Shown here: in pieces, positions 1-64,000 of the stretch | Layout of the letters: each line of letters starts with the position of its first letter | Position numbering within the stretch: position 1 is the first letter of the stretch | DNA from: Bradyrhizobium ottawaense | GTDB taxonomy: Bacteria; Pseudomonadota; Alphaproteobacteria; Rhizobiales; Xanthobacteraceae | Assembly (NCBI RefSeq): GCF_900099825.1 | Contig: NZ_LT629693.1 | Span: forward strand, 8,257,001-8,321,000 | DNA length: 64,000 nucleotides | Reading direction: 5' to 3' | Translations under genes and position numbers: made by a program | Notes under the pieces: model-generated | What the model was told of the DNA's origin: nothing | What the model saw: only the letters and a program-made list of their open reading frames with translations | Database searches by the model: none

Positions 1-253
1 GGGCTGTCCCGCAGGAGCAGCCCACGAGCTTGCGCTCGTCGTGCGCCGAAGCGCAAAAAAGACGGCCCCACGCCCGCTGGCCAAGCGGATCGTCCTGTCA
101 ATTCAGGACTTGGTGTTGCGGTCGATCGTCACCGGGTAACAGGAATATCCGGCTGCCACGATCGATCCCGTCAGGGGACTTGTTCTCGGTGAATGGTGAA
201 CGGCCGGCACACATACGTCGTGCCTTTGGTTATCTCGCAGAGCCGTCCAATTC

Positions 254-1180
254 TTACTTGATGTTCAGCTTCGCAGCTTCGAACGCCTTCTTGGTGTCGT
301 TCAGCCACTTGTTGACCTTGCCCTTCATGACGAAGGACTCGCCGTTCTTGGCGTAGTCGGCGAAGGTGGCGTTTGCGGCCTCGACGTATTCGGTGGCGCG
401 CTCGTCCAGCTTGGCGATGTCGATACGGAAGTCGGCGCCGGACAGCACGTCGGTCGACACGCCAGCGATGCCCTTGAAGAAGGCGGCGTCGTTGGTGTGG
501 TTGGTCACGACGAAGTGCCGGACACCTTGCAACAGCTTGGCGGTTCCTTCGATCTCGTTGAACGACTGGATCGTGCTGCCGATGACGTGCAGAACCGATA
601 CGTTCAGCTTGCCTTCCGTGACCAGGTCAAAGAACGCGATGTCCGTGAGCAGCTCCAGCGTCGGCGTCAGCAGGCCGGCCTGGATGTCGATGACGGTGAC
701 GTCGTTCTTGCCGACCGTATCGAACACCTTGATCTGGTCGTCCGAGGTCGACAGGTTCACGACTTCGGTTTCGGCTGGGAAGAAGCGCTTCAGGTTGCCA
801 TCGGGCTGCTGAGTGTCGAATGCACGAACGGTCGCGCCCTGAGCCTTGAAGTAGTCCATGACGGCGCGGGAGACGAAGGTTTTGCCAACGCCGCCCTTGT
901 CGGCGCCGACGATTACAACGTGGGGAAGCCCCATTCGAATTCTATCCTCTTTTTTGGTTTGAACGACCTTTGGATGGTCGCGGTCTATGATGACCTTCGG
1001 CTGCTCGATCGGCGCAGGCGCTTCGGTGGTCCTGGGCTCTTCGACCGGCTTTTGGTCAGTGGTTTCCCGCCGGCTGGCGGAATAGTTGGCGCGGTGCCAG
1101 AGACTCTTCTCCAGAGCCTCCTGCCGTTGCCGGCGCGCTACTTCGGAAAGTCCCTGGGATCTGCGACGGTCGTAGTTCAT
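254..1180 (-). CDS. parA: ParA/MinD-type partition ATPase
   Basis: 308 residues. A basic, Pro/Glu-rich N-terminal extension of about 80 residues precedes a P-loop ATPase domain. The deviant Walker A motif GADKGGVGKT lies at about residues 92-101 and VTVIDIQAG is a Walker B-like strand. Family members form ATP-dependent dimers on DNA and move plasmids or prophages. No ParB is recognisable next to it, unless the HTH protein encoded immediately upstream (1220-1759) fills that role. An orphan ParA suggests either episomal maintenance or an intracellular positioning job. Downstream (positions 55-60) a run of six A (T on the minus strand) may belong to a terminator. Confidence 0.85.
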   Translation of the reverse strand: MNYDRRRSQGLSEVARRQRQEALEKSLWHRANYSASRRETTDQKPVEEPRTTEAPAPIEQPKVIIDRDHPKVVQTKKEDRIRMGLPHVVIVGADKGGVGKTFVSRAVMDYFKAQGATVRAFDTQQPDGNLKRFFPAETEVVNLSTSDDQIKVFDTVGKNDVTVIDIQAGLLTPTLELLTDIAFFDLVTEGKLNVSVLHVIGSTIQSFNEIEGTAKLLQGVRHFVVTNHTNDAAFFKGIAGVSTDVLSGADFRIDIAKLDERATEYVEAANATFADYAKNGESFVMKGKVNKWLNDTKKAFEAAKLNIK

Positions 1181-1219
1181 CAGGGATCCCTTACTTCGGT
1201 GATCAGAACATGAGCCGCG

Positions 1220-1759
1220 TCAGTTCAGCTTTTCCTTTGGAGTGGGCTTGGGCGCTGGCACGCCGCGGGATGCAATCTCGAGGAGCTGATCCTCGGTCAT
1301 CTGGGACGCTTCGGACTTGACGTTCTGGTTGATGGTGCTCTCGTCCTTCTGGGCGAGGTAGTTCTTGCCAAGGAAGATGGCGGCCGGCGCGTTCTTGTCG
1401 GCAAGCGACAGCTGCTTGCGGCGCAGCGACACTTTCGCGTGCTGCAGGCCGTCGTCCCAGACTTCGCGAGCCTCTGGATATTCGTTCAGGAAGTTTCCAA
1501 ACGTCTTCTTGCAGACGCCGAGGACGCCAGCGACCTCTTCCTGGGTGCAGAACAGCTTTGCCAGCTCCCCGATGGTGCGCAGCGTATCCTCCTCTGGCTG
1601 GAGCTTGGTGTTGCGGCGTTTGATCGGTTGAGCCAGCACCTCGTCGAGGAATGCGGTCTCCTCGTTATCCTTCTTAGCCTTGTCCTTGACGGCTGCCTCG
1701 CGGGCAGCCTTCTCCTCGTTCGTCGGTCGACCCCGGCGACGCGGCGGCAGATCAGTCAT
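1220..1759 (-). CDS. Terminase small subunit-like HTH protein
   Basis: 179 residues. A basic N-terminus (PPRRRGRPTNEEK) precedes an HTH-like central segment (about residues 60-95, with CTQEEVAGVLGVCKKTF) and a helical tail containing RRKQLSLADKNAPAAIFLGK. That last pattern, with small substrates of the form 'NAPAAIFLGKN', is seen in phage TerS-like DNA-recognition proteins. TerS normally binds the packaging site and delivers DNA to the large terminase, but no large subunit lies in this window. It could instead be a ParB-like partner of the neighbouring ParA. The family call rests on pattern resemblance only. Confidence 0.6.
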   Translation of the reverse strand: MTDLPPRRRGRPTNEEKAAREAAVKDKAKKDNEETAFLDEVLAQPIKRRNTKLQPEEDTLRTIGELAKLFCTQEEVAGVLGVCKKTFGNFLNEYPEAREVWDDGLQHAKVSLRRKQLSLADKNAPAAIFLGKNYLAQKDESTINQNVKSEASQMTEDQLLEIASRGVPAPKPTPKEKLN

Positions 1760-1791
1760 GTTGTTGTTCTTTCTTGCGACTGAGTTTGTAA

Positions 1792-2031
1792 TCAGTGGAA
1801 TGAAGGGTAGATATGCTCGTTATCGAGGTCGCGGATGTCGACGGTGACCAGCCGGCCTTCAGGAGGCACCCGCACGACGACGTACACCGGATCATCTTCA
1901 TGATGATCCAGTATCTCTTCACCCTTCTCGTCGAGGATGTTGGTGATCGGGCAAACGAACCCACCATCGAACGTCACGGTTTCGGTCTTGAGATCGATCA
2001 CGAAACTGACGTCGTCATCGTCACCGATCAT
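1792..2031 (-). CDS. Hypothetical acidic protein
   Basis: 79 residues, acidic and probably mostly beta strand, with no family recognised. The 5' end overlaps the thioredoxin gene by 11 bases, which suggests translational coupling. An alternative frame at 1752-1967 is less protein-like and was not chosen. Confidence 0.55.
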   Translation of the reverse strand: MIGDDDDVSFVIDLKTETVTFDGGFVCPITNILDEKGEEILDHHEDDPVYVVVRVPPEGRLVTVDIRDLDNEHIYPSFH

Positions 2032-2356
2032 TTCGAAGGCTTGGGACGGACTGAACCATCCACTGGACGATTTCCGCTTTGGAAGCGGAGCCGTGCCGTT
2101 TGGCGATCATGATACCCTTGTCGATCGCGATGATCGCCGGGATTTGCGTAACTTGGTAGCGCTGGGCGATCAGGTTGCAGTGCTCCACGTTCGCGGTGAA
2201 GAACTGAACGCGGTTGCCGTATTCTTTCTCGATATCGAGGAGGATCGGAGTCATTGCCTTGCATGGCTGGCACCACTTGGCTTCGAACTTCATGACGATG
2301 GGCAGCTTGGCACTTTCCAGTTCGGAAACCAGGCTGGTGTCGGTGATGGCTTTCAT
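2021..2356 (-). CDS. Thioredoxin
   Basis: 111 residues with the active site WCQPC (C29, C32) after a beta strand, and the cis-Pro segment TQIPAII. Thioredoxins reduce disulfides in the cytoplasm. Phages use their own or host thioredoxin to feed ribonucleotide reductase or as a polymerase processivity factor; the class II reductase at 61503-64000 is a possible client. The start overlaps the holin-like gene's stop by 4 bases, so the genes are probably co-translated. Length and motif fit a complete small thioredoxin. Confidence 0.9.
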   Translation of the reverse strand: MKAITDTSLVSELESAKLPIVMKFEAKWCQPCKAMTPILLDIEKEYGNRVQFFTANVEHCNLIAQRYQVTQIPAIIAIDKGIMIAKRHGSASKAEIVQWMVQSVPSLRNDR

Positions 2357-2769
2357 CGGGAGAAAATCTTCTTGATCGCCCCGACCCCGGCCACGCCGCA
2401 GATCGTCATGACGATGTTGTATTGCATGTCGGCGTAGAGGCCTGGCAGCTTGGAGACTTGCCAGCTACCTACCTCGTGACCGAGAAGCGGAATGCTATCG
2501 AAAACGACAGCTGCGATGTGAATGATGAAGATGGCGAACGCGGTGGGCACCATCCAGGCCGTGAACCAGTGCTCACGGTCGTCCTTGCGCATGTCGGCCG
2601 CCATTCGGGCGACCTCGACCTTGTAACGCAACTCGGCGACATTCAACTGGACATCACCGCCAACCGCGGTCTTGAACTTTTCGAGATCGGCGTCGGACTT
2701 CTTGTTCAGGTAGTCGAGAAACGACGCCCCGAGCTTAGGCAGAAGCCCAAGCAGGATTGAAAACAGCAT
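2353..2769 (-). CDS. Holin-like membrane protein
   Basis: 138 residues from the ATG at 2769, which has AAGGAC just upstream; a longer frame from 2826 lacks such a site. There is an N-terminal hydrophobic helix (MLFSILLGLLPKLG), an amphipathic charged middle, and two further hydrophobic stretches (WMVPTAFAIFIIHIAAVVF and the C-terminal VMTICGVAGVGAI). The three-span layout with a long charged helix resembles the 3TM holins of alphaproteobacterial phages and gene-transfer agents. Its place between tail genes and thioredoxin fits a lysis role. The assignment is by topology only. Confidence 0.6.
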   Translation of the reverse strand: MLFSILLGLLPKLGASFLDYLNKKSDADLEKFKTAVGGDVQLNVAELRYKVEVARMAADMRKDDREHWFTAWMVPTAFAIFIIHIAAVVFDSIPLLGHEVGSWQVSKLPGLYADMQYNIVMTICGVAGVGAIKKIFSR

Positions 2770-2794
2770 AACTTGTCCTTGAAGGTTTGACGTC

Positions 2795-3307
2795 CTAGAG
2801 CGACGAAGCCACTCGGAACAGCTCATCTATCTGCGCTTCCGTCAGGGAAAGACCGAGACCGATAGCTAAGATGAGAGGATCGGTTCTGGTAAAAACCGAA
2901 GCGTAATCCCAGGTGATCTTTGTTGCGCCGCCAGCAGCCTCGACAGCAGCTTCGACCTGCCCAAGAAGTCCAGCGCCCAGGAGCGCGAGGCGAGCCTGAC
3001 GTGGCGTGACATTCTGAGGCACTATCGATGGCGTGTCCTCGTATGCGACGGTGACAACAACCTTCGTGCCGTCGAACGCTGAAGTTCGAGATACCTCGGC
3101 GTGCCACGGTGATGGAGGATCGTCAGACATCCAGCGCTCAACGAAGCGATAGTCACCGTAGGTGTCGCCAACGGTCGCGCAAAGAACCTGATCAAGGTTA
3201 GGAAGTACGAGGACTTCTGGAGGGCTACGAAGCTGCCCCTTAGTTTCACCGAAGGCGATAAGCTCGTTACCGCCTGCGTCCATGACAGAGTATCCAATCT
3301 GTTCCAT
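2795..3307 (-). CDS. Tail fibre-associated protein
   Basis: 170 residues. The C-terminal ~70 residues (from TPRQARLALLGAGLL to LTEAQIDELFRVASSL) match a module common at the ends of prophage tail-fibre operons, possibly an assembly chaperone or fibre accessory. It abuts the glycine-rich tip gene (stop and start at 3307) and lies 25 bases from the holin-like gene. The biochemical role is unknown. Confidence 0.6.
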   Translation of the reverse strand: MEQIGYSVMDAGGNELIAFGETKGQLRSPPEVLVLPNLDQVLCATVGDTYGDYRFVERWMSDDPPSPWHAEVSRTSAFDGTKVVVTVAYEDTPSIVPQNVTPRQARLALLGAGLLGQVEAAVEAAGGATKITWDYASVFTRTDPLILAIGLGLSLTEAQIDELFRVASSL

Positions 3308-3960
3308 TACATTCCTAGCATTGGCATGTTGAAGGCCGGTACGGATATGTACGGCGTGTAGTTGAGGACGATGACGCCTTGGTAGGCGGGGCCTGGTGCG
3401 CCGCCGGCCTTGGCAACACGGTCAGCGAAACCAGCGCCGCCGCCGCCACCGCCGCCACCTCCCCACGCTCCACCTGGAGAACCGGCACTTGGGTAGTTTG
3501 GAGATTGACCTGTCCCGGCTCCGCCGGCACCGCCATAAGGAGCTGCTCCAGAACCACCCGTACCGCCTGCGCCTCCATAGGGAGAGGAGATTCCTCCTCC
3601 TGCAACGCCATTGTTTCCGCTAACAGTTACGTCACCGACGCAAGATGCTGCGTTGCCTCCTAATTGGCCGTTGCCTCCAACAGCGAGACACGTACTGCCG
3701 TTGATAAACCAAGAGGTTCCTCCGCTGTTGAGGCCGATAGCGAATGAGACCGTCGATCCGGGAGTGACGGGTACGTTGTTTCTTCGAGCGTAAGCACCGC
3801 CACCACCACCGTACCCACCATTTCCTGGAGAAGTAAGGCCGTCAGTACCAACACCAGCTGCGCCTTGCGCACCCGCTCCCATGCATTCGACGCTGTCGAA
3901 TTTGACGCAATCCGCAGGGATAATAAGCTGCGACCCAGACGAAAGAACAATCTGCGTCAC
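3307..3960 (-). CDS. Glycine-rich tail-tip/receptor-binding protein
   Basis: 217 residues. The core (about 30-185) is extremely rich in Gly, Ala and Ser, with runs such as YGGGGGAYARR and WGGGGGGGGGAG. Glycine-rich domains of this type form polyglycine-II sandwiches at the tips of phage fibres (as in gp38-type adhesins) and vary rapidly to change host range. The start overlaps the end of the fibre gene by 4 bases, consistent with a tip protein made together with its shaft. Confidence 0.75.
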   Translation of the reverse strand: MTQIVLSSGSQLIIPADCVKFDSVECMGAGAQGAAGVGTDGLTSPGNGGYGGGGGAYARRNNVPVTPGSTVSFAIGLNSGGTSWFINGSTCLAVGGNGQLGGNAASCVGDVTVSGNNGVAGGGISSPYGGAGGTGGSGAAPYGGAGGAGTGQSPNYPSAGSPGGAWGGGGGGGGGAGFADRVAKAGGAPGPAYQGVIVLNYTPYISVPAFNMPMLGM

Positions 3961-5837
3961 TGGAGTGCCTTTATCGTGTAGGTCGAGATGCTGTTGATGC
4001 GCCTGATCGACATGATGAACTTGCTGCCGTTCGTGGTCGTAATCGCGTCACCGGTCGTTCCGATGGAAAAGCCTGATACCGTGATGGCACCTGCACCGGC
4101 CGCGTTGACGATGAGAAGGTCGACAGCGCAGTCAGTTGCTGGTGCCGTCAGTGTGAAAGCGCCAGCGTTGCTGCCGAACTGGTAGTTGCCCAGAGCCGGA
4201 TTGACCGTGAAGCTGGTGAACGTTCCGAGGTTGGCTGGCGTGAACTTGAAGCCGCCAGTGATCGTCTGGTTTCCGGCAAGAGCAACCGCATCGGTAATGC
4301 CGTAGCCGGACAGGTTGGTCGGCTTCGATCCGATCTGAGCGAACGTGTAGTCATTGGCCTGAGCTGTGACAGCTCCGCTACGACCAAAGACCGTATTGGC
4401 AATCGCGTCGGTAATGCCGTAGCCAGCAATCGTCGTTGGTTTGGCGCCGATTTGAGCGAACGTGTAGTCGCCAGCCTGAGCCGTGACCGCACCGTAGCGA
4501 CCAAACACCGTCTGAACTTCGTTATCGGCGCCGTCGATCGCATCCCAGGTCGTGCCATCGAAGATGATCGTATCACCGACTTGCCAGGTGTTATGGCCGT
4601 CGATGTTCGTCGTGCCTGGAACTGAGACCTTGTAGTACCAGCCCTTGGTGCCAACGCCTGAAGCGAGCGGCGGCGTATTGGTGCTGGCGTCCCAGGTGCC
4701 GTGATAGACAACAGCCCCGACAAGAGAAGCAGGGATCTGAGAGGTCGACAGCTTTCCGCCGGCATCGAGGGTAGCAACGCCGTTGCTGGCGCCAAGGCTC
4801 GATGCACTCACCGCGTCGGTGATGCCATAGCCGCCCAGCGTGGTCGGCTTGGAACCGAGCTGAGAGAAGTTGTAGTCACCAGCCTGAGCGGTTACAGCCC
4901 CTGAGCGTCCGAAGACAGTGTTCGTCAGGGTGTCGGTGATGCCATATCCCGAGATGGTGGTTGGCTTGCTGCCAATCTGCGCGAAGGTGTAGTCGCCGGC
5001 CTGCGCCGTTACTGCGCCGGTCCGCCCAAATACCGTTGGAACGCCAGCCGTAGCGCTATATGCGCCCCAGGCAGAGCCACTGTAGATCTTCAGCGTATGG
5101 GAAGTCGTATTCCAATACATTCCGCCAGCTGTGATGGCGGCGCCGAGCGGATCAAGGGTCGGGTCAGAGGATTGCGCTCCGTACCAAGCGCCCTTGAAGC
5201 TATTCAGGCTACCCAATGCGCTCGATGCGCTTCCGGCCGCTGCGGTGGCGCTATTGCTAGCGTTGGTCTCGCTGGTTTTTGCGTCGCCGGCTTTGGCCGA
5301 TGCCGTAGCAGCGCTGGTAGCTGCGTTGGCCTCGCTTGTATTGGCGCTGATTTTCGAAGCCGCGGCAGATGTCTTGCTTGCGAGACCTTCAGCGGCACTA
5401 GAAGCCGCGCTGGCAGCACTGGTGTTCGCTACGTCTACCCGCGCTTCCACAGCGGCAAACGCATTTGCGAGATCATCCGTGATGCCTCCGGTGTCTCCCT
5501 TTACACCCTTTTCACCCCTGTCCCCCTTCAGGCCACGCGGTCCAGGAGGGCCTTCTTGACCTTCTGGTCCAACGATACTCGGGAACATTGCCCGGAGCTT
5601 GGTAAGCGTTACGGACAGGAACCGGTTGCCAACCTTGATGTCGACAAGAACTTCATCTTCGCTCGGTCCCGGCAGCTCGCCGACTGGCGCCTGATCGGAA
5701 GCAATCGCAATCTTGCTGTCCCGGACTAGATATTTTGCACCAGCGGTCGTCAGATTGACGATGGCGTTGATGTCGTAAAAGTCTTCGCCGACGAAGATGC
5801 CCTTCGGGGCGATAACGCGGTACCGCTGCGTGCTCAT
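3957..5837 (-). CDS. Collagen-like tail fibre protein
   Basis: 626 residues. An N-terminal domain of about 88 residues probably attaches to the virion. Next come a collagen-like Gly-X-Y segment (about 90-118, GPEGQEGPPGPRGLKGDRG), an Ala/Ser-rich coiled coil (about 124-212), and four ~34-residue phage tail repeats at about 269-302, 308-341, 444-477 and 483-516, each beginning VFGR and ending GYGITD. An insert domain sits between repeats 2 and 3 and the last ~110 residues form a distinct C-terminus. Collagen and coiled-coil shafts imply a trimeric fibre. The tip gene follows immediately. Confidence 0.88.
   Translation of the reverse strand: MSTQRYRVIAPKGIFVGEDFYDINAIVNLTTAGAKYLVRDSKIAIASDQAPVGELPGPSEDEVLVDIKVGNRFLSVTLTKLRAMFPSIVGPEGQEGPPGPRGLKGDRGEKGVKGDTGGITDDLANAFAAVEARVDVANTSAASAASSAAEGLASKTSAAASKISANTSEANAATSAATASAKAGDAKTSETNASNSATAAAGSASSALGSLNSFKGAWYGAQSSDPTLDPLGAAITAGGMYWNTTSHTLKIYSGSAWGAYSATAGVPTVFGRTGAVTAQAGDYTFAQIGSKPTTISGYGITDTLTNTVFGRSGAVTAQAGDYNFSQLGSKPTTLGGYGITDAVSASSLGASNGVATLDAGGKLSTSQIPASLVGAVVYHGTWDASTNTPPLASGVGTKGWYYKVSVPGTTNIDGHNTWQVGDTIIFDGTTWDAIDGADNEVQTVFGRYGAVTAQAGDYTFAQIGAKPTTIAGYGITDAIANTVFGRSGAVTAQANDYTFAQIGSKPTNLSGYGITDAVALAGNQTITGGFKFTPANLGTFTSFTVNPALGNYQFGSNAGAFTLTAPATDCAVDLLIVNAAGAGAITVSGFSIGTTGDAITTTNGSKFIMSIRRINSISTYTIKALQ
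4284..5033 (-). repeat. Four intragenic tail-fibre repeats
   Basis: Four ~102-base coding repeats lie in two pairs within the fibre gene, separated by a ~300-base unique insert. Each encodes VFGR.GAVTAQA.DY.F.Q.G.KPT...GYGITD. The spacing of two pairs suggests duplication of a dimer, or insertion of the carbohydrate-binding-like middle domain between copies. Confidence 0.8.
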
Positions 5838-5857
5838 CGTTCTTCTTTTTTTGTTGT

Positions 5858-5931
5858 TGGCACCGGAGGAGAGACTTGAACTCTCTCACAACAGTTTTGG
5901 AGACCGGGCGCCTTCGCCGGAGGACTCCGAT
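5858..5931 (-). tRNA. tRNA-Trp-like (anticodon CCA), degenerate D-arm
   Basis: On the minus strand a 7-bp acceptor (ATCGGAG with CTCCGGT, one T-G pair), a perfect 5-bp T-stem with loop TTCAAGT, an encoded 3' GCCA, and the loop CTCCAAA giving anticodon CCA all fit tRNA-Trp; the segment CCGGTCTCCAAAAC equals bacterial tRNA-Trp. The D-stem (CTCC/GGCG) has a mismatch and the D-loop is short, and the anticodon stem has one mismatch and one wobble. It may be a diverged phage tRNA or a decaying one. It sits just upstream of the fibre gene on the same strand. Confidence 0.65.
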
Positions 5932-6419
5932 GCATGTTTTTTGAATGACGTTCCCCAGCCCGATTTCTTCAAGCGACGGCGTAAGCCAGTCGTCGGGACG
6001 CGATGGGGGTATGCGTGCGCCTTTCGGCTTCTCGTCTACTGTTCTGAAGTATGCGGTATACTGGAACTCAGTATTCGCAATTCGCGAACAGCGAATTAGT
6101 CTCGCGGGGTGGTTTCAGCACCGCGATCCTTTCGACCTCGACGCGCCATCAGGCGTTACTCGTCTCAAACGGTCGTCAACGCCATACCATGGACCTCTGC
6201 GTCGATTGGCTGTGAACGATATTGTTACCCCTCGTCCAGGGCCGCGAGATTAGGTGGGAGTGCCCCAATCCAGAAGTCGGGCACTCAGTTGCCTCAACCG
6301 CATCGCGTTGATGATGATCAATCATTCCCCCTCGGGGGCCGCTTTGAGGAATTACGAGGGCTACGGGCCTACTGGCTTATCCCGTTAAAGCCGTCACCGT
6401 TACCGGTCCGGTGAACCAC
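5932..6419. other. Gene-free spacer with several hairpins
   Basis: No convincing gene on either strand. It holds a perfect 7-bp hairpin AATTCGC/GCGAATT near 6078-6096, GTGCCC/GGGCAC near 6261-6286, and CCCCC-TC-GGGGG near 6326-6337. A TATACT-like box lies near 6056. It separates the tail operon plus tRNA from the small-gene operon, so it may carry a terminator and a promoter for the leftward tail genes. Confidence 0.45.
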
Positions 6420-6557
6420 CTAATTGCTACCTGATACGATCAGGTACAGGCCGAGGAGGATGAGCGGCGAAGACAGCACAGTGATGCGCTGAAGCAAGCT
6501 CGGCTCCCAGGCCTCCCAAGCCTTAATGTATTCGTATTCGCTGAACGGCTTGGCCAT
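6420..6557 (-). CDS. Small membrane peptide, 45 aa
   Basis: A Trp/Glu-containing amphipathic N-terminus is followed by one hydrophobic span (SSPLILLGLYLIVSG). ATG at 6557 is preceded by GAGG. It is the last gene of the leftward small-gene array. Family unknown; one of many tiny membrane peptides here. Confidence 0.55.
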   Translation of the reverse strand: MAKPFSEYEYIKAWEAWEPSLLQRITVLSSPLILLGLYLIVSGSN

Positions 6558-6559
6558 CC

Positions 6560-6751
6560 TCAGAGGACGAGCAGCACGGTTTTCAGCACCACCACCGCGA
6601 GGATCGCGTTGACGGTTGCGTTCTGATGGGTGGAAACCCAGGCGACGGCGTAGTTATAGACGGATTTGACCTGATCGATTTTGGACTCCGCGGTTCGAGA
6701 AAATGGTGCCCGAGTTTTGCAGCGAACTGATTTGTGCTCGGGCGCCAGCAA
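6560..6751 (-). CDS. Small membrane protein, start uncertain
   Basis: Up to 63 residues with a C-terminal hydrophobic span (AILAVVVLKTVLLVL). The only far-upstream start is TTG at 6751, with no good ribosome site. The first ~18 codons coincide with a 10-bp hairpin (6705-6746), so the true start may be internal and non-ATG. It ends 2 bases before the next start. Confidence 0.4.
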   Translation of the reverse strand: MLAPEHKSVRCKTRAPFSRTAESKIDQVKSVYNYAVAWVSTHQNATVNAILAVVVLKTVLLVL

Positions 6752-6861
6752 CCGGGGAAAGGAGGAAAACCCCTCGCTGGCAGGCCGGGCCGCGGACAGA
6801 CGGTCGGCGCTTTTTACGCCGCTCCCTGTCTCAACAGGCTCCGGGGATGACTGAGGTCTCG

Positions 6862-6960
6862 TTAACCCTTGGCCTTCCGACGACGGCGGCGCTTGCGCTC
6901 CAGCCGAAGCTCGGTCAGCTTCATGTTCTTCGAGACCTTCTTGATATGTTTCTTCTTCAT
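6862..6960 (-). CDS. Small highly basic peptide, 32 aa
   Basis: Lys/Arg-rich (MKKKHIKKVSKNMK... then RKRRRRRK), about half basic residues. GAGAGAC precedes ATG 6960. Such peptides bind nucleic acid, but no function can be assigned. A short CGGCG/CGCCG hairpin with a T-rich loop lies downstream near 6808-6824. Confidence 0.5.
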   Translation of the reverse strand: MKKKHIKKVSKNMKLTELRLERKRRRRRKAKG

Positions 6961-6967
6961 GTCTCTC

Positions 6968-7231
6968 TCAGTCGACGTGTTCTTGCGGGATCTTCCAGTG
7001 CGGAGGCACCGTGGTCACCGTGAGGCACAGGTGAGGCAGAAGCTTTCCCATGACCCAGTCGGCGTGCTCCTTGAAGACACCTTCGCTTGGGCGGATCAGC
7101 TTTGCGTGCTGGTAGAGGTTCGAGAGCTGCTGGCCGTAGACCACCGGCACCCACTCAGTGGGGTCCAGGCGCTGCCAGCGGATCATCGCCTCGGCCTGCG
7201 TCTTCGAGGACGCGACCATTGCGCTAACCAT
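6968..7231 (-). CDS. Hypothetical protein, 87 aa
   Basis: No family recognised. A soluble, Trp-containing small protein in the leftward array, ending 7 bases before the basic-peptide gene starts and beginning 3 bases after the zincin-like gene ends. Confidence 0.6.
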   Translation of the reverse strand: MVSAMVASSKTQAEAMIRWQRLDPTEWVPVVYGQQLSNLYQHAKLIRPSEGVFKEHADWVMGKLLPHLCLTVTTVPPHWKIPQEHVD

Positions 7232-7234
7232 GGT

Positions 7235-7588
7235 TCATTCTTTCTGAGCCACAGCCCGGTCGATCCAGGCGTAGACTTCAGGGTTGTCGCGGCGGGCTGC
7301 GATCTGAACCGGTGTCAGTCTGTTGACGACGGTCTCTTCGCTTGCGCGGCCTTTCAGCTTCGCGGCAGCCCAGCAGGCGTGGTTGATTTCATGTTCGAGG
7401 ATCTCGGCGAAGTGCGAGTCCGGCATGTCGGTCCGGATCCGGATCTCGAAAGTGAAGATGTTGCATTCGCCCCGGCAGCCGGCAGCTTCCGCTTCCACTG
7501 GATCCCAGTGGATGAGCGTGTACTCGCAGATACCGATCTTGATGATACCTGGCAGCGTGCGTCGGTCAGGCAGCCTTCGCCGCCTCAC
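7235..7588 (-). CDS. Small zincin-like metalloprotease
   Basis: 117 residues with HEINH (HExxH) at about 66-70 inside a hydrophobic helix, EILEHEINHACW. The two His would bind zinc and the Glu would activate water. Compact phage zincins with 'E.L.HE..HAC' are common, but their substrates are unknown. GTG start at 7588 overlaps the preceding stop. No signal peptide, so cytoplasmic. Confidence 0.65.
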   Translation of the reverse strand: MRRRRLPDRRTLPGIIKIGICEYTLIHWDPVEAEAAGCRGECNIFTFEIRIRTDMPDSHFAEILEHEINHACWAAAKLKGRASEETVVNRLTPVQIAARRDNPEVYAWIDRAVAQKE

Positions 7589-8067
7589 GATATGTCTCCG
7601 GGACCGCAGGAGCGGATGCCGATGGCACCAAGCTGGCGTGGAGAGACGTAGACGATTTCCCGATGGGCGATCGAGCTGTCGTCACCGTTCCAGCCGATGC
7701 GTTTGATCAGCTTTCGAACCTTGCCTGGATAGATATTCCACATCAGCGCCGAGAACTCCTCGGCGTGGGAATAGGTGAAGCTACCGTCAGGCATCTTCTG
7801 CTTGACTGATGCCGTGTGAAATCCGAGCCTGGCGTTCGGCGTGATGCAATAGTTCTGCCTCGGTACGATGCCGAGGAACAACGTGCAGGAAGAGACGCAT
7901 TCTCCGTCGACCACGACAGTCTCGCCGCGGTCCCGGATGTCTGAATACTTCTTCACGAAGTCGACGATGATCCCGCCGGGATCGTCCTCGATGATCAGTG
8001 CGTGGGATGGCGCCACGGCAGCAATCATCATCAGGCCCGCAAGGGCCAATGATTTCAGAGCCTTCAT
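7585..8067 (-). CDS. Secreted ClpP-fold-like protein
   Basis: 160 residues with an N-terminal signal peptide (MKALKSLALAGLMMIAAVAPSHA, cleavage after the last AHA-like site). The motif GECVSSCTLFLGI and the later PNARLGFHTA match the fold of periplasmic ClpP-like proteins of alphaproteobacteria (COG3904 type), where Ser and His would be catalytic. Two Cys pairs fit the oxidising periplasm. Export from a phage operon beside a holin-like gene suggests an envelope role, but that is inference. Confidence 0.6.
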   Translation of the reverse strand: MKALKSLALAGLMMIAAVAPSHALIIEDDPGGIIVDFVKKYSDIRDRGETVVVDGECVSSCTLFLGIVPRQNYCITPNARLGFHTASVKQKMPDGSFTYSHAEEFSALMWNIYPGKVRKLIKRIGWNGDDSSIAHREIVYVSPRQLGAIGIRSCGPGDIS

Positions 8068-8101
8068 TTTCGTGCTCGGTATTTTTGGGAGCCGCTGGCT
8101 C

Positions 8102-8194
8102 TCAGCTGAACAGGTGCGCCATCAGACAGGTGAGAATGACAAACAGCAGCGGCGCCAGGATGATTAGTCGATCAAACGTCTTCAGTCCTCGCAT
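8102..8194 (-). CDS. Membrane peptide, 30 aa
   Basis: One span (LIILAPLLFVILTCLMAHLF) after a short basic N-terminus. It overlaps the 3' end of the next upstream gene by 23 bases in another frame. Function unknown. Confidence 0.45.
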   Translation of the reverse strand: MRGLKTFDRLIILAPLLFVILTCLMAHLFS

Positions 8195-8288
8195 AGCGCA
8201 CCTCGAACGGGTTCAATTCAAAAGCCCGGTCGATGGACGCCTGCCATATCGCGTAGCTGAACATCAGGAAGCAAAACGGAAACGGCAT
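8172..8288 (-). CDS. Small peptide, 38 aa
   Basis: Hydrophobic N-terminus (MPFPFCFLMFSYAIW) and charged C-terminus. ATG 8288 overlaps the TGA of the upstream gene, typical of this tightly packed array. Function unknown. Confidence 0.45.
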   Translation of the reverse strand: MPFPFCFLMFSYAIWQASIDRAFELNPFEVRYARTEDV

Positions 8289-8425
8289 CAGCCTTCATCC
8301 GGTTCGAGAAGGAGGTCGAGGCGCGAGGAGATTTCCTCTGTCGCGCTTTCGAGAGCATCGGCCAGGATATTGGCGGCGAACATCAGGCCGATCGCAACGA
8401 TGATGCCTGCAACGATGACAGACAT
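8288..8425 (-). CDS. Membrane peptide, 45 aa
   Basis: N-terminal span (VIVAGIIVAIGLMFAANILA) followed by an acidic amphipathic tail. ATGA-type overlap with the upstream two-span protein. Function unknown; an i-spanin-like arrangement is possible but not shown. Confidence 0.5.
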   Translation of the reverse strand: MSVIVAGIIVAIGLMFAANILADALESATEEISSRLDLLLEPDEG

Positions 8426-8598
8426 CACATGATCCCCAGCCAGATCAGCCATCCGTGGATGACGCCGATCGGGAAGATGATGGCTCCGATCAGGAGCAGC
8501 GCGATGGCGCCGGCCTTGAGGCAGCTGACGACGTGGGTGACCCAGGCGCACAGGGCGAGGAGCCAGCACAGAATGGGAAGCAGAGCGAGTGAACGCAT
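8425..8598 (-). CDS. Two-span membrane protein, 57 aa
   Basis: Two hydrophobic spans (LLPILCWLLALCAWVTHV and ALLLIGAIIFPIGVIHGW) joined by a short loop. The pattern ALLLIGAIIFPIGVIHG...WLG recurs in small membrane proteins of alphaproteobacterial phages. Good ribosome site (GAGGAAATTC) before ATG 8598. Lysis or superinfection exclusion are candidate roles. Confidence 0.6.
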   Translation of the reverse strand: MRSLALLPILCWLLALCAWVTHVVSCLKAGAIALLLIGAIIFPIGVIHGWLIWLGIM

Positions 8599-8606
8599 GA
8601 ATTTCC

Positions 8607-8876
8607 TCAGATGACTTTGAAGTGGCCGCCAGTTTCAACCCGGTGGCGCCAGTGTTCGGTGATTTGTCTTTCGAAGCGCGCAGTCTCTTCGAAGTCCATC
8701 CGCCAGTGCGGGCGGATGACCACGATGCGATCGAAGAGGCGACCGTGCAGCGAGTCTTCGTGGCGGTAGATGGCCCACATTTCCCGGGAGAGCCCAAAGG
8801 CGTCCAGGTAGATTTCAGCGATATCCTTCGTGGCCGCGATCACCGCGCACCACGGCTTTGCCATCTGCAATCTCAT
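8607..8876 (-). CDS. Hypothetical protein, 89 aa
   Basis: Soluble, His/Trp/Arg-rich protein with no recognised domain. ATG 8876 overlaps the upstream TGA. Confidence 0.6.
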   Translation of the reverse strand: MRLQMAKPWCAVIAATKDIAEIYLDAFGLSREMWAIYRHEDSLHGRLFDRIVVIRPHWRMDFEETARFERQITEHWRHRVETGGHFKVI

Positions 8877-9121
8877 TGCTCGCCCTCGTAGGGATCGCGG
8901 AAGATCCCCTTCTCCATCGCGACGATGCGAATGGCGTTCTGGAGGCCAGCGGTCCGTTTGGTTTTGATGGCCTCGACCGGCGTGATGCCGCCGAGGTATT
9001 CGTTGCCGCGCATCATGAAGAACTGCGCCTCTGCCGGCCCGACCAGCTTGTCGAGCACCTGGATGGACCGGTGCAGCACCGATGCGAGCCGACTGGTTGA
9101 GATTGGATCAGGCTTCGTCAT
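8873..9121 (-). CDS. Hypothetical protein, 82 aa
   Basis: Helical protein; the C-terminal half (VGPAEAQFFMMRGNEYLGG then ITPVEAI) loosely recalls the toxin-binding domain of MbcA/ParS/Xre antitoxins ('ALGGRTPLELL'), but no toxin partner is adjacent. The start at 9121 lies inside the end of the HslV-like gene (14-base overlap). A longer open frame to 9469 overlaps that gene and was rejected. Confidence 0.55.
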   Translation of the reverse strand: MTKPDPISTSRLASVLHRSIQVLDKLVGPAEAQFFMMRGNEYLGGITPVEAIKTKRTAGLQNAIRIVAMEKGIFRDPYEGEQ

Positions 9122-9539
9122 TACGGAGCACCGTGATGTTACCGCCCGATCCCGGGTCGAACCGCATAGCGACTTCGACAGCCGCCTCAGCCGAGGCGCC
9201 CTGCGCCATTGCGCCGAGAGCGAACTCCTTGCCGCTGCCCATCGCGAAGAATGGCGGCTTGAAGACGATCGTGCCGCCCTGCTCGAACATCTCGATCGGC
9301 TTGCGACGGCGCCGGATGATGACGCCCTTGCTGTTCTCTTCGAGCATCGGAAATTCGCCGTCCTCTCCGTCGAGGAACCAGCGATGAAAGGCCTGCGCCC
9401 ATCCGGCATCGCCGGCAGCGCCAGCGAGTGCTCCATCGTCGCGGCGCACGATCTTGACCATGCTGCCAATGATGGCGGTGCCCTGGATCATGCGGGTGTC
9501 GGCGGCCATGATGCCGTGTCGATAGGCGACCGTGGTCAT
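9108..9539 (-). CDS. HslV/proteasome-like Ntn hydrolase
   Basis: 143 residues starting MTTVAYRHGIMAADTRM, so the mature N-terminal nucleophile would be Thr2, with an Asp at position 14. GAAGDAGWAQAF and the C-terminal FFAMGSGKEFALGAMAQGAS follow the Ntn-hydrolase pattern of HslV ('GAMGSG..yAlgA'). Family members form peptidase rings fed by an ATPase such as HslU; no unfoldase is seen here, so it may use the host's or act in virion maturation. Complete in length for a minimal HslV. Confidence 0.75.
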   Translation of the reverse strand: MTTVAYRHGIMAADTRMIQGTAIIGSMVKIVRRDDGALAGAAGDAGWAQAFHRWFLDGEDGEFPMLEENSKGVIIRRRRKPIEMFEQGGTIVFKPPFFAMGSGKEFALGAMAQGASAEAAVEVAMRFDPGSGGNITVLRNDEA

Positions 9540-9619
9540 GCCGGCTCCTCGACGAGGAGGAGCATGAAGGCGATGCAGATCGCGATTGCGATGATGATCT
9601 GGGTGACCTCAGGCGGCAT
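9536..9619 (-). CDS. Membrane peptide, 27 aa
   Basis: One span (IIIAIAICIAFMLLLV) followed by EEPA. Its TGA overlaps the ATG of the HslV-like gene, arguing for coupled translation. Could be a membrane anchor partner of that hydrolase. Confidence 0.45.
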   Translation of the reverse strand: MPPEVTQIIIAIAICIAFMLLLVEEPA

Positions 9620-9803
9620 CGCGCTGGCTCTCCGTGAGCAGGTAGCTGACCTCGGTTTCGAGACTATCGAGATAGAAGTCGACGAGGCGTCGGGTCAGCG
9701 ACCGGTCCTTGAGGCGCGTCTGCGCCCGGATGATGTTTCCCCGTCTCCAGCTTGCGCTGTAGATGCGGGATGCGGCGTTTGCCGCGGCGTAGATTTTCTC
9801 CAC
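9609..9803 (-). CDS. Hypothetical protein, about 64 aa
   Basis: Basic helical protein read from GTG 9803, chosen because upstream codons of the open frame overlap the neighbouring gene out of frame. It starts 4 bases after the neighbour ends. No family recognised; start uncertain. Confidence 0.5.
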   Translation of the reverse strand: MEKIYAAANAASRIYSASWRRGNIIRAQTRLKDRSLTRRLVDFYLDSLETEVSYLLTESQRDAA

Positions 9804-9807
9804 CGGG

Positions 9808-10098
9808 TCACGCGCCGACCGAGACTGCGCCGAGGATGGCCTCGACGACCTTTTCCATGGCGAACCGAAGCACCAGGTCGTCAGCCTGTTTGGCCTGGAC
9901 GTCGTGGTAGCAAACGGTCTCGGCATCGTCCGAGATGGCCGCGCCGGCCGGCGACAGGTCGATCTCACTGAGCTGCGGAAACCGCATCAGGCGAATGACG
10001 CCCGGGTACATCGGGATACGCCGCCAGCAAGCTACCTCGTCCTCAAGCGCATTCATCGCGAGGTCGGTCAGTTCGGCAGGTATGTGTGCTTGCGGCAT
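9808..10098 (-). CDS. Hypothetical protein, 96 aa
   Basis: Acidic helical protein of unknown family, ATG 10098 after GGAACATCACG. Contains a Cys/His/Asp cluster (ETVCYHDVQAK) with no known motif. Confidence 0.55.
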   Translation of the reverse strand: MPQAHIPAELTDLAMNALEDEVACWRRIPMYPGVIRLMRFPQLSEIDLSPAGAAISDDAETVCYHDVQAKQADDLVLRFAMEKVVEAILGAVSVGA

Positions 10099-10114
10099 CG
10101 TGATGTTCCGTCAG

Positions 10115-10219
10115 TTAGCGCTTCGGCTTCCGCGTGGACTTGCGAGCTGGCTTTGCTTCCTTGACCGGCTCGTCTTTCGGAGCGGCCTGTTGAAAACCCG
10201 GCGAGTGCGCGTACAGCAT
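10115..10219 (-). CDS. Small basic peptide, 34 aa
   Basis: Lys/Arg/Pro-rich C-terminus (AKPARKSTRKPKR). GGAGCAG precedes ATG 10219. A 64-codon alternative frame (10068-10262) has a less natural composition. Nucleic-acid binding is plausible. Confidence 0.45.
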   Translation of the reverse strand: MLYAHSPGFQQAAPKDEPVKEAKPARKSTRKPKR

Positions 10220-10331
10220 GAGCTGCTCCTGATTGGTGACCCGGGCTGCCGTTGGCAGGCACCGGGCTCTGTGAAACTTGTGAGAGGAGAGCCGGCTGAC
10301 TTCTCGATGGAGAGCCAGCCGACTTCGATCC

Positions 10332-10472
10332 TTAGCGGAAGGCCAGGAAGGCCGTCACGGCGATCAGGGCGAGAGCGATGCCGATCACGTAGTACTTGGT
10401 GTTGCTGAGGTTGTCGGAGCCGCCTTCAGCGGGCTCGCGGGTGACGATTTCGATGGGAGTGCGATCAACCAT
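10332..10472 (-). CDS. Membrane peptide, 46 aa
   Basis: Polar N-terminus then one span (YYVIGIALALIAVTAFLAF). ATG 10472 abuts the upstream stop at 10473. Function unknown. Confidence 0.5.
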   Translation of the reverse strand: MVDRTPIEIVTREPAEGGSDNLSNTKYYVIGIALALIAVTAFLAFR

Positions 10473-10757
10473 TTATTTTTCCTTGGGTTGGTTGCGGGCG
10501 GGGTGAACGGTGGACCCGCTCTGCATCGAAGCAGATAGCGGGTCTTTGAAATTCGGTATGCCGAAGAGGTCGCGCTCGATCATCTTGGTCATCCTGTCGG
10601 ACAGCCAGCGAGCAACCTTCTCGGTCTCCTCCTCGCTCAAGCGCGTGGCAGGCTCGGCGAGCTGAACGGTTTGCGTGTAGGTCGTGATCGGGACAGTCTG
10701 GACCTCGATGTGAACCTGCGTGAACCCTTGCGGAATTACGAACGTCGGCCCGGTCAT
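10473..10757 (-). CDS. Hypothetical protein, 94 aa
   Basis: N-terminal beta-rich part (VHIEVQTVPITTYTQTV) and helical C-terminal part (LSEEETEKVARWLSDRM). No family recognised. ATG overlaps the upstream TGA. Confidence 0.55.
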   Translation of the reverse strand: MTGPTFVIPQGFTQVHIEVQTVPITTYTQTVQLAEPATRLSEEETEKVARWLSDRMTKMIERDLFGIPNFKDPLSASMQSGSTVHPARNQPKEK

Positions 10758-10891
10758 TTGACCTCGATGCAGAACATGCCGTTGATCTGGGCGCGGACCT
10801 GGTTGGTCTGCACGGTGGCCCAGACGTTCATGGCGATGGCGACCACGAGCACGGCGGCAAGCGCCAGGTTGGCTTTGGTCTCACCACTCAT
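10754..10891 (-). CDS. Membrane peptide, 45 aa
   Basis: One span (LALAAVLVVAIAMNVWATV) with a short periplasmic tail containing Cys. Overlaps both neighbours by 4 bases (ATGA). Confidence 0.5.
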   Translation of the reverse strand: MSGETKANLALAAVLVVAIAMNVWATVQTNQVRAQINGMFCIEVK

Positions 10892-10968
10892 CGAACGGCG
10901 CCGAGGATCAGCCCGATGACGAGGCCGAGGACGATGCCGAGAACGGCGTCACGCAGATACAGCTTCAT
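10888..10968 (-). CDS. Membrane peptide, 26 aa
   Basis: Short basic start then one glycine-rich span (LGIVLGLVIGLILGAV). Overlaps both neighbours by 4 bases. A longer open frame to 11109 overlaps other genes and was not used. Confidence 0.4.
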   Translation of the reverse strand: MKLYLRDAVLGIVLGLVIGLILGAVR

Positions 10969-11036
10969 TTGAACCACCAGCAGATGACGGCCACGAGGAT
11001 CAGGGCAAGAATGTCGAAGGCGAGTATGGGCATCAT
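10965..11036 (-). CDS. Membrane peptide, 23 aa
   Basis: Almost entirely one span (ILAFDILALILVAVICWW). Start and stop overlap both neighbours (ATGA), the main evidence that it is translated. Confidence 0.4.
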   Translation of the reverse strand: MMPILAFDILALILVAVICWWFK

Positions 11037-11260
11037 CGGATCGCCCAGGCCACGAACGCCGGGAGCCAGATGCCGAGCAGCACGATGAAGACCAACACGA
11101 TGTTCGCACCCGTCCCTGGTCCGTCCGCGTCCGCGGCGTGTCGGTTTGACTCTGGCGCGGAGCGCCCCGCGCGCTCAGCGCGGATCAGCTCTTCGGCACG
11201 GTCCAAAATTGCCTCACGGCGGTCAGCCGGAAGCGCGTTGAAGCGGTCGATCGCGTTCAT
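11033..11260 (-). CDS. Single-span membrane protein, 75 aa
   Basis: Charged helical N-terminus (PADRREAILDRAEELIRAER), a linker, then a C-terminal span (IVLVFIVLLGIWLPAFVAW). ATG 11260 overlaps the upstream TGA. Confidence 0.55.
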   Translation of the reverse strand: MNAIDRFNALPADRREAILDRAEELIRAERAGRSAPESNRHAADADGPGTGANIVLVFIVLLGIWLPAFVAWAIR

Positions 11261-11418
11261 GGGCGGTACCGACCGATCAGGCTGAGCACGATCATCGCGA
11301 CCAGGACGCACAGGATGGCGCCGCCGCTCAGCACAAGAAGCTGGATGATCGATCTGGAAATGATCACCAGGAACTCGATGTCCGCCGTCGCCAGGTATTG
11401 TGCAGGAGCAGCTGACAT
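11257..11418 (-). CDS. Membrane protein, 53 aa; first gene of the leftward array
   Basis: ATG 11418 with AGGGA 6 bases upstream; the recurring 16-bp element (11433-11447, reading TTGCATGAATGCAAA on this strand) ends 14 bases upstream, placing the head of the transcription unit here. The protein is one or two hydrophobic spans (LVIISRSIIQLLVLSGGAI, LVAMIVLSLIG). Function unknown. Confidence 0.55.
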   Translation of the reverse strand: MSAAPAQYLATADIEFLVIISRSIIQLLVLSGGAILCVLVAMIVLSLIGRYRP

Positions 11419-11432
11419 CGAGTTCCCTACCG

Positions 11433-11447
11433 TTTGCATTCATGCAA
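11433..11447 (-). promoter_or_regulatory. 16-bp GAAT element before leftward array
   Basis: TTGCATGAATGCAAA on the minus strand, 14 bases before the start codon at 11418. One of about 20 copies of TTTGCNNGAATGCAAA. Confidence 0.7.
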
Positions 11448-11580
11448 TCCCTTAGACACGCCGAACTCCTGTCGCCTTGCCAGCCGGCCTTGAGCCGGGT
11501 CAGCATGGGGTTTGTGGGTCCGGGAACCGCCCAATTGCCCGGTTGATGGCCGGGCCGTGTCTTAGGGGCTCTTGGTTACG

Positions 11581-11596
11581 TTTGCACGAATGCTAA
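11581..11596 (+). promoter_or_regulatory. 16-bp GAAT element
   Basis: TTTGCACGAATGCTAA, identical to the copy at 53477-53492, pointing right toward the gene at 11721. Confidence 0.65.
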
Positions 11597-11644
11597 CGCT
11601 ACACGAACTCCTACAGCGGTACCCGGCTTTTGTCAACCCGAGCT

Positions 11645-11660
11645 TTTGCCCGGATGCAAA
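11645..11660 (+). promoter_or_regulatory. 16-bp element variant
   Basis: TTTGCCCGGATGCAAA: arms perfect, core GGAT in place of GAAT. 60 bases before ATG 11721. Confidence 0.5.
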
Positions 11661-11720
11661 TGTCGGAACACAGGGTGACCCGCCGTTGAAATTCGACCCC
11701 CCAGATGGCAGATAGAGCCC

Positions 11721-11900
11721 ATGACAGACAGCGACATCGAAAAACGAAAAACCGCCCTGCGGGAGGCGCTGCGGCGCAAGCCAGGCACCGGCCTGCGGGT
11801 GACGATCGATACCCTCCTTGCCGCCGCCGAGCTGGTCAAAGCCGAAGAGGCCGAGCCGCTCGAGATCGGCCGCGAGATCTGGATCAGGCTGCCGGTTTGA
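11721..11900 (+). CDS. Hypothetical protein, 59 aa
   Basis: Small charged helical protein, first gene of the rightward cargo region. Its TGA overlaps a TTG start of the next gene (TTGA), indicating coupling. No family recognised. Confidence 0.55.
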   Translation: MTDSDIEKRKTALREALRRKPGTGLRVTIDTLLAAAELVKAEEAEPLEIGREIWIRLPV

Positions 11901-12334
11901 CGGCCCTCAGCCGCCGCCCCTCCAACGACCCGCACCGCAAAGGCTGGCGGGTGTTCTACGGCGACGTCCAGATCGGCCACATCGGGGAGCGAGCCGGCGT
12001 CCCGATCGACGTCGACCAGTGGGGCTGGAGCCTGAGCTTCTATCCCGGCACCGAGCCCGACGACGGCGCAGGCGGCACGGGTGCGACCTTCGAAGAATGC
12101 CGGGCCGCGTTCGAGCGAGCCTGGGAGGAACTCCGACCGAAGCTCACCGAGGAAAACTTTGAGGTCTGGCGCCGCGAGCGCGACCGCACCGCTTGGAAAT
12201 ACCGGATGCACGACCTGGGCCTGCCGATGCCGACCCAGACCACCACCGGCTGGTCGAAGTGCTTCTGCGGCGCTGACATCCCGATTTCATGTGAAGAGCA
12301 TATCCATACCGTCCACCGAGGAATTGGCGAATGA
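11897..12334 (+). CDS. Rhizobial-type hypothetical protein, 145 aa
   Basis: Read from TTG 11897 overlapping the upstream TGA. RKGWRVFYGDVQIGHIGERAG, WGWSLSFYPGTEP and ATFEECRAAFERAWEEL resemble a family frequent in Bradyrhizobium-like chromosomes and prophages. A C-terminal Cys/His cluster (CFCGADIPISCEEHIH) looks like a zinc-binding knuckle. Function unknown. The longer frame from 11705 overlaps the previous gene and was rejected. Confidence 0.65.
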   Translation: MTALSRRPSNDPHRKGWRVFYGDVQIGHIGERAGVPIDVDQWGWSLSFYPGTEPDDGAGGTGATFEECRAAFERAWEELRPKLTEENFEVWRRERDRTAWKYRMHDLGLPMPTQTTTGWSKCFCGADIPISCEEHIHTVHRGIGE

Positions 12335-12591
12335 GACTGACCAACGAGCGGCCCTACGCGAAGCCGGAGGCTGCGGCGAAGCGGCTATGGGAGATCATCC
12401 AGAAGATCGAGCCGGTGCATGGCCGCACGCACGTCGAGAAATTCAACGGCCCGTTCCTATTCGTCGACATGGCCACACCTGCCGAGTATTCGGCCGGCAT
12501 GAATATCCTGGTGGAACGCGGGTTCTGCCAGTGGCACGAGAGCGGAACTTTCATCACACTGCTCAAGGAAACCGACTCGCATTTCGACTGA
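12331..12591 (+). CDS. Hypothetical protein, 86 aa
   Basis: ATG overlaps the upstream TGA. Mixed alpha/beta small protein, no family recognised. Confidence 0.6.
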   Translation: MRLTNERPYAKPEAAAKRLWEIIQKIEPVHGRTHVEKFNGPFLFVDMATPAEYSAGMNILVERGFCQWHESGTFITLLKETDSHFD

Positions 12592-12626
12592 GGCGACCCT
12601 ACGTTTGACTCCGGTCAGTGGAGTTT

Positions 12627-12977
12627 ATGCGTATGGCCTCGCCCTCGATTATTCCCAACGACCGGCTCGACCGGGATTTCTACATCGTCCTCGAAGAGTT
12701 CCGGGACGGCGCCGCGTTTCGGGAGACCGACGAAGGCGTCGGTTATGACGACATCATCGATCAGCTGCTGGCCGGCGAGTTCGGCCAGGTTCTACGGGTG
12801 GTGGCGTTCAACCCATCCGAGGGATGGTCGAGGGACGCCAGCGAGGATATCGCCCGCGAGCTGGAGCGCCGGATCAGCAACGAGGGTCGCGAAGTCTCCG
12901 ACGCCCTGACGGACTTCATCGAAGGTCAGCTCGGCCGCAAGATCGGCGTGCAGCTGCCGCTACCGCTTCAGATCTGA
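12627..12977 (+). CDS. Hypothetical protein, about 116 aa
   Basis: Start set at ATG 12627 (GTGGAG a few bases upstream); ATG 12633 is also possible. The N-terminal segment DRDFYIVLEEFRDGAAFRETDEG is typical of rhizobial unknowns. Acidic, helical, cytoplasmic. Function unknown. Confidence 0.6.
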   Translation: MRMASPSIIPNDRLDRDFYIVLEEFRDGAAFRETDEGVGYDDIIDQLLAGEFGQVLRVVAFNPSEGWSRDASEDIARELERRISNEGREVSDALTDFIEGQLGRKIGVQLPLPLQI

Positions 12978-13046
12978 CCTGTAAGAAAATCGCCGCAAAT
13001 TTCTGACACGACTCGCATTTTGCCTTCGGGCTCATAGATCACTTCA

Positions 13047-13643
13047 ATGCCAAAACCGTTCGAATATTGTCGGCCGGTCGCCCAAAAGGCCGTACCCGCT
13101 GGACCCGACTGGATCCACGAGGTCAAATACGACGGCTACCGCGGTCGCATCGTCCGCGAGGGTAAGGACGTGCGCCTGCTATCGAAGTCTGGCCTCGACT
13201 GGACCTGGCGTTTCCCCTGGATCGTCGAGACGGCGCACAAGATCCGCACGAGCCGCTTTGCGATCGACGGCGAGATCGTCGTGCTCGATGTGCAGGGAAT
13301 CTCCAACTTCGACGCGCTCCACTCAGGCCGGCACAACGAGGAGGCCCAGCTCTACGCCTTCGACCTCGTGGCGCTGGACGGCGATGACCTCCGCGACCTG
13401 CCGCTGTTCGAGCGCAAGGACCGGCTCGGCAAGCTGCTCCGCGGCCGGCCCGAAGGCATCTTCGTGGCGCCGTTCGAGCAGGGCGAGATCGGCCCCAGCC
13501 TGTTCGAGGCGGCATGCCGCATGGAACTCGAGGGCTTGGTGTCCAAGCACCGTGATCGGCTCTATCGGCCCCGGACCTGCGACTGGGTGAAAGTGAAGAA
13601 CCGGGCTCATCCGGCGTTCTTGCGAGTGATGGACTCATTTTGA
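13047..13643 (+). CDS. Short LigD-type ATP-dependent DNA ligase domain
   Basis: 198 residues. Motif I EVKYDGYRG supplies the lysine that takes AMP (about residue 29); FAIDGEIVVLD is motif III, LEGLVSKHRDR motif IV and DWVKVKN motif V. The OB-fold C-terminal domain of full ligases is absent, so this is an adenylation domain alone, a form common in Bradyrhizobium genomes. It could seal nicks in replication or repair, but lacking the OB fold it may be weak or need a partner. Broken copies of its 3' end follow at 15780 and 16798. Confidence 0.85.
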   Translation: MPKPFEYCRPVAQKAVPAGPDWIHEVKYDGYRGRIVREGKDVRLLSKSGLDWTWRFPWIVETAHKIRTSRFAIDGEIVVLDVQGISNFDALHSGRHNEEAQLYAFDLVALDGDDLRDLPLFERKDRLGKLLRGRPEGIFVAPFEQGEIGPSLFEAACRMELEGLVSKHRDRLYRPRTCDWVKVKNRAHPAFLRVMDSF

Positions 13644-13678
13644 AAAGTGGAGGTAGGCGACGACGAGAGCGGCGACGA

Positions 13679-14242
13679 TCATGTCGACCCCGACCGCTTC
13701 TGCTCCTCGACGGCTTTCTCGCACATCGTCTTGAACTGCTGGAACGTGTTGAGCAGATGGCGACCGCGCTTCATGAACTTCTCGAACCGCCAGTAGTCGA
13801 AGGATTCGGCGGTCACGAAGTCGTCGCTCTCCAGCATCTTCGAATGCCACAGCACCATCGGTATGCCCTCGGGCGGCGTCGCCGTCTCGCCGGGCATGTC
13901 GCCGCCGAAGCGGACGGACCACGTCCCGTGGGCGATCAGGTTGCGCTCCTGACGGAGTTCGGCGAGCGCGTCCCACATTGCCGACACGTCGAGCTTCATG
14001 TGGTCCTCGACGATGGAGCGGATGAACTTGATGTTTTCGTGCGCGTGTTCCTTCGCGATCTGCTTCTTCCGCTTCAGGTCGGGCTGTTCGAGAGCCCATA
14101 CGCTTTCAATCAGCATGCAATCGATGTGCGAGAAGACGGTCACCGCATCTGCGATGGCGATCTTGAGGCGGTCCGGCAGCGTGAACGACCACGTCATGCC
14201 GGGGACGGCGATGCTGGTCGGCGGCGGTTTCTGTTTGGACAT
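13679..14242 (-). CDS. HEPN-motif protein A, 187 aa
   Basis: Helical protein with ELRQERNLIAHGTW; the R-N-x3-H pattern matches the catalytic signature of HEPN RNases (Rx4-6H with a polar residue after Arg). HEPN proteins often act in toxin-antitoxin or phage-defence systems. It forms a leftward pair with the related gene at 14242-14748 (1-base overlap) inside the cargo region. Similarity beyond the motif cannot be judged here. Confidence 0.6.
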   Translation of the reverse strand: MSKQKPPPTSIAVPGMTWSFTLPDRLKIAIADAVTVFSHIDCMLIESVWALEQPDLKRKKQIAKEHAHENIKFIRSIVEDHMKLDVSAMWDALAELRQERNLIAHGTWSVRFGGDMPGETATPPEGIPMVLWHSKMLESDDFVTAESFDYWRFEKFMKRGRHLLNTFQQFKTMCEKAVEEQKRSGST

Positions 14243-14748
14243 CAGGGCCTCTCGAAGATCGGAATGGCGTATATCGCCTTCTCGATTTCGAACCGCAGCC
14301 TGGCGCAGCGGTCGGCCTGCGCGTCGAGGTCGCCTGGCCGGTCGAAGTGGACCTCGCTCTTCATCGAATTCCGCGACGTATGGATCGCGCGGTCATGGCC
14401 GGATCCGACGACCCAGAGTCCGTGCACTACGCGGATGCGAACCGCGTTGACGTCGTGGCATTCGGCGATCAGATTCTTGAGCGCCGGGTCCGGCTTGCCG
14501 CCTTTTTCCTTGGCGGACAGCGCCAGCAGAGCCGAGCACAGCTTGGCGAAGTCGAGTCCGGAGGTCACGATGTCGAAGTATTCGTCGCCGATGCGGGCCA
14601 TCTCGGCGACGTGGTGCCGCAGAGTGTACTCCAGCTGCGAGAACTGGAAGATGAAGCGTCCGATCTCGCGATAAATGGTGTCGGTAGGCCCGGGACCGCC
14701 GAAGGTTATGCCTGTGACGACGTTCTCGGTCACCGGAACGGATTCCAA
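14242..14748 (-). CDS. HEPN-motif protein B, 168 aa
   Basis: Same architecture as the adjacent gene: an N-terminal helical segment (YREIGRFIFQFSQLEYTLRHHV) and a later R-x4-H-G-x-W motif (RIRVVHGLWVV). The residue after the first Arg is not polar, so catalytic status is doubtful; one of the pair may regulate the other. Start at ATG 14748, within the end of the membrane gene upstream. Confidence 0.6.
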   Translation of the reverse strand: MESVPVTENVVTGITFGGPGPTDTIYREIGRFIFQFSQLEYTLRHHVAEMARIGDEYFDIVTSGLDFAKLCSALLALSAKEKGGKPDPALKNLIAECHDVNAVRIRVVHGLWVVGSGHDRAIHTSRNSMKSEVHFDRPGDLDAQADRCARLRFEIEKAIYAIPIFERP

Positions 14749-14909
14749 AGTTCGACGTGGAACGCATACCGGAAGATGATGACCACGACGCCGTACATCA
14801 GCGTCAGGCAGAACAGCCCGGCGGCGGCCTGCACCAGGCCGACGAAGCCCAGGAACGCGACCGCGCGGCCTACCTTTAATTCGTCCTTCGGCTTGTCTAT
14901 CTCGGTCAC
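14730..14909 (-). CDS. Single- or two-span membrane protein, 59 aa
   Basis: GTG 14909. Polar N-terminus (TEIDKPKDELK) then hydrophobic residues (VAFLGFVGLVQAAAGLFCLT and MYGVVVIIF). Overlaps the HEPN B gene by 19 bases, so it belongs to the same leftward unit. Confidence 0.55.
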   Translation of the reverse strand: MTEIDKPKDELKVGRAVAFLGFVGLVQAAAGLFCLTLMYGVVVIIFRYAFHVELWNPFR

Positions 14910-14916
14910 GGCCGCC

Positions 14917-15165
14917 TCAATTGCAGTTCGTGTAGATCGTGTTGCCGTTCACGTTGCTGATGCAGTTGTGCGGCTGGGCGACCGGCGCAGGCGCGGGTAC
15001 CGGCATGTAGTACGGCTGCGGCGGCGGTGGCCGGTTAGCCTGCTGCGCCAGCAGATACTGGGCGGCGAACGCCCGCTGCTCCGGCGTCATCGGCTCCGAG
15101 GCGCACCCGGCCAGGCAGCCGGCGGCGACGGCGATCGCAATCCATTTTCCCCAGAAACGGCCCAT
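14917..15165 (-). CDS. Small lipoprotein, 82 aa
   Basis: Signal peptide with lipobox LAGC (IAIAVAAGCLAGCASE), then a Pro/Gln-rich linker and a C-terminal NCISNVNGNTIYTNCN with two Cys. Typical of outer-membrane lipoproteins of rhizobia. First gene of the leftward unit 15165-13679. Confidence 0.7.
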   Translation of the reverse strand: MGRFWGKWIAIAVAAGCLAGCASEPMTPEQRAFAAQYLLAQQANRPPPPQPYYMPVPAPAPVAQPHNCISNVNGNTIYTNCN

Positions 15166-15226
15166 TACTCTCCCCCAAGTTGCGGCCTATAATGGACGGG
15201 TCCAGGGCGGGAATCGAGGGGGATCA

Positions 15227-15748
15227 GTGAAAATAATCGGTATTTCAGCGGCGATGGCGGTCGCTTGGGCCGCGACCGCTCAGGCGAATGCCTTCGACGA
15301 CTGCGTCCTGAAAAACATGCAAGGCGCGACGTCCGACGTGGCGGCCAAGTCGATCAAAGTGGCCTGCATCCGCAAGTCCTCGGTCACGCTCACCGACGAC
15401 GATCTGAAGGGGCTGAAGGTCTCGAACGGCTTTTACGGCACGTTCGGCATGATGCGGACGCCGGGCTTCACCGCCGAGGTCAAGAACAACACCGGCTTCA
15501 TCGTCACCGAGATCACGTTCGCCATCACGATCGGTGACGGCCCCGCCGAGATGTACCGGGTGGACAACTTCAACTACCAGGAGCCCGGCGTGATCTACAC
15601 GGGTCCGGCGCCGGACCCGACGTTCGACATGCGCATCGATCCTCTCAAGAGCAAGAAATTCCAGTTCGAGATGGACCGGCGGGAGATCGAGAAGAAGAAG
15701 AAGTGGGGCTGGTCGCTCGTCGGCGCCAAGGGGATCGTCAGCCAATGA
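15227..15748 (+). CDS. Secreted hypothetical protein, 173 aa
   Basis: GTG 15227 after GAGGGGGAT. Signal peptide MKIIGISAAMAVAWAATAQA followed by AFDDCVLKNMQG; two Cys in the mature part suggest a periplasmic disulfide. C-terminal basic segment REIEKKKKWGW. Similar proteins are seen in Bradyrhizobium-type genomes. Function unknown. Confidence 0.65.
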   Translation: MKIIGISAAMAVAWAATAQANAFDDCVLKNMQGATSDVAAKSIKVACIRKSSVTLTDDDLKGLKVSNGFYGTFGMMRTPGFTAEVKNNTGFIVTEITFAITIGDGPAEMYRVDNFNYQEPGVIYTGPAPDPTFDMRIDPLKSKKFQFEMDRREIEKKKKWGWSLVGAKGIVSQ

Positions 15749-15779
15749 GCGGCGGCTTCAGGATGGCCTCGGCAGCCGA

Positions 15780-15947
15780 CAGGGCGAGATCGGCCCCGAC
15801 CTCTTCGACGCGGCATGCCGCATGGGGCTCGAGGGTTTGGTCTCGAAGCACAGAGAGCGCCCCTACCAGGGCGGCCGGTGCGACCACTGGGTCAAGGTGA
15901 AGAACCGGCAGCACCCGGCCTACTCTCGCGTCGCCGACCAGTTCTGA
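15780..15947 (+). pseudogene. Broken 3' end of an ATP ligase gene
   Basis: Encodes GEIGPDLFDAACRMGLEGLV... through WVKVKNR to a stop, matching the last ~55 residues of the ligase at 13047-13643 (GEIGPSLFEAACRMELEGLV) but with about 75% identity, so it came from a diverged paralogue. No upstream ligase body exists. It starts right after the secreted-protein gene. Confidence 0.75.
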
Positions 15948-15963
15948 ACTCGGAAGCGGGAGT

Positions 15964-16383
15964 TCAGAAGGGGCTCGTTATGCCCTTGCATCCGTGAGCG
16001 TAGATGTATTGCCACGCACGAATAATACGAGCGTGGTCAGGAGACTCCACCATCAGTTCGTAATCGGTGATCGGTTGCGCAACGCCCTGATATACCTCTT
16101 CCATCACCTTCGACTTACCGTGGATACCGACACGGGAGTAGTTGCCCATCTGCCGGGTGAAGGGCTGAAACGTGATGCTGTTGGTCACGATGTTATTCAG
16201 GAAGTAAGTGCGGGCTCCCATGCGGAAGACGCAGTTTTTCTTGTCCACCACATCTACCGTGCTCCCATCGCGCCCCGTAATTGCGAAGCTCACGGCCTGG
16301 ATCATGTCATCGGCATGCGCCGAAGATGCCGACACCGCTCCAAGCAACACAGAAACCATAAGATATTTGATCACGGCAGCCAT
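15964..16383 (-). CDS. Secreted hypothetical protein, 139 aa
   Basis: Start at ATG 16383 gives a signal peptide (VIKYLMVSVLLGAVSASSAHA). Mature part has two Cys and a beta-rich pattern. Unknown family of rhizobial type. Faces the ligase remnant tail-to-tail. Confidence 0.6.
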   Translation of the reverse strand: MAAVIKYLMVSVLLGAVSASSAHADDMIQAVSFAITGRDGSTVDVVDKKNCVFRMGARTYFLNNIVTNSITFQPFTRQMGNYSRVGIHGKSKVMEEVYQGVAQPITDYELMVESPDHARIIRAWQYIYAHGCKGITSPF

Positions 16384-16428
16384 GGGATATCCTCGGTGAA
16401 GGCTCTGTGCCTGCATGGCACGCGGTCG

Positions 16429-16713
16429 TTAGTACAGGTCGTCGCTGCGAAGCTCATCCGGCTCTACCCTGTCGGGAAAATGTAGCCGATAGGCCTCCCG
16501 CCGATTTACGAACCTGTTGGTTGACGTGACGAACCCATGGTCGTCACCATATGGTTGTTCGCCCTGATACCCCTCCATCGCTTGAAGAGCACGGATAGCA
16601 TCACTGTGCCGGTGGCCTCTGATGACCTTTCCATTGGAGGCACGAACAGCAGCGCAGATAATTATTTCGGGCGTGGACTCGTCCATGGCCACATTCAATA
16701 CAGATGCTGTCAT
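16429..16713 (-). CDS. Conserved phage-type protein, 94 aa
   Basis: IICAAVRASNGKVIRGHRHSDAI followed by GFVTSTNRFVNRREAYRL is a pattern found in many unrelated phages; function unknown. An outlier of phage style among the host-like genes of this region. Confidence 0.6.
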   Translation of the reverse strand: MTASVLNVAMDESTPEIIICAAVRASNGKVIRGHRHSDAIRALQAMEGYQGEQPYGDDHGFVTSTNRFVNRREAYRLHFPDRVEPDELRSDDLY

Positions 16714-16797
16714 GCTCCCTCCGCCGGCACCGTCTATCTACGGATTGCCGGATAGTTTCAAGGACCTTTAGTTTGCCGCCAACGCAAGGCTTGGAGG

Positions 16798-16871
16798 TAC
16801 CGGCCGCGGACCTGCGAGTGGATCAAGGTGAAGAACCGGCAGCCTTCAGCCGCGTCGCCGATCAGTTCTGA
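16798..16871 (+). pseudogene. Second ligase 3' fragment
   Basis: TACCGGCCGCGGACCTGCGA opens a stretch encoding YRPRTCEWIKVKNRQ, equal to ligase residues near the C-terminus (YRPRTCDWVKVKNR), followed by a frameshift; read with the shift restored the end matches the 15780 copy (SRVADQF). Confidence 0.7.
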
Positions 16872-16934
16872 AGTCGTCGAGCCGGCCGTGCCGCCGCGCA
16901 TCGCCCAAGTTCTCGGCCGGTCCTCCCCGAAGGG

Positions 16935-17050
16935 GACTATAGGGGTTGGTTCTAAGGTGGTGGTTCTAAGTAGTGGTTAAAGGTGTCACTTAGGATGACA
17001 CCCCCCTGTCATCCTGGATGACACCCCCTGTCAGTTAGGATGACACCCCC
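16935..17050 (-). repeat. Iteron array related to the replication-initiator gene
   Basis: Three direct 22-23-base repeats (16984-17006, 17007-17028, 17029-17050), each with inverted arms; the middle one is the perfect palindrome TGTCATCCTGGATGACA. On the minus strand unit 2 reads GGGGTGTCATCCAGGATGAC, differing at two positions from the initiator-gene unit at 50426. The flank (16935-16983) also matches the initiator gene past its iterons (ACCACTACTTAGAACCACC versus ACCACCACTTAGATCCACC). It is a decayed copy of, or a donor for, the origin-like segment. Confidence 0.75.
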
Positions 17051-17111
17051 ACGGTGCGGAGATTAGGCGGCCTATTCTCCGCATCACGGCCGGCGGAACT
17101 GGATCCTCTTG

Positions 17112-17133
17112 AGCGCTTAGCGCTCGCCGGCCA
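17112..17133. repeat. GC-rich palindrome, copy 1 of 6
   Basis: AGCGCTTAGCGCTCGCCGGC. Member of a set with consensus AGCGCGKAGCGCTCGCYRCC, all in the same orientation and between genes. Confidence 0.7.
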
Positions 17134-17165
17134 TTGGGTCTAGGCTCTGACGCCGAGGGTGCAAC

Positions 17166-17354
17166 ATGAACGATGAAGCCGCAAAGGCTGCTCGCCTTAT
17201 GAAGGTCGTCGAGGTGATGGTCGCCGAGCTGCAGCGCCAGGGCGTCGCCGAGGCACTGGCGGATCTTGGTTTCGACCCGACGCCTTTGGCCGAGTCGGTC
17301 ATCAAGGCAGCGGACGGCGATGTGATCGACCTCAGCAGCCGCCGGGACCGATGA
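17166..17354 (+). CDS. Hypothetical protein, 62 aa
   Basis: Helical, acidic small protein (ARLMKVVEVMVAELQRQG). ATG after GAGGGTGCAAC. Palindromes flank it on both sides. Family unknown. Confidence 0.6.
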   Translation: MNDEAAKAARLMKVVEVMVAELQRQGVAEALADLGFDPTPLAESVIKAADGDVIDLSSRRDR

Positions 17355-17360
17355 TGACTG

Positions 17361-17383
17361 AGCGCGGAGCGCTCGCCGGCCAT
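17361..17383. repeat. GC-rich palindrome, copy 2 of 6
   Basis: AGCGCGGAGCGCTCGCCGGC, 6 bases after the stop of the 17166 gene. Confidence 0.7.
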
Positions 17384-17413
17384 GCTCGCTGCAATTCCAA
17401 AATCTTGCCTTCC

Positions 17414-17428
17414 GTTTGCATTCGTGCT
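17414..17428 (-). promoter_or_regulatory. GAAT element variant, reversed
   Basis: TTTGCATTCGTGCTA; its GAAT core is on the minus strand although the nearest gene (ATG 17440) is rightward. The one clear orientation exception in the set. Confidence 0.5.
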
Positions 17429-17439
17429 AGGCAGGCCAG

Positions 17440-17823
17440 ATGCAAACAGACTGGTTGAGATGGGGCGTCGAGACGGTCCTCAAGACGTTTCGCGACTCCG
17501 AGGCCGCCGGGTATCGCTCGCGCGATCGGCAGTATGCCATCGAGATCCTCGCCAAGGCCGAGGAGCAGGCTGGCGCCCCGGGCGCGCTGCAGGGCCGCGA
17601 CGACACCCTGCGAGGGCTTGCGGCATTCTTCAGCGAGTCGCCGCATACGGTCTGGTCGAACGACGAGATTGCCGACTGCCTGACCAGCATGATCACCCCG
17701 CCCGCGGACGAACCGGTCAAGGTCACGCCGAGCTGCGGCTGCATCTTCTGCGACTTGGACCTGGAGGCCGTCGATGGCATTCACGACGGACCGGCCGGCG
17801 AGAGAATTGAATGTAGCGCGTAG
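17440..17823 (+). CDS. Hypothetical protein, 127 aa
   Basis: Starts 11 bases after a GAAT element. N-terminal half resembles small rhizobial proteins (QYAIEILAKAEEQAGAPGAL); C-terminal half has GCIFCDLDLE. No family assigned. The stop TAG lies within palindrome copy 3. Confidence 0.6.
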   Translation: MQTDWLRWGVETVLKTFRDSEAAGYRSRDRQYAIEILAKAEEQAGAPGALQGRDDTLRGLAAFFSESPHTVWSNDEIADCLTSMITPPADEPVKVTPSCGCIFCDLDLEAVDGIHDGPAGERIECSA

Positions 17824-17836
17824 CGCTCGCTACCGG
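17815..17836. repeat. GC-rich palindrome, copy 3 of 6
   Basis: AGCGCGTAGCGCTCGCTACC, overlapping the stop codon of the 17440 gene. Confidence 0.7.
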
Positions 17837-17947
17837 CGGCGGCATCGAGGGGGGCGGTCGGCAGACCGGCGGTCGTAATAGCGGACCGTGACAGGGGCAC
17901 TCGCTTTCGAACCCTGCCTCCCTCCATGCTGCCGTGATCTTGAAAGA

Positions 17948-17967
17948 AGCGCGTAGCGCTCGCTACC
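17948..17967. repeat. GC-rich palindrome, copy 4 of 6
   Basis: AGCGCGTAGCGCTCGCTACC, identical to copy 3 and 133 bases from it; 61 bases before the next gene. Confidence 0.7.
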
Positions 17968-18028
17968 TACGGTTATGGTCGACAACTTGTTCGCCGCGTT
18001 GTATCTAATCTAAAACTGGGGGTGAACG

Positions 18029-18526
18029 ATGAGACGATCCGGAGTTGCGATTATTGCTTGCCTGATGCTGATCCATCCGGCCGCCGCGCAACAGGCGACC
18101 AAGTTCAAAGGGTTCTTCATCGGCATGAGCAAGAAGGATGCGATCAGCCTCATGCCCCAAGGCTATCGCCTGAAGCAGGGACCGGCAGCCATCGGATTCG
18201 TTCCTCCAAACGCCATGATGGATCTGGCAAGCGCGATGTTCGACCTGGATCCGGACGGCACGGTAACGCAGATCTATCTGAACAAGAGCATCTTTGGTGC
18301 TGAAGAGATGCCGGGCGACCAGTTCATGAAGGCCATCGTCTCGAACTATGGGGTGGGAGAAGTGTCGTGCGAGACGAAGCACACCGAGTACGAGCGGCTC
18401 AACGGTGTGCCCAAATACATCACCTCAACCGAATGCACCGGCTATTCCAAGAACGGTGAGCTGGTCCAGCTGACCGAGTCCAGGATCAAGGTAACGAAGC
18501 CGCGTCAGAAGCCTTCGTTCAATTGA
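18029..18526 (+). CDS. Secreted hypothetical protein, 165 aa
   Basis: Signal peptide (SGVAIIACLMLIHPAAAQQ). The mature start FKGFFIGMSKKDAISLMP resembles the helical head of SmpA/BamE-like lipid-binding repeats, without a lipobox. Two Cys. ATG after GGGGGTGAACG. Periplasmic, function unknown. Confidence 0.6.
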   Translation: MRRSGVAIIACLMLIHPAAAQQATKFKGFFIGMSKKDAISLMPQGYRLKQGPAAIGFVPPNAMMDLASAMFDLDPDGTVTQIYLNKSIFGAEEMPGDQFMKAIVSNYGVGEVSCETKHTEYERLNGVPKYITSTECTGYSKNGELVQLTESRIKVTKPRQKPSFN

Positions 18527-18559
18527 GCCGGTCACGCGCGGCGCCGATCGATATCCTTC

Positions 18560-18579
18560 AGCGCGGAGCGCTCGCTACC
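18560..18579. repeat. GC-rich palindrome, copy 5 of 6
   Basis: AGCGCGGAGCGCTCGCTACC, between two convergent genes. Confidence 0.7.
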
Positions 18580-18778
18580 CATGCCCGTCTCGGCGTTCCT
18601 CGTCGCGGCGCGCGAGCCAGGACAAGCTGTCCGCGAGGTCGTCCGCATCTTCTGCGCTGAGCCCGGTGAGGGTAACGGTGTCTTGGCACGCCACCAGGCC
18701 GGTCAGCACGTCGATGACTGACCAGCCGAATGTGTCCCGGCGAATGGTATAGCGGGCGTACTTGGGCTTATGCGCCAT
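18575..18778 (-). CDS. Hypothetical protein, 67 aa
   Basis: Small beta-rich protein (YARYTIRRDTFGWSVIDVLTG) with a helical acidic tail. Rhizobial-type unknown. Its stop lies within palindrome copy 5 and its start region is next to copy 6. Confidence 0.6.
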   Translation of the reverse strand: MAHKPKYARYTIRRDTFGWSVIDVLTGLVACQDTVTLTGLSAEDADDLADSLSWLARRDEERRDGHG

Positions 18779-18794
18779 CGCGTCATTCTACACT

Positions 18795-18813
18795 AGCGCG
18801 GAGCGCTCGCCAC
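18795..18813. repeat. GC-rich palindrome, copy 6 of 6
   Basis: AGCGCGGAGCGCTCGCCAC, last copy, 17 bases upstream of the leftward gene's start. Confidence 0.7.
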
Positions 18814-19161
18814 ACTCGGCCTCGACCTCATCCGGTAAATGGCCTTTTAGGCGCGGCGCCGCTCGGGATGACCTCCCGAATGGGGTGGGGTCTTTTCGAA
18901 GGCCACCCCCGTTTGCATTTTCCAGGGCTTAGGAAGGCCATGGAGAGGCTTGCCGACCAGCCGGTACTGACCCAGCGGCCAGGGTGTTTTGGAGGGCCGC
19001 CCGTGCTCCGCTGCTCCTGGAGGGTGACATCCAGTGATGGTCCTAAGGGGTTGGCGGAAAAGGGCCTTTTAGGGGTTCGAAGTTTGGATGAGCTGGCCGA
19101 CCCAGTACCCATGTCAAGAAAAAAAATATTCTCCCAAAATTGAAACTTTGAAATGATATTC
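18814..19161. other. Gene-free spacer
   Basis: No gene supported. The last part (19110-19160) is AT-rich (AGAAAAAAAATATTCTCCCA, then TTGAAACTTTGAAATGATAT) in a GC-rich genome and looks like a promoter for what follows. Inverted GGGGTGGGGT/ACCCC-like stretches around 18880-18910 could form a hairpin. Confidence 0.45.
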
Positions 19162-19177
19162 TTTGCTCGAATGCAAA
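19162..19177 (+). promoter_or_regulatory. 16-bp GAAT element before the large gene-free region
   Basis: TTTGCTCGAATGCAAA, perfect arms, next to an AT-rich tract; a second reversed half-copy (TTTGCATTCC) follows at 19184. Confidence 0.7.
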
Positions 19178-20085
19178 TTTTCGTTTGCATTCCTCATTGG
19201 CTTTCGGCATATTCAATCCATCGAAACGACGTTGTTTCGGTCAAGTTGCAAAGCGGTCGGTTCCCTCTTGAACCTTCTGACTCTGCCCGGCGATGTGATG
19301 CCGAGTAGTTTGGACCTTTGAAACTTGCACATAGCAATTGCGGACCTTGTAGCGGTAGCAAGCAAATGCGTTCTAGGGCCTTGGGCCGATGCCGGACGGC
19401 GGAACGTGTAAGCAAGTGAGCGAAGGGGAAAAGCGGCGAACGTGTCATGTAGCAACCGGGCAACCGGCCAAGCCTTGATACCAAGCCAGCGGATTGCAGC
19501 CCTTCAATGGGCGGATGTGCAAGGGGATAGGTTACAGGCTTTCACCTAGACGGTTGACGAAACCGGAAAATAGCATCGGAGAGTCCTATTCAGTTAGGTA
19601 TACCGTTGCCTGCTAGATCGGAAATTATGCATTCGACCCTGTACGGAGTCGCGTGGCATTCCTTAAACTGCTTTGACCGGCTGGTTTAGGGAACGTTCAC
19701 GCAATAGACTTTCCAGACGCTAACACGCGCGGGTTACCCTAGCGGTAACCTTGTGGCCTCCGAATGCATGGTTCAACCGGCTATCGTTTCCCGCTCTATT
19801 CGGCAATGGCATGCTTTGAGCGGTGCGATAGCGGCGGACAAACCAAGCCAGACAATAGCGCAATGATATAGGCGGAACGGCGGAACGCGGGCGATTTATC
19901 GCGGCGTTTTCTGTTTCGTCCGGACCATTGCGAACTAGGCCCGGCAAAGTCCCGTCTTAGCAAAATTTCAACGTCAAACACCAAGCGACTCCGAGTGCAT
20001 TTCAACGTGCGCTCGGAGTCTGCCTGCTATCCGGCAAGCGCATTCGACTTGCCCTTACCCGATAGCAGCACAGCATGACTATCGA
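19178..20085 (+). ncRNA. Candidate large structured RNA (~0.9 kb)
   Basis: Over 900 bases with no convincing gene on either strand but many short inverted repeats: 19222-19239, 19288-19303, 19324-19362, 19528-19548, 19661-19691, 19732-19750 (GGTTACC/GGTAACC), 19891-19902 (GCGAT-TT-ATCGC), 19987-20020 (GACTCCGAG/CTCGGAGTC) and 20025-20067 (TGCTATC/GATAGCA enclosing GGCAAG/CTTGCC). Base composition is less GC-rich than neighbours. Size, hairpin density and phage setting recall GOLLD- or ROOL-type giant RNAs, but no family match is claimed. Strand is inferred from the upstream element. Confidence 0.4.
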
Positions 20086-20115
20086 TCACCCCCACTCCCA
20101 ATGGAGACTCGAACT

Positions 20116-20721
20116 ATGTCTGTCACCAACACTGTCAAGACTACCGCTCCCGCCGTCATCAAGCTCATTGAAGGCGAGAAGGCGATTACCAAGGCCCTTG
20201 AGTCAATCAAGGCCCGCGGTGCATCGCTCCAGCGCGATATCCACACCGCGGCGTGCTCCGTGCTGTCGCATGTCGGCAAGCATAAGGACGTCCGGCTTGT
20301 GACCAAGCTGCTCGAGTCCATGCCTGACATGTCGCGCAAGAATGCGCTCAAGGCGTGGTTCGAACACCACGGCCCGGTCGCCTTCTCCGAGAAGGGCGAA
20401 ATCAAGTATGCGCCCGAAAACCGGATGCTGCTCGGCAACGCTATGGCCAAGCCGTTCTGGGCCTTCAAGCCGGAGGCCGCCTATGTCCCGATGGACGTGT
20501 CCGCCAGCTTCGACTCCTTCATCAAAAAGCTGGAGAAGGATCACAAGGAAACCGGCCGCGACCATACCGCGCTGGTGTCCCAGCTCCTGAAGCTGCGCCC
20601 GGATACCGACGAAACCGCCAAGCGCGACAGCCAGAACGAAAAGGTCGCCAAGGCACCCAAGGCGCCCAAGGTCACCGCCCCGGCGCCCGTGGAAGCTCCG
20701 AAGGTCGCCGTCGCCGCCTAA
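20116..20721 (+). CDS. Conserved phage protein, 201 aa
   Basis: Start at ATG 20116 with GGAG 11 bases upstream. The N-terminal ~150 residues (VIKLIEGEKAITKALESI, SLQRDIHTAACSVLSHVGKHKD, KNALKAWFEHHGPVAF) follow a pattern shared by proteins of T7-like and other podophages, of unknown function; the last ~40 residues are an Ala/Lys/Pro-rich low-complexity tail. The long untranslated region upstream suggests a strongly controlled transcript. Confidence 0.7.
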   Translation: MSVTNTVKTTAPAVIKLIEGEKAITKALESIKARGASLQRDIHTAACSVLSHVGKHKDVRLVTKLLESMPDMSRKNALKAWFEHHGPVAFSEKGEIKYAPENRMLLGNAMAKPFWAFKPEAAYVPMDVSASFDSFIKKLEKDHKETGRDHTALVSQLLKLRPDTDETAKRDSQNEKVAKAPKAPKVTAPAPVEAPKVAVAA

Positions 20722-20817
20722 CGGACGGTTTGCGCCCTCTCCCGATCGCAAGGTCGGGGGAGTGGCAAGCCGTACCCTTCAAACGAGACCGACTCTCCCA
20801 ACGCCAGAGGTGCGCCC

Positions 20818-21237
20818 ATGCGTGTCTACCTGCAAACCCAGAATGCCCATGGCTCTTGGGTGACCCTGCTCGACGGGTCTGCCCTGTGTGCCCGCCCCGC
20901 CCGTGGTCTGCGCGGCAAGTCCCACCTGGCCAACCGTACCCCCAAGGCATCGGGTGGCAATCGCGTCGAGTATGAGCTGACCCTTGCCCTGTTCGACCAC
21001 CTCGAAGCGTCGCCCGCGAACGCCCGGCTGATTGATTGCGACACCAGCCGCGTCGTCGCCAGCAAGATGACCGTCGATCGCGACCGTCACCGCTTCAAGT
21101 ATCCGGCCACGCCAGAGATCCGCCGCGCGCCCCGTCCCGTGGTCCGTAAGTGCGACGTCGGCATCATGCCCCGCATCGCCAAGTGGAAGCGCACCGGCCA
21201 TCTCCAGAGCTGGTACGCCGGCATCGTGATGCGCTGA
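20818..21237 (+). CDS. Hypothetical basic protein, 139 aa
   Basis: Basic, with a C-terminal tail rich in Arg and Lys (RRAPRPVVRKCDVG, RIAKWKRTG). Starts after CCAGAGGTGCGCCC, a leader repeated in front of several genes here (also 21311 and 24759). Family unknown. Confidence 0.6.
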   Translation: MRVYLQTQNAHGSWVTLLDGSALCARPARGLRGKSHLANRTPKASGGNRVEYELTLALFDHLEASPANARLIDCDTSRVVASKMTVDRDRHRFKYPATPEIRRAPRPVVRKCDVGIMPRIAKWKRTGHLQSWYAGIVMR

Positions 21238-21327
21238 TGTCCCGCTGCCCGATATCCCGTCGCGACTGGCTCGCCCTGATCGCGATCCTCGAACCAATCC
21301 CCTCAACCACCGCCCAAGGTGCGCCCC

Positions 21328-21528
21328 ATGGTGACCATCCGAGAAGCCCGTCAGCGTCTGTTGGTGTCAGGCATGCGTCTGTCCCGCCGCGATGCCGAGT
21401 TCCGCGTGGCCTTCGCCGAGTTGCCGTACCCAAAGGCTGAGAAGTCCGCCTACTACACCGACGATATCGAGGACGCCATGCTTACCGGAGCCATGATGCG
21501 CCGGAAGTGTGTCCGGCCGCTTGCTTGA
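21328..21528 (+). CDS. Hypothetical protein, 66 aa
   Basis: ATG 21328 after AAGGTGCGCCCC. Basic helical protein (REARQRLLVSGMRLSRRDAEFR) with unknown role. Its 3' end overlaps a GAAT element. Confidence 0.55.
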   Translation: MVTIREARQRLLVSGMRLSRRDAEFRVAFAELPYPKAEKSAYYTDDIEDAMLTGAMMRRKCVRPLA

Positions 21529-21536
21529 ATGCCAAC
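21521..21536 (+). promoter_or_regulatory. GAAT element variant
   Basis: TTGCTTGAATGCCAAC, 23 bases before ATG 21559. Confidence 0.55.
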
Positions 21537-21558
21537 GTTTGCTCTGGAGTTGCGTACC

Positions 21559-21681
21559 ATGCCCATGACCATCTTCGAAATCTGCGTCGCTGGCTTTTTC
21601 CTCACCGTGATGGCGCTTGCCGGCGACCATCTGGGGCGCGTCCATGCAGGCGTGGCACCCCTGATGCACTACATCTGGTAA
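21559..21681 (+). CDS. Small membrane peptide, 40 aa
   Basis: One hydrophobic span (IFEICVAGFFLTVMALAG) and a short His-containing tail; GGAG lies 9 bases upstream of the ATG. Followed directly by a terminator. Confidence 0.5.
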   Translation: MPMTIFEICVAGFFLTVMALAGDHLGRVHAGVAPLMHYIW

Positions 21682-21696
21682 TTCAGAGCCCAAAAT

Positions 21697-21717
21697 CGGG
21701 TCTAGACCCGTGTTTTT
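21697..21717 (+). terminator. Rho-independent terminator
   Basis: Perfect palindrome CGGGTCTAGACCCG followed by GTGTTTTT. Ends the 20.1-21.7 kb unit. Confidence 0.75.
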
Positions 21718-22441
21718 GAACACCAAAGTACCGTTTTAGCCTCCGTAGGCCCCACATCTAGTGTTTTTGGGGTCTAACTGGCGCAATTAATTGCCCGCCT
21801 TTTATGGGAAGCGAAAGATCGACTCGACGGACTTCTGGCCTTTTGAGTTACATCTGACCCGTAGTTCGCCTGTATGCGTCAGATCTGGTGCATTGATAGG
21901 TGCCGTTTGCATCTGGTCACAGACCACGCCAGCTGACCGGCTTGTCTCTCCTGTCCTTACTGCTCCTCCTCTCGTATCTCAGTCTTGAGGTGGTGCATGT
22001 TCGGCGGCCGGCGATTCCGGGGCGGCTGCGTTTCGTCTGGTTTTCATGGGGTTTTCGATCTCATGGGCGCCGGCTGATGCCGCTGCTACCCTGACCGGCT
22101 GAGCTGATCCGGAACCGTGTCCGGGTGTCTCCAACCAGTCCCGACCAGTGCCTTCTGCTGGTCGATGCTGCCCTAGTCCTGGCTCTGTCCGCTCCCCCTG
22201 TCTTGATGACCATGGGGGTGGTGTGCCTGGTCCGGGCGGCCTCCGAAAAATCCCCTCGGCCGGTCCGATAATTCGTCGGCGGCCCATTTTCCGGGGAATT
22301 AATTTCGAATTTCGGAGGGCTGATCGAGGCCCTTCCGACCCCCGATTTATCTCACACGAACGTGGCGATGTTAGGGCCAATTTGCTCTTGCATTTCCGCT
22401 TGCAGTGATGCAAATAGCGAAAACAAACGAGGCAATCGACG
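21718..22441. other. Gene-free region with a long hairpin
   Basis: No gene supported on either strand. A long inverted repeat at 22240-22318 pairs CCTCCGAAA with TTTCGGAGG around an inner CCCC/GGGG stem. Single GAAT-like half sites occur at 21903 and 22389-22416 (GCAGTGATGCAAATAGCG), just before the gene at 22442. May be a leader or small RNA locus. Confidence 0.4.
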
Positions 22442-22618
22442 ATGAATATGCGCCCCACCCTGACCGTTGTGATGCTCGACGGCACCGTTGAGAGAGTCCG
22501 CATGCGGTCCCTCCGGATCGCCCGACACGCCGCTTTCCTCATGAACGAAGGCGGGCGCTACCGCGCCGCGTTTGCCCGAATGATGCCGGTGGTCCCTCTC
22601 GGCTGGCAGGCGGTCTGA
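22442..22618 (+). CDS. Hypothetical protein, 58 aa
   Basis: Basic small protein of unknown family (DGTVERVRMRSLRIARHAAF). Followed by the next gene 2 bases later. Confidence 0.55.
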   Translation: MNMRPTLTVVMLDGTVERVRMRSLRIARHAAFLMNEGGRYRAAFARMMPVVPLGWQAV

Positions 22619-22620
22619 CC

Positions 22621-23007
22621 ATGACAACCGTGTTTCAGGCGCTGACCGTCACCCGCGAATTGATCGCCGATCCGGCACGCTGGACCAAGGGCTACTTCGC
22701 CCGGGACACCGCCGGCTCCGAGGTCTACCCGACCGAGTCCAACGCCGTCTGCTGGTGCGCCGATGGCGCGCTGGCAAAGAGTGCCGATGTGACAATCGAC
22801 GCCGAGAGCGGCGAGTGGAGCTGGGACACTGCCGGCGTCTATGAGGCCGCGTCCAAGCTGCTGCGATCGGTCACCAAGGAGCTGACCGGCCAGACCAGCT
22901 ATTCGCGTGTCAACGATGGCAACGTCGAGATCGAGGACAAGAGCCCGCATGAGGCGATCCTGTTCGTGCTCGATACCGCCCTTGAACGCTTTGAGAAGGA
23001 ATCCTGA
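22621..23007 (+). CDS. DUF6197-like protein, copy 1 (128 aa)
   Basis: TRELIADPARWTKGYFARD, AVCWCADGALAKSA and a C-terminal YSRVND...H.A.LFVLDTALERF follow a phage family annotated as DUF6197. A second copy of this fold is encoded at 24803-25201. Function unknown. Confidence 0.65.
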   Translation: MTTVFQALTVTRELIADPARWTKGYFARDTAGSEVYPTESNAVCWCADGALAKSADVTIDAESGEWSWDTAGVYEAASKLLRSVTKELTGQTSYSRVNDGNVEIEDKSPHEAILFVLDTALERFEKES

Positions 23008-23010
23008 CCC

Positions 23011-23193
23011 ATGGCCCGACGTACCAAGCAGAGCAAGGTCGACGCCGCCCGCATCCAGCGCGCGGTGACCGGGATACTGATCCCGATGACGTCCATCACC
23101 CGCGTCTATGCCCACGCCGAAAAGCTGATCGCCGAGGGCGCCGACGACGACCACCTCGCGAACGGCATTCGCGTTTTCTTAGGAGGCCTGTGA
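23011..23193 (+). CDS. Hypothetical protein, 60 aa
   Basis: Basic N-terminus and helical body, unknown family. Its TGA overlaps the next ATG. Confidence 0.55.
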   Translation: MARRTKQSKVDAARIQRAVTGILIPMTSITRVYAHAEKLIAEGADDDHLANGIRVFLGGL

Positions 23194-23465
23194 TGCTGCC
23201 GGCATCCCCTCACCCGTTCGACCCGATGCAGGCTGATCCGGCCATCGTCGAGTCCCAGGACAACGCGGTCCGCACGACCCGCACGTTCTGCGAACGTGGT
23301 CTGGATGCGTTCGAGTTCCGCTGCTCCGAGAGTAACCGACACTACGTCGTCACCCGGACCGGCGAGGCCGCGCGCTGCTTCGAGTTCGACCAGCTCGTCG
23401 CCTTCACCTCGTCCCGCATGATCCAGGCGCTCAACAAGCCTTGGTCGCTACCCGGACGGGCCTGA
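23193..23465 (+). CDS. Hypothetical protein, 90 aa
   Basis: ATG 23193 with a strong AGGAGG 6 bases upstream (a GTG three bases earlier is less well placed). Mixed alpha/beta, unknown family. Confidence 0.6.
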   Translation: MLPASPHPFDPMQADPAIVESQDNAVRTTRTFCERGLDAFEFRCSESNRHYVVTRTGEAARCFEFDQLVAFTSSRMIQALNKPWSLPGRA

Positions 23466-23674
23466 TGATCCTGACCGCAAAGACCGAAGGCGCATTCTGT
23501 GTCGCCGCCAATCTGCCCTGCTCGCTGCCCTTGGGCGGCTGGCGGGTCGATGTCGATCCCGACATGGCACATGCCCTCGATCCCGAGGACTACTTCGAGA
23601 CCAGCAGGATGACGGCACGCAATACGCCGCACCCGCTTTCACCCACACCCCATCCCTCATGGAGCGAGATATGA
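23465..23674 (+). CDS. Hypothetical protein, 69 aa
   Basis: ATG overlaps the upstream TGA. Pro/His-rich C-terminus. Unknown family. Confidence 0.5.
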   Translation: MILTAKTEGAFCVAANLPCSLPLGGWRVDVDPDMAHALDPEDYFETSRMTARNTPHPLSPTPHPSWSEI

Positions 23675-23916
23675 CCGCCCACAAGCGCATCAAGGTGACG
23701 GACGATCTGGGCAATGTCGCCTACATCCATCGCAACCAGCTTGGCTGGACCTGCACGCTCGCCAACGGCATTCCGGCCAGCTTCTTCTACGCAGTCGGAA
23801 ATGTCGACGAGACGGCATTTCGATTTCATCTTGAAGATGCTGCTGATGATGATGCCCGACTGAACGTCGTCAAGGATCACGCTGGACCTCGCCGAAAGGT
23901 GGAGTTCTTCAGCTAA
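23671..23916 (+). CDS. Hypothetical protein, 81 aa
   Basis: ATG 23671 with GGAGCGAG upstream. Beta-rich N-terminal half (KVTDDLGNVAYIHRNQLGW), acidic middle. Unknown family. Confidence 0.55.
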   Translation: MTAHKRIKVTDDLGNVAYIHRNQLGWTCTLANGIPASFFYAVGNVDETAFRFHLEDAADDDARLNVVKDHAGPRRKVEFFS

Positions 23917-24025
23917 CGAGGCCCCGAGGTGTGCAGTAAAGCGGTCTGCACACATAGGCAGGGGAAATCCGCAGCGGTCAAAAACTAGGGTCTAGGAGAC
24001 ATGGCGTCCCGCACGCCAGCCGAGG

Positions 24026-24292
24026 ATGACCCGCCATACAGAGAGCAAGACGTTCGCGATCCCGGAGAAATGGGTAGCGTATTCATTGGTTGCTGCGACC
24101 CAAACGCAGTGGCGAGGCCGGCGCTATCCGGCCATTCAATTCGAGGCATTGATGCAGAACAAGTTTTTGGCTGCCGCCATCTGGATCGGTCTGGCGCTCT
24201 GGTCGTCGAGCGACAACACGGGTGTGATCTTCCTGATTTCCTACTCGTGTCTGCTGATCGGATACAAGTTCGGCAAGGCCAACGCTGACTAG
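24026..24292 (+). CDS. Small membrane protein, up to 88 aa
   Basis: C-terminal half has two hydrophobic stretches (FLAAAIWIGLALW, GVIFLISYSCLLIGYKFG). The start is uncertain: ATG 24026 or an internal ATG near 24152. A competing frame from ATG 24001 has a better ribosome site (AGGAG) but poor protein character, so a small upstream peptide or a frameshift is possible. Confidence 0.45.
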   Translation: MTRHTESKTFAIPEKWVAYSLVAATQTQWRGRRYPAIQFEALMQNKFLAAAIWIGLALWSSSDNTGVIFLISYSCLLIGYKFGKANAD

Positions 24293-24299
24293 CTTTCGT

Positions 24300-24362
24300 C
24301 CCCCGCCGTGTAGCGCCTGCCTTGCGTGATACGGCACGCCGCACATGCGGACACGGTGGGGG
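24300..24362 (+). ncRNA. Structured RNA element, copy 1
   Basis: 63 bases folding as an 11-bp closing stem (CCCCCGCCGTG with CACGGTGGGGG, one G-T pair), an inner hairpin GCGTG-ATACGG-CACGC, and a second hairpin CGCA/TGCG. Copy 2 lies at 24520 with compensating base changes. Strand is assumed from neighbouring genes. Confidence 0.65.
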
Positions 24363-24519
24363 TCGTCACTAAATTCAACTGCCACGGAGAAAGACAATGA
24401 AGTAAGCGACCCCGCCTAGATGACACAGCACGGACGACCTTTATGACCGGAGCAGCCGGGAGCGACCGGACCCAATGCACGACCAGCGGCGTGCCAACCA
24501 ATCCGCTGGAGCTATTCGT
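24363..24519. other. Spacer between the two RNA elements
   Basis: 157 bases with no gene supported; a short open frame starts at 24397 (ATGAAGTAA, immediately stopped). No hairpin of note. Confidence 0.4.
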
Positions 24520-24581
24520 CCCTCACCGTGACTGCCTGCCTTGCGTCATACGGGACGCCGCATTTGCGGACACGGTGAGGG
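24520..24581 (+). ncRNA. Structured RNA element, copy 2
   Basis: 62 bases, same fold: perfect 11-bp stem CCCTCACCGTG/CACGGTGAGGG, hairpin GCGTC-ATACGG-GACGC, and CGCA-TT-TGCG. Relative to copy 1, C-G became T-A in the closing stem and G-C became C-G in the inner stem, while CTGCCTT and ATACGG are unchanged. Confidence 0.65.
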
Positions 24582-24802
24582 ATTGAACGAAATGGGAGGG
24601 CGGCAGGCCGCCCACAAAAGCGAGAGGCTGATCCCGGCTCGCGCCCTGCTGCTTCCCCGAAGGAAGTAGTCGTCGGTTGGAGGCAGACCTGCCGTCAGAT
24701 ACCCCAAGCTCTGATGGTGGTGGAGAGAGAACCTCGCGAACCGACTGCAATTTACGCCAGAGGTGCGCCTTGTGGCTTGTTTGAATGCGAATGAGGAATG
24801 AG
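24582..24802. other. Leader region of the 24.8-28.7 kb operon
   Basis: No gene supported. GGGCGGCAGGCCGCCC at 24598-24613 is a strong short hairpin. The shared leader CCAGAGGTGCGCC and a GAAT element (24776-24791, CTTGTTTGAATGCGAA) sit directly before the first gene. Confidence 0.5.
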
Positions 24803-25201
24803 ATGACCGACAGATCGACCATCCACGCCATCCTCGTGGCGGCGCGCAAGCGCATCGAGAACCCTGCCAATTGGTGTCAGGAGTGGCACTTCCTTTTCAC
24901 GGACGGCACTCCCTGGCTCTGGTCCTCCGTGATCACAGAGTCTGGATACCTGCTTCCTGGCCCGGAACAGTTGGCCTACGTCCGAACCAATGTCGCCCGA
25001 TGCTGCGCTGACGGCGCGATCCTGCTGGAAGTTTTGAACGATCAATCGCAGGCCTACATCGAGGCTGAGGACATCATGCGTACCGAGGCCCAGCGCCTCT
25101 ACGGCATGACCTATTCCAAGGTCAACGACAGCGAGGACGGTCACGCCAAGGTGCTGAAGGTGTTCGACGCGGCAATCGCCTGGGCATCGGAAGCAGAATG
25201 A
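24803..25201 (+). CDS. DUF6197-like protein, copy 2 (132 aa)
   Basis: Start at ATG 24803. AILVAARKRIENPANWCQEW, RCCADGAILLEVL and MTYSKVNDSEDGHAKVLKVFDAAIAW match the 22621 gene position by position, indicating an old duplication. Function unknown. Confidence 0.65.
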   Translation: MTDRSTIHAILVAARKRIENPANWCQEWHFLFTDGTPWLWSSVITESGYLLPGPEQLAYVRTNVARCCADGAILLEVLNDQSQAYIEAEDIMRTEAQRLYGMTYSKVNDSEDGHAKVLKVFDAAIAWASEAE

Positions 25202-25374
25202 ACCCCTTCGAATTTTACGACGCCGGTTACCTCGCCGGCCTCGAAGGCGATGACGCATGCCCGCATCTCGCCTTCACCCTTCCCTGGCTCTGGTGGCGCA
25301 CCGGCAACTTCGTCGGTCATCACACCATGTGCTCGCAACTGGAAGCCATCGCGCTCCTATTCGAACAGGACTGA
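25198..25374 (+). CDS. Hypothetical protein, 58 aa
   Basis: Trp-rich (TLPWLWWRTGNFVGHH). ATG overlaps the upstream TGA. Unknown family. Confidence 0.55.
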   Translation: MNPFEFYDAGYLAGLEGDDACPHLAFTLPWLWWRTGNFVGHHTMCSQLEAIALLFEQD

Positions 25375-25376
25375 GC

Positions 25377-25607
25377 ATGACCAAGCGCAAGAACCAGCCC
25401 GAGACGAATGTCGAGTTCGTCACCCGCCTCATCGAGTTCAGCAACTACGGACCGTTGGCGCAGCTCTTCATCCTCGAAGCCATCCGCAACTGGGCAGACC
25501 TCGTCGCCAAAACCGAACCGGCAAAGGTCGATACGCCAATGATCAGCGGCCATGCCTGGGTCGGCGTTGCCCGCGAGATCAAGGCAAAGATTGAGGAGCG
25601 TCAATGA
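25377..25607 (+). CDS. Conserved phage protein, 76 aa
   Basis: The pattern FVTRLIEFSNYGPLAQLFIL, then MISGHAWVGVAREIKAKIEE recurs in many phages of Gram-negative hosts. Helical, cytoplasmic, function unknown. Confidence 0.65.
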   Translation: MTKRKNQPETNVEFVTRLIEFSNYGPLAQLFILEAIRNWADLVAKTEPAKVDTPMISGHAWVGVAREIKAKIEERQ

Positions 25608-25858
25608 GGCAGTTGATCCACGATCCTCGCGATGCCTGCAAGTGCTCCTACTGCGGCATCAAGGAAGACATTCACCTGCTCGACGGTGTGCTCGACAAGC
25701 ATGGCAACGACACCGGCAAGCTCGGATGCATCAAGTGCTACCCGACCGAAGGATGGTGCTGCGGTAGTCCCGAGATGATCGAGATGAGCATCGCCCCTTC
25801 CCTCCGCCCTTTCTACGACCAATACGCCGCAAGCGAACAATGGAACATGCGCCGATGA
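25604..25858 (+). CDS. Cys-rich zinc-binding protein, 84 aa
   Basis: Seven Cys, including CKCSYCG near the N-terminus and CIKCYPTEGWCCG, fit one or two zinc knuckles. ATG overlaps upstream TGA. Role unknown. Confidence 0.6.
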   Translation: MRQLIHDPRDACKCSYCGIKEDIHLLDGVLDKHGNDTGKLGCIKCYPTEGWCCGSPEMIEMSIAPSLRPFYDQYAASEQWNMRR

Positions 25859-26550
25859 CAGACCAGCTCGAAACTATCCTCCGCCGCGTCGTCCATCCTA
25901 ACTGCGATGCAGACGTGCCGGCCCTTGCCGATCGCATCAAGGGCATGTTCCCCGGCTTCACCAATCTCGAGATGGAAGCGGCGCTGTGCGTGTGGGAATG
26001 CCTCAACGAATGGACGCTCGGCACCGAAGAGCAGGTCGAGGCCATGCGCGTCAACTGCGAAGAGCATTCCCACGAAGCGCTTCGGCTTGAGTGGATCGAG
26101 ATGCGGGAAGCAACAGGGTCCGGCGAGATGCGCTCGCAGTCGATCTTGCTCGGCAAATGGTGCCTGGAGATCTACGACATCCTGACCAAGCGTAACGAGG
26201 ACTTCTTCGGTTACTGGTCATACGACTGGGAAGTGATCCCGGCCATGCTGAAGCATGCCGTCTGCAAGGATGGCAAGGCCTCGATGTATCGCGGCGATTA
26301 TATCTACGCCGGTGGCGAGCTGATCGACCCGCACAGCGCTGCCCAGCTGGTGGCGCAAGAGTTCATCCAGCGTGGTTTCGATGACGAGTGCAGGCGTGAG
26401 GCCGACAAGCAGTGGGCTTATGCCGACCTGGTCACAGACGACGCTGGCGAGCGCATGCGCCAAGCCTTCGAGATTGGCGAAGAGCCGGCCGCGTTAGTGA
26501 AGTGGCTCGGCGAAAAGTTCGACCTCACACCTGCATCCGGGTATTTTTGA
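25855..26550 (+). CDS. Hypothetical protein, 231 aa
   Basis: Start ATG 25855 overlapping the upstream stop; a start at 25840 would lie deeper in that gene. Acidic helical protein, no domain recognised. Confidence 0.65.
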   Translation: MTDQLETILRRVVHPNCDADVPALADRIKGMFPGFTNLEMEAALCVWECLNEWTLGTEEQVEAMRVNCEEHSHEALRLEWIEMREATGSGEMRSQSILLGKWCLEIYDILTKRNEDFFGYWSYDWEVIPAMLKHAVCKDGKASMYRGDYIYAGGELIDPHSAAQLVAQEFIQRGFDDECRREADKQWAYADLVTDDAGERMRQAFEIGEEPAALVKWLGEKFDLTPASGYF

Positions 26551-27170
26551 TGACCGACAATATCAGCCTGTTCAAATCCTGCCCGTGCCCCGCGCGTTCA
26601 CCATGGGGAGCCATCCAGACCAAGCGCGAACTGGCGCCTGGCATCTGGTCGGTCTCGACCGCGGGGCACGGCGGCATCAAGCTTTCCCGAGAACGAAACG
26701 CTGGTGTCCCGGACTATATGCGAGCCGAGGGCGGCTGGTATGAGGAAGATTGTCAGTGGTCGATCGCAGCGATGATCTATCCTGGAGCTTTCCAGCGCGT
26801 CGTCCAGATTGATGGTCGGCCTGACAAGACCGAGTACGACTACGCTCTCGACTCATTCCGTGGCTGGTACCCTGACGAGTACGAGAGGTTCTTCAACGTC
26901 AAGCTCCTGCCCGGAGAGTCGCGGAGCCGAGACGAGAGGATCTTCATCGAAGAGACAAAGGACAAGTTCGTCCTGCGCTCTGCTTGGGGAGACTGGGCGA
27001 GCTGGGTGCCAAAAGGCAAGGTCGGCGTCTGCGCAAGGCGGGCCAGCGATGGAGCCGAGAAGTGGTTCCTGATCGGCGAAACCTACACTGAGCGACGTGC
27101 AAAGGGCATGCACGGCATCGTCATCGATCCATCAGTCGACACTGAAATCGAGAAACCGGAGAACCCGTGA
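26550..27170 (+). CDS. DUF7007-like protein, 206 aa
   Basis: N-terminal PWGAIQTKRELAPGIWSVST, GHGGIKLSRERN, then GGWYEEDCQWS match a phage domain of unknown function (DUF7007 type). ATG overlaps the upstream TGA. Likely cytoplasmic. Confidence 0.6.
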   Translation: MTDNISLFKSCPCPARSPWGAIQTKRELAPGIWSVSTAGHGGIKLSRERNAGVPDYMRAEGGWYEEDCQWSIAAMIYPGAFQRVVQIDGRPDKTEYDYALDSFRGWYPDEYERFFNVKLLPGESRSRDERIFIEETKDKFVLRSAWGDWASWVPKGKVGVCARRASDGAEKWFLIGETYTERRAKGMHGIVIDPSVDTEIEKPENP

Positions 27171-27637
27171 TGTCATATTCTTGCGTCGATTTTGTCGACA
27201 CCATCCTCAACCTGCTCAACATCAAGGTGCCTTTGGAGGATCAGGATAATCCGCAAGGACAGGCTGAACTGGCTGGGGCTGAGATCCTCCGGCTTCAGGC
27301 CTCCGACGCTGCCTTGAAGGCACGGCCGGCAACCTCAATGGAACGAATGCTCTATCTGGTCGCCCCAATCCACGATCAATGTCCCGTCGATCAGGACGGT
27401 GTGGTCATCCGCGACCTTTTCGTCTGGGCGACCGACGCCAGCGAGGCCGTCAAGTTCTGGCGGGAATATTACGAGATCGGCGACGACGAAGACCTTGAGG
27501 AATACCCGCTCGGCATGACCGAAAACGTTCGCGTCTTCGAATGCCCGATCATGCCGAACGCCGCTCCGTCAGGCGCTGTCTGCTGGGGTCAAGTTCACTC
27601 TTACGGCGCAACCGTCAACGAAAGGATCGAGCTGTGA
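27170..27637 (+). CDS. Hypothetical protein, 155 aa
   Basis: ATG 27170 overlaps the upstream TGA. C-terminal half (LFVWATDASEAVKFWREYY) has a pattern common in phage unknowns. No domain assigned. Confidence 0.6.
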   Translation: MSYSCVDFVDTILNLLNIKVPLEDQDNPQGQAELAGAEILRLQASDAALKARPATSMERMLYLVAPIHDQCPVDQDGVVIRDLFVWATDASEAVKFWREYYEIGDDEDLEEYPLGMTENVRVFECPIMPNAAPSGAVCWGQVHSYGATVNERIEL

Positions 27638-28071
27638 AGAAGCGAGCGTACATCACGATGACCCTGGCTGTTGATCTGGATATGGTTGCCGGCCCCTGGG
27701 ACAAATCGACCGACTACACTGACGCAATCCAGCGTCAGTTCCACAGCGCTGCCTGCTACGATCCCGAGCTGACAGTCCACGAGATCATCGAGCGGAACTA
27801 CGACTACGTCGAAGGCAAGGGCTATGTCCGCCCCACCGTCTTCACGATTGTCGATCCATCCCCCGCTCAACGTCTCGCAGAGGATAACGCGGGCACCTGG
27901 GGCGAACACCACACCTTCACGCCAGCGGACTGGCGAATGGACGTCGATAATCACGACACCCGCGCCGGCTACTGGGACTGGGTTCAGGCGATGATCGAAG
28001 CGTCAGAACGTGTCGACGATCCCGACTATGACGACGACGGCAACCTTCGTCCCGGTGTCGACCATGCGTGA
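27634..28071 (+). CDS. Hypothetical acidic protein, 145 aa
   Basis: GTG 27634 overlaps the upstream TGA (GTGA). Asp/Tyr-rich C-terminus. Unknown family. Confidence 0.6.
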   Translation: MKKRAYITMTLAVDLDMVAGPWDKSTDYTDAIQRQFHSAACYDPELTVHEIIERNYDYVEGKGYVRPTVFTIVDPSPAQRLAEDNAGTWGEHHTFTPADWRMDVDNHDTRAGYWDWVQAMIEASERVDDPDYDDDGNLRPGVDHA

Positions 28072-28324
28072 GTACGTCAATGCCAACTGCAGCAGCTGGA
28101 AGATCGACGACGGCGAGCACGACGTCATCATCCTATTCTTCTCTGGACCCAGGGGCGGCACGCAGTTCACCGGCAACATGACGCCGGATCAGGCCCGCCA
28201 TCTGCGGGACAATCTCGACAAGGCCCTACTTCGGATTGAAGGAGCGGCGCCAACCGGCAGCATCGACCATATGCCCGACAACAACTCCGACGCCGTTGAC
28301 GCAAACGGCAGTCCAACCTGGTGA
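28064..28324 (+). CDS. Hypothetical protein, 86 aa
   Basis: ATG 28064 just inside the previous gene. The middle (MTPDQARHLRDNLDKAL) resembles small phage proteins. Unknown function. Confidence 0.55.
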   Translation: MREYVNANCSSWKIDDGEHDVIILFFSGPRGGTQFTGNMTPDQARHLRDNLDKALLRIEGAAPTGSIDHMPDNNSDAVDANGSPTW

Positions 28325-28328
28325 CGTC

Positions 28329-28526
28329 ATGACGGAATACCGCATCAAGGTGGCGCGAACCACCATCGAGGAGTTCATCGTCCACGCCAACAATCCTGTT
28401 CACCTTCAGGAAAAGTGGCCGGACTCCATCGGAGTTGCCGATCCCGTCGAGTCCTACAGCGACGGCGACGAGCTTCTCCAGTTCACCGATGAGGAGACCG
28501 GTCACACGGTCGTGGTGAAATCATGA
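28329..28526 (+). CDS. Hypothetical protein, 65 aa
   Basis: ATG 28329. Beta-rich start (TEYRIKVARTTIEEFIVHA). Overlaps the next gene by 4 bases. Confidence 0.55.
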   Translation: MTEYRIKVARTTIEEFIVHANNPVHLQEKWPDSIGVADPVESYSDGDELLQFTDEETGHTVVVKS

Positions 28527-28708
28527 AGCTCTACTCAATCCCAAGCCTGACGGAGCTACTTCAGGAGCTGCTGCACACCAAGAACTTCGCAACCGTCAGG
28601 TCCAACACAAATCGGGGCGTGATCGAGGTCTGGCAGTTCGACACATCCGGCAAAGTGTCGCAACGGTTTCTGATCAGGGTCGATAACGCCCCGGGCGAAC
28701 CGCTCTAA
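28523..28708 (+). CDS. Hypothetical protein, 61 aa
   Basis: ATG overlaps the upstream TGA. Helical start then beta segment. Last gene of a run of ten overlapping genes; the tRNA follows 9 bases later. Confidence 0.55.
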   Translation: MKLYSIPSLTELLQELLHTKNFATVRSNTNRGVIEVWQFDTSGKVSQRFLIRVDNAPGEPL

Positions 28709-28717
28709 ACCCTAATT

Positions 28718-28792
28718 GCTCCCGTCGTCTATCGGCTAGGACGCCGCCTTCTCAAGGCGGAAAGGTTGGTTCGATTCCAGCCGGGAGCGCCA
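28718..28792 (+). tRNA. tRNA-Glu (anticodon CTC)
   Basis: Complete cloverleaf: acceptor GCTCCCG/CGGGAGC, anticodon stem CCGCC/GGCGG around TTCTCAA (anticodon CTC), T-arm GGTTGG-TTCGATT-CCAGCC-like, discriminator G and an encoded CCA. It would read GAG, a frequent codon in these GC-rich genes. Phage tRNAs commonly supplement host codon supply during late expression. Confidence 0.93.
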
Positions 28793-28818
28793 TCCATCAC
28801 ACACAAGGAAAATGAACC

Positions 28819-29220
28819 ATGAAACTGCACGCACTCTGTGCGTCGGCGGTAACGCTGATGCTTGCCCTCTCCGCCCCGGCCAAGGCCGGCAACGTCAACC
28901 GCGAGTTCATCGCTCTGGCAACCATCTCCTATGTGGTCGTCCAGAAGTGTTCCGATTACGAGTTCGTCGATAATGCCGCTCGGCGTGGCGCCGACAAGAT
29001 GGGTGCCGACTTCGACACCTACGCTCCCGCAGCCATGAATGCCATCTTCGCCATCATGGACATGGAATACAATCGAGAGAAGCTGATCCCCGAAGTAACG
29101 CAGAAAGTCCGGTCAGACCTGGGCGAGCTGGCTGATGACCTGAAGAAACGGGGTCTGGCCGGGTTCTGCAAGCGATACGGGACCGTGATGGTCAGCATCG
29201 ACTGGATGAAACGGAAATGA
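28819..29220 (+). CDS. Secreted hypothetical protein, 133 aa
   Basis: Signal peptide (LCASAVTLMLALSAPAKAG). Mature part helical with two Cys and Arg/Lys. ATG after AAGGAAAATGAACC. Exported by host Sec; function unknown. Confidence 0.65.
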   Translation: MKLHALCASAVTLMLALSAPAKAGNVNREFIALATISYVVVQKCSDYEFVDNAARRGADKMGADFDTYAPAAMNAIFAIMDMEYNREKLIPEVTQKVRSDLGELADDLKKRGLAGFCKRYGTVMVSIDWMKRK

Positions 29221-29312
29221 GGGCGATCGGCTTCCTGGATCTGCGGGTGTTCGCTGTCTCAACCGCCATGGCTCTGGCATTCATCGGCATCGTCAGTCGC
29301 GTTGCGTTTTAA
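29217..29312 (+). CDS. Membrane peptide, 31 aa
   Basis: Single span (VFAVSTAMALAFIGIVS). ATG overlaps the upstream TGA. Confidence 0.45.
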   Translation: MRAIGFLDLRVFAVSTAMALAFIGIVSRVAF

Positions 29313-29314
29313 TC

Positions 29315-29330
29315 ATTGCTTGAATGCAAC
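29315..29330 (+). promoter_or_regulatory. 16-bp GAAT element
   Basis: ATTGCTTGAATGCAAC, 37 bases before ATG 29368; a second half-site TGCAAATATCCTGCAAACGG follows. Confidence 0.6.
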
Positions 29331-29367
29331 GATTTGTTATGCAAATATCCTGCAAACGGAGGTTCCG

Positions 29368-29568
29368 ATGGTCGTCTTTCTTCTGGGCAGCTATGCCCTG
29401 CCCTTTCCGCTGATCAAGCTGAACTCGTTCTCCTACACCCACACCCACCGCGCCCCGGATGGTTTCGCCTGGAAAGAGGACATGCACCTGAAGGTGTGCG
29501 TACCCGGCGCCAGGCCTGCCCGACTCCGGATCGCCAACGATAACCAGAAGGTTGCCGACCATGGATAG
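29368..29568 (+). CDS. Hypothetical protein, 66 aa
   Basis: ATG with GGAGG 7 bases upstream. Hydrophobic N-terminus, then SYTHTHRAPDGFAWKED. Unknown family. Overlaps the SpoT-like gene by 8 bases. Confidence 0.55.
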   Translation: MVVFLLGSYALPFPLIKLNSFSYTHTHRAPDGFAWKEDMHLKVCVPGARPARLRIANDNQKVADHG

Positions 29569-30127
29569 AGTGAACGCTTACATCGAGGCCGGCTCCGATT
29601 TTGCCAGGGCCGCTCATGCTGACCACAAGCGTAAGTTCACAGGCGAGCCCTACTGGAACCATCTGCACGAAGTGGCAACAACGCTGCGCAGCTACGGCGC
29701 CACGCCGGATATCATCGTCTCCGGATATCTGCACGACACGATCGAGGACACCAAAGTTACCTACTTCGATCTGGTCAAGAAGTTCGATCGGAACGTCGCC
29801 GGCCTTGTGATGGAAGTCACCGATGTCAGTCGGGCAGACACTGGCAACACACCGGAAGGTGTGGGCAACCGGGCACTGCGAAAGGCGATGGATCGTCAGT
29901 TCCTGGCCGGTGCGTCCTGGCAAGGCCAGATGATCAAATGCGCTGACATGCTCAGCAACACCGCGGACATTCTGACCCACGGCGGCGGCTTCGCTCGGAT
30001 CTACATCCCGGAGAAGAAACTGCTGATCGATGTCCTCGATAAGGTCCGCAATGTCAACTATGCGATCTGGCGCGCTGCCTATGACCAGATCGTCCAGGCG
30101 GAAGACAAGCTCCGTGCCGCCGCTTGA
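29561..30127 (+). CDS. SpoT/MESH1-like HD hydrolase (alarmone hydrolase candidate)
   Basis: 188 residues. The HD signature is complete: GEPYWNHLHEV (His34), YLHDTIEDT (His58, Asp59, then Glu62/Asp63) and KCADMLSNT (Asp129). Order and spacing match the (p)ppGpp hydrolase half of RelA/SpoT and stand-alone MESH1/SAH enzymes, which remove the 3' pyrophosphate using Mn2+. No synthetase domain is present. In a phage this would counter the host stringent response; use on another nucleotide is possible. Coupled to the gene before it by an 8-base overlap. Confidence 0.8.
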   Translation: MDRVNAYIEAGSDFARAAHADHKRKFTGEPYWNHLHEVATTLRSYGATPDIIVSGYLHDTIEDTKVTYFDLVKKFDRNVAGLVMEVTDVSRADTGNTPEGVGNRALRKAMDRQFLAGASWQGQMIKCADMLSNTADILTHGGGFARIYIPEKKLLIDVLDKVRNVNYAIWRAAYDQIVQAEDKLRAAA

Positions 30128-30275
30128 ACACGGCCAACTCGTCAACTTCGGCGGCACAGACTTCCAGGTCGAGGTCGTCTCACCAAAATACACCAGACTG
30201 GTGCCGGTGAGCGATCCTCTCTGGATGCTGCGCTTTCTGGCAACGTTAGCGCCACCCAAGGGTAAAAAGAAATGA
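30114..30275 (+). CDS. Hypothetical protein, 53 aa
   Basis: GTG 30114, inside the end of the HD hydrolase. Beta-rich then basic C-terminus (PPKGKKK). Unknown. Confidence 0.5.
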   Translation: MPPLEHGQLVNFGGTDFQVEVVSPKYTRLVPVSDPLWMLRFLATLAPPKGKKK

Positions 30276-30436
30276 AGCGCTTGTTCCACGCCGTGATGAA
30301 CGGCATCTCGACCGTCGCCAACTACTGGTGGGCCGGTGTGATCTACATGGCTGCCGGCATTGACATCACCGAACCACACGAGGAGCGCTGGAAAGCAGAA
30401 CGGGAACTGATCGATGAAGATCAATCAGCCGCGTAG
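30272..30436 (+). CDS. Small protein, 54 aa
   Basis: ATG overlaps the upstream TGA. Amphipathic N-terminus with WWAGVIYMAAG and acidic tail. Possibly membrane-associated. Confidence 0.5.
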   Translation: MKRLFHAVMNGISTVANYWWAGVIYMAAGIDITEPHEERWKAERELIDEDQSAA

Positions 30437-30725
30437 CCATGAGGACCAGCTGTTAGCCAAGGCTGCTGCTGGTCGCCTGAAGGCCCGGATGCAGCAACGA
30501 CTGAAGCGATACAAGGTGACGCTGCAATGGCGCAGACCTGATGGCCTGCGTCCAGGCGGCGATCCCCACAACTGGCGTGACTGGCGAGTGTTCGCCGTGA
30601 TCCCGATCCTCTTCCACAGCGAGGAAGAGGCCTGGGACTACATGAGAATGGTGGACATCTTCAAGAACACAGGACGCAAGGCATCAGCCTCGGTCCAAGC
30701 GGTTCGCATCGCTATGCATTCCTGA
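30414..30725 (+). CDS. Hypothetical basic protein, 103 aa
   Basis: Arg/Lys-rich N-terminal half, C-terminal FHSEEEAWDYMRMVD. Unknown family. Converges on the GIY-YIG-like gene with a 14-base overlap at the 3' ends. Confidence 0.55.
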   Translation: MKINQPRSHEDQLLAKAAAGRLKARMQQRLKRYKVTLQWRRPDGLRPGGDPHNWRDWRVFAVIPILFHSEEEAWDYMRMVDIFKNTGRKASASVQAVRIAMHS

Positions 30726-31164
30726 TGGCTGCCTCGATCCGCTTCTTCCTCACATCTCTAACCTTGTCGAGCATCTGAACATGGCTGAAGGTCGGTATAT
30801 TGGTCTTATCCGTGGCAACCCGCAGGGCTTGCTGAGCGAACTCCGGCGTGACGTCGAACCAGTCTCCTGTGAGACGTCGTTTCGCCTTGTCGAGCAGGCC
30901 GACCGCCTCATTGAACAGCCGGATGGCGAGCATGTCGCCAGCGGTCCAGGCGATATCGTGGATCTGCAGCTCCTTCCAGCAACCCAGCTGTAGTTCCTGC
31001 ATCCGGTCCTTCAGCTGCTTGGACCAGCCGATGCGCAGCGGCCGGCCCCCTGAAGGACCGACCGCATAGACACATGCGAAACCGAGTTCACTAAAAATGG
31101 CGCGTTCCGGCTTCGTATGAAGCCAAGGGAGTCCGCAAACAATCTCGGTTTTCTGCATCACCAC
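30712..31164 (-). CDS. GIY-YIG-like nuclease domain protein, 150 aa
   Basis: CVYAVGPSGGRPLRIGWSKQLKDRMQELQLG then GDWFDVTPEFAQQAL follows the T5orf172/MUG113 branch of the GIY-YIG superfamily (first strand 'vYv', then 'R-I-G-x-S', Arg, and a later Glu/Asp-Trp-Phe). Such proteins are selfish or regulatory nucleases in phages. It is the only leftward gene between 20 and 48 kb, so it was probably acquired separately. Reads from a region sharing the GAAT element at 31180. Confidence 0.65.
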   Translation of the reverse strand: MVMQKTEIVCGLPWLHTKPERAIFSELGFACVYAVGPSGGRPLRIGWSKQLKDRMQELQLGCWKELQIHDIAWTAGDMLAIRLFNEAVGLLDKAKRRLTGDWFDVTPEFAQQALRVATDKTNIPTFSHVQMLDKVRDVRKKRIEAAIRNA

Positions 31165-31179
31165 CCTATAAGCACATTA

Positions 31180-31195
31180 TTTGCGTGAATGCAAA
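31180..31195 (+). promoter_or_regulatory. 16-bp GAAT element
   Basis: TTTGCGTGAATGCAAA with perfect arms, between the divergent genes 30712-31164 (leftward) and 31257 (rightward). Confidence 0.7.
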
Positions 31196-31256
31196 TTTGT
31201 GCTTGCGGTTCCAGAAAAGCGCCATTATCGAAATGCAAATGAGATTGAGGCCAACC

Positions 31257-31733
31257 ATGACCATCTTATCCGCTGATCAGCTCGGCATTCTGAGCTTTGA
31301 GCACCGCGCGCTGCTTGAGGTCAGAGGTCTGTTCGCCAGCCATTCGTTCCATCACGACCCGGACGTCAATCTCGAAAAGCCTGACGGCTTCAATATGAAC
31401 GTCTCGTTCCAGCAGAGCGATTGCGGGACCACAGCTTGCATCGGGGGATGGATGTTCGAGGCGATGCGCCGAGACCGCATGGCGCCTTGCCACACAGCCC
31501 ACGCCTACCTGACCTTTCATTCCAGCGACGCTCTCGGACCCCTGTTCTGGCCCTTCAAGAAGAAGAACGGCGCCGAGATGCTCGATTGGGCGGGCGACAC
31601 CTACGATTTCCCGCCAGACCTGATCCCGCCGGCCTACGCGCTCACGGCGATCGACAACTTCCTGGCTACGGGTGATCCCGATTGGCCCACAGCCTGCCAA
31701 CTCACTCCGCAACTGGAGAAGCACTTTGCGTAG
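31257..31733 (+). CDS. Hypothetical protein, 158 aa
   Basis: ATG 31257 after GATTGAGGCC. Middle TTACIGGWMFEAM resembles a family of small phage/host proteins of unknown function. No catalytic motif found. Confidence 0.6.
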   Translation: MTILSADQLGILSFEHRALLEVRGLFASHSFHHDPDVNLEKPDGFNMNVSFQQSDCGTTACIGGWMFEAMRRDRMAPCHTAHAYLTFHSSDALGPLFWPFKKKNGAEMLDWAGDTYDFPPDLIPPAYALTAIDNFLATGDPDWPTACQLTPQLEKHFA

Positions 31734-31776
31734 CCCATTCATCAGCCCGTTCTTCGCTTTCGACATGATCTCTCGC

Positions 31777-31791
31777 TTGCTTGAAAGCAAA
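31777..31791 (+). promoter_or_regulatory. GAAT element variant
   Basis: TTGCTTGAAAGCAAA, core GAAA; 79 bases before ATG 31870. Confidence 0.45.
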
Positions 31792-31869
31792 CAATCCACC
31801 CCAGCTCCCACCCCGGACGCCGCCAAGAGCGGGGACATTGACCAAGGCGACCACCCAAAGGAGAACTAC

Positions 31870-32748
31870 ATGGATCCCACACAAGGCCAAATCTACAGCT
31901 TCCAGCCGCCAGTTTTCGATGCGTCGCCTGTCGCTGAACAGCTTCAACCCGCCGCCGCGCCGGAAGCGCCGCTCAGCGGTGAAGTCCTTCCTCCTGTTGC
32001 GGATGCGTCGGCACTGGTGCCGCAATATCCGATCGGGCTGATCGACTTCAATCTGCCGATCGTCGTCCTCGACAACGCCGATTACAACGAAGAGGAATAC
32101 GACAACGCCTCGATCGTGACTGTTCTCAAGGGCAGCGTTCACCCGGTTGTCATCAGCTTCTGGAAACACGGCGAACAGTGCATCGCCCAGTTCGACACGG
32201 ACGGCGACTCTTCCTGTGGCGACTACAAGGTTGAGCAGGAACAGACCTATCCGCGAACGGTGTTCGTGGTGATTGGCCGTGACGGTCGCATCCTGAACGT
32301 CGACGAGGAGCTGTACGCCAGCGAAGACGCCGCCCGCGCCGAGACCTCCGTGGACGACATCGCCGGCATTTTCCCGCTGGTGATCCAGGCACCGGAAGCC
32401 ACGCTGGCGGATGAAGTTGCTGGCGTGACCAGCCATGTTGCCGACGAGGCCTTCGTTGAAGGCGCCGACACCGATGACGGCATCGAAAGCGAAGAGGATG
32501 AGGACGAGGTCGAGGGCACGGAAGGCGCCGCGTTGGCACCTGCCCCTGCCCCAACCGCTCCGACCGAAATGTACGTTGCCGGTCGGACCCGTCATGTTGG
32601 CGAAACGGTTCACGCCTATCGCAACGGCTTCGGCACCCGCGTCTGCACCATCGTGAAGCTGCGCCGCGACGCTCGCAAGTCGCTGTTCATCGACCCGAAG
32701 GATGGCAACGAGCCGTACTGGGCGCTCAATAAGAACGTTCGGTACTGA
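31870..32748 (+). CDS. Acidic hypothetical protein, 292 aa
   Basis: ATG 31870 with AAGGAG upstream; the open frame extends to 31672 but overlaps the previous gene. A central folded part (IVTVLKGSVHPVVISFWKHG, RTVFVVIGRDGRILNVDEEL) is followed by a highly acidic Ala/Pro linker (ESEEDEDEVEGTEGAAL) and a basic C-terminus (CTIVKLRRDARKSLF). Unknown family. Confidence 0.65.
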   Translation: MDPTQGQIYSFQPPVFDASPVAEQLQPAAAPEAPLSGEVLPPVADASALVPQYPIGLIDFNLPIVVLDNADYNEEEYDNASIVTVLKGSVHPVVISFWKHGEQCIAQFDTDGDSSCGDYKVEQEQTYPRTVFVVIGRDGRILNVDEELYASEDAARAETSVDDIAGIFPLVIQAPEATLADEVAGVTSHVADEAFVEGADTDDGIESEEDEDEVEGTEGAALAPAPAPTAPTEMYVAGRTRHVGETVHAYRNGFGTRVCTIVKLRRDARKSLFIDPKDGNEPYWALNKNVRY

Positions 32749-32812
32749 TCTTCAACTGCGGCCCGTCTCCTTCGGGAGGCGGGTTCGCCTACAATTTCAA
32801 ACCGGAGACATC

Positions 32813-33199
32813 ATGACCGACCCGAGACACAAGCCGGTCCGCATCGTCAGTGAGGCCGAGTTTGCCGAGCGCATGCAGCTGGTGCTGAGCGGCGGCCTCG
32901 AGAACATCGGTGCCGTCACTGGCCCTGGACGGTCTGGCGCAGTTGCCGCGGTATATGCCTCGCACATCCTTGGCATCCCGTTCATCCCCTACGGAATGCG
33001 CTGCCCGGAGCAATTTCAATTGCTGATTGTTGATACCGCCCGCGAGAGCGGACGGACACTCCGAAAGGCTGCCAAACGCTATGATTATGCTAATCCTGTG
33101 GTTGTTGTCGCGTTTGAAGAGCCGCCGCGCGTAGCCTTTTGGTACGAGGCGCCGAAGCCGCAACGATACCGCCACGAACTTCAAAAGGTGGCGGCATGA
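32813..33199 (+). CDS. Phosphoribosyltransferase-fold protein, 128 aa
   Basis: IGAVTGPGRSGAVAAVYAS and LLIVDTARESGRTL resemble type I PRTases: the second is the PRPP-binding loop (VVDD...TG.T) with Asp-Thr-Ala replacing the usual acidic pair. It may transfer or only bind a ribose phosphate. Small and complete-looking. Start at ATG 32813 after ACCGGAGACATC. Confidence 0.6.
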   Translation: MTDPRHKPVRIVSEAEFAERMQLVLSGGLENIGAVTGPGRSGAVAAVYASHILGIPFIPYGMRCPEQFQLLIVDTARESGRTLRKAAKRYDYANPVVVVAFEEPPRVAFWYEAPKPQRYRHELQKVAA

Positions 33200-33489
33200 A
33201 GCCGAAGCTGTTGGCGCTGATCGCAGCTTTCCTCTTGACCGGCTGTAACGATGACAACCTTCCCGAACCGCGCCAGGTCTGCACGGTCATCACCGGCACC
33301 TACAGCTGCGGAAAGGGTGGCACCTGTCAGCGATGCGGACAGTGGGAAATAGGATGCCCCAGGCCGTTGGAGCTTCGACAAGTTCCAACCGGAGCCTACG
33401 ACAAGGGAGATCCGCGACTCGTCTGCCGAATGAAGGAAACCAAAGATGTTTCGTCATCGACGCCGCTGGTGGAGACACCCTTGCGATAA
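33196..33489 (+). CDS. Cys-rich lipoprotein, 97 aa
   Basis: Lipobox LLTGC (IAAFLLTGCND) then six more Cys in the mature part, including CGKGGTCQRCGQWEIGC. Anchored periplasmic protein, possibly disulfide-rich. ATG overlaps the upstream TGA. Confidence 0.65.
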   Translation: MKPKLLALIAAFLLTGCNDDNLPEPRQVCTVITGTYSCGKGGTCQRCGQWEIGCPRPLELRQVPTGAYDKGDPRLVCRMKETKDVSSSTPLVETPLR

Positions 33490-33652
33490 GGGTGAGCCGG
33501 CACAACGCGCCCTGGGCGCTGCATTCCGCTTCCTACTTGAGACTAAAACCTGGAAGCGGCACCACGAGCCGTTCTCCAAAACGAAACGTGGCCGGCAACG
33601 GCGGAGCGAACGGCGCTTCGTCCTCGATAGCAAAAGGCTGGTCCAGGCATGA
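33446..33652 (+). CDS. Basic hypothetical protein, 68 aa
   Basis: Arg/Lys/His-rich throughout. Overlaps the lipoprotein gene by 44 bases in another frame and the next by 4. Could be a chance frame, but the downstream ATG overlaps its TGA. Confidence 0.4.
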   Translation: MFRHRRRWWRHPCDKGEPAQRALGAAFRFLLETKTWKRHHEPFSKTKRGRQRRSERRFVLDSKRLVQA

Positions 33653-33813
33653 GTACGCCACGAGATGAACTTGAACACACGCTTGGCTTTATCCGAACCC
33701 ATTTCGATTGCCCCCACTGCAACTTCGACTTCGACGAAGAGGGCGACAAGTCCAGTGAGGTCATCGAGTGTCCTGCTTGCCAGGAAAAATTCTGGTGCCG
33801 AGAGGTTCGATAG
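33649..33813 (+). CDS. Zinc-ribbon peptide, 54 aa
   Basis: CPHC and CPAC knuckles 19 residues apart make a zinc ribbon (FDCPHCNFDFDEEG ... ECPACQEKFWC). ATG overlaps the upstream TGA. Confidence 0.65.
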   Translation: MSTPRDELEHTLGFIRTHFDCPHCNFDFDEEGDKSSEVIECPACQEKFWCREVR

Positions 33814-33865
33814 CGCCTCTCTGGTCAAGCGTGGCAATGCCTGGACGGTCGCTGAGATCGAGATC

Positions 33866-34387
33866 ATGCGGCGCAACCGGCACCTCAGGACATCTGAGCT
33901 GCAGAAACTGCTGCCGCCTCACCGATCGAGATTGTCCATCCAGGGCAAGCGCGACAGAGCGGAAGGCCTCGGCTACCGCCGGCTTCCGTGGAAGTCCGGA
34001 GAGGACGAGGAACTCAGACGGGCAGCTCCGACCAAGGGCGCCACTGCGATCCATCACATACTGCCGCACCGGTCGCCATGGGAAATCAACCTGCGCGCAA
34101 AGGCTCTCGGCATCTCGCTATTCAACTATCACGAAAAGCCGCTCGCCATCATCGGCGAACACCTGGCGGATTCGATCCGGCAGCGCGCCAGGGAAGACGG
34201 CTTGTCTATCCGCGGTCTCGACTGCGAGCTGGGCACCGGAGGCTACTTCACCAATGTGGCAGCACATCGGGCCAGACGAGGATCTGGTCCGTACATGCCC
34301 GCCATTCGCAAGGCCATAGCGTTCTTTGAGGCTGAGCTTGTAACCGGTCCTGACGGGACCATCACCATCAACTGGAAAGATGAATAA
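33866..34387 (+). CDS. HTH/SANT-like DNA-binding protein, about 173 aa
   Basis: ATG 33866 is the first ATG after the zinc-ribbon gene, but the frame continues upstream and codons just before it (AWTVAEIEIM) complete a 'W-T-x-E-E' Myb/SANT-type repeat, so translation may begin earlier at a non-ATG codon. A second copy follows (PWKSGEDEELRRAAPTKGA ... LPHRSPWEINLRAKALG). Probable transcription regulator. Confidence 0.55.
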   Translation: MRRNRHLRTSELQKLLPPHRSRLSIQGKRDRAEGLGYRRLPWKSGEDEELRRAAPTKGATAIHHILPHRSPWEINLRAKALGISLFNYHEKPLAIIGEHLADSIRQRAREDGLSIRGLDCELGTGGYFTNVAAHRARRGSGPYMPAIRKAIAFFEAELVTGPDGTITINWKDE

Positions 34388-34389
34388 CC

Positions 34390-34536
34390 ATGACGACAAA
34401 GACCCGACGAAAGTTTCGCCGATCCACCTCCACCCTCGCCGACCTGTTCGACACCAGGTTGGACGATTCGATCATCCTGGCCGACATGCGAGAGCGGGTG
34501 AGGCTCTTCGGCACCACGTCGCTGCGATTTGCGTGA
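34390..34536 (+). CDS. Small basic peptide, 48 aa
   Basis: Basic N-terminus (TTKTRRKFRR), then FDTRLDDSIILADMRERV. TGA overlaps the next ATG. Unknown. Confidence 0.5.
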   Translation: MTTKTRRKFRRSTSTLADLFDTRLDDSIILADMRERVRLFGTTSLRFA

Positions 34537-34790
34537 TGACCGCGATAACATTCAGGAACCACGTCATCGGCCGGGTCGATAATCCCTTCCTCATCCTGGA
34601 CAGCGGTATCGAGGTACACGGACCTGACCATGATACACTGCGGGCTCACGCCGCTGACGCCATGATGAAGGCGATCACCTCGGACGACAAGAGCGGATGG
34701 CCTCGGGGCCGATGGATCACCTTCGAAATCGAAGGCCATCAGTTCAAGGCCAAGATGCATCGCAACGACATCTGGGTGCAGACCCGATGA
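34536..34790 (+). CDS. Hypothetical protein, 84 aa
   Basis: Beta-rich N-terminus (ITFRNHVIGRVDNPFLIL). Unknown family. Coupled to both neighbours by 1-4-base overlaps. Confidence 0.55.
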   Translation: MTAITFRNHVIGRVDNPFLILDSGIEVHGPDHDTLRAHAADAMMKAITSDDKSGWPRGRWITFEIEGHQFKAKMHRNDIWVQTR

Positions 34791-34975
34791 GCGACACCGA
34801 CGAACAAGCCGGCAAGCCTGTGCTCCACGCCAGGCTCAACGGCACCACGTTGCGAGCGAAGTGGCCAGGGAAACGCTGGCACGGCGCTTACAAGAACATC
34901 GACGAGCTATGCGACGCTGTTCACAAAGATGGGCTTGAGTCCTTCGTCATCGACTACGTCGACAACGAAGACTGA
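34787..34975 (+). CDS. Hypothetical protein, 62 aa
   Basis: ATG overlaps the upstream TGA. Acidic C-terminus (SFVIDYVDNED). Ends the operon; a hairpin follows. Confidence 0.55.
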   Translation: MSDTDEQAGKPVLHARLNGTTLRAKWPGKRWHGAYKNIDELCDAVHKDGLESFVIDYVDNED

Positions 34976-34981
34976 GCCGAT

Positions 34982-35007
34982 GGGGAGATGCTTGATGAGG
35001 TCTCCCC
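34982..35007 (+). terminator. Probable terminator hairpin
   Basis: GGGGAGA/TCTCCCC 7-bp stem with 12-base loop, 7 bases after a stop codon; no clear T run. Confidence 0.5.
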
Positions 35008-35269
35008 GACCAATAAGAAAAGTTGGCGACCGGGAGCATCCGGACTCGGCCCCTAATCTGCAAACTTTATCACTGATAGGACTACGATCTTGAGACTTCT
35101 TTGTTGGCTATTGGGAACCAACAACAATCAAAATAACAGGGACTTGTATGCACATCATAACCTTCTGCGGGTTCACGACGTGGATCCGCACAATGAACCC
35201 GCGTGACAGACCGCGAGTATCAGCGGCACTTTCCCGCTCAGGGATTTGACAATTTGACTTGACGCAGCG
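35008..35269 (+). other. Gene-free AT-richer region, possible small RNA/leader
   Basis: No gene supported. GTTGG/CCAAC hairpin near 35102-35121; a strong hairpin at 35167-35202 (GCGGGTTCA/TGAACCCGC, 9 bp, enclosing GTGGATCCGCAC). TTGACAATTTGACTTGACG near 35245 offers -35-like boxes. Composition is more AT-rich than neighbours. May encode a small RNA and the main promoter of the 35.4-48 kb unit. Confidence 0.4.
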
Positions 35270-35285
35270 TTTGCTTGAATGCAAA
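35270..35285 (+). promoter_or_regulatory. 16-bp GAAT element (consensus)
   Basis: TTTGCTTGAATGCAAA, the exact consensus, also at 60166 and 60866. Confidence 0.75.
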
Positions 35286-35359
35286 AGCTGACACGCCATC
35301 GAGACGCGGCGCCGAGATAACGGTTCCGCGCCTCACCAAGGGAAAGCCATGCCTACCGG

Positions 35360-35376
35360 CATGTTTGAATGCAAAC
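35360..35376 (+). promoter_or_regulatory. GAAT element variant
   Basis: CATGTTTGAATGCAAAC, 10 bases before the start at 35387 and 75 bases after the preceding element: a tandem pair. Confidence 0.6.
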
Positions 35377-35386
35377 GGAGATGCAA

Positions 35387-36850
35387 ATGTTCTACCTGGT
35401 TCGGTTGGACCGCGATGGCAGCGGCGAACTCATCGAGACTCCGCTTCCGGATTACGGCACCTTCGAAAAGGGTGCTGATGCTGCCAAGGCCTCCAAGGTA
35501 GCAGCAACGGTCCTCAATGGCGCCAAGGTCCAGTGCCGCCGTATTGCGCAGGCCGGCGACTGGCGAGCCGCCATGCTCAAGCGTTTCGAGACCGGCGAGC
35601 TGACGCCACTCCCCGCAAAGTGGGATCTGGAACCGATCGCGGACCACTTCGCCCACGTCAGCAAGATTGATGCGAGCACCATCGGATTCATCGACAGCGA
35701 AGAGAACGGGATCATCAACAAGGCTACGTCGATCACACCCGGTCGCTATCTCACCCGCTTCTATCCGAATGTTGATGACAACAAGCGCCGGCACCTGATC
35801 GCCGCCATCGATCCGAGCGGTGAAATCTTCTTCGCATCCGAGCCGGACGACATTGCCTACGTCTATGAGAACGGACCCGAGTCCTGCATGGACGGCAAGC
35901 ACTCGTTTGATGACCTGCCTTGCTGGCCCACCGAGCCCTACGCAGCGGGCGATCTGGTTGTCGCCTACACCAAGAACAAGGACGGCAGGATCCAGTCCCG
36001 TTGCGTCTGCTGGCCGGAGAAGAAGTTGTTCGGTCGCGTCTATGGCGATGCCCAGCGCATGCAGGCTGCCATGATCGCTGAAGGATACACCTGGTTGCGG
36101 GATGACAATTCCGCCGATGGGAACAAAAAGCTTCAGGTCTTCGTCGGAGCCAAGCTGCTGAAGATCCGGGCCGGTCGCAGGGATAACGGCGAGTTCGTGA
36201 TGCCGTATTTTGACGACATCAAGGTCGCGATCGACAAGGGCGACCACTTCGTCACTGCGCTTCAGGCAGAACCTGGAGACCTGTTCGTCGCCAGCGGAAG
36301 TTCATCTGAAGGTGTTGCTCACATGCAGCGCGTCTGTCCGCGAAACAAGGTGCCGGTCAAGGCTTCTGACACGTACTTTGTCCACGGCGTCAACGAAGAG
36401 TGGTGTCAGGCGGCGATCCGCAGCGATGCCTTCGCCTGCGGCGGCAACGGCAAGTATTACCCACACGAGTTCAAGGTGATCATGGGCAGCGGCATTCCGT
36501 GGTCCAAGGAGCACTTCGAACAACACGGCGAGCACTGCTCCTACACCAGGAAGAACTGGCCGAAGAACGACATGCTGCAGTTCGGTGACAAGCGGGTGCA
36601 TTCCAGTCTCGCCTATCGTTTCAACGATAAGGGCGAAGAGCTGGAGGCGCAGCTCCAGGCTCCAATCATCGAGTCGTCGTTTGCCAAATGGGGCATCGAC
36701 TACGCCAGTGTCGAGAAGGATCTGGTGCGGGATAGCCGCCACTTCCGGAACCTGCACCTGCAGGAGTGGCCCGCGGAACGGGATCCGCATGGTGCGGATG
36801 ATCGCTTCGATGCCACTGCTCTCGCCCTCCGCAGCCGCAGCGCCGCTTAA
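35387..36850 (+). CDS. Large hypothetical protein, 487 aa
   Basis: ATG 35387 is spaced correctly from GGAG at 35377; ATGs at 35369 and 35381 are too close or lie in the regulatory element. No domain recognised; the Cys/His content (GEHCSYTRKNW) and two-part architecture (about 1-200 and 260-487) suggest a multi-domain cytoplasmic protein. The protein is long and conserved-looking in codon use, and heads the operon with RIIA/RIIB. Confidence 0.65.
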   Translation: MFYLVRLDRDGSGELIETPLPDYGTFEKGADAAKASKVAATVLNGAKVQCRRIAQAGDWRAAMLKRFETGELTPLPAKWDLEPIADHFAHVSKIDASTIGFIDSEENGIINKATSITPGRYLTRFYPNVDDNKRRHLIAAIDPSGEIFFASEPDDIAYVYENGPESCMDGKHSFDDLPCWPTEPYAAGDLVVAYTKNKDGRIQSRCVCWPEKKLFGRVYGDAQRMQAAMIAEGYTWLRDDNSADGNKKLQVFVGAKLLKIRAGRRDNGEFVMPYFDDIKVAIDKGDHFVTALQAEPGDLFVASGSSSEGVAHMQRVCPRNKVPVKASDTYFVHGVNEEWCQAAIRSDAFACGGNGKYYPHEFKVIMGSGIPWSKEHFEQHGEHCSYTRKNWPKNDMLQFGDKRVHSSLAYRFNDKGEELEAQLQAPIIESSFAKWGIDYASVEKDLVRDSRHFRNLHLQEWPAERDPHGADDRFDATALALRSRSAA

Positions 36851-36859
36851 GGAAAACTC

Positions 36860-37828
36860 ATGACTGATCTCGAAACCATCATCGCCATGCTTTCTCACCG
36901 CCGGCCAGCCGGATCGGCGACCGAGATGGCCTTCATCAAGAAGTTCATCATGCCGCTCGGCGCCAAGATGGACAAGCACGGCAACTGGTGCCTGTCGATC
37001 GGCGACAATCCGACTGTGTTGTGGTCGTCGCACACCGACAGCGTCCACCACAAGGAAGGTTACCAGAAGGTCGATTTCGACGGGAAGTTCATCACGCTCT
37101 CCGTCAACTCGAAATCTAACTGTCTGGGAGCGGACTGCGCGGCGGGCGTCTGGATCATGACGGAGATGATCAAGGCGAAGGTACCTGGACTCTACATCTT
37201 CCACTTCGCCGAGGAAGTTGGGTGCGTTGGCTCGTCCGCCATCGCAGAGAAGGAACCCGGTCGTCTCGTCAACATCGAGGCAGCCATCGCGTTCGACCGC
37301 CGGGGCATCGACCAGGTTATCACCCATCAGCGTCAGCGCACCTGCTCGGACACGTTCGGCAACTCTCTCGCCGCCCAGCTGCCGAGCCGGTTCAAGATCT
37401 GCGACAAGGGTATCCTGACCGACACCAAGCAGTACCGCCGCCTGGTGCCGGAATGCTCGAACCTGTCGGTTGGCTACTACAACGAGCACCAGCCACACGA
37501 GGCGCTCGATGTCGGTCATCTGATCGAGCTGAGGAACTACATGGTCAAGATCGACCAGTCCAAGTTCGTGATCGAGCGCGACCCTTTGGGCGAGATCCTG
37601 CTGCCGACCAAAAAGAAGAGCCATGGTGGACTGGCTTTTGGTAGCGGACGCCGCAAGCCTGAGACGCTGCGTGATCTCGTTTACTGGAACGCAACCGACG
37701 TCGCCCTCTTCCTGGAGAATATGGGCGTCACCTACGACCAGCTATTCGATGCCATCCGTAAATCGCAACGTCCACTCACCATCGCAGACATCCTCGATCA
37801 GCCAGACCTGATCGAACACGTCGCCTGA
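36860..37828 (+). CDS. M28/M20-like metallopeptidase, 322 aa
   Basis: SSHTDSVHH (His58, Asp60), LGADCAAGV (Asp92), HFAEEVGCVGS (Glu118/Glu119) and AIAFDRRG (Asp146) line up with the five-residue two-zinc site of M28/M20 peptidases. The usual second Asp in 'GADD' is Cys here. A C-terminal ~90-residue extension has no match. Likely cytoplasmic. Possibly an aminopeptidase or deacylase; substrate unknown. Confidence 0.7.
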   Translation: MTDLETIIAMLSHRRPAGSATEMAFIKKFIMPLGAKMDKHGNWCLSIGDNPTVLWSSHTDSVHHKEGYQKVDFDGKFITLSVNSKSNCLGADCAAGVWIMTEMIKAKVPGLYIFHFAEEVGCVGSSAIAEKEPGRLVNIEAAIAFDRRGIDQVITHQRQRTCSDTFGNSLAAQLPSRFKICDKGILTDTKQYRRLVPECSNLSVGYYNEHQPHEALDVGHLIELRNYMVKIDQSKFVIERDPLGEILLPTKKKSHGGLAFGSGRRKPETLRDLVYWNATDVALFLENMGVTYDQLFDAIRKSQRPLTIADILDQPDLIEHVA

Positions 37829-37856
37829 TCCATCACATAACAACAGGAAATTATCC

Positions 37857-39977
37857 ATGAAGCTTGGAATGAAGCAGCACGCCCACACCGCAACCGGCGT
37901 CAAGAAGGAAATCAAGGTCGCGTTCGAGACCAACGCGGTTGCCTTCTACGCCACCTTCTCCGGCCTGGCGTCGGACAAGATCGGCTATCCGGTACGTGAA
38001 CTTTGCACCAATGCCTGGGATGCTGCCCGTGGGAATTTCGAAGTTCATCTGCCGACCTATCTCAACCCCGTGTTCAAGGTTCGTGACTTCGGAACCGGCA
38101 TGTCCGAGTTCGACATGGAGAACGTCTATGCCAAGCCGTACGCCTCCAAGAAGCGTGAGAGCAACGACCAGGTCGGCGGCTGGGGCATTGGCTCCAAGAG
38201 CCCGTATGCCTATCTGATCGGCGATACCGGCGCCGGCAGCTACAACGTCACTTCCTACTTCGAAGGCGTGATGCGCTGCTACGTGATGTCGCTCGCTGAC
38301 GACGGCATGCCGAAGATGGAATTGCTGTTCGAAGGTCCGTCCGACCAGCCGGCCGGCATGGAAGTGTCGTTCGCGGTCAACAAGTCCGACATCAACACCT
38401 TCCGGGACCGGGCTCACCAGATCCTCTGGTCGTTCAATCCCCGTCCGACCATCCTGCCGGCGATCGAGTGGGACGAGCCGGTCATCGAGAGCCAGGGCGA
38501 TAAGTGGATCAAGTACAAGAAGGGATCGGTTCCCTTCTACGGTCCGCGGGTCCGCATGGGCTGCGTGATGTATCCGATCACGCTCAACAAGATCGAGACC
38601 AGCGGCTTCCTGGACAGCAGCGATACCGTTCTGTTCGACGCGCCGATCGGGTCGCTCAAGGTGACCCTGTCGCGTGAGGATATCGCTTACGACGAGACCA
38701 CCATCACGACGCTGAAGTCGTTGATCTCGGAATACGAAAACACGTTCATCGAGCAGGTTCGCCTCAAGGTGACCGAGGCCAACTCCCTGTTCGAGGCGTG
38801 CAGCATCTTCGAGGACGAGACCAACACGCTCGGCTCGACCCGGCAGGCCTCCCTTCGCCGTCTGGTGAAGTGGGAAGGTCACAACCTGAGCGAATACGTC
38901 AGCAAGGAGGACTGCAAGGTCGAGTGCCTGTCCGAAGGCTGGACCTCGTTCGATAAGTTCGAGGACGGTCAGGCTCGCACCAAATGGGCGGCAGACGCCA
39001 CGGTCGTCATCGAGCACAACCCGAGCTACTCGTTCGGCCGGTTCCAGATGGCAGAACTGGTCGGCAAGAAGGTGCTTTGGGTGCGCTGCAAGCGGATCGT
39101 CCGCGACCAGGTTCTCTATCGTCTCGGCAATCCTGAAGTCATCGACCTCGACAGCTTCAAGGTGCCGGTGTCGAAGCGGACCAGCAAGACCATCCGCAAG
39201 CGCAAGACCTTGATGGTCCTGAGCGGTGGCCGCGTTCAGCGTATCACCCAGGACGTCGATCTCGCTGAAGGCGGTTACATGGTGGAAGCCACTCCGACCT
39301 ATGGAGGTCGACGGCGGCGTGGTGGCGGCGACAGCTTGAGGCTCACAAGCGACGGCGTGTCGATGCAGTTCAGCGATGCTGAAAGCGTCATCATGACGGC
39401 GGTCGAGTTCGGCCTGATCGAGGTTGGTCAGGTCATCCTGGTCAAGGACTACGACAAGGAGGTTTCGGGCGACTGGAACTTCATTGCCGACGATCTGCTC
39501 GATGCCTTGCGGGATCGCGTTGACGTCTCGGAGTTCACCGGCCTGCACCACAAGACGCTCGGGCATCTGAACCACCAGCTTCATGACCTGGCTAAGATGG
39601 CTGTCTTCGTAAAGGCGCCGGACGATGTCCGGCAGTTCCAGGCCGACTTGTCGGCTCTGCATGTCGCGTTGGACAACAACTCCACCGCGTCCACGCAGAC
39701 CGACAAGGCGTTCTCGGCGCTGCGGAAGCTTGGCGTTCAGATCAACAAGCCGGACGTGGTCTGCCCGATCGGCGAGATCGAGAAGCGTTACGAAGCGCTT
39801 TGCGAACGGTATCTGCTGCTCCGATCGATCAACGAGGAAAATGGCTACTACCACTCCCATCGCCAGGCAACGAAGGTTCTCAAGCTGAACCACTACTTCG
39901 CCCTCCTGGCCCGACCGGAAGTGGCGAATGACAACAACGACGTCGAGGAAGAATTGGTCCTCAACGAAGCCGCCTGA
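37857..39977 (+). CDS. rIIA: RIIA-like GHKL ATPase, 706 aa
   Basis: N-terminal GHKL (histidine kinase/HSP90-type) ATP-binding site: N-box ELCTNAWDA (Asn52), DFGTGM (77-82) and GGWGIGSKSP (108-117). Length, GHKL head and direct linkage to an RIIB-like gene match phage RIIA, which in T4 is membrane-associated and protects against exclusion by resident prophages. The C-terminal ~450 residues are unassigned; a basic linker (PVSKRTSKTIRKRK) occurs near residue 440. Follows a good ribosome site (ACAGGAAATTATCC). Confidence 0.8.
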   Translation: MKLGMKQHAHTATGVKKEIKVAFETNAVAFYATFSGLASDKIGYPVRELCTNAWDAARGNFEVHLPTYLNPVFKVRDFGTGMSEFDMENVYAKPYASKKRESNDQVGGWGIGSKSPYAYLIGDTGAGSYNVTSYFEGVMRCYVMSLADDGMPKMELLFEGPSDQPAGMEVSFAVNKSDINTFRDRAHQILWSFNPRPTILPAIEWDEPVIESQGDKWIKYKKGSVPFYGPRVRMGCVMYPITLNKIETSGFLDSSDTVLFDAPIGSLKVTLSREDIAYDETTITTLKSLISEYENTFIEQVRLKVTEANSLFEACSIFEDETNTLGSTRQASLRRLVKWEGHNLSEYVSKEDCKVECLSEGWTSFDKFEDGQARTKWAADATVVIEHNPSYSFGRFQMAELVGKKVLWVRCKRIVRDQVLYRLGNPEVIDLDSFKVPVSKRTSKTIRKRKTLMVLSGGRVQRITQDVDLAEGGYMVEATPTYGGRRRRGGGDSLRLTSDGVSMQFSDAESVIMTAVEFGLIEVGQVILVKDYDKEVSGDWNFIADDLLDALRDRVDVSEFTGLHHKTLGHLNHQLHDLAKMAVFVKAPDDVRQFQADLSALHVALDNNSTASTQTDKAFSALRKLGVQINKPDVVCPIGEIEKRYEALCERYLLLRSINEENGYYHSHRQATKVLKLNHYFALLARPEVANDNNDVEEELVLNEAA

Positions 39978-39997
39978 TTACCGAACCGGAGAGCAAC

Positions 39998-40462
39998 ATG
40001 ATCGCCAGTGTGATCACTGACACTTCTATCTTCTTCATCGCCAGCGGCCGTCCTTGGACTCTTGCGGTCGACCACCCGGCGTTTGCCGTGGTGAAGGCGC
40101 GTCTCACTGAGGGGTGCGACAACGAAGAAGAGCTGGTCCGCCTGACGGACGTGCGAGCGGCAGTGGACCACGCGACCGAGGGACGGGCCGTCCTCAGTGA
40201 GGATGGCCTGTTCCTCGACGGCGAGCAATTGCCTCCAGCATGGGAGCATAAGGCGGCGGCAGAACCTTCCGCCATGCGTGTCCTGATCGTGAGCCCGGGA
40301 GATCGGGTTCGCGTTGAGGGCGACGATGATGCGCCAGACGGCGAATACACCGTTGGCGACGTCGACAATGACGACACAGACAAGCGCGTGATGGTCGAGT
40401 CTGAGGACGGGTATCTCGGGTTCGTCGCCAACGCATCCATCAAAGAAATCATCAAGGATTAA
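39998..40462 (+). CDS. rIIB: RIIB-like protein, 154 aa
   Basis: FIASGRPWTLAVDHPAFAVV and LTDVRAAVDHATEGRAVLSE, GLFLDGEQLP follow the RIIB pattern (a beta strand with 'H-P' and a repeat of 'L..d...av'), but the HTH head of T4 RIIB is missing. A C-terminal SH3-like segment (VSPGDRVRVEGDDDAP...YTVGDVDND) is added. Immediately follows RIIA, as in other phages. Confidence 0.65.
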   Translation: MIASVITDTSIFFIASGRPWTLAVDHPAFAVVKARLTEGCDNEEELVRLTDVRAAVDHATEGRAVLSEDGLFLDGEQLPPAWEHKAAAEPSAMRVLIVSPGDRVRVEGDDDAPDGEYTVGDVDNDDTDKRVMVESEDGYLGFVANASIKEIIKD

Positions 40463-40468
40463 GCCACC

Positions 40469-42484
40469 ATGGACTTCTGCAAGTTCAAGAATGCCGTCGC
40501 TCTCCAGTTCAAGAAAATGGGCAACGGCGGCCTGTTCTGTACCGCCGTCGAGAAGGATGACCTCTGGTCTACCTATCTCTCCGGCTTCCCGGCCGGAACC
40601 AACCCGATGTTCCGGGAGCGCACCGAGCATGACTGCAGCTGCTGCCGCCAGTTCATCCGCGCGGTCGGTAACGTCGTGTCGATCGAGAACGGCAAGGTCG
40701 TGACGATCTGGGACGGCGCTGTCGGCGACCCGACCTATCAGGTTGTGGCTGACGCGATGGCAAAGCTGGTCCGCTCGAAGTCGATCGAGAACGAGTTCCT
40801 GCACACCGAATCAACGGCCGGCGCCGACAAGACCCTCGAATCGATCGAAGAGTTTGTGCGTTCCTGGGATCACTTCTTCGTCCGTCTTCCGGCCGGCGTT
40901 GTTGCCCGTGGCGAGCTGATCGGCCCGCAGCTGTCCGGTACCCGAGCCCTTCACGACGTCCTGCTCCGCAGCATCAACGAGCTGTCAATGGACGCCGTCG
41001 ACACCGTTCTGGATCTGATCAAGCAAAATTCGCTGTACCGCGGCAGCGAGCACAAGTTCGCCGTCGAGACCTTCCGCAAGGTCAAGCTGGAAGCCTCCGA
41101 GCTGACCGATCTCGACCGGGATGTGTTCGTCTGGTCGAAGGTCAAGACCATGCCCGGCTCCGTCGCCAAGATCCGCAACACCTCGATCGGCCAGCTGCTG
41201 GTAGACCTGTCGAATGGTCTGGAGCTGGAGAATGCGATCGGCAGGTTCGAGGCCATGGTTGCTCCCCAGAACTACAAGCGCGCCACTGCGCTGGTCACTC
41301 CGGCCATGATCAACAAGGCCAAAGCGACGATTGAGGAGCTGGGGCTGGCTTCGGCTCTGGAGCGCCGCTACGCCAGAAATACAGACGTCACCGTCAACAA
41401 CATCCTGTTCGCCGATCGGGCGGCCCGGAAGGCTCTGGGCGGCGACGTGTTCGACAGCATCCCAACCAAAAAGCCTTCGGCCAGGAAGCTCGACAAGGTC
41501 GAGGATGTGACCATCGAAAAGTTCATCTCGGACATCGTACCCAACGCGGACTCGATCGAGGTGATGTTCGAGAACCGGCACCTCAACAACCTGGTCAGCC
41601 TGATCGCACCGGTCGACCCGGCCGCGGTGCCGCTGTTCAAATGGGATAACGGTTTCTCCTGGTCCTACAACGGAGACCTTGCGGACTCGATCCGGGAGCG
41701 GGTCAAGAAGGCGGGCGGCAACGTCAGCGGCGACCTGTGCTGCCGACTGGCCTGGTCGAACCATGACGACCTGGACTTCCACATGGTGGAGCCGGACGGG
41801 CACGAGATCTACTTTCGCAACAAGGGTCTGCAGTCACGGCTCGGCGGCATGCTCGATGTCGACATGAATGCCGGCGGCGGCACGACGCGGACGCCGGTCG
41901 AGAACATCTTCTACCGGTCCCGGACGACGATGCGGGAAGGCGTTTACACGCTCTACGTCAACAACTTCTCCAAGCGCGAGAGCGTGGACGTCGGCTTCGA
42001 GGTTGAGATCGACTGGCTGGGTCAGGTCACCCGCTTCGCCCACGAGAAGGCGGTCCGTGACAAGCAGAAGATCATGGTCGCCAAGCTCAAATACTCGAAG
42101 GCCAAGGGCATCGAAATCATCGAGTCCCTGCCCTCGACCCAGGCAAGCAAGACCGTGTGGCAGCTCCCCACCCAAGACTTCCACAAGGTCGACCTGCTGA
42201 TGCTCTCCCCGAACTACTGGGACGGACGGGGTGTCGGCAACAAGCACTACTTCTTCATGATGCGCGGTTGCCAGAACGACGGTCAGGCACGCGGCTTCTT
42301 CAATGAGTTCCTCAGGGAAGAGCTGGATCAGCATCGCAAGGTCATCGAGATCGTCGGATCGAAGATGAAGGCTGAAAGTTCGGCCGACCAGATCAGCGGC
42401 CTCGGGTTCTCAAGCACACAGCGCAACGAGATCCTAGCCAAAGTGAAGGGCAATTTCACCCGTACCGTCAAAGTCACGTTCTAA
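40469..42484 (+). CDS. Large protein with YfaP/DUF2135-like domain, 671 aa
   Basis: N-terminal ~370 residues are helical, with a Cys/His motif (DCSCCRQFIRAVGNV) that could bind zinc. The C-terminal half has LCCRLAWSNHDDLDFHMVEP and GGMLDVDMNAGG ... GVYTLYVNNFSKRE, the DUF2135/YfaP pattern of metal-binding beta-sandwich domains. The same gene is found next to RIIA/RIIB in other large phages. Role unknown; cytoplasmic by sequence. Confidence 0.6.
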   Translation: MDFCKFKNAVALQFKKMGNGGLFCTAVEKDDLWSTYLSGFPAGTNPMFRERTEHDCSCCRQFIRAVGNVVSIENGKVVTIWDGAVGDPTYQVVADAMAKLVRSKSIENEFLHTESTAGADKTLESIEEFVRSWDHFFVRLPAGVVARGELIGPQLSGTRALHDVLLRSINELSMDAVDTVLDLIKQNSLYRGSEHKFAVETFRKVKLEASELTDLDRDVFVWSKVKTMPGSVAKIRNTSIGQLLVDLSNGLELENAIGRFEAMVAPQNYKRATALVTPAMINKAKATIEELGLASALERRYARNTDVTVNNILFADRAARKALGGDVFDSIPTKKPSARKLDKVEDVTIEKFISDIVPNADSIEVMFENRHLNNLVSLIAPVDPAAVPLFKWDNGFSWSYNGDLADSIRERVKKAGGNVSGDLCCRLAWSNHDDLDFHMVEPDGHEIYFRNKGLQSRLGGMLDVDMNAGGGTTRTPVENIFYRSRTTMREGVYTLYVNNFSKRESVDVGFEVEIDWLGQVTRFAHEKAVRDKQKIMVAKLKYSKAKGIEIIESLPSTQASKTVWQLPTQDFHKVDLLMLSPNYWDGRGVGNKHYFFMMRGCQNDGQARGFFNEFLREELDQHRKVIEIVGSKMKAESSADQISGLGFSSTQRNEILAKVKGNFTRTVKVTF

Positions 42485-42495
42485 GGAAGGACAAC

Positions 42496-42888
42496 ATGTT
42501 CGAGAAAGCAACACGAGAGAAGCTTCGCTTCGATACCCAGGTCGGCCCGCTGTCGGTCGAGGATCTGTGGGATCTTTCGCTGACCAGCGAGAAGAAAGTC
42601 AACTTGAACGACATCGCCAAGGTGCTGTTCAAGCAGCTGGAAAACGGCGACGACGTTTCGTTCGTCGATACCGCCAAGAAGACCGACAAGACCGTCCAGC
42701 TCAGGTTCGACATCGTCAAACACATCATCGATGTCAAGCTGGCCGAGAACACCGAGAAGGTTGCCGCCCGCGGCAAGGCTGAGCGTCTGGACAAGATCAA
42801 CCAGGCTATCGCCCGCCGGCAGGATCTGAACCTCGAGAACCTGTCTCTCGAAGAGCTGGAAGCGGCCAAGGCCGACCTCACCACCTGA
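42496..42888 (+). CDS. Conserved phage protein, 130 aa
   Basis: KLRFDTQVGPLSVEDLWDL, LNDIAKVLFKQL and VKHIIDVKLAEN form a pattern common to many phages (an unknown family often encoded beside RIIB-type genes). Helical, cytoplasmic. ATG after AAGGAAGGACAAC. Confidence 0.65.
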   Translation: MFEKATREKLRFDTQVGPLSVEDLWDLSLTSEKKVNLNDIAKVLFKQLENGDDVSFVDTAKKTDKTVQLRFDIVKHIIDVKLAENTEKVAARGKAERLDKINQAIARRQDLNLENLSLEELEAAKADLTT

Positions 42889-42924
42889 TGCGAGCCGGCC
42901 GGGTGGCTTCGTGCTGCCCGGCCC

Positions 42925-42940
42925 CTTGCTTGAATGCAAA
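42925..42940 (+). promoter_or_regulatory. 16-bp GAAT element
   Basis: CTTGCTTGAATGCAAA, 10 bases before ATG 42951. Confidence 0.7.
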
Positions 42941-42950
42941 GGAAATCGAA

Positions 42951-43250
42951 ATGCCCGACCTGAAAGTAGCTGTCGAGTCCTTCTTCGAAGGGTGCAGGCA
43001 GATCAGCGACAAGCACATGGATGCCAACTACCCCAAGCTCGCCAAGCCGGTGTTCGAGCTGGAAGAGCTGATCGTCCGTTATCGCATCAAGCGTGACGGC
43101 AGCGCATTCGCCTTCGTCGACAAGAAGACCGGCGACGTTCTCAAGGCTGCAGGCTGGTCGACCCCGGCCAAGCACGCTCGCGGAAATGTCTTCGACGAGC
43201 ACAACGGCTTGAAGCAGATCGGCCCGTACGGCCCGGCCTACCTGAGGTGA
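42951..43250 (+). CDS. Conserved phage protein, 99 aa
   Basis: FVDKKTGDVLKAAGWSTPAK ... YGPAYLR is a sequence type found in many phages, of unknown function. Start chosen for AGGAAATCGAA; the open frame to 42888 would lie upstream of the element. Confidence 0.65.
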   Translation: MPDLKVAVESFFEGCRQISDKHMDANYPKLAKPVFELEELIVRYRIKRDGSAFAFVDKKTGDVLKAAGWSTPAKHARGNVFDEHNGLKQIGPYGPAYLR

Positions 43251-43381
43251 TGAACATGGTGCGGCATGCAGGCCTATACACACCACCTCAGCAATACCTG
43301 GGTGACGCAATCCGCCTGGCCTACGACATGAAGGTGATCGAGCACGCAATAGCCCGAGGGGAAGGACGGATCGATGCCTAA
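43250..43381 (+). CDS. Small protein, 43 aa
   Basis: ATG overlaps the upstream TGA and the stop overlaps the next ATG. Tyr/Gln-containing N-terminus, helical C-terminus. Unknown. Confidence 0.5.
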   Translation: MNMVRHAGLYTPPQQYLGDAIRLAYDMKVIEHAIARGEGRIDA

Positions 43382-43736
43382 GACACTGACCAAGCTGCAG
43401 GAGCAGATCATTGCCAAGGTGCTGACGATCGGCGCCGTCAATTACGTCTGGGTCAATGGCGGAGAGGTCCACACCGTCAATAAGCTGCGTGAACGCGGCC
43501 TGCTCCGTGGCGACTGCTACGGAAGCGTCCAGCCCCGGCACTTAACGGAGGAGGTCAAGTCCGTCTTCTTCGCCGACAATCCTGCGACCTTCAGGATCTC
43601 GAACTTCCATGGCGAAGGATGGCTTATCTTCCACGACCGCAGGTACATCTGCAAGGTCTACAAGGATGATGACGCCAAGCTCGTCATCGAGGCCCTGAAA
43701 ACACTCCAACCGGTGGAACAGCGGGAGGCAGCCTAA
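43374..43736 (+). CDS. Hypothetical protein, 120 aa
   Basis: Basic, alpha/beta; N-terminal segment (LTKLQEQIIAKVL) looks like a winged-helix first helix but no clear domain. Unknown family. Confidence 0.55.
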   Translation: MPKTLTKLQEQIIAKVLTIGAVNYVWVNGGEVHTVNKLRERGLLRGDCYGSVQPRHLTEEVKSVFFADNPATFRISNFHGEGWLIFHDRRYICKVYKDDDAKLVIEALKTLQPVEQREAA

Positions 43737-43758
43737 TTTGCATTTTTTGCAAAGAACG

Positions 43759-43774
43759 CTTGCTTGAATGCAAA
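43759..43774 (+). promoter_or_regulatory. 16-bp GAAT element
   Basis: CTTGCTTGAATGCAAA, 41 bases before the helicase start; preceded by TTTGCATTTTTTGCAAAG, a second, differently spaced inverted repeat. Confidence 0.7.
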
Positions 43775-43815
43775 TGTCTGCTATCCATGATCTGCAACCG
43801 ATCGAGAGAACCCCC

Positions 43816-45393
43816 ATGAACGCAATTCAATGGTCGCCGCAGCAGTCGGCCTTCATCAACGAGGCCAGGAACGGCACCAGCTCCATCGTACTGATCGCCG
43901 TGGCCGGCGCCGGCAAGACCACGACAATCCTGGAGGCGGCCGACCAGCTGCGCGGCAACGCCATCATCCTGGCCTACAACAAGAAAATTGCCGACGAGAT
44001 CAAGGCCAAGCTGAAGAAGCGCGGCGTAGACTGGAAGCGCTGCGAGGCGTCGACCACCCACTCGATCGGCCTGCGGAACTACAAGCGCACTGTTCCCGGC
44101 GTAATCGTCAAGGGCGACAAGGTCGGCGCGATTTGCGCCTCCTGGGTCGAGGAAGACGAGATCGATATCACCCTGGTGCCGCACACCTCGGTGATCTGCC
44201 ACCTGGTTTCGCTGGCCAAGGCCAACGCTGTCGGCGTTCCCGGACAGGGCCACATCGACGATACCTCGATCTGGGAAGACATCGTCGACCACTTCGATCT
44301 GTTCGACGAAGAGCCGCTGCAGAAGAAGGCCGACAAGATCATCGAGGTCGCCATCTCGCTACTCAAGGCGTCCAACGATATGCGCCAGGTCGTCGACTTC
44401 GACGACATGATCTACCTGCCCCTACTCTTCCAGATCAACTTCTTCCAGTTCGACAATGTCGTGATGGACGAGGCGCAGGACGCCAACGTAAGCCGCAAGC
44501 TTCTGGCGGATGCCCTGCTGAAGGATAACGGCCGGTTCTTCGGCGTCGGTGATCCCCGACAGGCAATCTATGGCTTCACGGGAGCCGACAACGAGAGCAT
44601 GGAAAACCTGAAGGAGCATTTCGACTGCAAGGAAATGCCTCTGACGGTCACGTATCGGTGCCCGAAGAGCATCGTCCGGTTCGCACAGACCTGGGTCAAT
44701 CACATCCAGGCTCACGAGTCGGCGCCGCAGGGCACCGTCACTGCCATGACCTTCGAGGACTTCATGCTGAAGCGCGAGCTTCATTATGGAGACTCGGCGA
44801 TCCTCTGCCGCAACACCCGTCCGCTGGTGACCGCGGCGTTCGCCCTGATCCGCCAGAACATTCCTTGCCGGATCGAGGGGCGAAACATCGGCGAGGCCTT
44901 GATCAAGCTGGCAACCCGGTGGCGGTCGATCACCACGATCCCCGAGCTGGAAGACAAGCTCGAAGAATGGCTCGACGCTGAGAGTGTGAAGTGGATCGCC
45001 AAGAAGAAGATGGCGAAGGTCCAGGAAGCCGAGGACAAGGTCGAGACGCTCAAGGTGGTGATGGAAGCCTGTCAGGAGCGCAAGCAGCACCTGATCACGG
45101 ACGTGGTGAACTACATCAACTCCATCTTCGCCGACAACGTGACCGGGATCCTGACCCTATCGACGATCCATAAATCGAAGGGCCGGGAATGGAAGTACGT
45201 GTTCTGGCTCGACCGGTTCGCCACCTGCCCCTCCAAGTATGCTTCGCAGCCCTGGGAGATCATTCAGGAGCAGAACCTCTGCTACGTCGCCGCGACCCGG
45301 TCGATGGACACTCTCGTGGATCTAAACCCGCCGATGCCGAAGCAGAAGGCGGTCAATGACAACGTGCTGCAACCGAAGGAGCAGGTAGCCTGA
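43816..45393 (+). CDS. UvrD/Rep-family superfamily 1 helicase, 525 aa
   Basis: Motif I IAVAGAGKTTT (about 27-37), motif II VVMDEAQDAN, motif III GVGDPRQAIYGFTGAD, motif IV LTVTYRCP, motif V/VI STIHKSKGREWKYVFWL and YVAATR. All SF1A helicase motifs are intact, so this is probably an active 3'-5' helicase for replication or recombination. Start set at ATG 43816; an ATG at 43768 lies within the regulatory element. No nuclease domain is attached. Confidence 0.9.
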   Translation: MNAIQWSPQQSAFINEARNGTSSIVLIAVAGAGKTTTILEAADQLRGNAIILAYNKKIADEIKAKLKKRGVDWKRCEASTTHSIGLRNYKRTVPGVIVKGDKVGAICASWVEEDEIDITLVPHTSVICHLVSLAKANAVGVPGQGHIDDTSIWEDIVDHFDLFDEEPLQKKADKIIEVAISLLKASNDMRQVVDFDDMIYLPLLFQINFFQFDNVVMDEAQDANVSRKLLADALLKDNGRFFGVGDPRQAIYGFTGADNESMENLKEHFDCKEMPLTVTYRCPKSIVRFAQTWVNHIQAHESAPQGTVTAMTFEDFMLKRELHYGDSAILCRNTRPLVTAAFALIRQNIPCRIEGRNIGEALIKLATRWRSITTIPELEDKLEEWLDAESVKWIAKKKMAKVQEAEDKVETLKVVMEACQERKQHLITDVVNYINSIFADNVTGILTLSTIHKSKGREWKYVFWLDRFATCPSKYASQPWEIIQEQNLCYVAATRSMDTLVDLNPPMPKQKAVNDNVLQPKEQVA

Positions 45394-45581
45394 TGGCACA
45401 GACAGTTATCGAGATCGACATCGAAGGCGGGATGGTTCAGGGGTTCAAAGCCCCGCCGGGGGTAACCATCAAGGTCAACGACTACGATGTCGAGGGGATC
45501 GAGGCGAACATCAAGACCGACGAGAATGGTCATGATTTCGTCGAGCAGATCCTCGAAGGCAACGGCGAGTGGCAGGAGTAA
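45393..45581 (+). CDS. Hypothetical acidic protein, 62 aa
   Basis: ATG overlaps the helicase stop. Beta-rich (VIEIDIEGGMVQGFKAPPGV) then acidic helix; a pattern seen in small phage unknowns. Confidence 0.6.
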   Translation: MAQTVIEIDIEGGMVQGFKAPPGVTIKVNDYDVEGIEANIKTDENGHDFVEQILEGNGEWQE

Positions 45582-45946
45582 TCCTCCACTATCCGTTCGG
45601 TCCCCCGCCGCCCGACACCGACGTCCTCTTCCGCTGCGAGGCCAAGCGCTATTCAGTCGTCATCGATGCCGATGCTGACCGGTATGGCGTCACTGACCCG
45701 CAGCTGGAGATGACGTGGTGGCGGGTCCACAAACGGACACCGAAGGGAGCATGGGTTTGCGACAGGTTCGTCCTGTTGACCGCCACCAAACGGTGGGCCT
45801 GTGAAACCGAGGAAGAGGCACTCGCCTCCTTCATCGCCCGCAAGCAGAAGCACATCAGCATCCTTTCCCGCAATCTGAGCCGTGCCCAGGCCGACCTGGC
45901 CCTGGCTTACCGGACACATCCTCGTGCTGCACTGGTGTTTGCATGA
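45569..45946 (+). CDS. Conserved phage protein, 125 aa
   Basis: GTG 45569 inside the previous gene. RYSVVIDADADRYGVTDPQL, RTPKGAWVCDRFVLL and KRWACETEEEAL ... SFIARKQKHISIL match a frequent phage family of unknown function. Helical C-terminus. Confidence 0.6.
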   Translation: MAGVILHYPFGPPPPDTDVLFRCEAKRYSVVIDADADRYGVTDPQLEMTWWRVHKRTPKGAWVCDRFVLLTATKRWACETEEEALASFIARKQKHISILSRNLSRAQADLALAYRTHPRAALVFA

Positions 45947-45953
45947 ATACAAA
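45938..45953 (+). promoter_or_regulatory. 16-bp GAAT element
   Basis: TTTGCATGAATACAAA, one arm mismatch, 13 bases before ATG 45967; overlaps the end of the previous gene. Confidence 0.65.
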
Positions 45954-45966
45954 CAAGGAAAGACCC

Positions 45967-46725
45967 ATGAACGGTTTTATTCTGTACCGTGGCCCGTCGC
46001 TGATCGACGGTGAGCCTATCGTCGTCATCGCCACTGGTCTGGAAGACGGCGGCAGCAATTCGAAGACTGGACCGATGGTCCAGATCTACATCATACGCGC
46101 CGACCAGAACCCTCTACTCGCCGCCCAGACCGGCGATGACGTCTCAGTCTGCGGTAGCTGCATCCACCGCGGCCGGATCGTCACGGATCCCAAGACGGGT
46201 CTGCGCAAGAATGTGGAGCGGTCCTGCTACGTTACCCTAATGCATGGCCCGCGCGTCATCTGGGATGGCTTCCAGCGCGGCATCTATCCCGAGGTCACGC
46301 CGGCCAAGGCTCGCAAGCTCCTGGCCCGCAAGCGCGTCCGTATCGGCGCCTACGGCGATCCTGGTGCCGCTCCAGTCAGCATGTGGCGGGTCGCCCTCGC
46401 CCAGGTCGATGAGCTGACAGGCTACTCGCATCTCTGGCGCCAGTTCCCCAAGTTGGCGGACTTCTGCATGGCCTCTTGCGACAGCGAGACTGATCGCATC
46501 ATGGCCAAGGCTCTGGGGTTCCGCACCTACCGCGTCCGCCCGAAGGGCGAGCCCAAGATGGACGGCGAAGGTCACTGCCCCGCAGCGGCCGAGATGGGCA
46601 AGTCCGTACAGTGCGCCTACTGCCTGCTTTGCGGCGGCCAACGGTCAAAAGCCAAAGCTGACATCACCATCGAGGCTCACGGAACAGGCTCGAAACACTT
46701 CGAACGGGCCAAGGAGGTCGCATGA
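45967..46725 (+). CDS. DUF7227-like Cys-rich protein, 252 aa
   Basis: N-terminal LIDGEPIVVIATGLEDGGSN, VSVCGSCIHRG and later CPAAAEMGKSVQCAYCLLCGG match a phage family of unknown function (DUF7227 type). Cys spacing (CxxC and CxxCxxC) implies zinc or an Fe-S site. Start ATG 45967 after AAGGAAAGACCC. Confidence 0.65.
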   Translation: MNGFILYRGPSLIDGEPIVVIATGLEDGGSNSKTGPMVQIYIIRADQNPLLAAQTGDDVSVCGSCIHRGRIVTDPKTGLRKNVERSCYVTLMHGPRVIWDGFQRGIYPEVTPAKARKLLARKRVRIGAYGDPGAAPVSMWRVALAQVDELTGYSHLWRQFPKLADFCMASCDSETDRIMAKALGFRTYRVRPKGEPKMDGEGHCPAAAEMGKSVQCAYCLLCGGQRSKAKADITIEAHGTGSKHFERAKEVA

Positions 46726-46895
46726 CCTGGAATCACACATCGCTGATCGAGGACGAGTTCGACGACGTCGAGAGCGTCAGCGAGATCATTCAGACCAATC
46801 GGGGCGAACGACGAGCACCTTCCCGCTATCGCGGGGAGTATCGCCGCTCCGATCGGCACAACGAAGACGGCTACGGCGAAATGGACTTCAGCTGA
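46722..46895 (+). CDS. Small acidic/basic protein, 57 aa
   Basis: ATG overlaps the upstream TGA. Acidic first half, Arg-rich second half (ERRAPSRYRGEYRRSDRH). Unknown. Confidence 0.5.
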   Translation: MTWNHTSLIEDEFDDVESVSEIIQTNRGERRAPSRYRGEYRRSDRHNEDGYGEMDFS

Positions 46896-47081
46896 TGCCG
46901 AAATTCCACGTCTACGGCGCCCGTCTCCGGCACGAAATACCTTGGCGTGTTCGACGCCAAGGACAGAGACGCAGCCATCGCGATGGCCGAACCCGGAGCG
47001 CAGATCTGCCTCTGCCATCAGTGCAGCAGCGAGGTGGAAAGCGCCGAGATCAACGAAATCACAGCTGAGGAGATCAAGTAA
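46895..47081 (+). pseudogene. Frameshifted small phage gene
   Basis: Begins MPKFHVYGA, then the frame shifts at a C run (46918-46922, GCGCCCG); deleting one C gives a continuous 61-residue protein VSGTKYLGVFDAKDRDAAIA ... CLCHQCSSEVES to TAA 47081. Total length is 3n+1, so a single inserted base explains it. Genuine inactivation, programmed frameshift or an assembly error are all possible. Confidence 0.65.
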
Positions 47082-47473
47082 TGACCGAGACAACGACTAC
47101 CACCGATACGATCCCGCTTTCGATCAATGGGCTGACCTGGCGCAAGATAACCGACCAGATCGTGGCCGGCGTCGAAGGCGGCATCAGCTACTGGGCATCG
47201 TCCTTCAAGCCCGAAGGCGAGATCAGCACCGACGTGTCGCCCTGGTACGACGACGAGAAATTCTGGGCGGCTGGCGGCTGGAAGATCCTCATCAAAGTCC
47301 ACGATGAGCGCAAGCCCAAGGAAATGACGCCAGAGTCCATGAGGAATGGACTGCAGTACCTGGCCGACAATCACCTCTGGCGCATCGAGCAGATGATCAA
47401 GGAAAACGGCGACGCTGAGACCGGCGACGTGTTCATCCAGTCCTGCTTGTTTGGGGATATCGTCTATGGATAG
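47081..47473 (+). CDS. Conserved phage protein, 130 aa
   Basis: VEGGISYWASSFKP, then a central W-rich part and C-terminal DAETGDVFIQSCLFGDIVYG, a recurrent phage family of unknown function. ATG shares bases with the previous stop. Confidence 0.65.
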   Translation: MTETTTTTDTIPLSINGLTWRKITDQIVAGVEGGISYWASSFKPEGEISTDVSPWYDDEKFWAAGGWKILIKVHDERKPKEMTPESMRNGLQYLADNHLWRIEQMIKENGDAETGDVFIQSCLFGDIVYG

Positions 47474-47756
47474 GACGTTCGGCCACAGGGACGGCCTGCA
47501 CGAAGCCGCCGGCTTCAAGCTCGGTCAGCGCGTCGAGATGCTGACCGAGACCAAGGGCGCCGACCACGACGACATCGAGCACACGCTCAAGCCGGGAGCA
47601 ACCGGCCTGATCGAGTGCATCGATCAGCTCCCTGCCCCTCAAGGCCTCACCTTCACCATCTGGATCCCCGTCGACGAGCTGCAAGGCCGTGGCATCGTCA
47701 ACGTGTTTGACGAGGGCGACGGACCCATCACCAACTTTCTCAAGGAGAAGACATGA
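47466..47756 (+). CDS. Hypothetical protein, 96 aa
   Basis: ATG 47466 overlaps the previous gene by 8 bases. KLGQRVEMLTETKGADHDDI ... TGLIECIDQLP is SH3-like. Unknown function. Confidence 0.55.
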   Translation: MDRTFGHRDGLHEAAGFKLGQRVEMLTETKGADHDDIEHTLKPGATGLIECIDQLPAPQGLTFTIWIPVDELQGRGIVNVFDEGDGPITNFLKEKT

Positions 47757-47932
47757 AGTCGAAAGCATCACCTACGCTCTACGTCGTGTGGGCGCTATCG
47801 AAACCAGGTCCGCAGTGGCGAGCGGTCTGCGAACCCAGGCCACGAGCCGAGCTGATCCTGGTTGTTCGGGACCAATGGGTCAAGGGTCGCATGGCTGTGA
47901 TCAGGCCGGCGCCGATCGCTGAGGCTGCATGA
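47753..47932 (+). CDS. Hypothetical protein, 59 aa
   Basis: ATG overlaps the previous stop. Basic, beta-rich (PTLYVVWALSKPGPQWRAV). Unknown. Confidence 0.5.
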   Translation: MKSKASPTLYVVWALSKPGPQWRAVCEPRPRAELILVVRDQWVKGRMAVIRPAPIAEAA

Positions 47933-47958
47933 TCAAGGACTCGTAAGCAGGAGGAAGA

Positions 47959-48336
47959 ATGACAACCAGTACGGCACAGCCTGTCCCCAAAGAACCGCCT
48001 CCGCCGCCGATCAATGCGAAGTTCGCCGATCGGCTTCCGCTGATCATGAATGAGATCTGTGATCAGCTGCTGGTGATCGAGCCAGCCATCACAAGACTGT
48101 CAGTGCAGCTCCGGGAATTTCTCGACTTCCTGGACTTCGAGATCAAGAAGGCCGATCTCGAGATCAAGCGAATGAAATGGGAGGAGAAAGTCGATCTGAC
48201 CACTGTCAGGCAGGCTGAGGCATGGCTTCAGAAGCTACGGCAGCTCAAGACCGACTTTAACGTCGACGTGATGACGTCCCCACCGGAAACCATCAGGGCG
48301 ATGGTCGACAGGATCCAGAAGACCTTTGGGATATAA
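47959..48336 (+). CDS. Coiled-coil protein, 125 aa
   Basis: Pro-rich N-terminus then long charged helices (FLDFEIKKADLEIKRMKWEEK). Last gene of the rightward unit before the terminator. Unknown function. Confidence 0.6.
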   Translation: MTTSTAQPVPKEPPPPPINAKFADRLPLIMNEICDQLLVIEPAITRLSVQLREFLDFLDFEIKKADLEIKRMKWEEKVDLTTVRQAEAWLQKLRQLKTDFNVDVMTSPPETIRAMVDRIQKTFGI

Positions 48337-48337
48337 A

Positions 48338-48363
48338 GAAGGGCCGCCCGCGGGCGACCCTTC
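48338..48363. terminator. Bidirectional terminator between convergent genes
   Basis: GAAGGGCCGCCC/GGGCGACCCTTC, a 12-bp near-perfect stem with a 2-base loop. Confidence 0.75.
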
Positions 48364-48364
48364 A

Positions 48365-49075
48365 CTATTCTCGAACCGTCACAAGGATAATGGCGATTTC
48401 TTTGATGTCGTCGAACTGCATGGTCTCGTCTTCTGTGACCGGCATCGACTTGGAGAGGCTGAGACCGCTCTCGTTGATGTCGACAAGCAGACGAACCTTG
48501 GTCTTTTCGTCCTTGCCGGTGAGCATGACGAGATCGCCCGGGACCGGATCACGCCGCTTGGTGGCGTACATCAGGGTGCCTGTCTTTAACCACTGACCGA
48601 ACGAGTTATCCGGCATGTGGAACGCGAAAGCGGTATCGTCCCCCGCGAGCTGTGGCGGCGCCGGCACGTAGCCGTCTCGCCGCGGGCTGGCAGCCGACTG
48701 CAGAGCAGATGGCAGCGACGATACGTGACGCAGCTCTACGGTTGGCGTAGTCCTGCGCGACGAACGTGACGAGGATTCGCCGGCTTCCGCATCGGCCGCA
48801 GCTTCCTTTGCATCATCGGCACCCAGAGCCGCCATCACCTTCTTCGGGATCGGATAGCCCGATCCGTTCGCGATTTTCTGAAGCGTGGTAATAGTCGGAA
48901 CGAAGGGGTGATCGGGGTTGTTGAGGAGACGGAGGATTGTCGAAGGAGCCAGGCCACAATGGCGTGCCAGGTCGGTTCCATTCCACTTCTTCCGATCCAA
49001 GATGTGATCGATCCACTCGATCACTACTTGCTTTGGTGATTGCGCCTTGGCCATGTTTTGTACCGGTAAATTCAC
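48365..49075 (-). CDS. CI/LexA-type repressor with S24-like domain
   Basis: 236 residues. N-terminal XRE-type HTH (GTDLARHCGLAPSTILRLLNN, about 33-53), an Ala/Ser-rich hinge, then an S24-type dimerisation/autocleavage domain (FHMPDNSFGQWLKTGTLMYA, DPVPGDLVML, TKVRLLVDI). The Ser of NSF and a Lys near the C-terminus would be the autoproteolytic pair, as in CI and LexA. GTG 49075 has AAGGGAAG upstream; ATG 49054 is an alternative. The palindrome TACCGGTA at its start may be its own operator. Confidence 0.8.
   Translation of the reverse strand: MNLPVQNMAKAQSPKQVVIEWIDHILDRKKWNGTDLARHCGLAPSTILRLLNNPDHPFVPTITTLQKIANGSGYPIPKKVMAALGADDAKEAAADAEAGESSSRSSRRTTPTVELRHVSSLPSALQSAASPRRDGYVPAPPQLAGDDTAFAFHMPDNSFGQWLKTGTLMYATKRRDPVPGDLVMLTGKDEKTKVRLLVDINESGLSLSKSMPVTEDETMQFDDIKEIAIILVTVRE
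49060..49069. promoter_or_regulatory. Palindrome TACCGGTA at repressor start
   Basis: TGTACCGGTAAA between the two candidate start codons; the only exact copy found in the window. Operators of this form are known for S24-type repressors of several phages; autoregulation is inferred. Confidence 0.4.
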
Positions 49076-49342
49076 TTGCGAGCTTCCCTTAGAATGGTTC
49101 GCTTATCGATAGATTGCGTCTGGCCACGCATAGGTTGTGTGATGCCAAACGCTCAATTCGCTCTGGATGAAAAGTAAGTTCTGACTGACATTCGCATTTC
49201 ATCCTTTCCATTTGTCGGGATGCTAATGCCCTGCCGTACGACAGGTTTCGCACGATTGCAAATGATTTTTTGTTCTTATTCTGTTCTGACTTCGAATTTA
49301 TATCAAACAAAATCAGTGACTTATATCTACCCGAGAATCGAT
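49076..49342. promoter_or_regulatory. AT-rich control region
   Basis: Clearly AT-rich against the GC-rich genome (e.g. ATTTTTTGTTCTTATTCTG, TTTATATCAAACAAAATC), with ATTGCAAATG resembling a GAAT half-site at 49255. It separates the repressor from the resolvase gene. An 86-codon frame on the minus strand has poor protein character. Likely the repressor's promoter and operators. Confidence 0.5.
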
Positions 49343-49951
49343 TCAGCAACTCAAGTTTCTTGAGGCGCCTTTCAACAATGCAAGTAATTGCTTAAATTCG
49401 GGTGTTCGAATGCCTGCATGGACCACGGCGCAGGCGTCCGCGGCATGCTCATTGTCAGCGTGCAGATCGCCAGCCTGGCGGGTTCGCTTTCCCTTGCTGA
49501 CCACGTCCTTGTGATATTTCTGCCAGGGAATAGACGGATAGAGGCCGGCAGCCCAGGAAATGATCTCCGGCTTTTCGGCGGTTTTGGTGCCGACACTGGC
49601 GAGTTTGGTCTCCACCGGCATGACCTCGATCAGGTTGACAGGTGACGAAGCAAGCACGCCGATCGCCACGCCGAAGCCCAGCGAGCTGCGCTGGTGCTGG
49701 GATCCTGAGGGGACTTCGACGAAACCAAGGGTGCAGTCAGTCATCCAGGCCTGAAAGCCGTCGTGCAGCTCTCTCGCTCGGCGCAGATCGTCCGAGTTCT
49801 GCCGTACCGTCTTCCCCTTGCGGGGCTCGGTCACGATGGTGTGGATTTCTACCAGCTCCAGGGCCAGCGTGTCCGTGTCCAGCAGCATCTTCGCCATACC
49901 CCAGTTGGCGAGCGAAGGGTCGATGCCGGCGACGCGGATGATGGAACTCAA
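49343..49951 (-). CDS. RuvC-like Holliday-junction resolvase, 202 aa
   Basis: TTG 49951 with AGAGG 6 bases upstream. The RNase H-like core shows the three acidic sites: VAGIDPSLANWG (Asp), FVEVPSGSQ (Glu) and EHAADACAVVH (Asp). Phage RuvC-like enzymes cut branched DNA before packaging. A longer frame to 50059 passes through the regulatory element. Stand-alone leftward gene, divergent from the replication initiator. Confidence 0.8.
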   Translation of the reverse strand: MSSIIRVAGIDPSLANWGMAKMLLDTDTLALELVEIHTIVTEPRKGKTVRQNSDDLRRARELHDGFQAWMTDCTLGFVEVPSGSQHQRSSLGFGVAIGVLASSPVNLIEVMPVETKLASVGTKTAEKPEIISWAAGLYPSIPWQKYHKDVVSKGKRTRQAGDLHADNEHAADACAVVHAGIRTPEFKQLLALLKGASRNLSC

Positions 49952-50011
49952 CTGAACCTCTAGTGCCTGAGTAATTCTGCAACGCACCACATCTCGTGGC
50001 TTGCATTCTTG

Positions 50012-50027
50012 TTTGCATTCGTGCAAA
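50012..50027 (-). promoter_or_regulatory. 16-bp GAAT element between resolvase and initiator
   Basis: TTTGCACGAATGCAAA on the minus strand, 61 bases before TTG 49951 and 55 bases before ATG 50083; perfect arms, so it could serve both genes. Confidence 0.7.
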
Positions 50028-50082
50028 TACACCGGCCCGGTTTTGGGGTCAAGCCCCACCGGCCATAGCGCAACGGAAAACC

Positions 50083-50880
50083 ATGAGCATCAGAGCAATC
50101 AACTGGGTGATCGAGGACTTCGTCGATGTCGATCCGAAGAAGGTCACCCCGACAATGCGTCACATCCTGATCATCCTCGCCAATTTTGCTGGCGACGAAG
50201 ACAGCTCCTACCCCCGGCAGAACACGATCGCGAGAATCACCGGCTATTCGAGGCCATGTGTGAACAAGAACCTCAGCCTCATGGAAGAGATGGGTCTGAT
50301 CACCTCGGCCGGCCGCAAGCACGCCAACGGCGCCACGCGATCCTCAGAATACACGCTGCGCATTGCCGCAGCCAACAAGTACGACGGCCCCCCACCGGAG
50401 GGGGGTGTAACCGACGATGACACCCGGGGTGTAACCCAGGATGACAGGGGAGTCGCTCAGAAAGACTCGGCGTGTAATCGACGATCACACGGGGGTGTAA
50501 ACGAGGATGACACCTTGAACCACCACTTAGATCCACCACAAGAACCGAAACAAGAACCGAAGCGTCCGCGCAAGACTGCGCCCTGGCCGAGCGACTATCG
50601 GGAGCAGTTCTGGTCGCTGTATCCGAAGCGAAAGAACACCAGCAAGAAAGCGGCCCTCGACAAGCTTGCCAAGCTTGAGCGGGAAGATCGGGTGGAGTTC
50701 GAGACCATCATGACCGGCCTTCGATACTTCGCCGAGCGGACCAACGCTGAGGTCTCTCGTGACCGGTCCCGAGAACAGTTCATCCCGCACGCAATCACCT
50801 GGATCAACGGGGAGCGTTGGGAGACCGAAGGTCCGGCAGACCGAAGGCCGCCGCCACCCAAACGAAGCGTGGCGATCTGA
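50083..50880 (+). CDS. HTH replication initiator (lambda O-type), 265 aa
   Basis: N-terminal winged-helix (HTH_36-type) domain (RHILIILANFAGDEDSSYPR, NTIARITGYSRPCVNKNLSLMEEMGLI), then a repetitive spacer (GVTDDDT RGVTQDDR GVAQKDS GGVNEDDT, about 107-145) encoded by iterons, then a C-terminal basic domain (FWSLYPKRKNTSKKAALDKLAK). Same layout as lambda O: the origin lies inside the gene. It probably recruits the primase-helicase encoded next. Confidence 0.8.
   Translation: MSIRAINWVIEDFVDVDPKKVTPTMRHILIILANFAGDEDSSYPRQNTIARITGYSRPCVNKNLSLMEEMGLITSAGRKHANGATRSSEYTLRIAAANKYDGPPPEGGVTDDDTRGVTQDDRGVAQKDSACNRRSHGGVNEDDTLNHHLDPPQEPKQEPKRPRKTAPWPSDYREQFWSLYPKRKNTSKKAALDKLAKLEREDRVEFETIMTGLRYFAERTNAEVSRDRSREQFIPHAITWINGERWETEGPADRRPPPPKRSVAI
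50401..50514 (+). repeat. Intragenic iterons, candidate replication origin
   Basis: Five units of 21-24 bases: 50401-50424, 50426-50447, 50448-50469 (diverged), 50470-50490, 50491-50514. Consensus GGGGTGTAACCNACGATGACACC. The unit length equals seven or eight codons, so the repeats also make the protein repeat. The same motif occurs in a separate place at 16984-17050. Confidence 0.75.
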
Positions 50881-50881
50881 C

Positions 50882-51202
50882 ATGGCCGGTGTCGATGTAG
50901 CGAAGGTGCTGCGCGACGAGAGGATCGTGGTTCGATCTCTCAAGGCCGGCAATCAGTATGCGCTCTGTCCGCAGTGTTCGCACCAGCGGAAAGGGTCACA
51001 CAAAAAAATCCGTTGCCTCAGCGTCCTGATCGACTCTGACGGTGTGTGTTGGAACTGCAAGAACTGTGGATGGGTAGGATCTGAGAATGCTGAGCGAAAA
51101 ACACGCCAAGGGGATCGAGTCCAGAGGCCTGTGTCTCGACCTGGCGGCGGATATGGGAGCCTACAGCGCACGTCGCTTGCGCGATGGGTCAATCGAACCT
51201 GA
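50882..51202 (+). CDS. Primase zinc-ribbon protein, 106 aa
   Basis: CPQCSHQRK ... CWNCKNCG, a zinc ribbon as in the N-terminus of T7-type primase-helicases and DnaG. It overlaps the next gene by 116 bases in another frame; after the ribbon the frame has no clear fold (arginine/glycine-rich), so the functional part is residues 1-75. Probably supplies template recognition to the TOPRIM-helicase. Confidence 0.65.
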   Translation: MAGVDVAKVLRDERIVVRSLKAGNQYALCPQCSHQRKGSHKKIRCLSVLIDSDGVCWNCKNCGWVGSENAERKTRQGDRVQRPVSRPGGGYGSLQRTSLARWVNRT

Positions 51203-52640
51203 CATCGACGGCAACATCCTGGCGCTCCCTTTCATGGAGCACGAGGACGAGGTGAACACCAAATACCGGTGGTCACAGGATGGCGAGCGTCGTTTCCAGC
51301 AGCGCAAAGACGCGAAGAAAACGCTCTACAACGCAAACGTCCTGCTGAAAGACGACACGATGAACCGGCTTGAGGCCGGAACCGACGAGCTGATCTGGAC
51401 TGAAGGCGAGTTCGACTGCTGGGCTGTCCTGATGGCCGGGCACGACACATGCGTGTCGGTTCCGGATGGTGCGCCCCCTGCCCGCGACAAGAACGGCAAA
51501 CTGATCGAGGTGCCGGACGATGATCGGGACATCGATCCTGAGGACGACGACAAGTTCGCCTTCATGGGCCGGTTGATGGACCCGATCATGAAGGTCAAGC
51601 ACCACATCATCGCAACGGACGGCGATGAGCCTGGTGGCCGGCTCGCCAAGGAGCTGGTCAGACGCATCGGTGCGGCCAAGTGCTTCTGGGTCGAGTACCC
51701 GAAGGACGAGGTGGTCCCGGACAAAAAGAACAAGGGCAAGTTCCGAGCGCCGAAGGACTTGAACGAAGTCCTGTTGTACCTCGGCAAGGACGGCGTGAAG
51801 AAGGTTATCTCGGAAGCAAAGCCCTGGCCGGTGAAAGGTCTGTACCGGTTGTCGGACTATCCCGAGATGGAGATCCCGCAGATGTGCGAGATCGGCCTTT
51901 CCGAGGAACTAGACAAGCACATGAAGTTCTACGAGGGTCAGTTCGTGGTCTGCACGGGCATTCCCAACTCCGGCAAGTCGACGCTGATCAACCAGGCGTC
52001 GGTCCTGATGGCCAAGCGCCACAAGTGGCCGGTCGCTATCTTCTCCGGCGAGAAGGACGTCAAGCCGTTCCTGGCGCACGAGCTGATGGGTGCCTTCCTC
52101 GGCAAGGCGAGGACCGACTGGACGTTTGAGGACAAGAAGCGGGCCGAAGCGTTCGTGCAACGCTACTACCAGTTCATCGACTACGATGACACTGGCGACG
52201 TCGAGATCGACGTCAAGTTCCTGCTCGATGCTTGCGCTGCCGCGGTTTTCCGCGACGGTGTGAAGATGCTGATCATCGATCCCTGGAACGAGCTTGAGCA
52301 CAATCGGCCCATGAACCTGTCGTTGACAGAGTACATCGGCAAGATGATCAAGGCGCTGAAGCGGTTCGCCAAACAGTTCCGCGTCTGCGTCATCGTGGTC
52401 GCGCATCCCACCAAGCTCGGCGCCGACGTGGTGCCAGGCCTGTACAACATTTCGGACTCCGCTCATTGGGCCAACAAAGCCGACCTCGGTTTGGTGGTTC
52501 ATCCAGCGGACCCGGAAAATCCGAACGCTAGACATGTCATCATCTCCAAGGTGCGTCTCAAACGCATCGCCGGCCTGACCGGGGTGGTCGTTCTGTCGTT
52601 CGATGAGCACACTGGCCAATTCATCGCGCCAGATTTTTGA
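51087..52640 (+). CDS. TOPRIM primase / DnaB-type helicase, 517 aa
   Basis: An N-terminal RNAP-basic-like part, then TOPRIM (LIWTEGEFDCWAVL, about 103-116; ATDGDEPGG with two Asp near 170), then a RecA-like helicase: Walker A CTGIPNSGKSTL (about 290-301), Walker B MLIIDPWNE, and VAHPTKLG with the sensor His. Resembles T7 gp4/Twinkle without the zinc ribbon, which is in the overlapping gene 50882-51202. Drives replication from the origin in the initiator gene. Confidence 0.88.
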   Translation: MLSEKHAKGIESRGLCLDLAADMGAYSARRLRDGSIEPDIDGNILALPFMEHEDEVNTKYRWSQDGERRFQQRKDAKKTLYNANVLLKDDTMNRLEAGTDELIWTEGEFDCWAVLMAGHDTCVSVPDGAPPARDKNGKLIEVPDDDRDIDPEDDDKFAFMGRLMDPIMKVKHHIIATDGDEPGGRLAKELVRRIGAAKCFWVEYPKDEVVPDKKNKGKFRAPKDLNEVLLYLGKDGVKKVISEAKPWPVKGLYRLSDYPEMEIPQMCEIGLSEELDKHMKFYEGQFVVCTGIPNSGKSTLINQASVLMAKRHKWPVAIFSGEKDVKPFLAHELMGAFLGKARTDWTFEDKKRAEAFVQRYYQFIDYDDTGDVEIDVKFLLDACAAAVFRDGVKMLIIDPWNELEHNRPMNLSLTEYIGKMIKALKRFAKQFRVCVIVVAHPTKLGADVVPGLYNISDSAHWANKADLGLVVHPADPENPNARHVIISKVRLKRIAGLTGVVVLSFDEHTGQFIAPDF

Positions 52641-52647
52641 GAAAACG

Positions 52648-52663
52648 CTTGCACGAATGCAAA
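52648..52663 (+). promoter_or_regulatory. 16-bp GAAT element
   Basis: CTTGCACGAATGCAAA, 32 bases before the SSB start; a half-site ATGCAAAC follows at 52674. Confidence 0.7.
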
Positions 52664-52695
52664 CGTCATGGTAATGCAAACTCGAAAAGGAGAGA

Positions 52696-53352
52696 GTGGT
52701 GGCATCATCGTTGAACAAGGTTGAGCTGATCGGGCGGCTCGGTAAGGATCCCGAAGTGAAGAACCTGACCAACGGGTCGGCGGTCGCGAACTTCAGCGTC
52801 GCCACCAGCGAGGTCTGGAAGGACAAGCGCTCCGGCGAAAAGCAGGAGAAGACCGAGTGGCACAACATCGTCGTCTGGAACGAGAAGACGATCGAGTTCG
52901 TCGAGAAGTATCTCGCGAAGGGTGACCTGGTTCGCATCGAAGGCAAGATCCAGACCCGCAAGTGGCAGGATCAGGATGGCAAGGATCGCTACTCCACCGA
53001 GATCGTGATCCCGGCGTTTGCTCCGGTCGAGGCGCTGATGAAGCTGTCCTACGACAACGACAACAAGAGCGGCGGCGATCGGAACGATGACCGCGGCTCC
53101 AGCCGTGGCGGCAGTTCCCGTGGCGGCAACAGCCGATCGAACGATGACGATGATCGTGGCAGCAGCCGTGGCCGCGGGAACAACGATGATCGCGGTGGCG
53201 ATGATCGCGGTTCGTCGAGCCGAGGCGGTGGCCGTGGCGGCAACAGCCGTGACAACGCCAAGGATGACCGTGGCGGCGGACGCGGTGATGACCGCGGTTC
53301 GAGCCGTGGTGGTGGCCGCAATGCCGACATGGACGATGACATCCCGTTTTGA
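52696..53352 (+). CDS. ssb: Single-stranded DNA-binding protein with RG-rich tail
   Basis: 218 residues. OB fold in the first ~115 residues (LNKVELIGRLGKDPEVKNL, EWHNIVVWNEKTIEFVEKYL). The tail (about 120-210) is Arg/Gly/Ser/Asp-rich with repeated GSSRGG and DDRG, and ends DDDIPF, the tip that binds partner proteins in bacterial SSBs. GTG start (52696 or 52699) with AGGAGAG upstream. The long tail is about twice the usual length. Confidence 0.92.
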   Translation: MVASSLNKVELIGRLGKDPEVKNLTNGSAVANFSVATSEVWKDKRSGEKQEKTEWHNIVVWNEKTIEFVEKYLAKGDLVRIEGKIQTRKWQDQDGKDRYSTEIVIPAFAPVEALMKLSYDNDNKSGGDRNDDRGSSRGGSSRGGNSRSNDDDDRGSSRGRGNNDDRGGDDRGSSSRGGGRGGNSRDNAKDDRGGGRGDDRGSSRGGGRNADMDDDIPF

Positions 53353-53400
53353 TGAACGGGTGTCGGTACTGGACCGTATGAGGTTCGGCTACATCTGAGC

Positions 53401-53464
53401 TTCCCCGTTGAGCGGGGAAAATAGAGGGGCGCCCTGTAGTTGCGCGTGCCAGGGCGCCCCTTTT
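53401..53464 (+). terminator. Terminator pair after ssb
   Basis: CCCC/GGGG hairpin at 53403-53417, then GGGGCGCCCT/AGGGCGCCCC at 53426-53460 followed by TTTT. Strong; the ssb stop is 49 bases upstream. Confidence 0.85.
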
Positions 53465-53476
53465 GGTATCCAATCA

Positions 53477-53492
53477 TTTGCACGAATGCTAA
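53477..53492 (+). promoter_or_regulatory. 16-bp GAAT element
   Basis: TTTGCACGAATGCTAA, directly after the terminator and 10 bases before ATG 53503: an element just after transcription ends, so a new start is required here. Confidence 0.75.
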
Positions 53493-53502
53493 CGGAGACT
53501 TC

Positions 53503-53835
53503 ATGGACTTCTTCAAACCCGGAAGCTTTTCGATCCTGATGCTCAACACCGATGGGTCGTTGACAGAGATCGATGCTTCTCCCGACTTCCTGACCAACGC
53601 GGCAGGTGAGACACAGTCATGCGACTGTCCGCCCGGCGTGTGCCTGGGTGAAGCCGGCAACGAACTGGCTGACGACGATTACAACGACGATGATGACGTG
53701 ATCTTCGTTGAAGACGAAGGCGTCCATCCGGCCGATCGTCTCGAAGCCGTGGCCCAGCTCGGCCGCATCACCGAAAGCCTCGCCTCCCTTGCCAACCTTC
53801 AGGGCCGGCTGGTCAGCGAACTGCTGGAAGGCTGA
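53503..53835 (+). CDS. Acidic hypothetical protein, 110 aa
   Basis: An N-terminal part (FSILMLNTDGSLTEIDASPDF), a CDCPPGVC Cys motif, an acidic run (DDDYNDDDDVIFVEDE) and a helical tail. Unknown family. Confidence 0.6.
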   Translation: MDFFKPGSFSILMLNTDGSLTEIDASPDFLTNAAGETQSCDCPPGVCLGEAGNELADDDYNDDDDVIFVEDEGVHPADRLEAVAQLGRITESLASLANLQGRLVSELLEG

Positions 53836-53841
53836 TCCAAG

Positions 53842-54189
53842 ATGAGAACTGTCCTGGAAGTCGGCCCCGGCGCCCTGTCGGAGTACTACGACTGGATGAA
53901 GGACGCCGCCCAGGGCGATGTCCTCGTCTATTGGTCTGGTGATCTTCAATTCGATCGCCAGGTCGTCATCCCTGATGGGGATGCCCTGCGAACCGCAGAC
54001 CGGCAGCGCATCACCGCGCTCAATGTCGTTGCGGAGCGCGTGTTGGAAGATGCTGAAGATGGTCTGCTGTGCCTGACGCAGAAACGGCTCGGAGCCAGCG
54101 TCTATGAATATCGTGCAACCCGCCGCCGCCAGTCGTTCGGTAGCTCGGAAACCTCGGTGCTGCCGAATGAACAGCTCGTCACTGCTTGA
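53842..54189 (+). CDS. Hypothetical protein, 115 aa
   Basis: GDVLVYWSGDLQFDRQV; resembles a family of small phage proteins with a beta-rich start and basic helical end. Unknown function. Confidence 0.55.
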   Translation: MRTVLEVGPGALSEYYDWMKDAAQGDVLVYWSGDLQFDRQVVIPDGDALRTADRQRITALNVVAERVLEDAEDGLLCLTQKRLGASVYEYRATRRRQSFGSSETSVLPNEQLVTA

Positions 54190-54763
54190 GGAACGCACGA
54201 AGGCTCTCGGCTGGCTCACCCATGGTGGTGAGCTGGCTGCGGCCCTTAAAGGCGAACGGGCACGTCATTCCGACGTGATCTGGCAGCTTTTAGTCGAGGC
54301 CGTCGAGGTCATCGATAAGACGCCAGACAACGAGCGTCGCTGGCTGACGTCCGGTCAGCGTTCCGGCGGTTGGAATATGGTCGGAATGTCTCGCAACGAA
54401 CTGATCGAGATCGAGAAAATCCGTCTGCTCTCCGCGATGAAGCCCCACGATGGGCAATCGAAATACTCGCCGCAGCGGAACGACGTTGATCGCGCCCTCG
54501 GCGTCCTGGAATGGATGCGCTGGTGCAACTCCGCCCGCCTTCCTGATCGTCTGAGGAGGGCAGCTATCTCCCTCGCCCGCGGGGGCGACCAAGAGATTGT
54601 GCATCGGATCTACTGCCCGACGCGCAAACCTAATCGCCAGAACATCGGCGAGATCAAGTCCAGAACCATCGGGTTCATCCAGACCGGCCTCCGGACCGAT
54701 CTGGGTATCGTTCCTGGATATGGCCTCACCTTCGTGGAGACCCATCCCAGCGTCGCAGCATAA
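54167..54763 (+). CDS. Hypothetical protein, 198 aa
   Basis: ATG 54167, 23-base overlap with the previous gene. Contains WNMVGMSRNELIEIEKIR and WMRWCNSARLPDR; a phage unknown (possibly DUF6362-like). A basic helix-turn-helix-like end (IVHRIYCPTRKPNRQNIG) may bind DNA. Confidence 0.5.
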   Translation: MNSSSLLEERTKALGWLTHGGELAAALKGERARHSDVIWQLLVEAVEVIDKTPDNERRWLTSGQRSGGWNMVGMSRNELIEIEKIRLLSAMKPHDGQSKYSPQRNDVDRALGVLEWMRWCNSARLPDRLRRAAISLARGGDQEIVHRIYCPTRKPNRQNIGEIKSRTIGFIQTGLRTDLGIVPGYGLTFVETHPSVAA

Positions 54764-54774
54764 GGAAATTGGCA

Positions 54775-55452
54775 ATGAGGGAAATCATCCTCGATACCGA
54801 GACCACGGGCCTCGACCGTAAGGTCGATCGCATCGTTGAAATCGGTGCCATCGAGATGGTCGACCTCATGCCAACCGGTCGAACCTACCACCAGTACTGC
54901 AATCCGCTGAGGCCAGTTCACAAGGAAGCCTACCGGGTCCATGGCCTGAGCGACGTATTTCTATCGACAAAGCCAACCTTCAAGCGGATCCACGGCACGT
55001 TCCTGCGCTTCATCGGGGACGCCAGGCTGGTCGCTCACAACGCATCGTTCGATATCGGGATGTTGAACGAGGAGCTGGATCGGCTCGACCTGGATCCTCT
55101 GAAGAACGAGGTCGTCGACACGCTGCAGCTGGCCAGGGAAAAGCACCCTCGCCGCAAGCATACACTGGATGCTCTGTGCAGCATCTACAACATCGACGAC
55201 TCGAGAAGAACGCTTCACGGCGCTCTCCTCGATGCCGAACTTCTCGCTGAAGTCTACGCCGAGCTTCGCGGCGGCCGGCAGTTTGGCATGCAGCTTGACA
55301 TGCTCGCCCAGCCCGAAGGTGATGAAGAGGATTTGCCAGTTCGGGTCCGGCCCGTACCGCTGGCGAAACGGATCACCGAAAAGGATGTCGCCGATCACAG
55401 GGCCTTCGTGGCCACGCTCGGCGATGCCGCCATCTGGCGGAACTACGTCTAA
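54775..55452 (+). CDS. DnaQ-like 3'-5' exonuclease (DEDDh), 225 aa
   Basis: Exo I LDTETTG (Asp7, Glu9), Exo II HNASFDIG and Exo III HGALLDAELLAEVY. A full Pol III epsilon-type exonuclease domain (about 1-170) plus a basic C-terminal ~50 residues. Could proofread the host or phage polymerase, or degrade host DNA. ATG after GGAAATTGGCA. Confidence 0.88.
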   Translation: MREIILDTETTGLDRKVDRIVEIGAIEMVDLMPTGRTYHQYCNPLRPVHKEAYRVHGLSDVFLSTKPTFKRIHGTFLRFIGDARLVAHNASFDIGMLNEELDRLDLDPLKNEVVDTLQLAREKHPRRKHTLDALCSIYNIDDSRRTLHGALLDAELLAEVYAELRGGRQFGMQLDMLAQPEGDEEDLPVRVRPVPLAKRITEKDVADHRAFVATLGDAAIWRNYV

Positions 55453-55455
55453 TCA

Positions 55456-55471
55456 TTTGTTTGAATGCAAG
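55456..55471 (+). promoter_or_regulatory. GAAT element variant
   Basis: TTTGTTTGAATGCAAG; the last two bases are part of the ribosome site AAGGAG; 9 bases before ATG 55481. Confidence 0.65.
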
Positions 55472-55480
55472 GAGAACAAA

Positions 55481-56461
55481 ATGCGCAGGAAACGGACTGG
55501 AAATATCGGAATGAGCGCCGAGGATAAGGCGTCTCGCATGAAGTCGATCGGTGGATCGGACGCCAAGATCATCATGTCTGGTGATCAGGAAGCTATCGAG
55601 CGGCTGTGGGCCGAGAAGCGCGGCGAATCCATTCCCGAGAACCTCGACGACGTGATGATCGTCCAGCTCGGCAACCTGACCGAGCCGCTCAATGCCGACT
55701 TCTTCGAGCACGAGATGGATTGCGAAGTCACTGACGAGCAGAAGCGCATCTATTACCACGCCTGGGACAAGGCGCACTCGTCGCTCGACGGTCTGATGCG
55801 TAAGACGCCGGACTCCGAGCCGATCGCCGTGGTCGAGTTCAAATTCATGTTCCCATTCGGCTTCGACAAGCAGAAGGCGCTGGAGAAGTACTACGCTCAG
55901 TGCCAGCACAACATGATGGTGGCTGACCTGCCCATGTCGTACCTGTCGATCATCACAGGCGCGGCTCAGCACGTCATCATCCCGGTTGAGCAGGATCTGT
56001 TCTACCAGATCGCCTTGCTGGAAGCTGAGAAAGACTTCCAGGATTGCGTCGAGACCGGCCGGACGCCTGGCGTTCCTGTGGTCGATGTGCCGCTGGTCGA
56101 GCGCATCAAGGTCATCGACATGAGCCAGAGCAACGAGTGGGGCATCCTCGCCTTCGATTTGCTCAGCACCAAGCCGTCCGTCGACAAGCACGACAAGGCG
56201 AAGAAGGCCCTCAAAAAGCTGTTCCCGCCGGACGCCAAGTCCGCCGCCGGCAAGGGCGTCACCATCAACCTGTCGTCGGATGGCAAGCAGCTGATCAAGT
56301 TCGACGCCAAGGCAATCGAGGAAGCGGTCGCGCAGGCCGCCAACATGCCGCCCCCGTCCGCCGAGGATGAAGCGGCAAAGAAAGCGGCAAAGCCGGCCCG
56401 CGGTACCCGCAAGAAAGCGGCCAATAGCAACGAGAAACCCGCCGCCGAAGAAGCGGCATAA
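55481..56461 (+). CDS. YqaJ/lambda-exonuclease-type nuclease, 326 aa
   Basis: IGGSDAKIIMSG (start of the nuclease), GNLTEPLNADFFEHE, SSLDGLM, AVVEFKFMFPFG and YYAQCQHNMMVAD supply Glu, Asp, Glu-x-Lys and Gln catalytic positions of lambda Exo/YqaJ. It degrades one strand of dsDNA ends to feed recombination. C-terminal Ala/Lys-rich tail of ~50 residues. Paired with the annealing-type protein downstream. Confidence 0.85.
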   Translation: MRRKRTGNIGMSAEDKASRMKSIGGSDAKIIMSGDQEAIERLWAEKRGESIPENLDDVMIVQLGNLTEPLNADFFEHEMDCEVTDEQKRIYYHAWDKAHSSLDGLMRKTPDSEPIAVVEFKFMFPFGFDKQKALEKYYAQCQHNMMVADLPMSYLSIITGAAQHVIIPVEQDLFYQIALLEAEKDFQDCVETGRTPGVPVVDVPLVERIKVIDMSQSNEWGILAFDLLSTKPSVDKHDKAKKALKKLFPPDAKSAAGKGVTINLSSDGKQLIKFDAKAIEEAVAQAANMPPPSAEDEAAKKAAKPARGTRKKAANSNEKPAAEEAA

Positions 56462-56473
56462 ACGGAGACCAAC

Positions 56474-57235
56474 ATGGCAAAGCGGAACGACAATAGCGCG
56501 AGCAATCGCGCAAGGCTCGACAAGATCTACGACGTCTTCGACAAGCTGGGCGTCGACATCGACAAGGAAGCCATCTGGGAAGTCCAGGGCACTCCGGTCG
56601 TCAAGCACAAGGACGTCGAGCGCCTCGGTGCGAAGATGGGCATCAAGTGGGACAAGCCGCAGATCCTGCGCGCTGAGGCGTATGAAGCCGTCATGATCGT
56701 GTTCGGCAGCGTCGGCGACAAGATGGAATGGTCGGTCGGCGAAGCCAAGATCATGGAGATGATCGACACCGGCAAGAACAACCAGTGGGGCAAGCCGATC
56801 CGTGCGCCGGCACCCGGCTGCTTTGGCAACTACATCGTCACCGGATCCCAGGCTGCCTACCCGTACGCCATGGCCGAGAAGCGCGCCAAGGATCGCGTGA
56901 TCCTCAAGCTCGCTGATCTTCACGGCGATGCGTACTCGTCCGAGGAAGCCGACGATTTCCGCAATCCGCAGAATGCTGATCGTCAGGTTGAAGGCAAGTC
57001 GACGGCCAACAACGACAACGTCGATCCGTCCCAGCTGCTCGCTGACATCAAGGCCGACATTTCCAAGACCAAATCGGTCAAGGATCTGACCGACCTGATG
57101 AACAGCAAGGACATGAAGGACGACCTGAAGAAGCTGTCGAAGGACGAGGAAGGCGACGCCAAGGCCTTTGCCACCAGCCACCTCAAGGAGAACCTGGGAT
57201 GGACGGCACCAGCCAAGGACAAGGCGGCCAGTTGA
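56474..57235 (+). CDS. Probable single-strand annealing protein, 253 aa
   Basis: YPYAMAEKRAKDRVILKLADL ... SSEEADDF is a pattern in phage annealing proteins encoded beside YqaJ nucleases. N-terminal domain (about 20-175) then an acidic helical C-terminus. It would promote strand annealing with SSB. Exact family (RecT, ERF or another) cannot be set from sequence alone. Confidence 0.65.
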   Translation: MAKRNDNSASNRARLDKIYDVFDKLGVDIDKEAIWEVQGTPVVKHKDVERLGAKMGIKWDKPQILRAEAYEAVMIVFGSVGDKMEWSVGEAKIMEMIDTGKNNQWGKPIRAPAPGCFGNYIVTGSQAAYPYAMAEKRAKDRVILKLADLHGDAYSSEEADDFRNPQNADRQVEGKSTANNDNVDPSQLLADIKADISKTKSVKDLTDLMNSKDMKDDLKKLSKDEEGDAKAFATSHLKENLGWTAPAKDKAAS

Positions 57236-57495
57236 CGCCGGCCGAAGCGTACGTGGAGCTGGCGCTCTGGGGGATCAAAATCTCCCAAAGCGCCGGCCAA
57301 CTGCGGCGGTGGTGGGACGACGAGCGAGCCCACCGCGAACAGTACGGTCTCTCCCAGGAACAGACGCATCAGCTTGTCTATTCCTGCCGAGAGCATCTTG
57401 AGCAGCTCGGCGAATACGAACGGGAGCGTCAGGAAGACGAGCCTGCTCCGAGGTCGAGATCGAAACCAAAGCAGCGGCGCGGCGCCGCAATCTGA
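57199..57495 (+). CDS. Hypothetical protein, 98 aa
   Basis: ATG 57199 with AAGGAGA 8 bases upstream; 37-base overlap with the previous gene. N-terminal LTPAEAYVELALWGIKISQSA, basic C-terminus (RSRSKPKQRRG). Unknown. Confidence 0.55.
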   Translation: MDGTSQGQGGQLTPAEAYVELALWGIKISQSAGQLRRWWDDERAHREQYGLSQEQTHQLVYSCREHLEQLGEYERERQEDEPAPRSRSKPKQRRGAAI

Positions 57496-57501
57496 GGGTT
57501 T

Positions 57502-58020
57502 ATGGGCAAGGCCAGCAATAAATCGAAGAGCATGTGGATCCTGGTCAGAAAGATGTTTCTGCCGGGCGCCAGCCACCCCGTGCTGGTGCCGCATGCGGAT
57601 TACGACATCGAGATGTTCGAGAGGTATCCGGAGAATGTTCCTCTCCGCATCCAGCTCGCACAGCCCCGGAGCGGTCCGCGGCATCGCCTTTACCGGGTGA
57701 TCCTGCGGATCGTGGTGGAGAACACCAACAAGTTCTCGACCGAGGATGCGCTGCACAAGTCGCTTCTCCTCGCATGCAACGTCACGGAACCGGTGCTCAC
57801 GATGGAGGGTGAGTTCATCTACTACCCCTCCTCCACGGCGTTCGATGCGATGCCGGAAGACGAGTTCAAGATCTACTTCGACACGGCGATGGAAATCATC
57901 GCCAGCGTCATCATCCCCGGGATCGATCTCGATCAGCTGATGAAGGAAGCCCGGGCCAAGTCGAACTACAAGGATGCCGCCAACGATAACGACGAGCGGC
58001 GAAACGAGGAAGCAGCATAA
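57502..58020 (+). CDS. DUF1367-like protein, 172 aa
   Basis: LRIQLAQPRSGPRHRLYRVI, FSTEDALHKSLLLACN and FDAMPEDEFKIYFDTAMEII follow the DUF1367 pattern of prophage nin-region proteins; role unknown, often near recombination genes. Confidence 0.6.
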   Translation: MGKASNKSKSMWILVRKMFLPGASHPVLVPHADYDIEMFERYPENVPLRIQLAQPRSGPRHRLYRVILRIVVENTNKFSTEDALHKSLLLACNVTEPVLTMEGEFIYYPSSTAFDAMPEDEFKIYFDTAMEIIASVIIPGIDLDQLMKEARAKSNYKDAANDNDERRNEEAA

Positions 58021-58454
58021 TGGCAAACGTTGTTGAAGGTGAACCCAGGAAAAGTCAGGAATGGCTCGGATCGTACCTGGACGAAGACGGCGTCGTCGCC
58101 GATGTGGTCAAGCGTGTGTCGGCCGATCCCGTGGCGATCGAGCGCTGGCTAGATCCAGTGAGCTGGAAGGCGCCGTCATCGATACTGCGCCTGGGGCTGC
58201 CGTTCGCGGCTGCCAAGGCTCTCCGCGACGATCCAGAGCACGCCGGTTGCCTGTTGTTCGCCGGCATGTCGATCCGGAACTTCTACGGTCTGTGGCATGC
58301 GAGCAACCCGCACACCGCGTTCGGGACCGATGAAGATGTCCTGGTCGAGGACGGCTTCGTCACCGACCCCCGGCATCCCGACAACCTGTCCGGACGGATC
58401 ATCGATCGGGTCAAGGAAGAGTTGCGCAAGCTGATCCCGGCGAAAGCCGCATGA
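58020..58454 (+). CDS. Hypothetical protein, 144 aa
   Basis: ATG shares bases with the previous stop. SILRLGLPFAAAKALRDDP and a basic helical end. Unknown family. Confidence 0.6.
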   Translation: MANVVEGEPRKSQEWLGSYLDEDGVVADVVKRVSADPVAIERWLDPVSWKAPSSILRLGLPFAAAKALRDDPEHAGCLLFAGMSIRNFYGLWHASNPHTAFGTDEDVLVEDGFVTDPRHPDNLSGRIIDRVKEELRKLIPAKAA

Positions 58455-58594
58455 AGTTCTACACTCCAATCATATGCGGGGTGACGGGGTTCTGGGGTGG
58501 AGATTTCCACTGCCTGGCCCCGTCCCTCCAGTACGCCTTCCGCTTGCTGGAGAGGCGCATCGTTGCCGGCAAGATCAAGAGGAGACCTTATTGA
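58451..58594 (+). CDS. Small protein, 47 aa
   Basis: ATG overlaps the previous TGA. Aromatic start (YTPIICGVTGFWGG) and basic tail. Unknown. Confidence 0.5.
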   Translation: MKFYTPIICGVTGFWGGDFHCLAPSLQYAFRLLERRIVAGKIKRRPY

Positions 58595-58869
58595 ACCCCG
58601 CTCTCATGGCAACCTTGTGCGTCAACTCGCTGAACGCCGCCAAGAAGCTTGGTCTCCCGCATAAAGAGGCCGGCATCACCCTCGTACTGCCCAAGGGCTT
58701 CAAGCCTCCATCGAAATTCCCCCGGGGACGCCTCCTCCAGGTTAAGGAAGACGGCACCCGAATCCGCTGGTTTCCAGCATTCACCCTGCTGGCCTGGCTC
58801 GTAGCCAACGACCTGATCAAACTCGCATCTGAAGGATCTGGATCTGATGACTATCGCATTGAAGCTTGA
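58591..58869 (+). CDS. Hypothetical protein, 92 aa
   Basis: TTG 58591 with AGGAGA 7 bases upstream, overlapping the previous TGA; ATG 58606 is possible. Beta-rich with KGFKPPSKFPRGRLL. Unknown. Confidence 0.55.
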   Translation: MNPALMATLCVNSLNAAKKLGLPHKEAGITLVLPKGFKPPSKFPRGRLLQVKEDGTRIRWFPAFTLLAWLVANDLIKLASEGSGSDDYRIEA

Positions 58870-59392
58870 TGCCGGCGCCATCGATAAGCTGTTCTCCGAC
58901 CAGGACAGCAAAGTCGAACTGCAGCAGGCCGTCGTTGCCGAGATCTGCCGTCGCCTGTTCACCAACTACATCAACAAGGACGTCCTGAAGGTCGTCGAGG
59001 CCGTGTTCGGCGGCGAGGCCAACTCCCTGATCGAGATGATCAAAGAGAACGAGACTTTCAAGAAGCGCTTCGAGAAGGCATTCGAAGAAACCCTGGTCAA
59101 GGTCAAGAAAGAGGCTTGGAGCCGGGACACCTACACCCTGAAGCCCGAGGCCAAGAAGAAGCTGGAGGACGCTGTCCAGACGCAGGTCGACAGTCTGCTT
59201 AAGCAGCACGCCCTCCGCGGTGAGCAGCTCGTTAATGAGACCGTCGAGCGTATCTTTGGAGCCTTCGAGACCCAAGCAATGGACGTCATCGACCGCAAGC
59301 TGACCGCGAAGGTCAACGCCCTGTTCGACGGCGGTATCAGCGAAATGGTCGAGAGCCGAGTCGCAAAAGCCCTGAAGGTCGCCAAGGCATGA
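58847..59392 (+). CDS. Helical hypothetical protein, 181 aa
   Basis: Long charged helices throughout (SLIEMIKENETFKKRFEKAFEE); 23-base overlap with the previous gene. Possibly a scaffold or coiled-coil regulator. Unknown family. Confidence 0.55.
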   Translation: MTIALKLDAGAIDKLFSDQDSKVELQQAVVAEICRRLFTNYINKDVLKVVEAVFGGEANSLIEMIKENETFKKRFEKAFEETLVKVKKEAWSRDTYTLKPEAKKKLEDAVQTQVDSLLKQHALRGEQLVNETVERIFGAFETQAMDVIDRKLTAKVNALFDGGISEMVESRVAKALKVAKA

Positions 59393-59604
59393 AGGGCATC
59401 GTGGTGAACTCGTTCATTATCTCCGGTGAAGACGGCTCATGCATCAAGGGATACCGCGATAACATGGGTGAACCGTTCCGATCCGGCGTGTCCCTGCGTA
59501 TCTGCAGATCCGCCGACGACAACGGTGCCGGCGTCTTCGTCCAGGACCACGAAATCGAGCAGCTCATTTCAGCACTTCGATCGATCCGGAAGCAACGGCA
59601 ATGA
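59389..59604 (+). CDS. Hypothetical protein, 71 aa
   Basis: ATG overlaps the previous TGA. Beta-rich start, basic helical end. Unknown. Confidence 0.5.
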   Translation: MKGIVVNSFIISGEDGSCIKGYRDNMGEPFRSGVSLRICRSADDNGAGVFVQDHEIEQLISALRSIRKQRQ

Positions 59605-59870
59605 ACCCAAAGTACGCACCAAAGACTGGCGATGGCAGACGGGCTCGCGTGATCGAGGAGATCGGCGAAGTCCTCAAGGCATTCGGCAAATGGGATCGTT
59701 TCGGCAGCGGAAGCCGCCATCCGAATGGCGGTATGACCAACGCTGAAGAGGCCCTGTTCGAGCTGGAAGACCTGAAGGGCGCGATCGATGTGTACCTCCC
59801 TGATGTCAGGGCAATCGTGCATCGTGATGCGGCAATGGCAGCGAGCAACGACAATGCCAAGAAGTCCTAG
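59601..59870 (+). CDS. MazG-like protein, 89 aa
   Basis: VIEEIGEVLKAFGKWDRFG and EEALFELEDLKGAIDVYL have the E-x2-E ... E-x2-D spacing of MazG-type nucleotide pyrophosphohydrolases, in a shortened form. Phage MazG proteins are thought to lower alarmone or modified-nucleotide pools. Beside the SpoT-like enzyme at 29561 it would be a second nucleotide-clearing gene. Active site not proven. Confidence 0.5.
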   Translation: MNPKYAPKTGDGRRARVIEEIGEVLKAFGKWDRFGSGSRHPNGGMTNAEEALFELEDLKGAIDVYLPDVRAIVHRDAAMAASNDNAKKS

Positions 59871-59871
59871 A

Positions 59872-60162
59872 ATGTCGCCGGCCCAGGTCCGGTTCCTGGA
59901 CGAGCATGCCCCAGCTTATCTGGCGTGGTTGGATGCTGTTGGGCATTCGGTCGGCATCAAGATGGAGCCGTGGCAGAAGCGCACAGTCGAAGCCATGATC
60001 AAAAATGGCTTCCTCACCGAGGACGGTCACGTCACCAAGGATGGCAAGGATCGCTGGCTCAGCATCATCAGCAAGCGCGACCGCGCACTGCCGCTGAAGC
60101 CTCGTATTTTGGATAATAGGGCGACGCTCATGATCGTGGACGATCCCGAAACTATTGCTTGA
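59872..60162 (+). CDS. Hypothetical protein, 96 aa
   Basis: ATG 59872. Helical and basic. Unknown family. Ends before the next regulatory element. Confidence 0.55.
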   Translation: MSPAQVRFLDEHAPAYLAWLDAVGHSVGIKMEPWQKRTVEAMIKNGFLTEDGHVTKDGKDRWLSIISKRDRALPLKPRILDNRATLMIVDDPETIA

Positions 60163-60165
60163 CTG

Positions 60166-60181
60166 TTTGCTTGAATGCAAA
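60166..60181 (+). promoter_or_regulatory. 16-bp GAAT element (consensus)
   Basis: TTTGCTTGAATGCAAA, 12 bases before ATG 60194; AGGAAAAG lies between. Confidence 0.75.
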
Positions 60182-60193
60182 TAGGAAAAGCAA

Positions 60194-60694
60194 ATGTTCG
60201 CTGAGCTTCCCCTCGCCCCTCCGACCGGTTTCCGCAAGGCAATCCCGGACCTGGTGAAGCTCAAGGTCGTGCTCAGACAGGACAGTCTGTGCGCCACCTG
60301 CCGCGAGCGGCTCGGGAAGCTGGAGGATACCCAGTTCGATCACGTCCCGGCATTGCAGCTGCGGTGCTGGGATCCAGAAGCGAAGAACACGATCCCGCCG
60401 GCTAACGATGTGGACTCGATCTTCGCAAAACACGTCGACTGCCACGCTGCCAAGACCTTCGGGTCAAAGGCATCCAAGCGCGGAGCCGATGTGACCGAGA
60501 TTGCCAGAACCAAGCGGATTGCAAAGGACACCGAAGCTTTCCGTCAACGGATGCTGGCGAAGGGTGACCCGGAAGCAGAGCCGCGTCCGGAACGCCCGAA
60601 GAAACAATGGCCGAAGAGGCCGTTTCAAAAAAGGGGCAAGGATGAAGGGCGTCGTTCGAGAGGTCAAGAAAGTAGCGGAACAGCTGAAGAGTGA
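60194..60694 (+). CDS. HNH-type endonuclease, 166 aa
   Basis: CATCRERLGKLEDTQFDHVPAL has the first zinc pair and the catalytic Asp-His; AKHVDCHAAKTFG completes the finger. A basic C-terminal ~60-residue tail (RPERPKKQWPKRPFQKRG) could bind DNA. HNH enzymes in phages cut DNA in homing, packaging or host defence evasion. Nothing adjacent marks it as a homing nuclease. Confidence 0.8.
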   Translation: MFAELPLAPPTGFRKAIPDLVKLKVVLRQDSLCATCRERLGKLEDTQFDHVPALQLRCWDPEAKNTIPPANDVDSIFAKHVDCHAAKTFGSKASKRGADVTEIARTKRIAKDTEAFRQRMLAKGDPEAEPRPERPKKQWPKRPFQKRGKDEGRRSRGQESSGTAEE

Positions 60695-60863
60695 CGGTGA
60701 GATCGAGGCATTCACCCTCGGTCACGACAAGAAGCACCACCTGATCGAGTTCAGAGTCCGCGGCAAGTGGATGTCGGTGCCATTCTCGGACACTCCCAGA
60801 AGTCCATACACCTCGAACTACGCGAAACAACAGATCCGGCGTCGCATCAGAGCGATGTCTTGA
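60642..60863 (+). CDS. Hypothetical basic protein, 73 aa
   Basis: ATG 60642, 53-base overlap with the HNH gene. Basic, helical. Unknown. Confidence 0.5.
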   Translation: MKGVVREVKKVAEQLKSDGEIEAFTLGHDKKHHLIEFRVRGKWMSVPFSDTPRSPYTSNYAKQQIRRRIRAMS

Positions 60864-60865
60864 TG

Positions 60866-60881
60866 TTTGCTTGAATGCAAA
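60866..60881 (+). promoter_or_regulatory. 16-bp GAAT element (consensus)
   Basis: TTTGCTTGAATGCAAA, 17 bases before ATG 60899; AAGGAGAAG follows immediately. Confidence 0.75.
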
Positions 60882-60898
60882 AAGGAGAAGGCAAGACT

Positions 60899-61240
60899 AT
60901 GGAAGTTAGATCGACCCAGGACGGCATCCTCAGGGCTTTCGCCATGCTGCTTCAGCAGCAGTCGCAGCCGCGCAATGTGAAGAAGAAGTTCGTGTACCGG
61001 CAGTTCGGCACCGCGGTGCATGCCTCTCGCCGTCTCACCAAGTCCGAAGGCGCCGCTGTCGACGCTCTCGTCGGCCAGCTCGAAGCGCTGGATCCTCGTG
61101 ACGATGCCAACAATTCATCGATCGAGAGCCTCCTGAAAGAGCTGAGCAAGCAGCCGGTCAGGTTCGTTCCCATCAAGCTGGAACAACGCATCGATTACTC
61201 GAAACCCTACCCGTACCGCTCGACGAAGCGAGGCGGATGA
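60899..61240 (+). CDS. Hypothetical protein, 113 aa
   Basis: Helical N-terminus with LLQQQSQPRNVKKKF, basic. Ends overlapping the next ATG. Unknown family. Confidence 0.6.
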   Translation: MEVRSTQDGILRAFAMLLQQQSQPRNVKKKFVYRQFGTAVHASRRLTKSEGAAVDALVGQLEALDPRDDANNSSIESLLKELSKQPVRFVPIKLEQRIDYSKPYPYRSTKRGG

Positions 61241-61482
61241 TGGAGCCGCGGCGCCTCTCGAAGGCGCAGCGCGTATCCATCCCTGAGGGCGGGTTCTCGC
61301 TGCGCGGCGTTATCGACGGATGGTTCATCCACACTGCGAAGGTCGTGGAAGAACCTGAGCCGGACCTCTTCAAGACTGAGGTCGGCAGACTCTACCGCAT
61401 CGATCACTGGAGCCCGCCCTCCAAGCCCACCTCAGAATACGAAAACATCCCGGCCGACTGGCCGGTGCCTCCAAAACAATAA
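61237..61482 (+). CDS. Hypothetical protein, 81 aa
   Basis: ATGATG double start overlapping the previous stop. Basic N-terminus, beta-rich middle. Precedes nrdJ by 20 bases. Confidence 0.55.
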   Translation: MMEPRRLSKAQRVSIPEGGFSLRGVIDGWFIHTAKVVEEPEPDLFKTEVGRLYRIDHWSPPSKPTSEYENIPADWPVPPKQ

Positions 61483-61502
61483 GCAAAAGAGTTGCGAGCA
61501 GC

Positions 61503-64000
61503 ATGAGAATTGAGCGTCGATACACAGTGGATGGCAGCAAGTCCCCGTACGATCTGATCGTATGGCGGAACGCGACCAGCGAGATCAAGAATCCCGATGG
61601 ATCGATCGTTTTCCGCCTGGAAAACATCGAGGTGCCGGCGTCCTGGTCCCAGGTCGCTGTTGACGTCCTCGCCCAGAAATACTTCCGCAAAGCCGGCGTC
61701 CCCAAGCTGCTGGAGCGCGTGCCGGAAGATGGCGTTCCGACCTGGCTGCAACGCTGCGTCGGCACCCCCTTCCCCATGGAAGAAGCCGACAACTATCTGA
61801 CCAGCGAGACCTCGGCCAAGCAGGTGTTCGACCGCCTCGCCGGCTGCTGGACCTATTGGGGCTGGAAGGAAGGCTACTTCAACGGCGAAACCGGGGTGTC
61901 TGGTTACGTCAACAAGGCAGCCTACCTGGCTGACAAGGAGTCCAACGCCCGGGCGTTTTTCGACGAGCTGCGCTACATGCTCGCCAACCAGATGTTCGCC
62001 CCCAACTCGCCGCAGTGGTTCAACACCGGCTTGCATTGGGCGTACGGCATCGATGGTCCGGCCCAGGGCCACTGGTTCATCGACCAGTCCGAAGGAGCTG
62101 ACGGCTACACCGCCATGCTCTCGACCTCGGCCTACGAGCGTCCGCAACCGCACGCCTGCTTCATCCAGTCGATCGGCGACAACCTGATCCAGGACGGCGG
62201 CATCATGGACCTGTGGCTCCGTGAGGCCCGTCTGTTCAAGTACGGCTCCGGCACCGGCACCAACTTCTCCAACCTGCGTGGTCGGGGCGAGAAGCTGTCG
62301 GGTGGCGGAACGTCTTCCGGTATGATGTCCTTCCTGAAGATCGGTGACCGCGCTGCCGGCGCCATCAAGTCGGGTGGCACCACGCGCCGCGCCGCCAAGA
62401 TGGTCATCGTCGACGTCGATCATCCCGATGTCGAGGAATACATCGGCTGGAAGGTCGCGGAAGAGAAGAAGGTGGCAGCCCTGGTCGCCGGTTCGAAGGC
62501 TGCCAACAAGCACCTGATGGCCATCCATCAGCTGGCCGCGGAAGACGAGATGTTCTCCGATGCCGAAAGCAAGGCGAAGCTGACAAAGGCCATCAAGGAA
62601 GCCCGCAAGGCTTTCCTTCCGGACAGCTACATCAAGCGCGTCATCGATCTCGGCGTGGCACATCAGCCCTTCGAGTTCCAGGTGATGGATATCGACTGGC
62701 AGGGTACTGCGTACGAGACCGTGTCGGGCCAGAACTCGAACAACACCGTGTCGGTGACCAACGACTTCATCGAGGCGGTTCAGCTCGACCTGGATTGGCA
62801 GTTGATCGGCCGCACCAACGGCGAGGTCATCAAGACGATCCGGGCTCGCGATCTGTGGGATCAAATCTGCCGCGCCGCGTGGGAGTCGGCCGATCCCGGC
62901 CTGCATTTCCGCACCACGATGAACGAGTGGCACACCTGTCCGGCCGGCGGCGAGATCCGCGGATCGAACCCGTGCTCGGAATACATGTTCCTCGACGACA
63001 CGGCGTGCAACCTGGCTTCGACCAACCTGGCGAAGTTCACATCCCGACACGGCGACAATCCGCTGGTGTTCGAGGTGGAGAGCTTCAACCACGCCAACCG
63101 CCTGATCACCATCGTGCTGGAAATCTCGGTGGCCATGGCGCAGTTCCCGTCGATGGAAATTGCGCTCAAGTCCTACCAGTACCGCACACTGGGTCTCGGC
63201 TTCGCCAACATCGGCGGCATGCTCATGTCCATGGGTATCCCGTACGACTCGGCTGATGCCCGGGCTCTGGCTGGATCGATCTCGGCCATCATGACGGGTG
63301 TTGCCTACCGCACCTCCGCCGAGATGGCGAAGGAGATGGGGCCGTTCGTGAAATACCACGAAAACGCCAGCTCGATGATGCGGGTGATGCACAATCACTA
63401 TGCCGCAGCAGAGAACGACGATACCGGGTACCGCGGTCTGACCGTCAAGCCGGTTGGCCTCGACTGGGATTGTCCGCAGGGAGAGTTGCCGGCCATCGCA
63501 TCCGAGATCTGGGCTGACGTCGTCGACATGGGTGAGAAATACGGATTCCGTAACGCCCAGACGACGGTTATCGCTCCGACCGGAACGATCGGCTTGCTGA
63601 TGGACTGCGACACGACCGGTGTTGAGCCGGATTACGCTCTGGTGAAGTTCAAGAAGTTGGCCGGCGGCGGCTACTTCAAGATCATCAACCAGTCGGTTCC
63701 GGCTGCCCTCAACGCCCTCGCCTACGATAAGCAGCAGATCGACGAAATCGTGGACTACGCCTTGGGAACGGGCGTGTTGCCGGCCAAGTTTGTGCTGGCT
63801 GGTCGTGCGGCTGGCATCGATGTCAGCATCGAGAAGGTCAAGTCGGTGTTCGATATCCGGTTCTTGGCAGACTGGAAGGCGTGCGGCTTTAGCGAGCCGG
63901 AGATCGAACAGGCCAACATCCGGGCTGTCGGCACGATGACGCTGGAAGGTGCTCCCCACCTGGATGTTGGCGACTACGCCGTGTTCGACTGCGCCAACCC
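61503..64000 (+). CDS. nrdJ: Class II (B12-dependent) ribonucleotide reductase, N-terminal part
   Basis: The frame runs open to the window end (832 codons, truncated). RYTVDGSKSPYDLIVWRNAT, then ANQMFAPNSPQWFNTGLHWAYGIDG, KYGSGTGTNFSNLRG, GGTTRRAAKMVIVDVDHPDVEEY, and the catalytic SNPCSEYMFLDDTACNLAS (Asn, Cys, Glu) identify NrdJ. It needs adenosylcobalamin, not oxygen or a second subunit, and reduces all NDPs, so it can supply dNTPs with the phage thioredoxin. The sequence is close to rhizobial NrdJ in style; a host-to-phage transfer is likely. ATG 61503 has GAG 9 bases upstream. Confidence 0.92.
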   Translation, partial: MRIERRYTVDGSKSPYDLIVWRNATSEIKNPDGSIVFRLENIEVPASWSQVAVDVLAQKYFRKAGVPKLLERVPEDGVPTWLQRCVGTPFPMEEADNYLTSETSAKQVFDRLAGCWTYWGWKEGYFNGETGVSGYVNKAAYLADKESNARAFFDELRYMLANQMFAPNSPQWFNTGLHWAYGIDGPAQGHWFIDQSEGADGYTAMLSTSAYERPQPHACFIQSIGDNLIQDGGIMDLWLREARLFKYGSGTGTNFSNLRGRGEKLSGGGTSSGMMSFLKIGDRAAGAIKSGGTTRRAAKMVIVDVDHPDVEEYIGWKVAEEKKVAALVAGSKAANKHLMAIHQLAAEDEMFSDAESKAKLTKAIKEARKAFLPDSYIKRVIDLGVAHQPFEFQVMDIDWQGTAYETVSGQNSNNTVSVTNDFIEAVQLDLDWQLIGRTNGEVIKTIRARDLWDQICRAAWESADPGLHFRTTMNEWHTCPAGGEIRGSNPCSEYMFLDDTACNLASTNLAKFTSRHGDNPLVFEVESFNHANRLITIVLEISVAMAQFPSMEIALKSYQYRTLGLGFANIGGMLMSMGIPYDSADARALAGSISAIMTGVAYRTSAEMAKEMGPFVKYHENASSMMRVMHNHYAAAENDDTGYRGLTVKPVGLDWDCPQGELPAIASEIWADVVDMGEKYGFRNAQTTVIAPTGTIGLLMDCDTTGVEPDYALVKFKKLAGGGYFKIINQSVPAALNALAYDKQQIDEIVDYALGTGVLPAKFVLAGRAAGIDVSIEKVKSVFDIRFLADWKACGFSEPEIEQANIRAVGTMTLEGAPHLDVGDYAVFDCAN

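Follow-up and report, generated by a model that had tools for sequence, protein, structure and literature searches.

The window, a 64,000-nucleotide stretch of a Bradyrhizobium-type host chromosome, falls within an integrated phage of 117 kb, a relative of Bradyrhizobium phage BDU-MI-1. Its genes encode, among others, a UvrD-like helicase, a single-stranded DNA-binding protein (ssb), a RecE/YqaJ-like exonuclease and, close together, a CI/LexA-like repressor, a RuvC-like resolvase and an O-like replication initiation protein. Dispersed among them is a 16-bp near-palindrome, TTTGC-N6-GCAAA, with pyrimidine-purine steps flanking the arms and a central GAAT that gives it a direction (table 1).

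Table 1. Copies of the 16-bp element and associated features in the window (positions are those of the window).
Feature	Positions	Strand	Remarks
Element, 1 mismatch, faces leftward gene group	11433..11448	-	counterpart B98029 in BDU-MI-1
Element, GCTAA variant, faces rightward genes in divergent region	11581..11596	+	
Element, second of rightward pair	11645..11660	+	
Element, against the gene at 17440	17415..17430	-	same exception in BDU-MI-1 (100713)
Element, perfect; surrounding 1.4 kb without called genes	19162..19177	+	
Element, overlaps end of called gene; 23 bp to next gene start	21520..21535	+	
Element, 11 bp to gene start	24776..24791	+	
Element, 37 bp to gene start	29315..29330	+	
Element, perfect, directly after TATAAG box	31180..31195	+	box by eye
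Element, within called gene 31726-32748	31776..31791	+	counterpart B119825 in BDU-MI-1
Element, perfect, 101 bp ahead of gene start	35270..35285	+	
Element, 11 bp to gene start	35360..35375	+	counterpart B1700 in BDU-MI-1
Element, 10 bp to gene start	42925..42940	+	
Element, ahead of UvrD-like helicase gene	43759..43774	+	
Element, ATACAAA variant also in BDU-MI-1; 13 bp to gene start	45938..45953	+	
CI/LexA-like repressor gene, proposed binder	48365..49075	-	N-terminal HTH, C-terminal LexA/CI-like domain
Element, conserved variant of TTTGCNNGGATGCTAA type, oriented against repressor gene	49211..49226	+	
Element, conserved variant of TTCGCNNGATTGCAAA type, oriented against repressor gene	49247..49262	+	
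RuvC-like resolvase gene, behind promoter overlapped by the 50012 copy	49343..49951	-	
Element, perfect, on -10 of TTGACC-N17-TATTTG promoter	50012..50027	-	
ruvC-side promoter	50024..50052	-	-35 TTGACC 50052-50047, -10 TATTTG 50029-50024
O-like replication initiation gene, divergent from ruvC	50083..50880	+	
Element, ahead of ssb gene	52648..52663	+	
Element, 10 bp to gene start, soon after terminator-like stretch behind ssb	53477..53492	+	
Element, ahead of RecE/YqaJ-like exonuclease gene, 9 bp to start	55456..55471	+	
Element, perfect, between two genes, 12 bp to start	60166..60181	+	
Element, perfect, between two genes, 17 bp to start	60866..60881	+	

The element is real. At up to three mismatches, with both strands scanned and near-palindromic copies counted twice, the window holds 34 matches against 4.3 expected, a number reached by none of 100 shuffled sequences; an earlier note on this DNA, which had claimed the repeat and its coordinates, was right on both. 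A weight matrix, which that note had proposed together with a genome-wide scan, was built from 63 sites of the prophage and BDU-MI-1. Strong copies, defined by a score of at least 19 bits, number 22 in the window, 32 in the prophage and 32 in BDU-MI-1, and both phages carry 20 or more dispersed sites that may be of the repressor type. At up to one mismatch there are 22 unique copies in the 117-kb prophage and only three in the rest of the 8.34-Mb contig, that is, across about 8.2 Mb of host chromosome. Site positions are also kept: where both flanks could be aligned, 22 of 23 prophage sites are matched in BDU-MI-1, and 22 of 22 in the reverse comparison. Within the element, 160 of 164 sites have complementary bases at positions 2-15, all 164 at 4-13 and 135 at 5-12. 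A second TTTGC..GCAAA palindrome lies directly upstream of the 43759 copy.

By our own gene calls, 19 of the 22 strong copies in the window are intergenic (those at 21520, 31776 and 45938 count as intragenic), 17 of these 19 face the next gene, and 8 of the 17 end at most 20 bp from its start. In BDU-MI-1, analyzed with its deposited annotation, 30 of 32 copies are intergenic, in a genome in which intergenic positions make up 13%; 28 of the 30 are co-oriented with the next gene (mean 15.3 and maximum 24 in 2000 random placements) and 10 have a start at most 20 bp away (2.1 on average at random, maximum 8), a closeness beyond the chance level that the earlier note had set against its own proposal. 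Copies between two genes of the same strand point with rather than against transcription at 23:2 in BDU-MI-1, 12:2 in the window, 20:0 in G397, 19:0 in G398, 19:3 in G392 and 5:1 in G391, and both early and structural genes carry the element. Nine copies end 9-17 bp before a start codon, as had been claimed for at least that many (24776, 35360, 42925, 45938, 53477, 55456, 60166, 60866 and, on the minus strand, 11433); the gap is exactly 10 bp at 27 of 106 start-proximal sites. The earlier statement that GAAT points toward the downstream gene holds for most copies, but the copy at 17415 is not the sole exception that it was taken to be, as the copies ahead of the repressor gene, 49247 and the weak 49211, likewise run counter to their neighbors. 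The minus-strand copies at 11433 and 50012 each face minus-strand genes.

The product of the repressor gene is predicted to fold into an HTH and a LexA/lambda-CI C-terminal domain, with LexA and lambda CI as the closest folds. The 'S24' label given to it previously suits this fold; on the other hand, a Pfam search returned HTH matches and no S24 match at E-values up to 1. Only the HTH part was aligned with lambda CI by hhalign, and in most family members, aligned by eye, an arginine occupies the position of the lysine of the Ser-Lys self-cleavage (S24) pair. Upstream of the gene, two conserved variant copies stand reversed, 35-37 bp apart and adjoining an A-tract in 15 of 18 aligned sequences, and a possible -35 of the repressor promoter, TTGCAA (49261-49256), lies inside the 49247 copy. 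One or both copies of the pair are absent before the repressor genes of the loci L108, L116 and L118, and no pair was found upstream of those of L122 and L123. This reversed, deviating pair probably autoregulates the repressor gene.

On the ruvC side, the promoter whose -10 is overlapped by the 50012 copy is conserved as TTGAC-N17-TAT, and of the 58 sites outside the start-proximal class, 12 combine TTGAC at exactly -25 with a 17-bp spacer and a -10 overlapping the element. Host sigma-70 promoters were not seen at start-proximal copies, where -35/-10 pairs with a 16-18 bp spacer occur at 2 of 106 sites, compared with 3 of 106 at a control offset. A TG at -9/-8 precedes 59 of the 106 start-proximal sites versus 12 of the 58 others, and phages in which the word has changed still have its T; a repressor model does not predict this TG. 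The consensus of sigma-54 promoters is GG at -24 and GC at -12. The spacing of TG and TTGC fits such a promoter, but only 3 of 106 sites have a G as the second base of the -24 GG, and this candidate was rejected.

The element and the repressor occur together. All 45 loci encoding the repressor at 37% identity or more (two of them being the present phage itself, and several phages occurring twice) contain the element, in 2-12 copies each; 33 loci with a distant helicase and without the repressor have 0-1 copies. In a scan for the exact word, all eight contigs of at least 100 kb (one being the present phage) among the 80 of 111 stretches listed encode the repressor. Four shorter records, with 3-11 copies and without the repressor, may be fragments. 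The relatives that carry the element are not mutually independent.

The word also differs between phages. In G397 and G398, whose repressors are 37-41% identical, it reads (C)TTGCAAG(A/C)ATGCAAA, and in L060/L120 (one contig) four of the five best sites read CTTGAT(C/T)GAATGC(A/T)AA; here the repressor HTH has LSPSTILR, not LAPSTILR, and a copy upstream of the repressor gene shows the same C5-to-A change. Consensus density correlates with HTH identity (rho 0.70, n=20), with a partial correlation of 0.52 for the HTH given the helicase and of 0.03 for the helicase given the HTH. Among 15 queries the HTH domain ranks first (0.70), the next gene close behind (0.65) and the whole repressor sixth (0.60). 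Judged from these sequences, the word has changed genome-wide in step with the HTH domain of the repressor, more than with the helicase, in a comparison that spans few independent lineages and in which neighboring genes track the word almost equally. In L116 and L118 the consensus still occurs at 3.4 per 10 kb despite HTH domains only 69% and 62% identical. Because the genes at 47959-48336 and the O-like gene are also strongly diverged in L120 (33% and 27%), it is the whole immunity region, and not the repressor alone, that tracks the word.

The reading that we favor, with a probability of about two in three, is that the prophage's own CI/LexA-like repressor binds the element, whose copies would serve as operators and as 'stoperators'. 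The reversed pair, the -10 overlap, the co-occurrence of repressor and element and their co-divergence all argue for it, and they make the operator appear the best supported of the three candidates in the earlier note, the others being a promoter and an RNA hairpin. At promoters, namely at the ruvC-side -10 and in the pair before the repressor gene, the element would act as a classical operator. Most other copies, between genes of one operon, would be stoperators, at which bound repressor would stop RNA polymerase coming from upstream; in a lysogen, leaky transcription would be cut gene by gene, and the repressor gene, preceded by reversed copies, would itself escape the block. We advance only tentatively, as a conjecture that may well fail, that a lambda-CI/LexA-fold repressor of a large family of alphaproteobacterial temperate phages has independently evolved a genome-wide, direction-dependent block of elongation, in which the intra-operon sites would combine the near-palindrome with an upstream TG-type polymerase element (e.g., a pause signal) that makes the nearly symmetric roadblock polar.

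The direction of the copies and their nearness to gene starts would also suit a second reading, in which the start-proximal copies are promoters or promoter enhancers of an unrecognized type (element plus upstream TG). A polymerase modified or encoded by the phage would then initiate at the element or directly behind it, and the promoter-site copies would be something else. The TG, found mainly at start-proximal sites, with a T retained where the word has changed, would agree with this, and the 53477 copy comes right behind a GC-rich stretch and T-run after ssb, terminator-like by eye, where transcription might need a restart; enhancer or UP-element roles have moreover been suggested, in the accounts cited below, for the directional intergenic repeats of virulent T1-like phages. 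Such promoters nevertheless seem rather unlikely, and so do those of an unrecognized sigma factor or phage polymerase put forward in the earlier note: no sigma or RNA polymerase family was found among the proteins scanned, sigma-70-like promoters are no more frequent at start-proximal sites than at the control offset, the marked genes include early as well as structural ones, which would be unusual for a temporal promoter class, and neither the reversed pair upstream of the repressor gene nor the copy on a -10 is accounted for. Another phage DNA-binding protein, such as a second regulator or a replication or partition protein, is an improbable owner of the sites. Most small phage proteins are without known function, and the joint divergence in L120 and the near-equal tracking of the word by several genes would allow it; however, the conserved pair stands before the repressor gene, no other single query predicts the word as well as the HTH domain, and direction along genes and -10 overlap suit transcription control.

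An element acting in RNA, as a hairpin, a start-associated sequence or a small-RNA target, would agree with copies on the sense strand, many of which stop precisely 10 bp short of the start codon, but is very improbable. The TTTGC/GCAAA hairpin that the earlier note proposed for translational control was rejected, as only 74 of 164 sites allow the five-base arms to pair completely, 2 of 53 changes at position 1 are accompanied by a compensating change, and the ruvC-side copy lies largely upstream of the expected transcription start, whose position is itself deduced. Nor was there an enrichment of upstream hairpins, and an Rfam scan of the window gave a tRNA only. Sites of a host CRP/FNR-type regulator are hardly credible: the FixK2 box, TTG-N8-CAA, resembles the element, but the latter is nearly absent from the host chromosome, has a strong fixed asymmetry and differs from phage to phage.

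The repressor reading finds its closest parallels among known phage systems. The element resembles lambda CI operators in the CI/LexA-like fold of the proposed binder, the near-palindromic site, the -10 overlap and the sites before the repressor gene; lambda has six operators at two promoters, whereas about 32 mostly intergenic, directional sites are spread here over 117 kb. No known CI/LexA operator was shown to match the element. Cluster A mycobacteriophages (L5, Bxb1, TipsytheTRex) are described as having 20-30 stoperator/operator sites genome-wide, which follow the direction of transcription, lie in many cases in short gaps between genes and in a few at true promoters, and have a word that varies with the repressor between phages; the 13-14-bp site has no dyad symmetry, and its binder is a monomer that carries a special second domain (PMC9283540, PMC6550527). 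Although these phages are unrelated, the present copies are likewise dispersed, mostly intergenic, aligned with transcription and co-variant with the repressor; they differ in being 16-bp near-palindromes alongside a predicted HTH plus LexA/lambda-CI C-terminal fold, and the elongation block, described as experimentally supported in Cluster A, is here a deduction. The present phage resides in an alphaproteobacterium and is about twice the size of the L5 genome.

T1-like phages (T1, Stevie, TLS), which are lytic, are reported to carry about 20 intergenic, asymmetric 22-bp repeats along transcription, with suggested roles as stoperator, enhancer or UP element (PMC4319613, PMC11447400). They share with the element its intergenic position, asymmetry, orientation and proteobacterial hosts; in those accounts they have no repressor link, unlike the repressor gene, reversed pair and co-divergence found here, and their words, judged without alignment, look different. 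Their presence in virulent phages means that such a pattern alone is no proof of a lysogeny repressor. The start-associated sequences of Cluster K mycobacteriophages are described as asymmetric repeats just before start codons, mostly in one orientation, which contain the ribosome-binding sequence and lie 3-7 bp from starts (PMC3203893). The element lies upstream of the ribosome-binding sequence, some copies are on promoters, and start-proximal copies mostly end at least 9 bp from the start, ahead of a purine-rich stretch, so that this candidate was rejected. Dozens of dispersed, often intergenic repeats without consistent orientation are reported for Cluster O mycobacteriophages, as 17-bp palindromes in phages from which no stable lysogens were recovered, and for the Nostoc cyanophages A-1 and N-1, where stoperators are only suggested (PMC4351075, PMC4916379); the element shares their number and placement and differs in its consistent orientation. 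The roadblock by the controller protein C.Kpn2I involves a single site in its own gene, and not a genome-wide set.

If the repressor reading is true, dispersed directional silencing of a prophage would not be peculiar to actinobacterial phages with a two-domain monomeric repressor; in Proteobacteria, the common CI/LexA fold could likewise serve to silence a prophage gene by gene. A comparison would then also be available for the directional repeats of T1-like phages. The relatives with differing words and repressors offer a ready set for studying the splitting of immunity groups and the one-way action of a near-symmetric site, and the conserved upstream TG gives a concrete starting point in the search for the origin of this polarity.

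The window lies entirely inside a 117,311-bp prophage of a single-contig genome of 8.34 Mb. The left end of the prophage recurs in the 11 kb beyond it, and its right end recurs in the opening 12 kb of the contig. The contig was therefore cut within the prophage, and the junction of right end to left end was read as well; the sequenced DNA probably included a circular or tandem form. Among named phages, the closest is BDU-MI-1 of Bradyrhizobium (KY940711, 121 kb): it covered 59% of a query of 20 kb, with 78% identity, and its record contains an annotated integrase.

At up to three mismatches, the 16-bp element has 34 matches in the window, against 4.3 in shuffled sequences. The weight-matrix scan of the whole phage and its relatives proposed in the earlier note, here with a matrix of 63 sites from the prophage and BDU-MI-1 together, gave 32 copies of at least 19 bits in each of these two phages, numbers that depend on the threshold, refitted matrices giving 34 and 43 instead. 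On the whole host contig, matches with at most one mismatch occur at 29 places, all but three of them in the prophage or its duplicates at the contig ends. The most fixed part of the element is its right half, GAATGCAAA; position 1 is mainly T or C and positions 6-7 are variable. The TTTGC and GCAAA arms make it a near-palindrome, with pyrimidine-purine steps preferred on both flanks. Extra GCAAA half-sites are enriched downstream of the copies (23 seen versus 2.3 expected, 64 sites); upstream of the same 64 sites, GCAAA occurs 8 times and TTTGC 11 times.

Several other sequences deserve mention. Stretches resembling the second palindrome listed in the table also occur in BDU-MI-1 and several relatives, and the stretch without called genes, in which no Rfam family was found, may have an origin or regulatory function. 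The cluster of exact copies in another genome of the same genus (G329) is probably a related prophage. A genome of another genus of the family (G080) contains 15 exact pattern matches; ten of them, those listed, lie scattered along the chromosome (0.57-4.56 Mb) and differ in their middle bases (GA, GG, AA, CA), and these matches are a different repeat. One exact TTTGCATGAATGCAAA is present in each of nine genomes of the same family (G112, G328, G277, G339, G354, G382, G265, G304, and G075), possibly a single conserved chromosomal site.

Features discussed in the text (window coordinates unless a genome is named; G000 is the genome of the window)
Feature	Position	Remark
Prophage	G000:C1:8210641-8327951	contains the window, C1:8257001-8321000
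Repeat of prophage left end	G000:C1:8327952-8339115	99.9% identity
Repeat of prophage right end	G000:C1:1-12019	start of contig
Gene of unknown family	17440-17823	reversed copy 17415 lies 9 bp before it; arrangement kept in BDU-MI-1
Stretch of ~1.4 kb without called genes	18722-20115	surrounds perfect copy 19162
Second palindrome, TTTGCATTTTTTGCAAA	43737-43753	directly upstream of the copy preceding the UvrD-like gene
ruvC-side promoter with a copy on its -10	50024-50052	belongs to the TTGAC-N17 set
TG 8-9 bp upstream of a start-proximal copy, example	60156-60157	also in relatives
Cluster of exact copies	G329:C1:2983956-3072748	five in ~90 kb
Full repressor gene with a second C-terminal piece	G392:C1:24355-25534	the piece lies directly behind the full gene
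Broken third repressor match	G392:C1:107604-107858	

The copies are placed and oriented with respect to genes. With the genes deposited for BDU-MI-1, 30 of 32 copies are intergenic and 28 of these 30 point at the next gene in its own direction, against a mean of 15.3 in 2000 random intergenic placements; ten end at most 20 bp before the start of the next gene (random mean 2.1), which bears out the closeness to start codons described in the earlier note. Gene calls made in this analysis give similar figures for the window (19/22 intergenic, 17/19 co-oriented). Between two same-strand genes, copies running with and against transcription number 23:2 in BDU-MI-1, 12:2 in the window, and 20:0, 19:0, 19:3, and 5:1 in the related records G397, G398, G392, and G391. 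The earlier note had nearly every copy pointing at the downstream gene, with 17414 as the exception; the general direction and that exception (17415 here) hold, and a second must be added, as the repressor-gene copy is also reversed. The same two copies run against transcription in the window phage and in BDU-MI-1, where 17415 corresponds to 100713; the gene behind 17415 possibly escapes silencing in the lysogen. Of the copies that align on both flanks, 22 of 23 in the prophage and 22 of 22 in BDU-MI-1 are matched by a copy of the other phage (one or both flanks of nine prophage copies did not align), and some matched copies share the same site-specific variant.

From these sequence comparisons, we favor, at a probability of about 0.67, the reading that the element is the binding site of the CI/LexA-like repressor encoded at 48365-49075 (minus strand), its copies being operators and stoperators. 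The earlier note had listed an operator for this repressor among its candidates, and several observations point to it, among them a reversed pair of copies upstream of the repressor gene, the co-occurrence of gene and element, and their co-divergence. The pair consists of two fixed deviating copies, TTCGCNNGATTGCAAA and TTTGCNNGGATGCTAA, 35-37 bp apart and both reversed with respect to the gene, visible by eye in 15 of 18 aligned sequences. An A-tract, TTGCAA, and TA 17 bp further lie near it, which suggests that the pair flanks the repressor's own promoter.

All 45 repressor-encoding loci hold 2-12 copies, including two at 37-41% repressor identity; these are loci rather than phages, since the helicase- and repressor-centred sets overlap, and two of them are this phage (L126, a match of 52 residues only, was excluded). 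The 33 loci sharing just a distant helicase have 0 or 1 copy each, excluding L052, a 5-kb fragment at 72.5% helicase identity with two copies and no repressor gene. A scan of genome contigs yielded L125 as the single clear relative, together with two matches of 52 residues. Scanning IMG/VR for the exact word turned up 111 stretches; among the 80 listed, all eight contigs of at least 100 kb encode the repressor, one being this phage and all eight having already been reached via the repressor search. Among eight shorter records examined, one has the repressor; the rest comprise three records with one match each and four with 3-11, and these four may be fragments, providing no evidence for the repressor link. 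A search of solved structures by sequence gave chance-level matches only, and in a profile comparison with lambda CI only the helix-turn-helix (HTH) part aligned. In the relative G392, the repressor gene is accompanied by further pieces (see table).

When the matrix was refitted for each phage, a procedure that itself favors coherence, the word changed coherently. In the records of L122 and L123 (G397 and G398), position 1 is C in 31/35 and 30/36 sites (window phage: T 19/34, C 13/34), position 6 is A in 33 and 35 (10/34), and position 7 is A in 22 and 25 (never). The contig carrying L060 and L120, with A at position 5 in four of the five best L060 sites, has a helicase 68% identical to that of the window phage and an HTH domain 56% identical, versus 66% and 75-76%, respectively, in unchanged-word phages. 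Genes flanking the repressor also diverged in L120, so a cassette swap is possible there; L116 and L118 keep the unchanged word despite HTH identities of 69% and 62%. Over 20 loci, which share ancestry so that p-values are not to be taken at face value, consensus-copy density correlates with HTH identity (rho 0.70; partial correlations: HTH given helicase 0.52, helicase given HTH 0.03). The HTH domain ranked first among 15 queries by a narrow margin (next 0.65), and the whole repressor sixth (0.60).

With identical 56-base contexts counted once, the 17 pooled sequences hold 164 distinct sites; a start codon lies within 45 bp of 106 of these, and the remaining 58 form a second class. A sigma-70-like promoter accompanies 15 of the 58, against one in the control. 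In 12 of the 15, TTGAC stands at exactly 25 bp upstream, the spacer is 17, and the -10 runs into the element, this being the promoter on the ruvC side. At the start-proximal sites the figure is 2/106, against 3/106 at a control offset, and host sigma-70 promoters were rejected there. TG at -9/-8 marks 59/106 start-proximal and 12/58 other sites; the preference for T at -9 persists in G392 (24/36), G397 (14/26), and G398 (12/26), the last two although their core words differ from that of the window phage. No palindromic counterpart of the TG was found at +25/26, and a sigma-54 reading of the TG-N9-TTGC spacing was ruled out, the -24 GG being absent.

The start-proximal copies could instead be promoters, or promoter-enhancing elements, of an unrecognized type. 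Excerpts of the reports on the lytic T1-like phages Stevie and TLS describe intergenic repeats likewise oriented with transcription (PMC4319613, PMC11447400); their existence makes it less safe to infer a lysogeny repressor from directional repeats, and on that account we lowered the repressor reading to the value given and raised the promoter reading, which we still consider unlikely. Besides the missing sigma-70-like signal, no phage RNA polymerase or sigma factor, the promoter source suggested in the earlier note, was found among the Pfam families listed (14 and 8 in two scans) for 57 proteins, 32 of which were also scanned against PHROGs. These were 56 of the 86 proteins of at least 130 aa lying within single sequence pieces, plus one of 125 aa; the scan took in only a minor part of the structural block (L034 from 11965, L035), three piece-border genes lay outside it, and window proteins were also scanned individually, in sets of nine and ten. 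The RNA hairpin also considered in that note was rejected, with no overall hairpin enrichment upstream of copies (mean -9.7 versus -10.4 and -9.5 kcal/mol in controls).

Under the repressor reading, protein bound to the ruvC-side copy would block initiation, and on between-gene copies, where no promoter was seen, it would block the elongating polymerase. Dispersed sites are also known for P1 C1 and for phiC31. Excerpts on mycobacteriophage L5 and its relatives propose the stoperator mechanism and state that reversing a site abolishes the effect (PMC9283540), and that site words vary with the repressors (PMC6550527); the controller protein C.Kpn2I is known as an elongation roadblock (PMC6237814). 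Titles and abstract openings of the open-licence papers searched contained no stoperator work on an alphaproteobacterial phage and no description of this element. As far as the excerpts go, precedents outside actinobacterial phages are the Nostoc phage motifs, which lack consistent orientation (PMC4916379), and the Stevie/TLS repeats, which are directional but belong to lytic phages. The prophage system would work like the L5 stoperators, but because its site has dyad symmetry and its repressor a predicted CI/LexA fold, it is, on that prediction, not a member of the L5 stoperator class.
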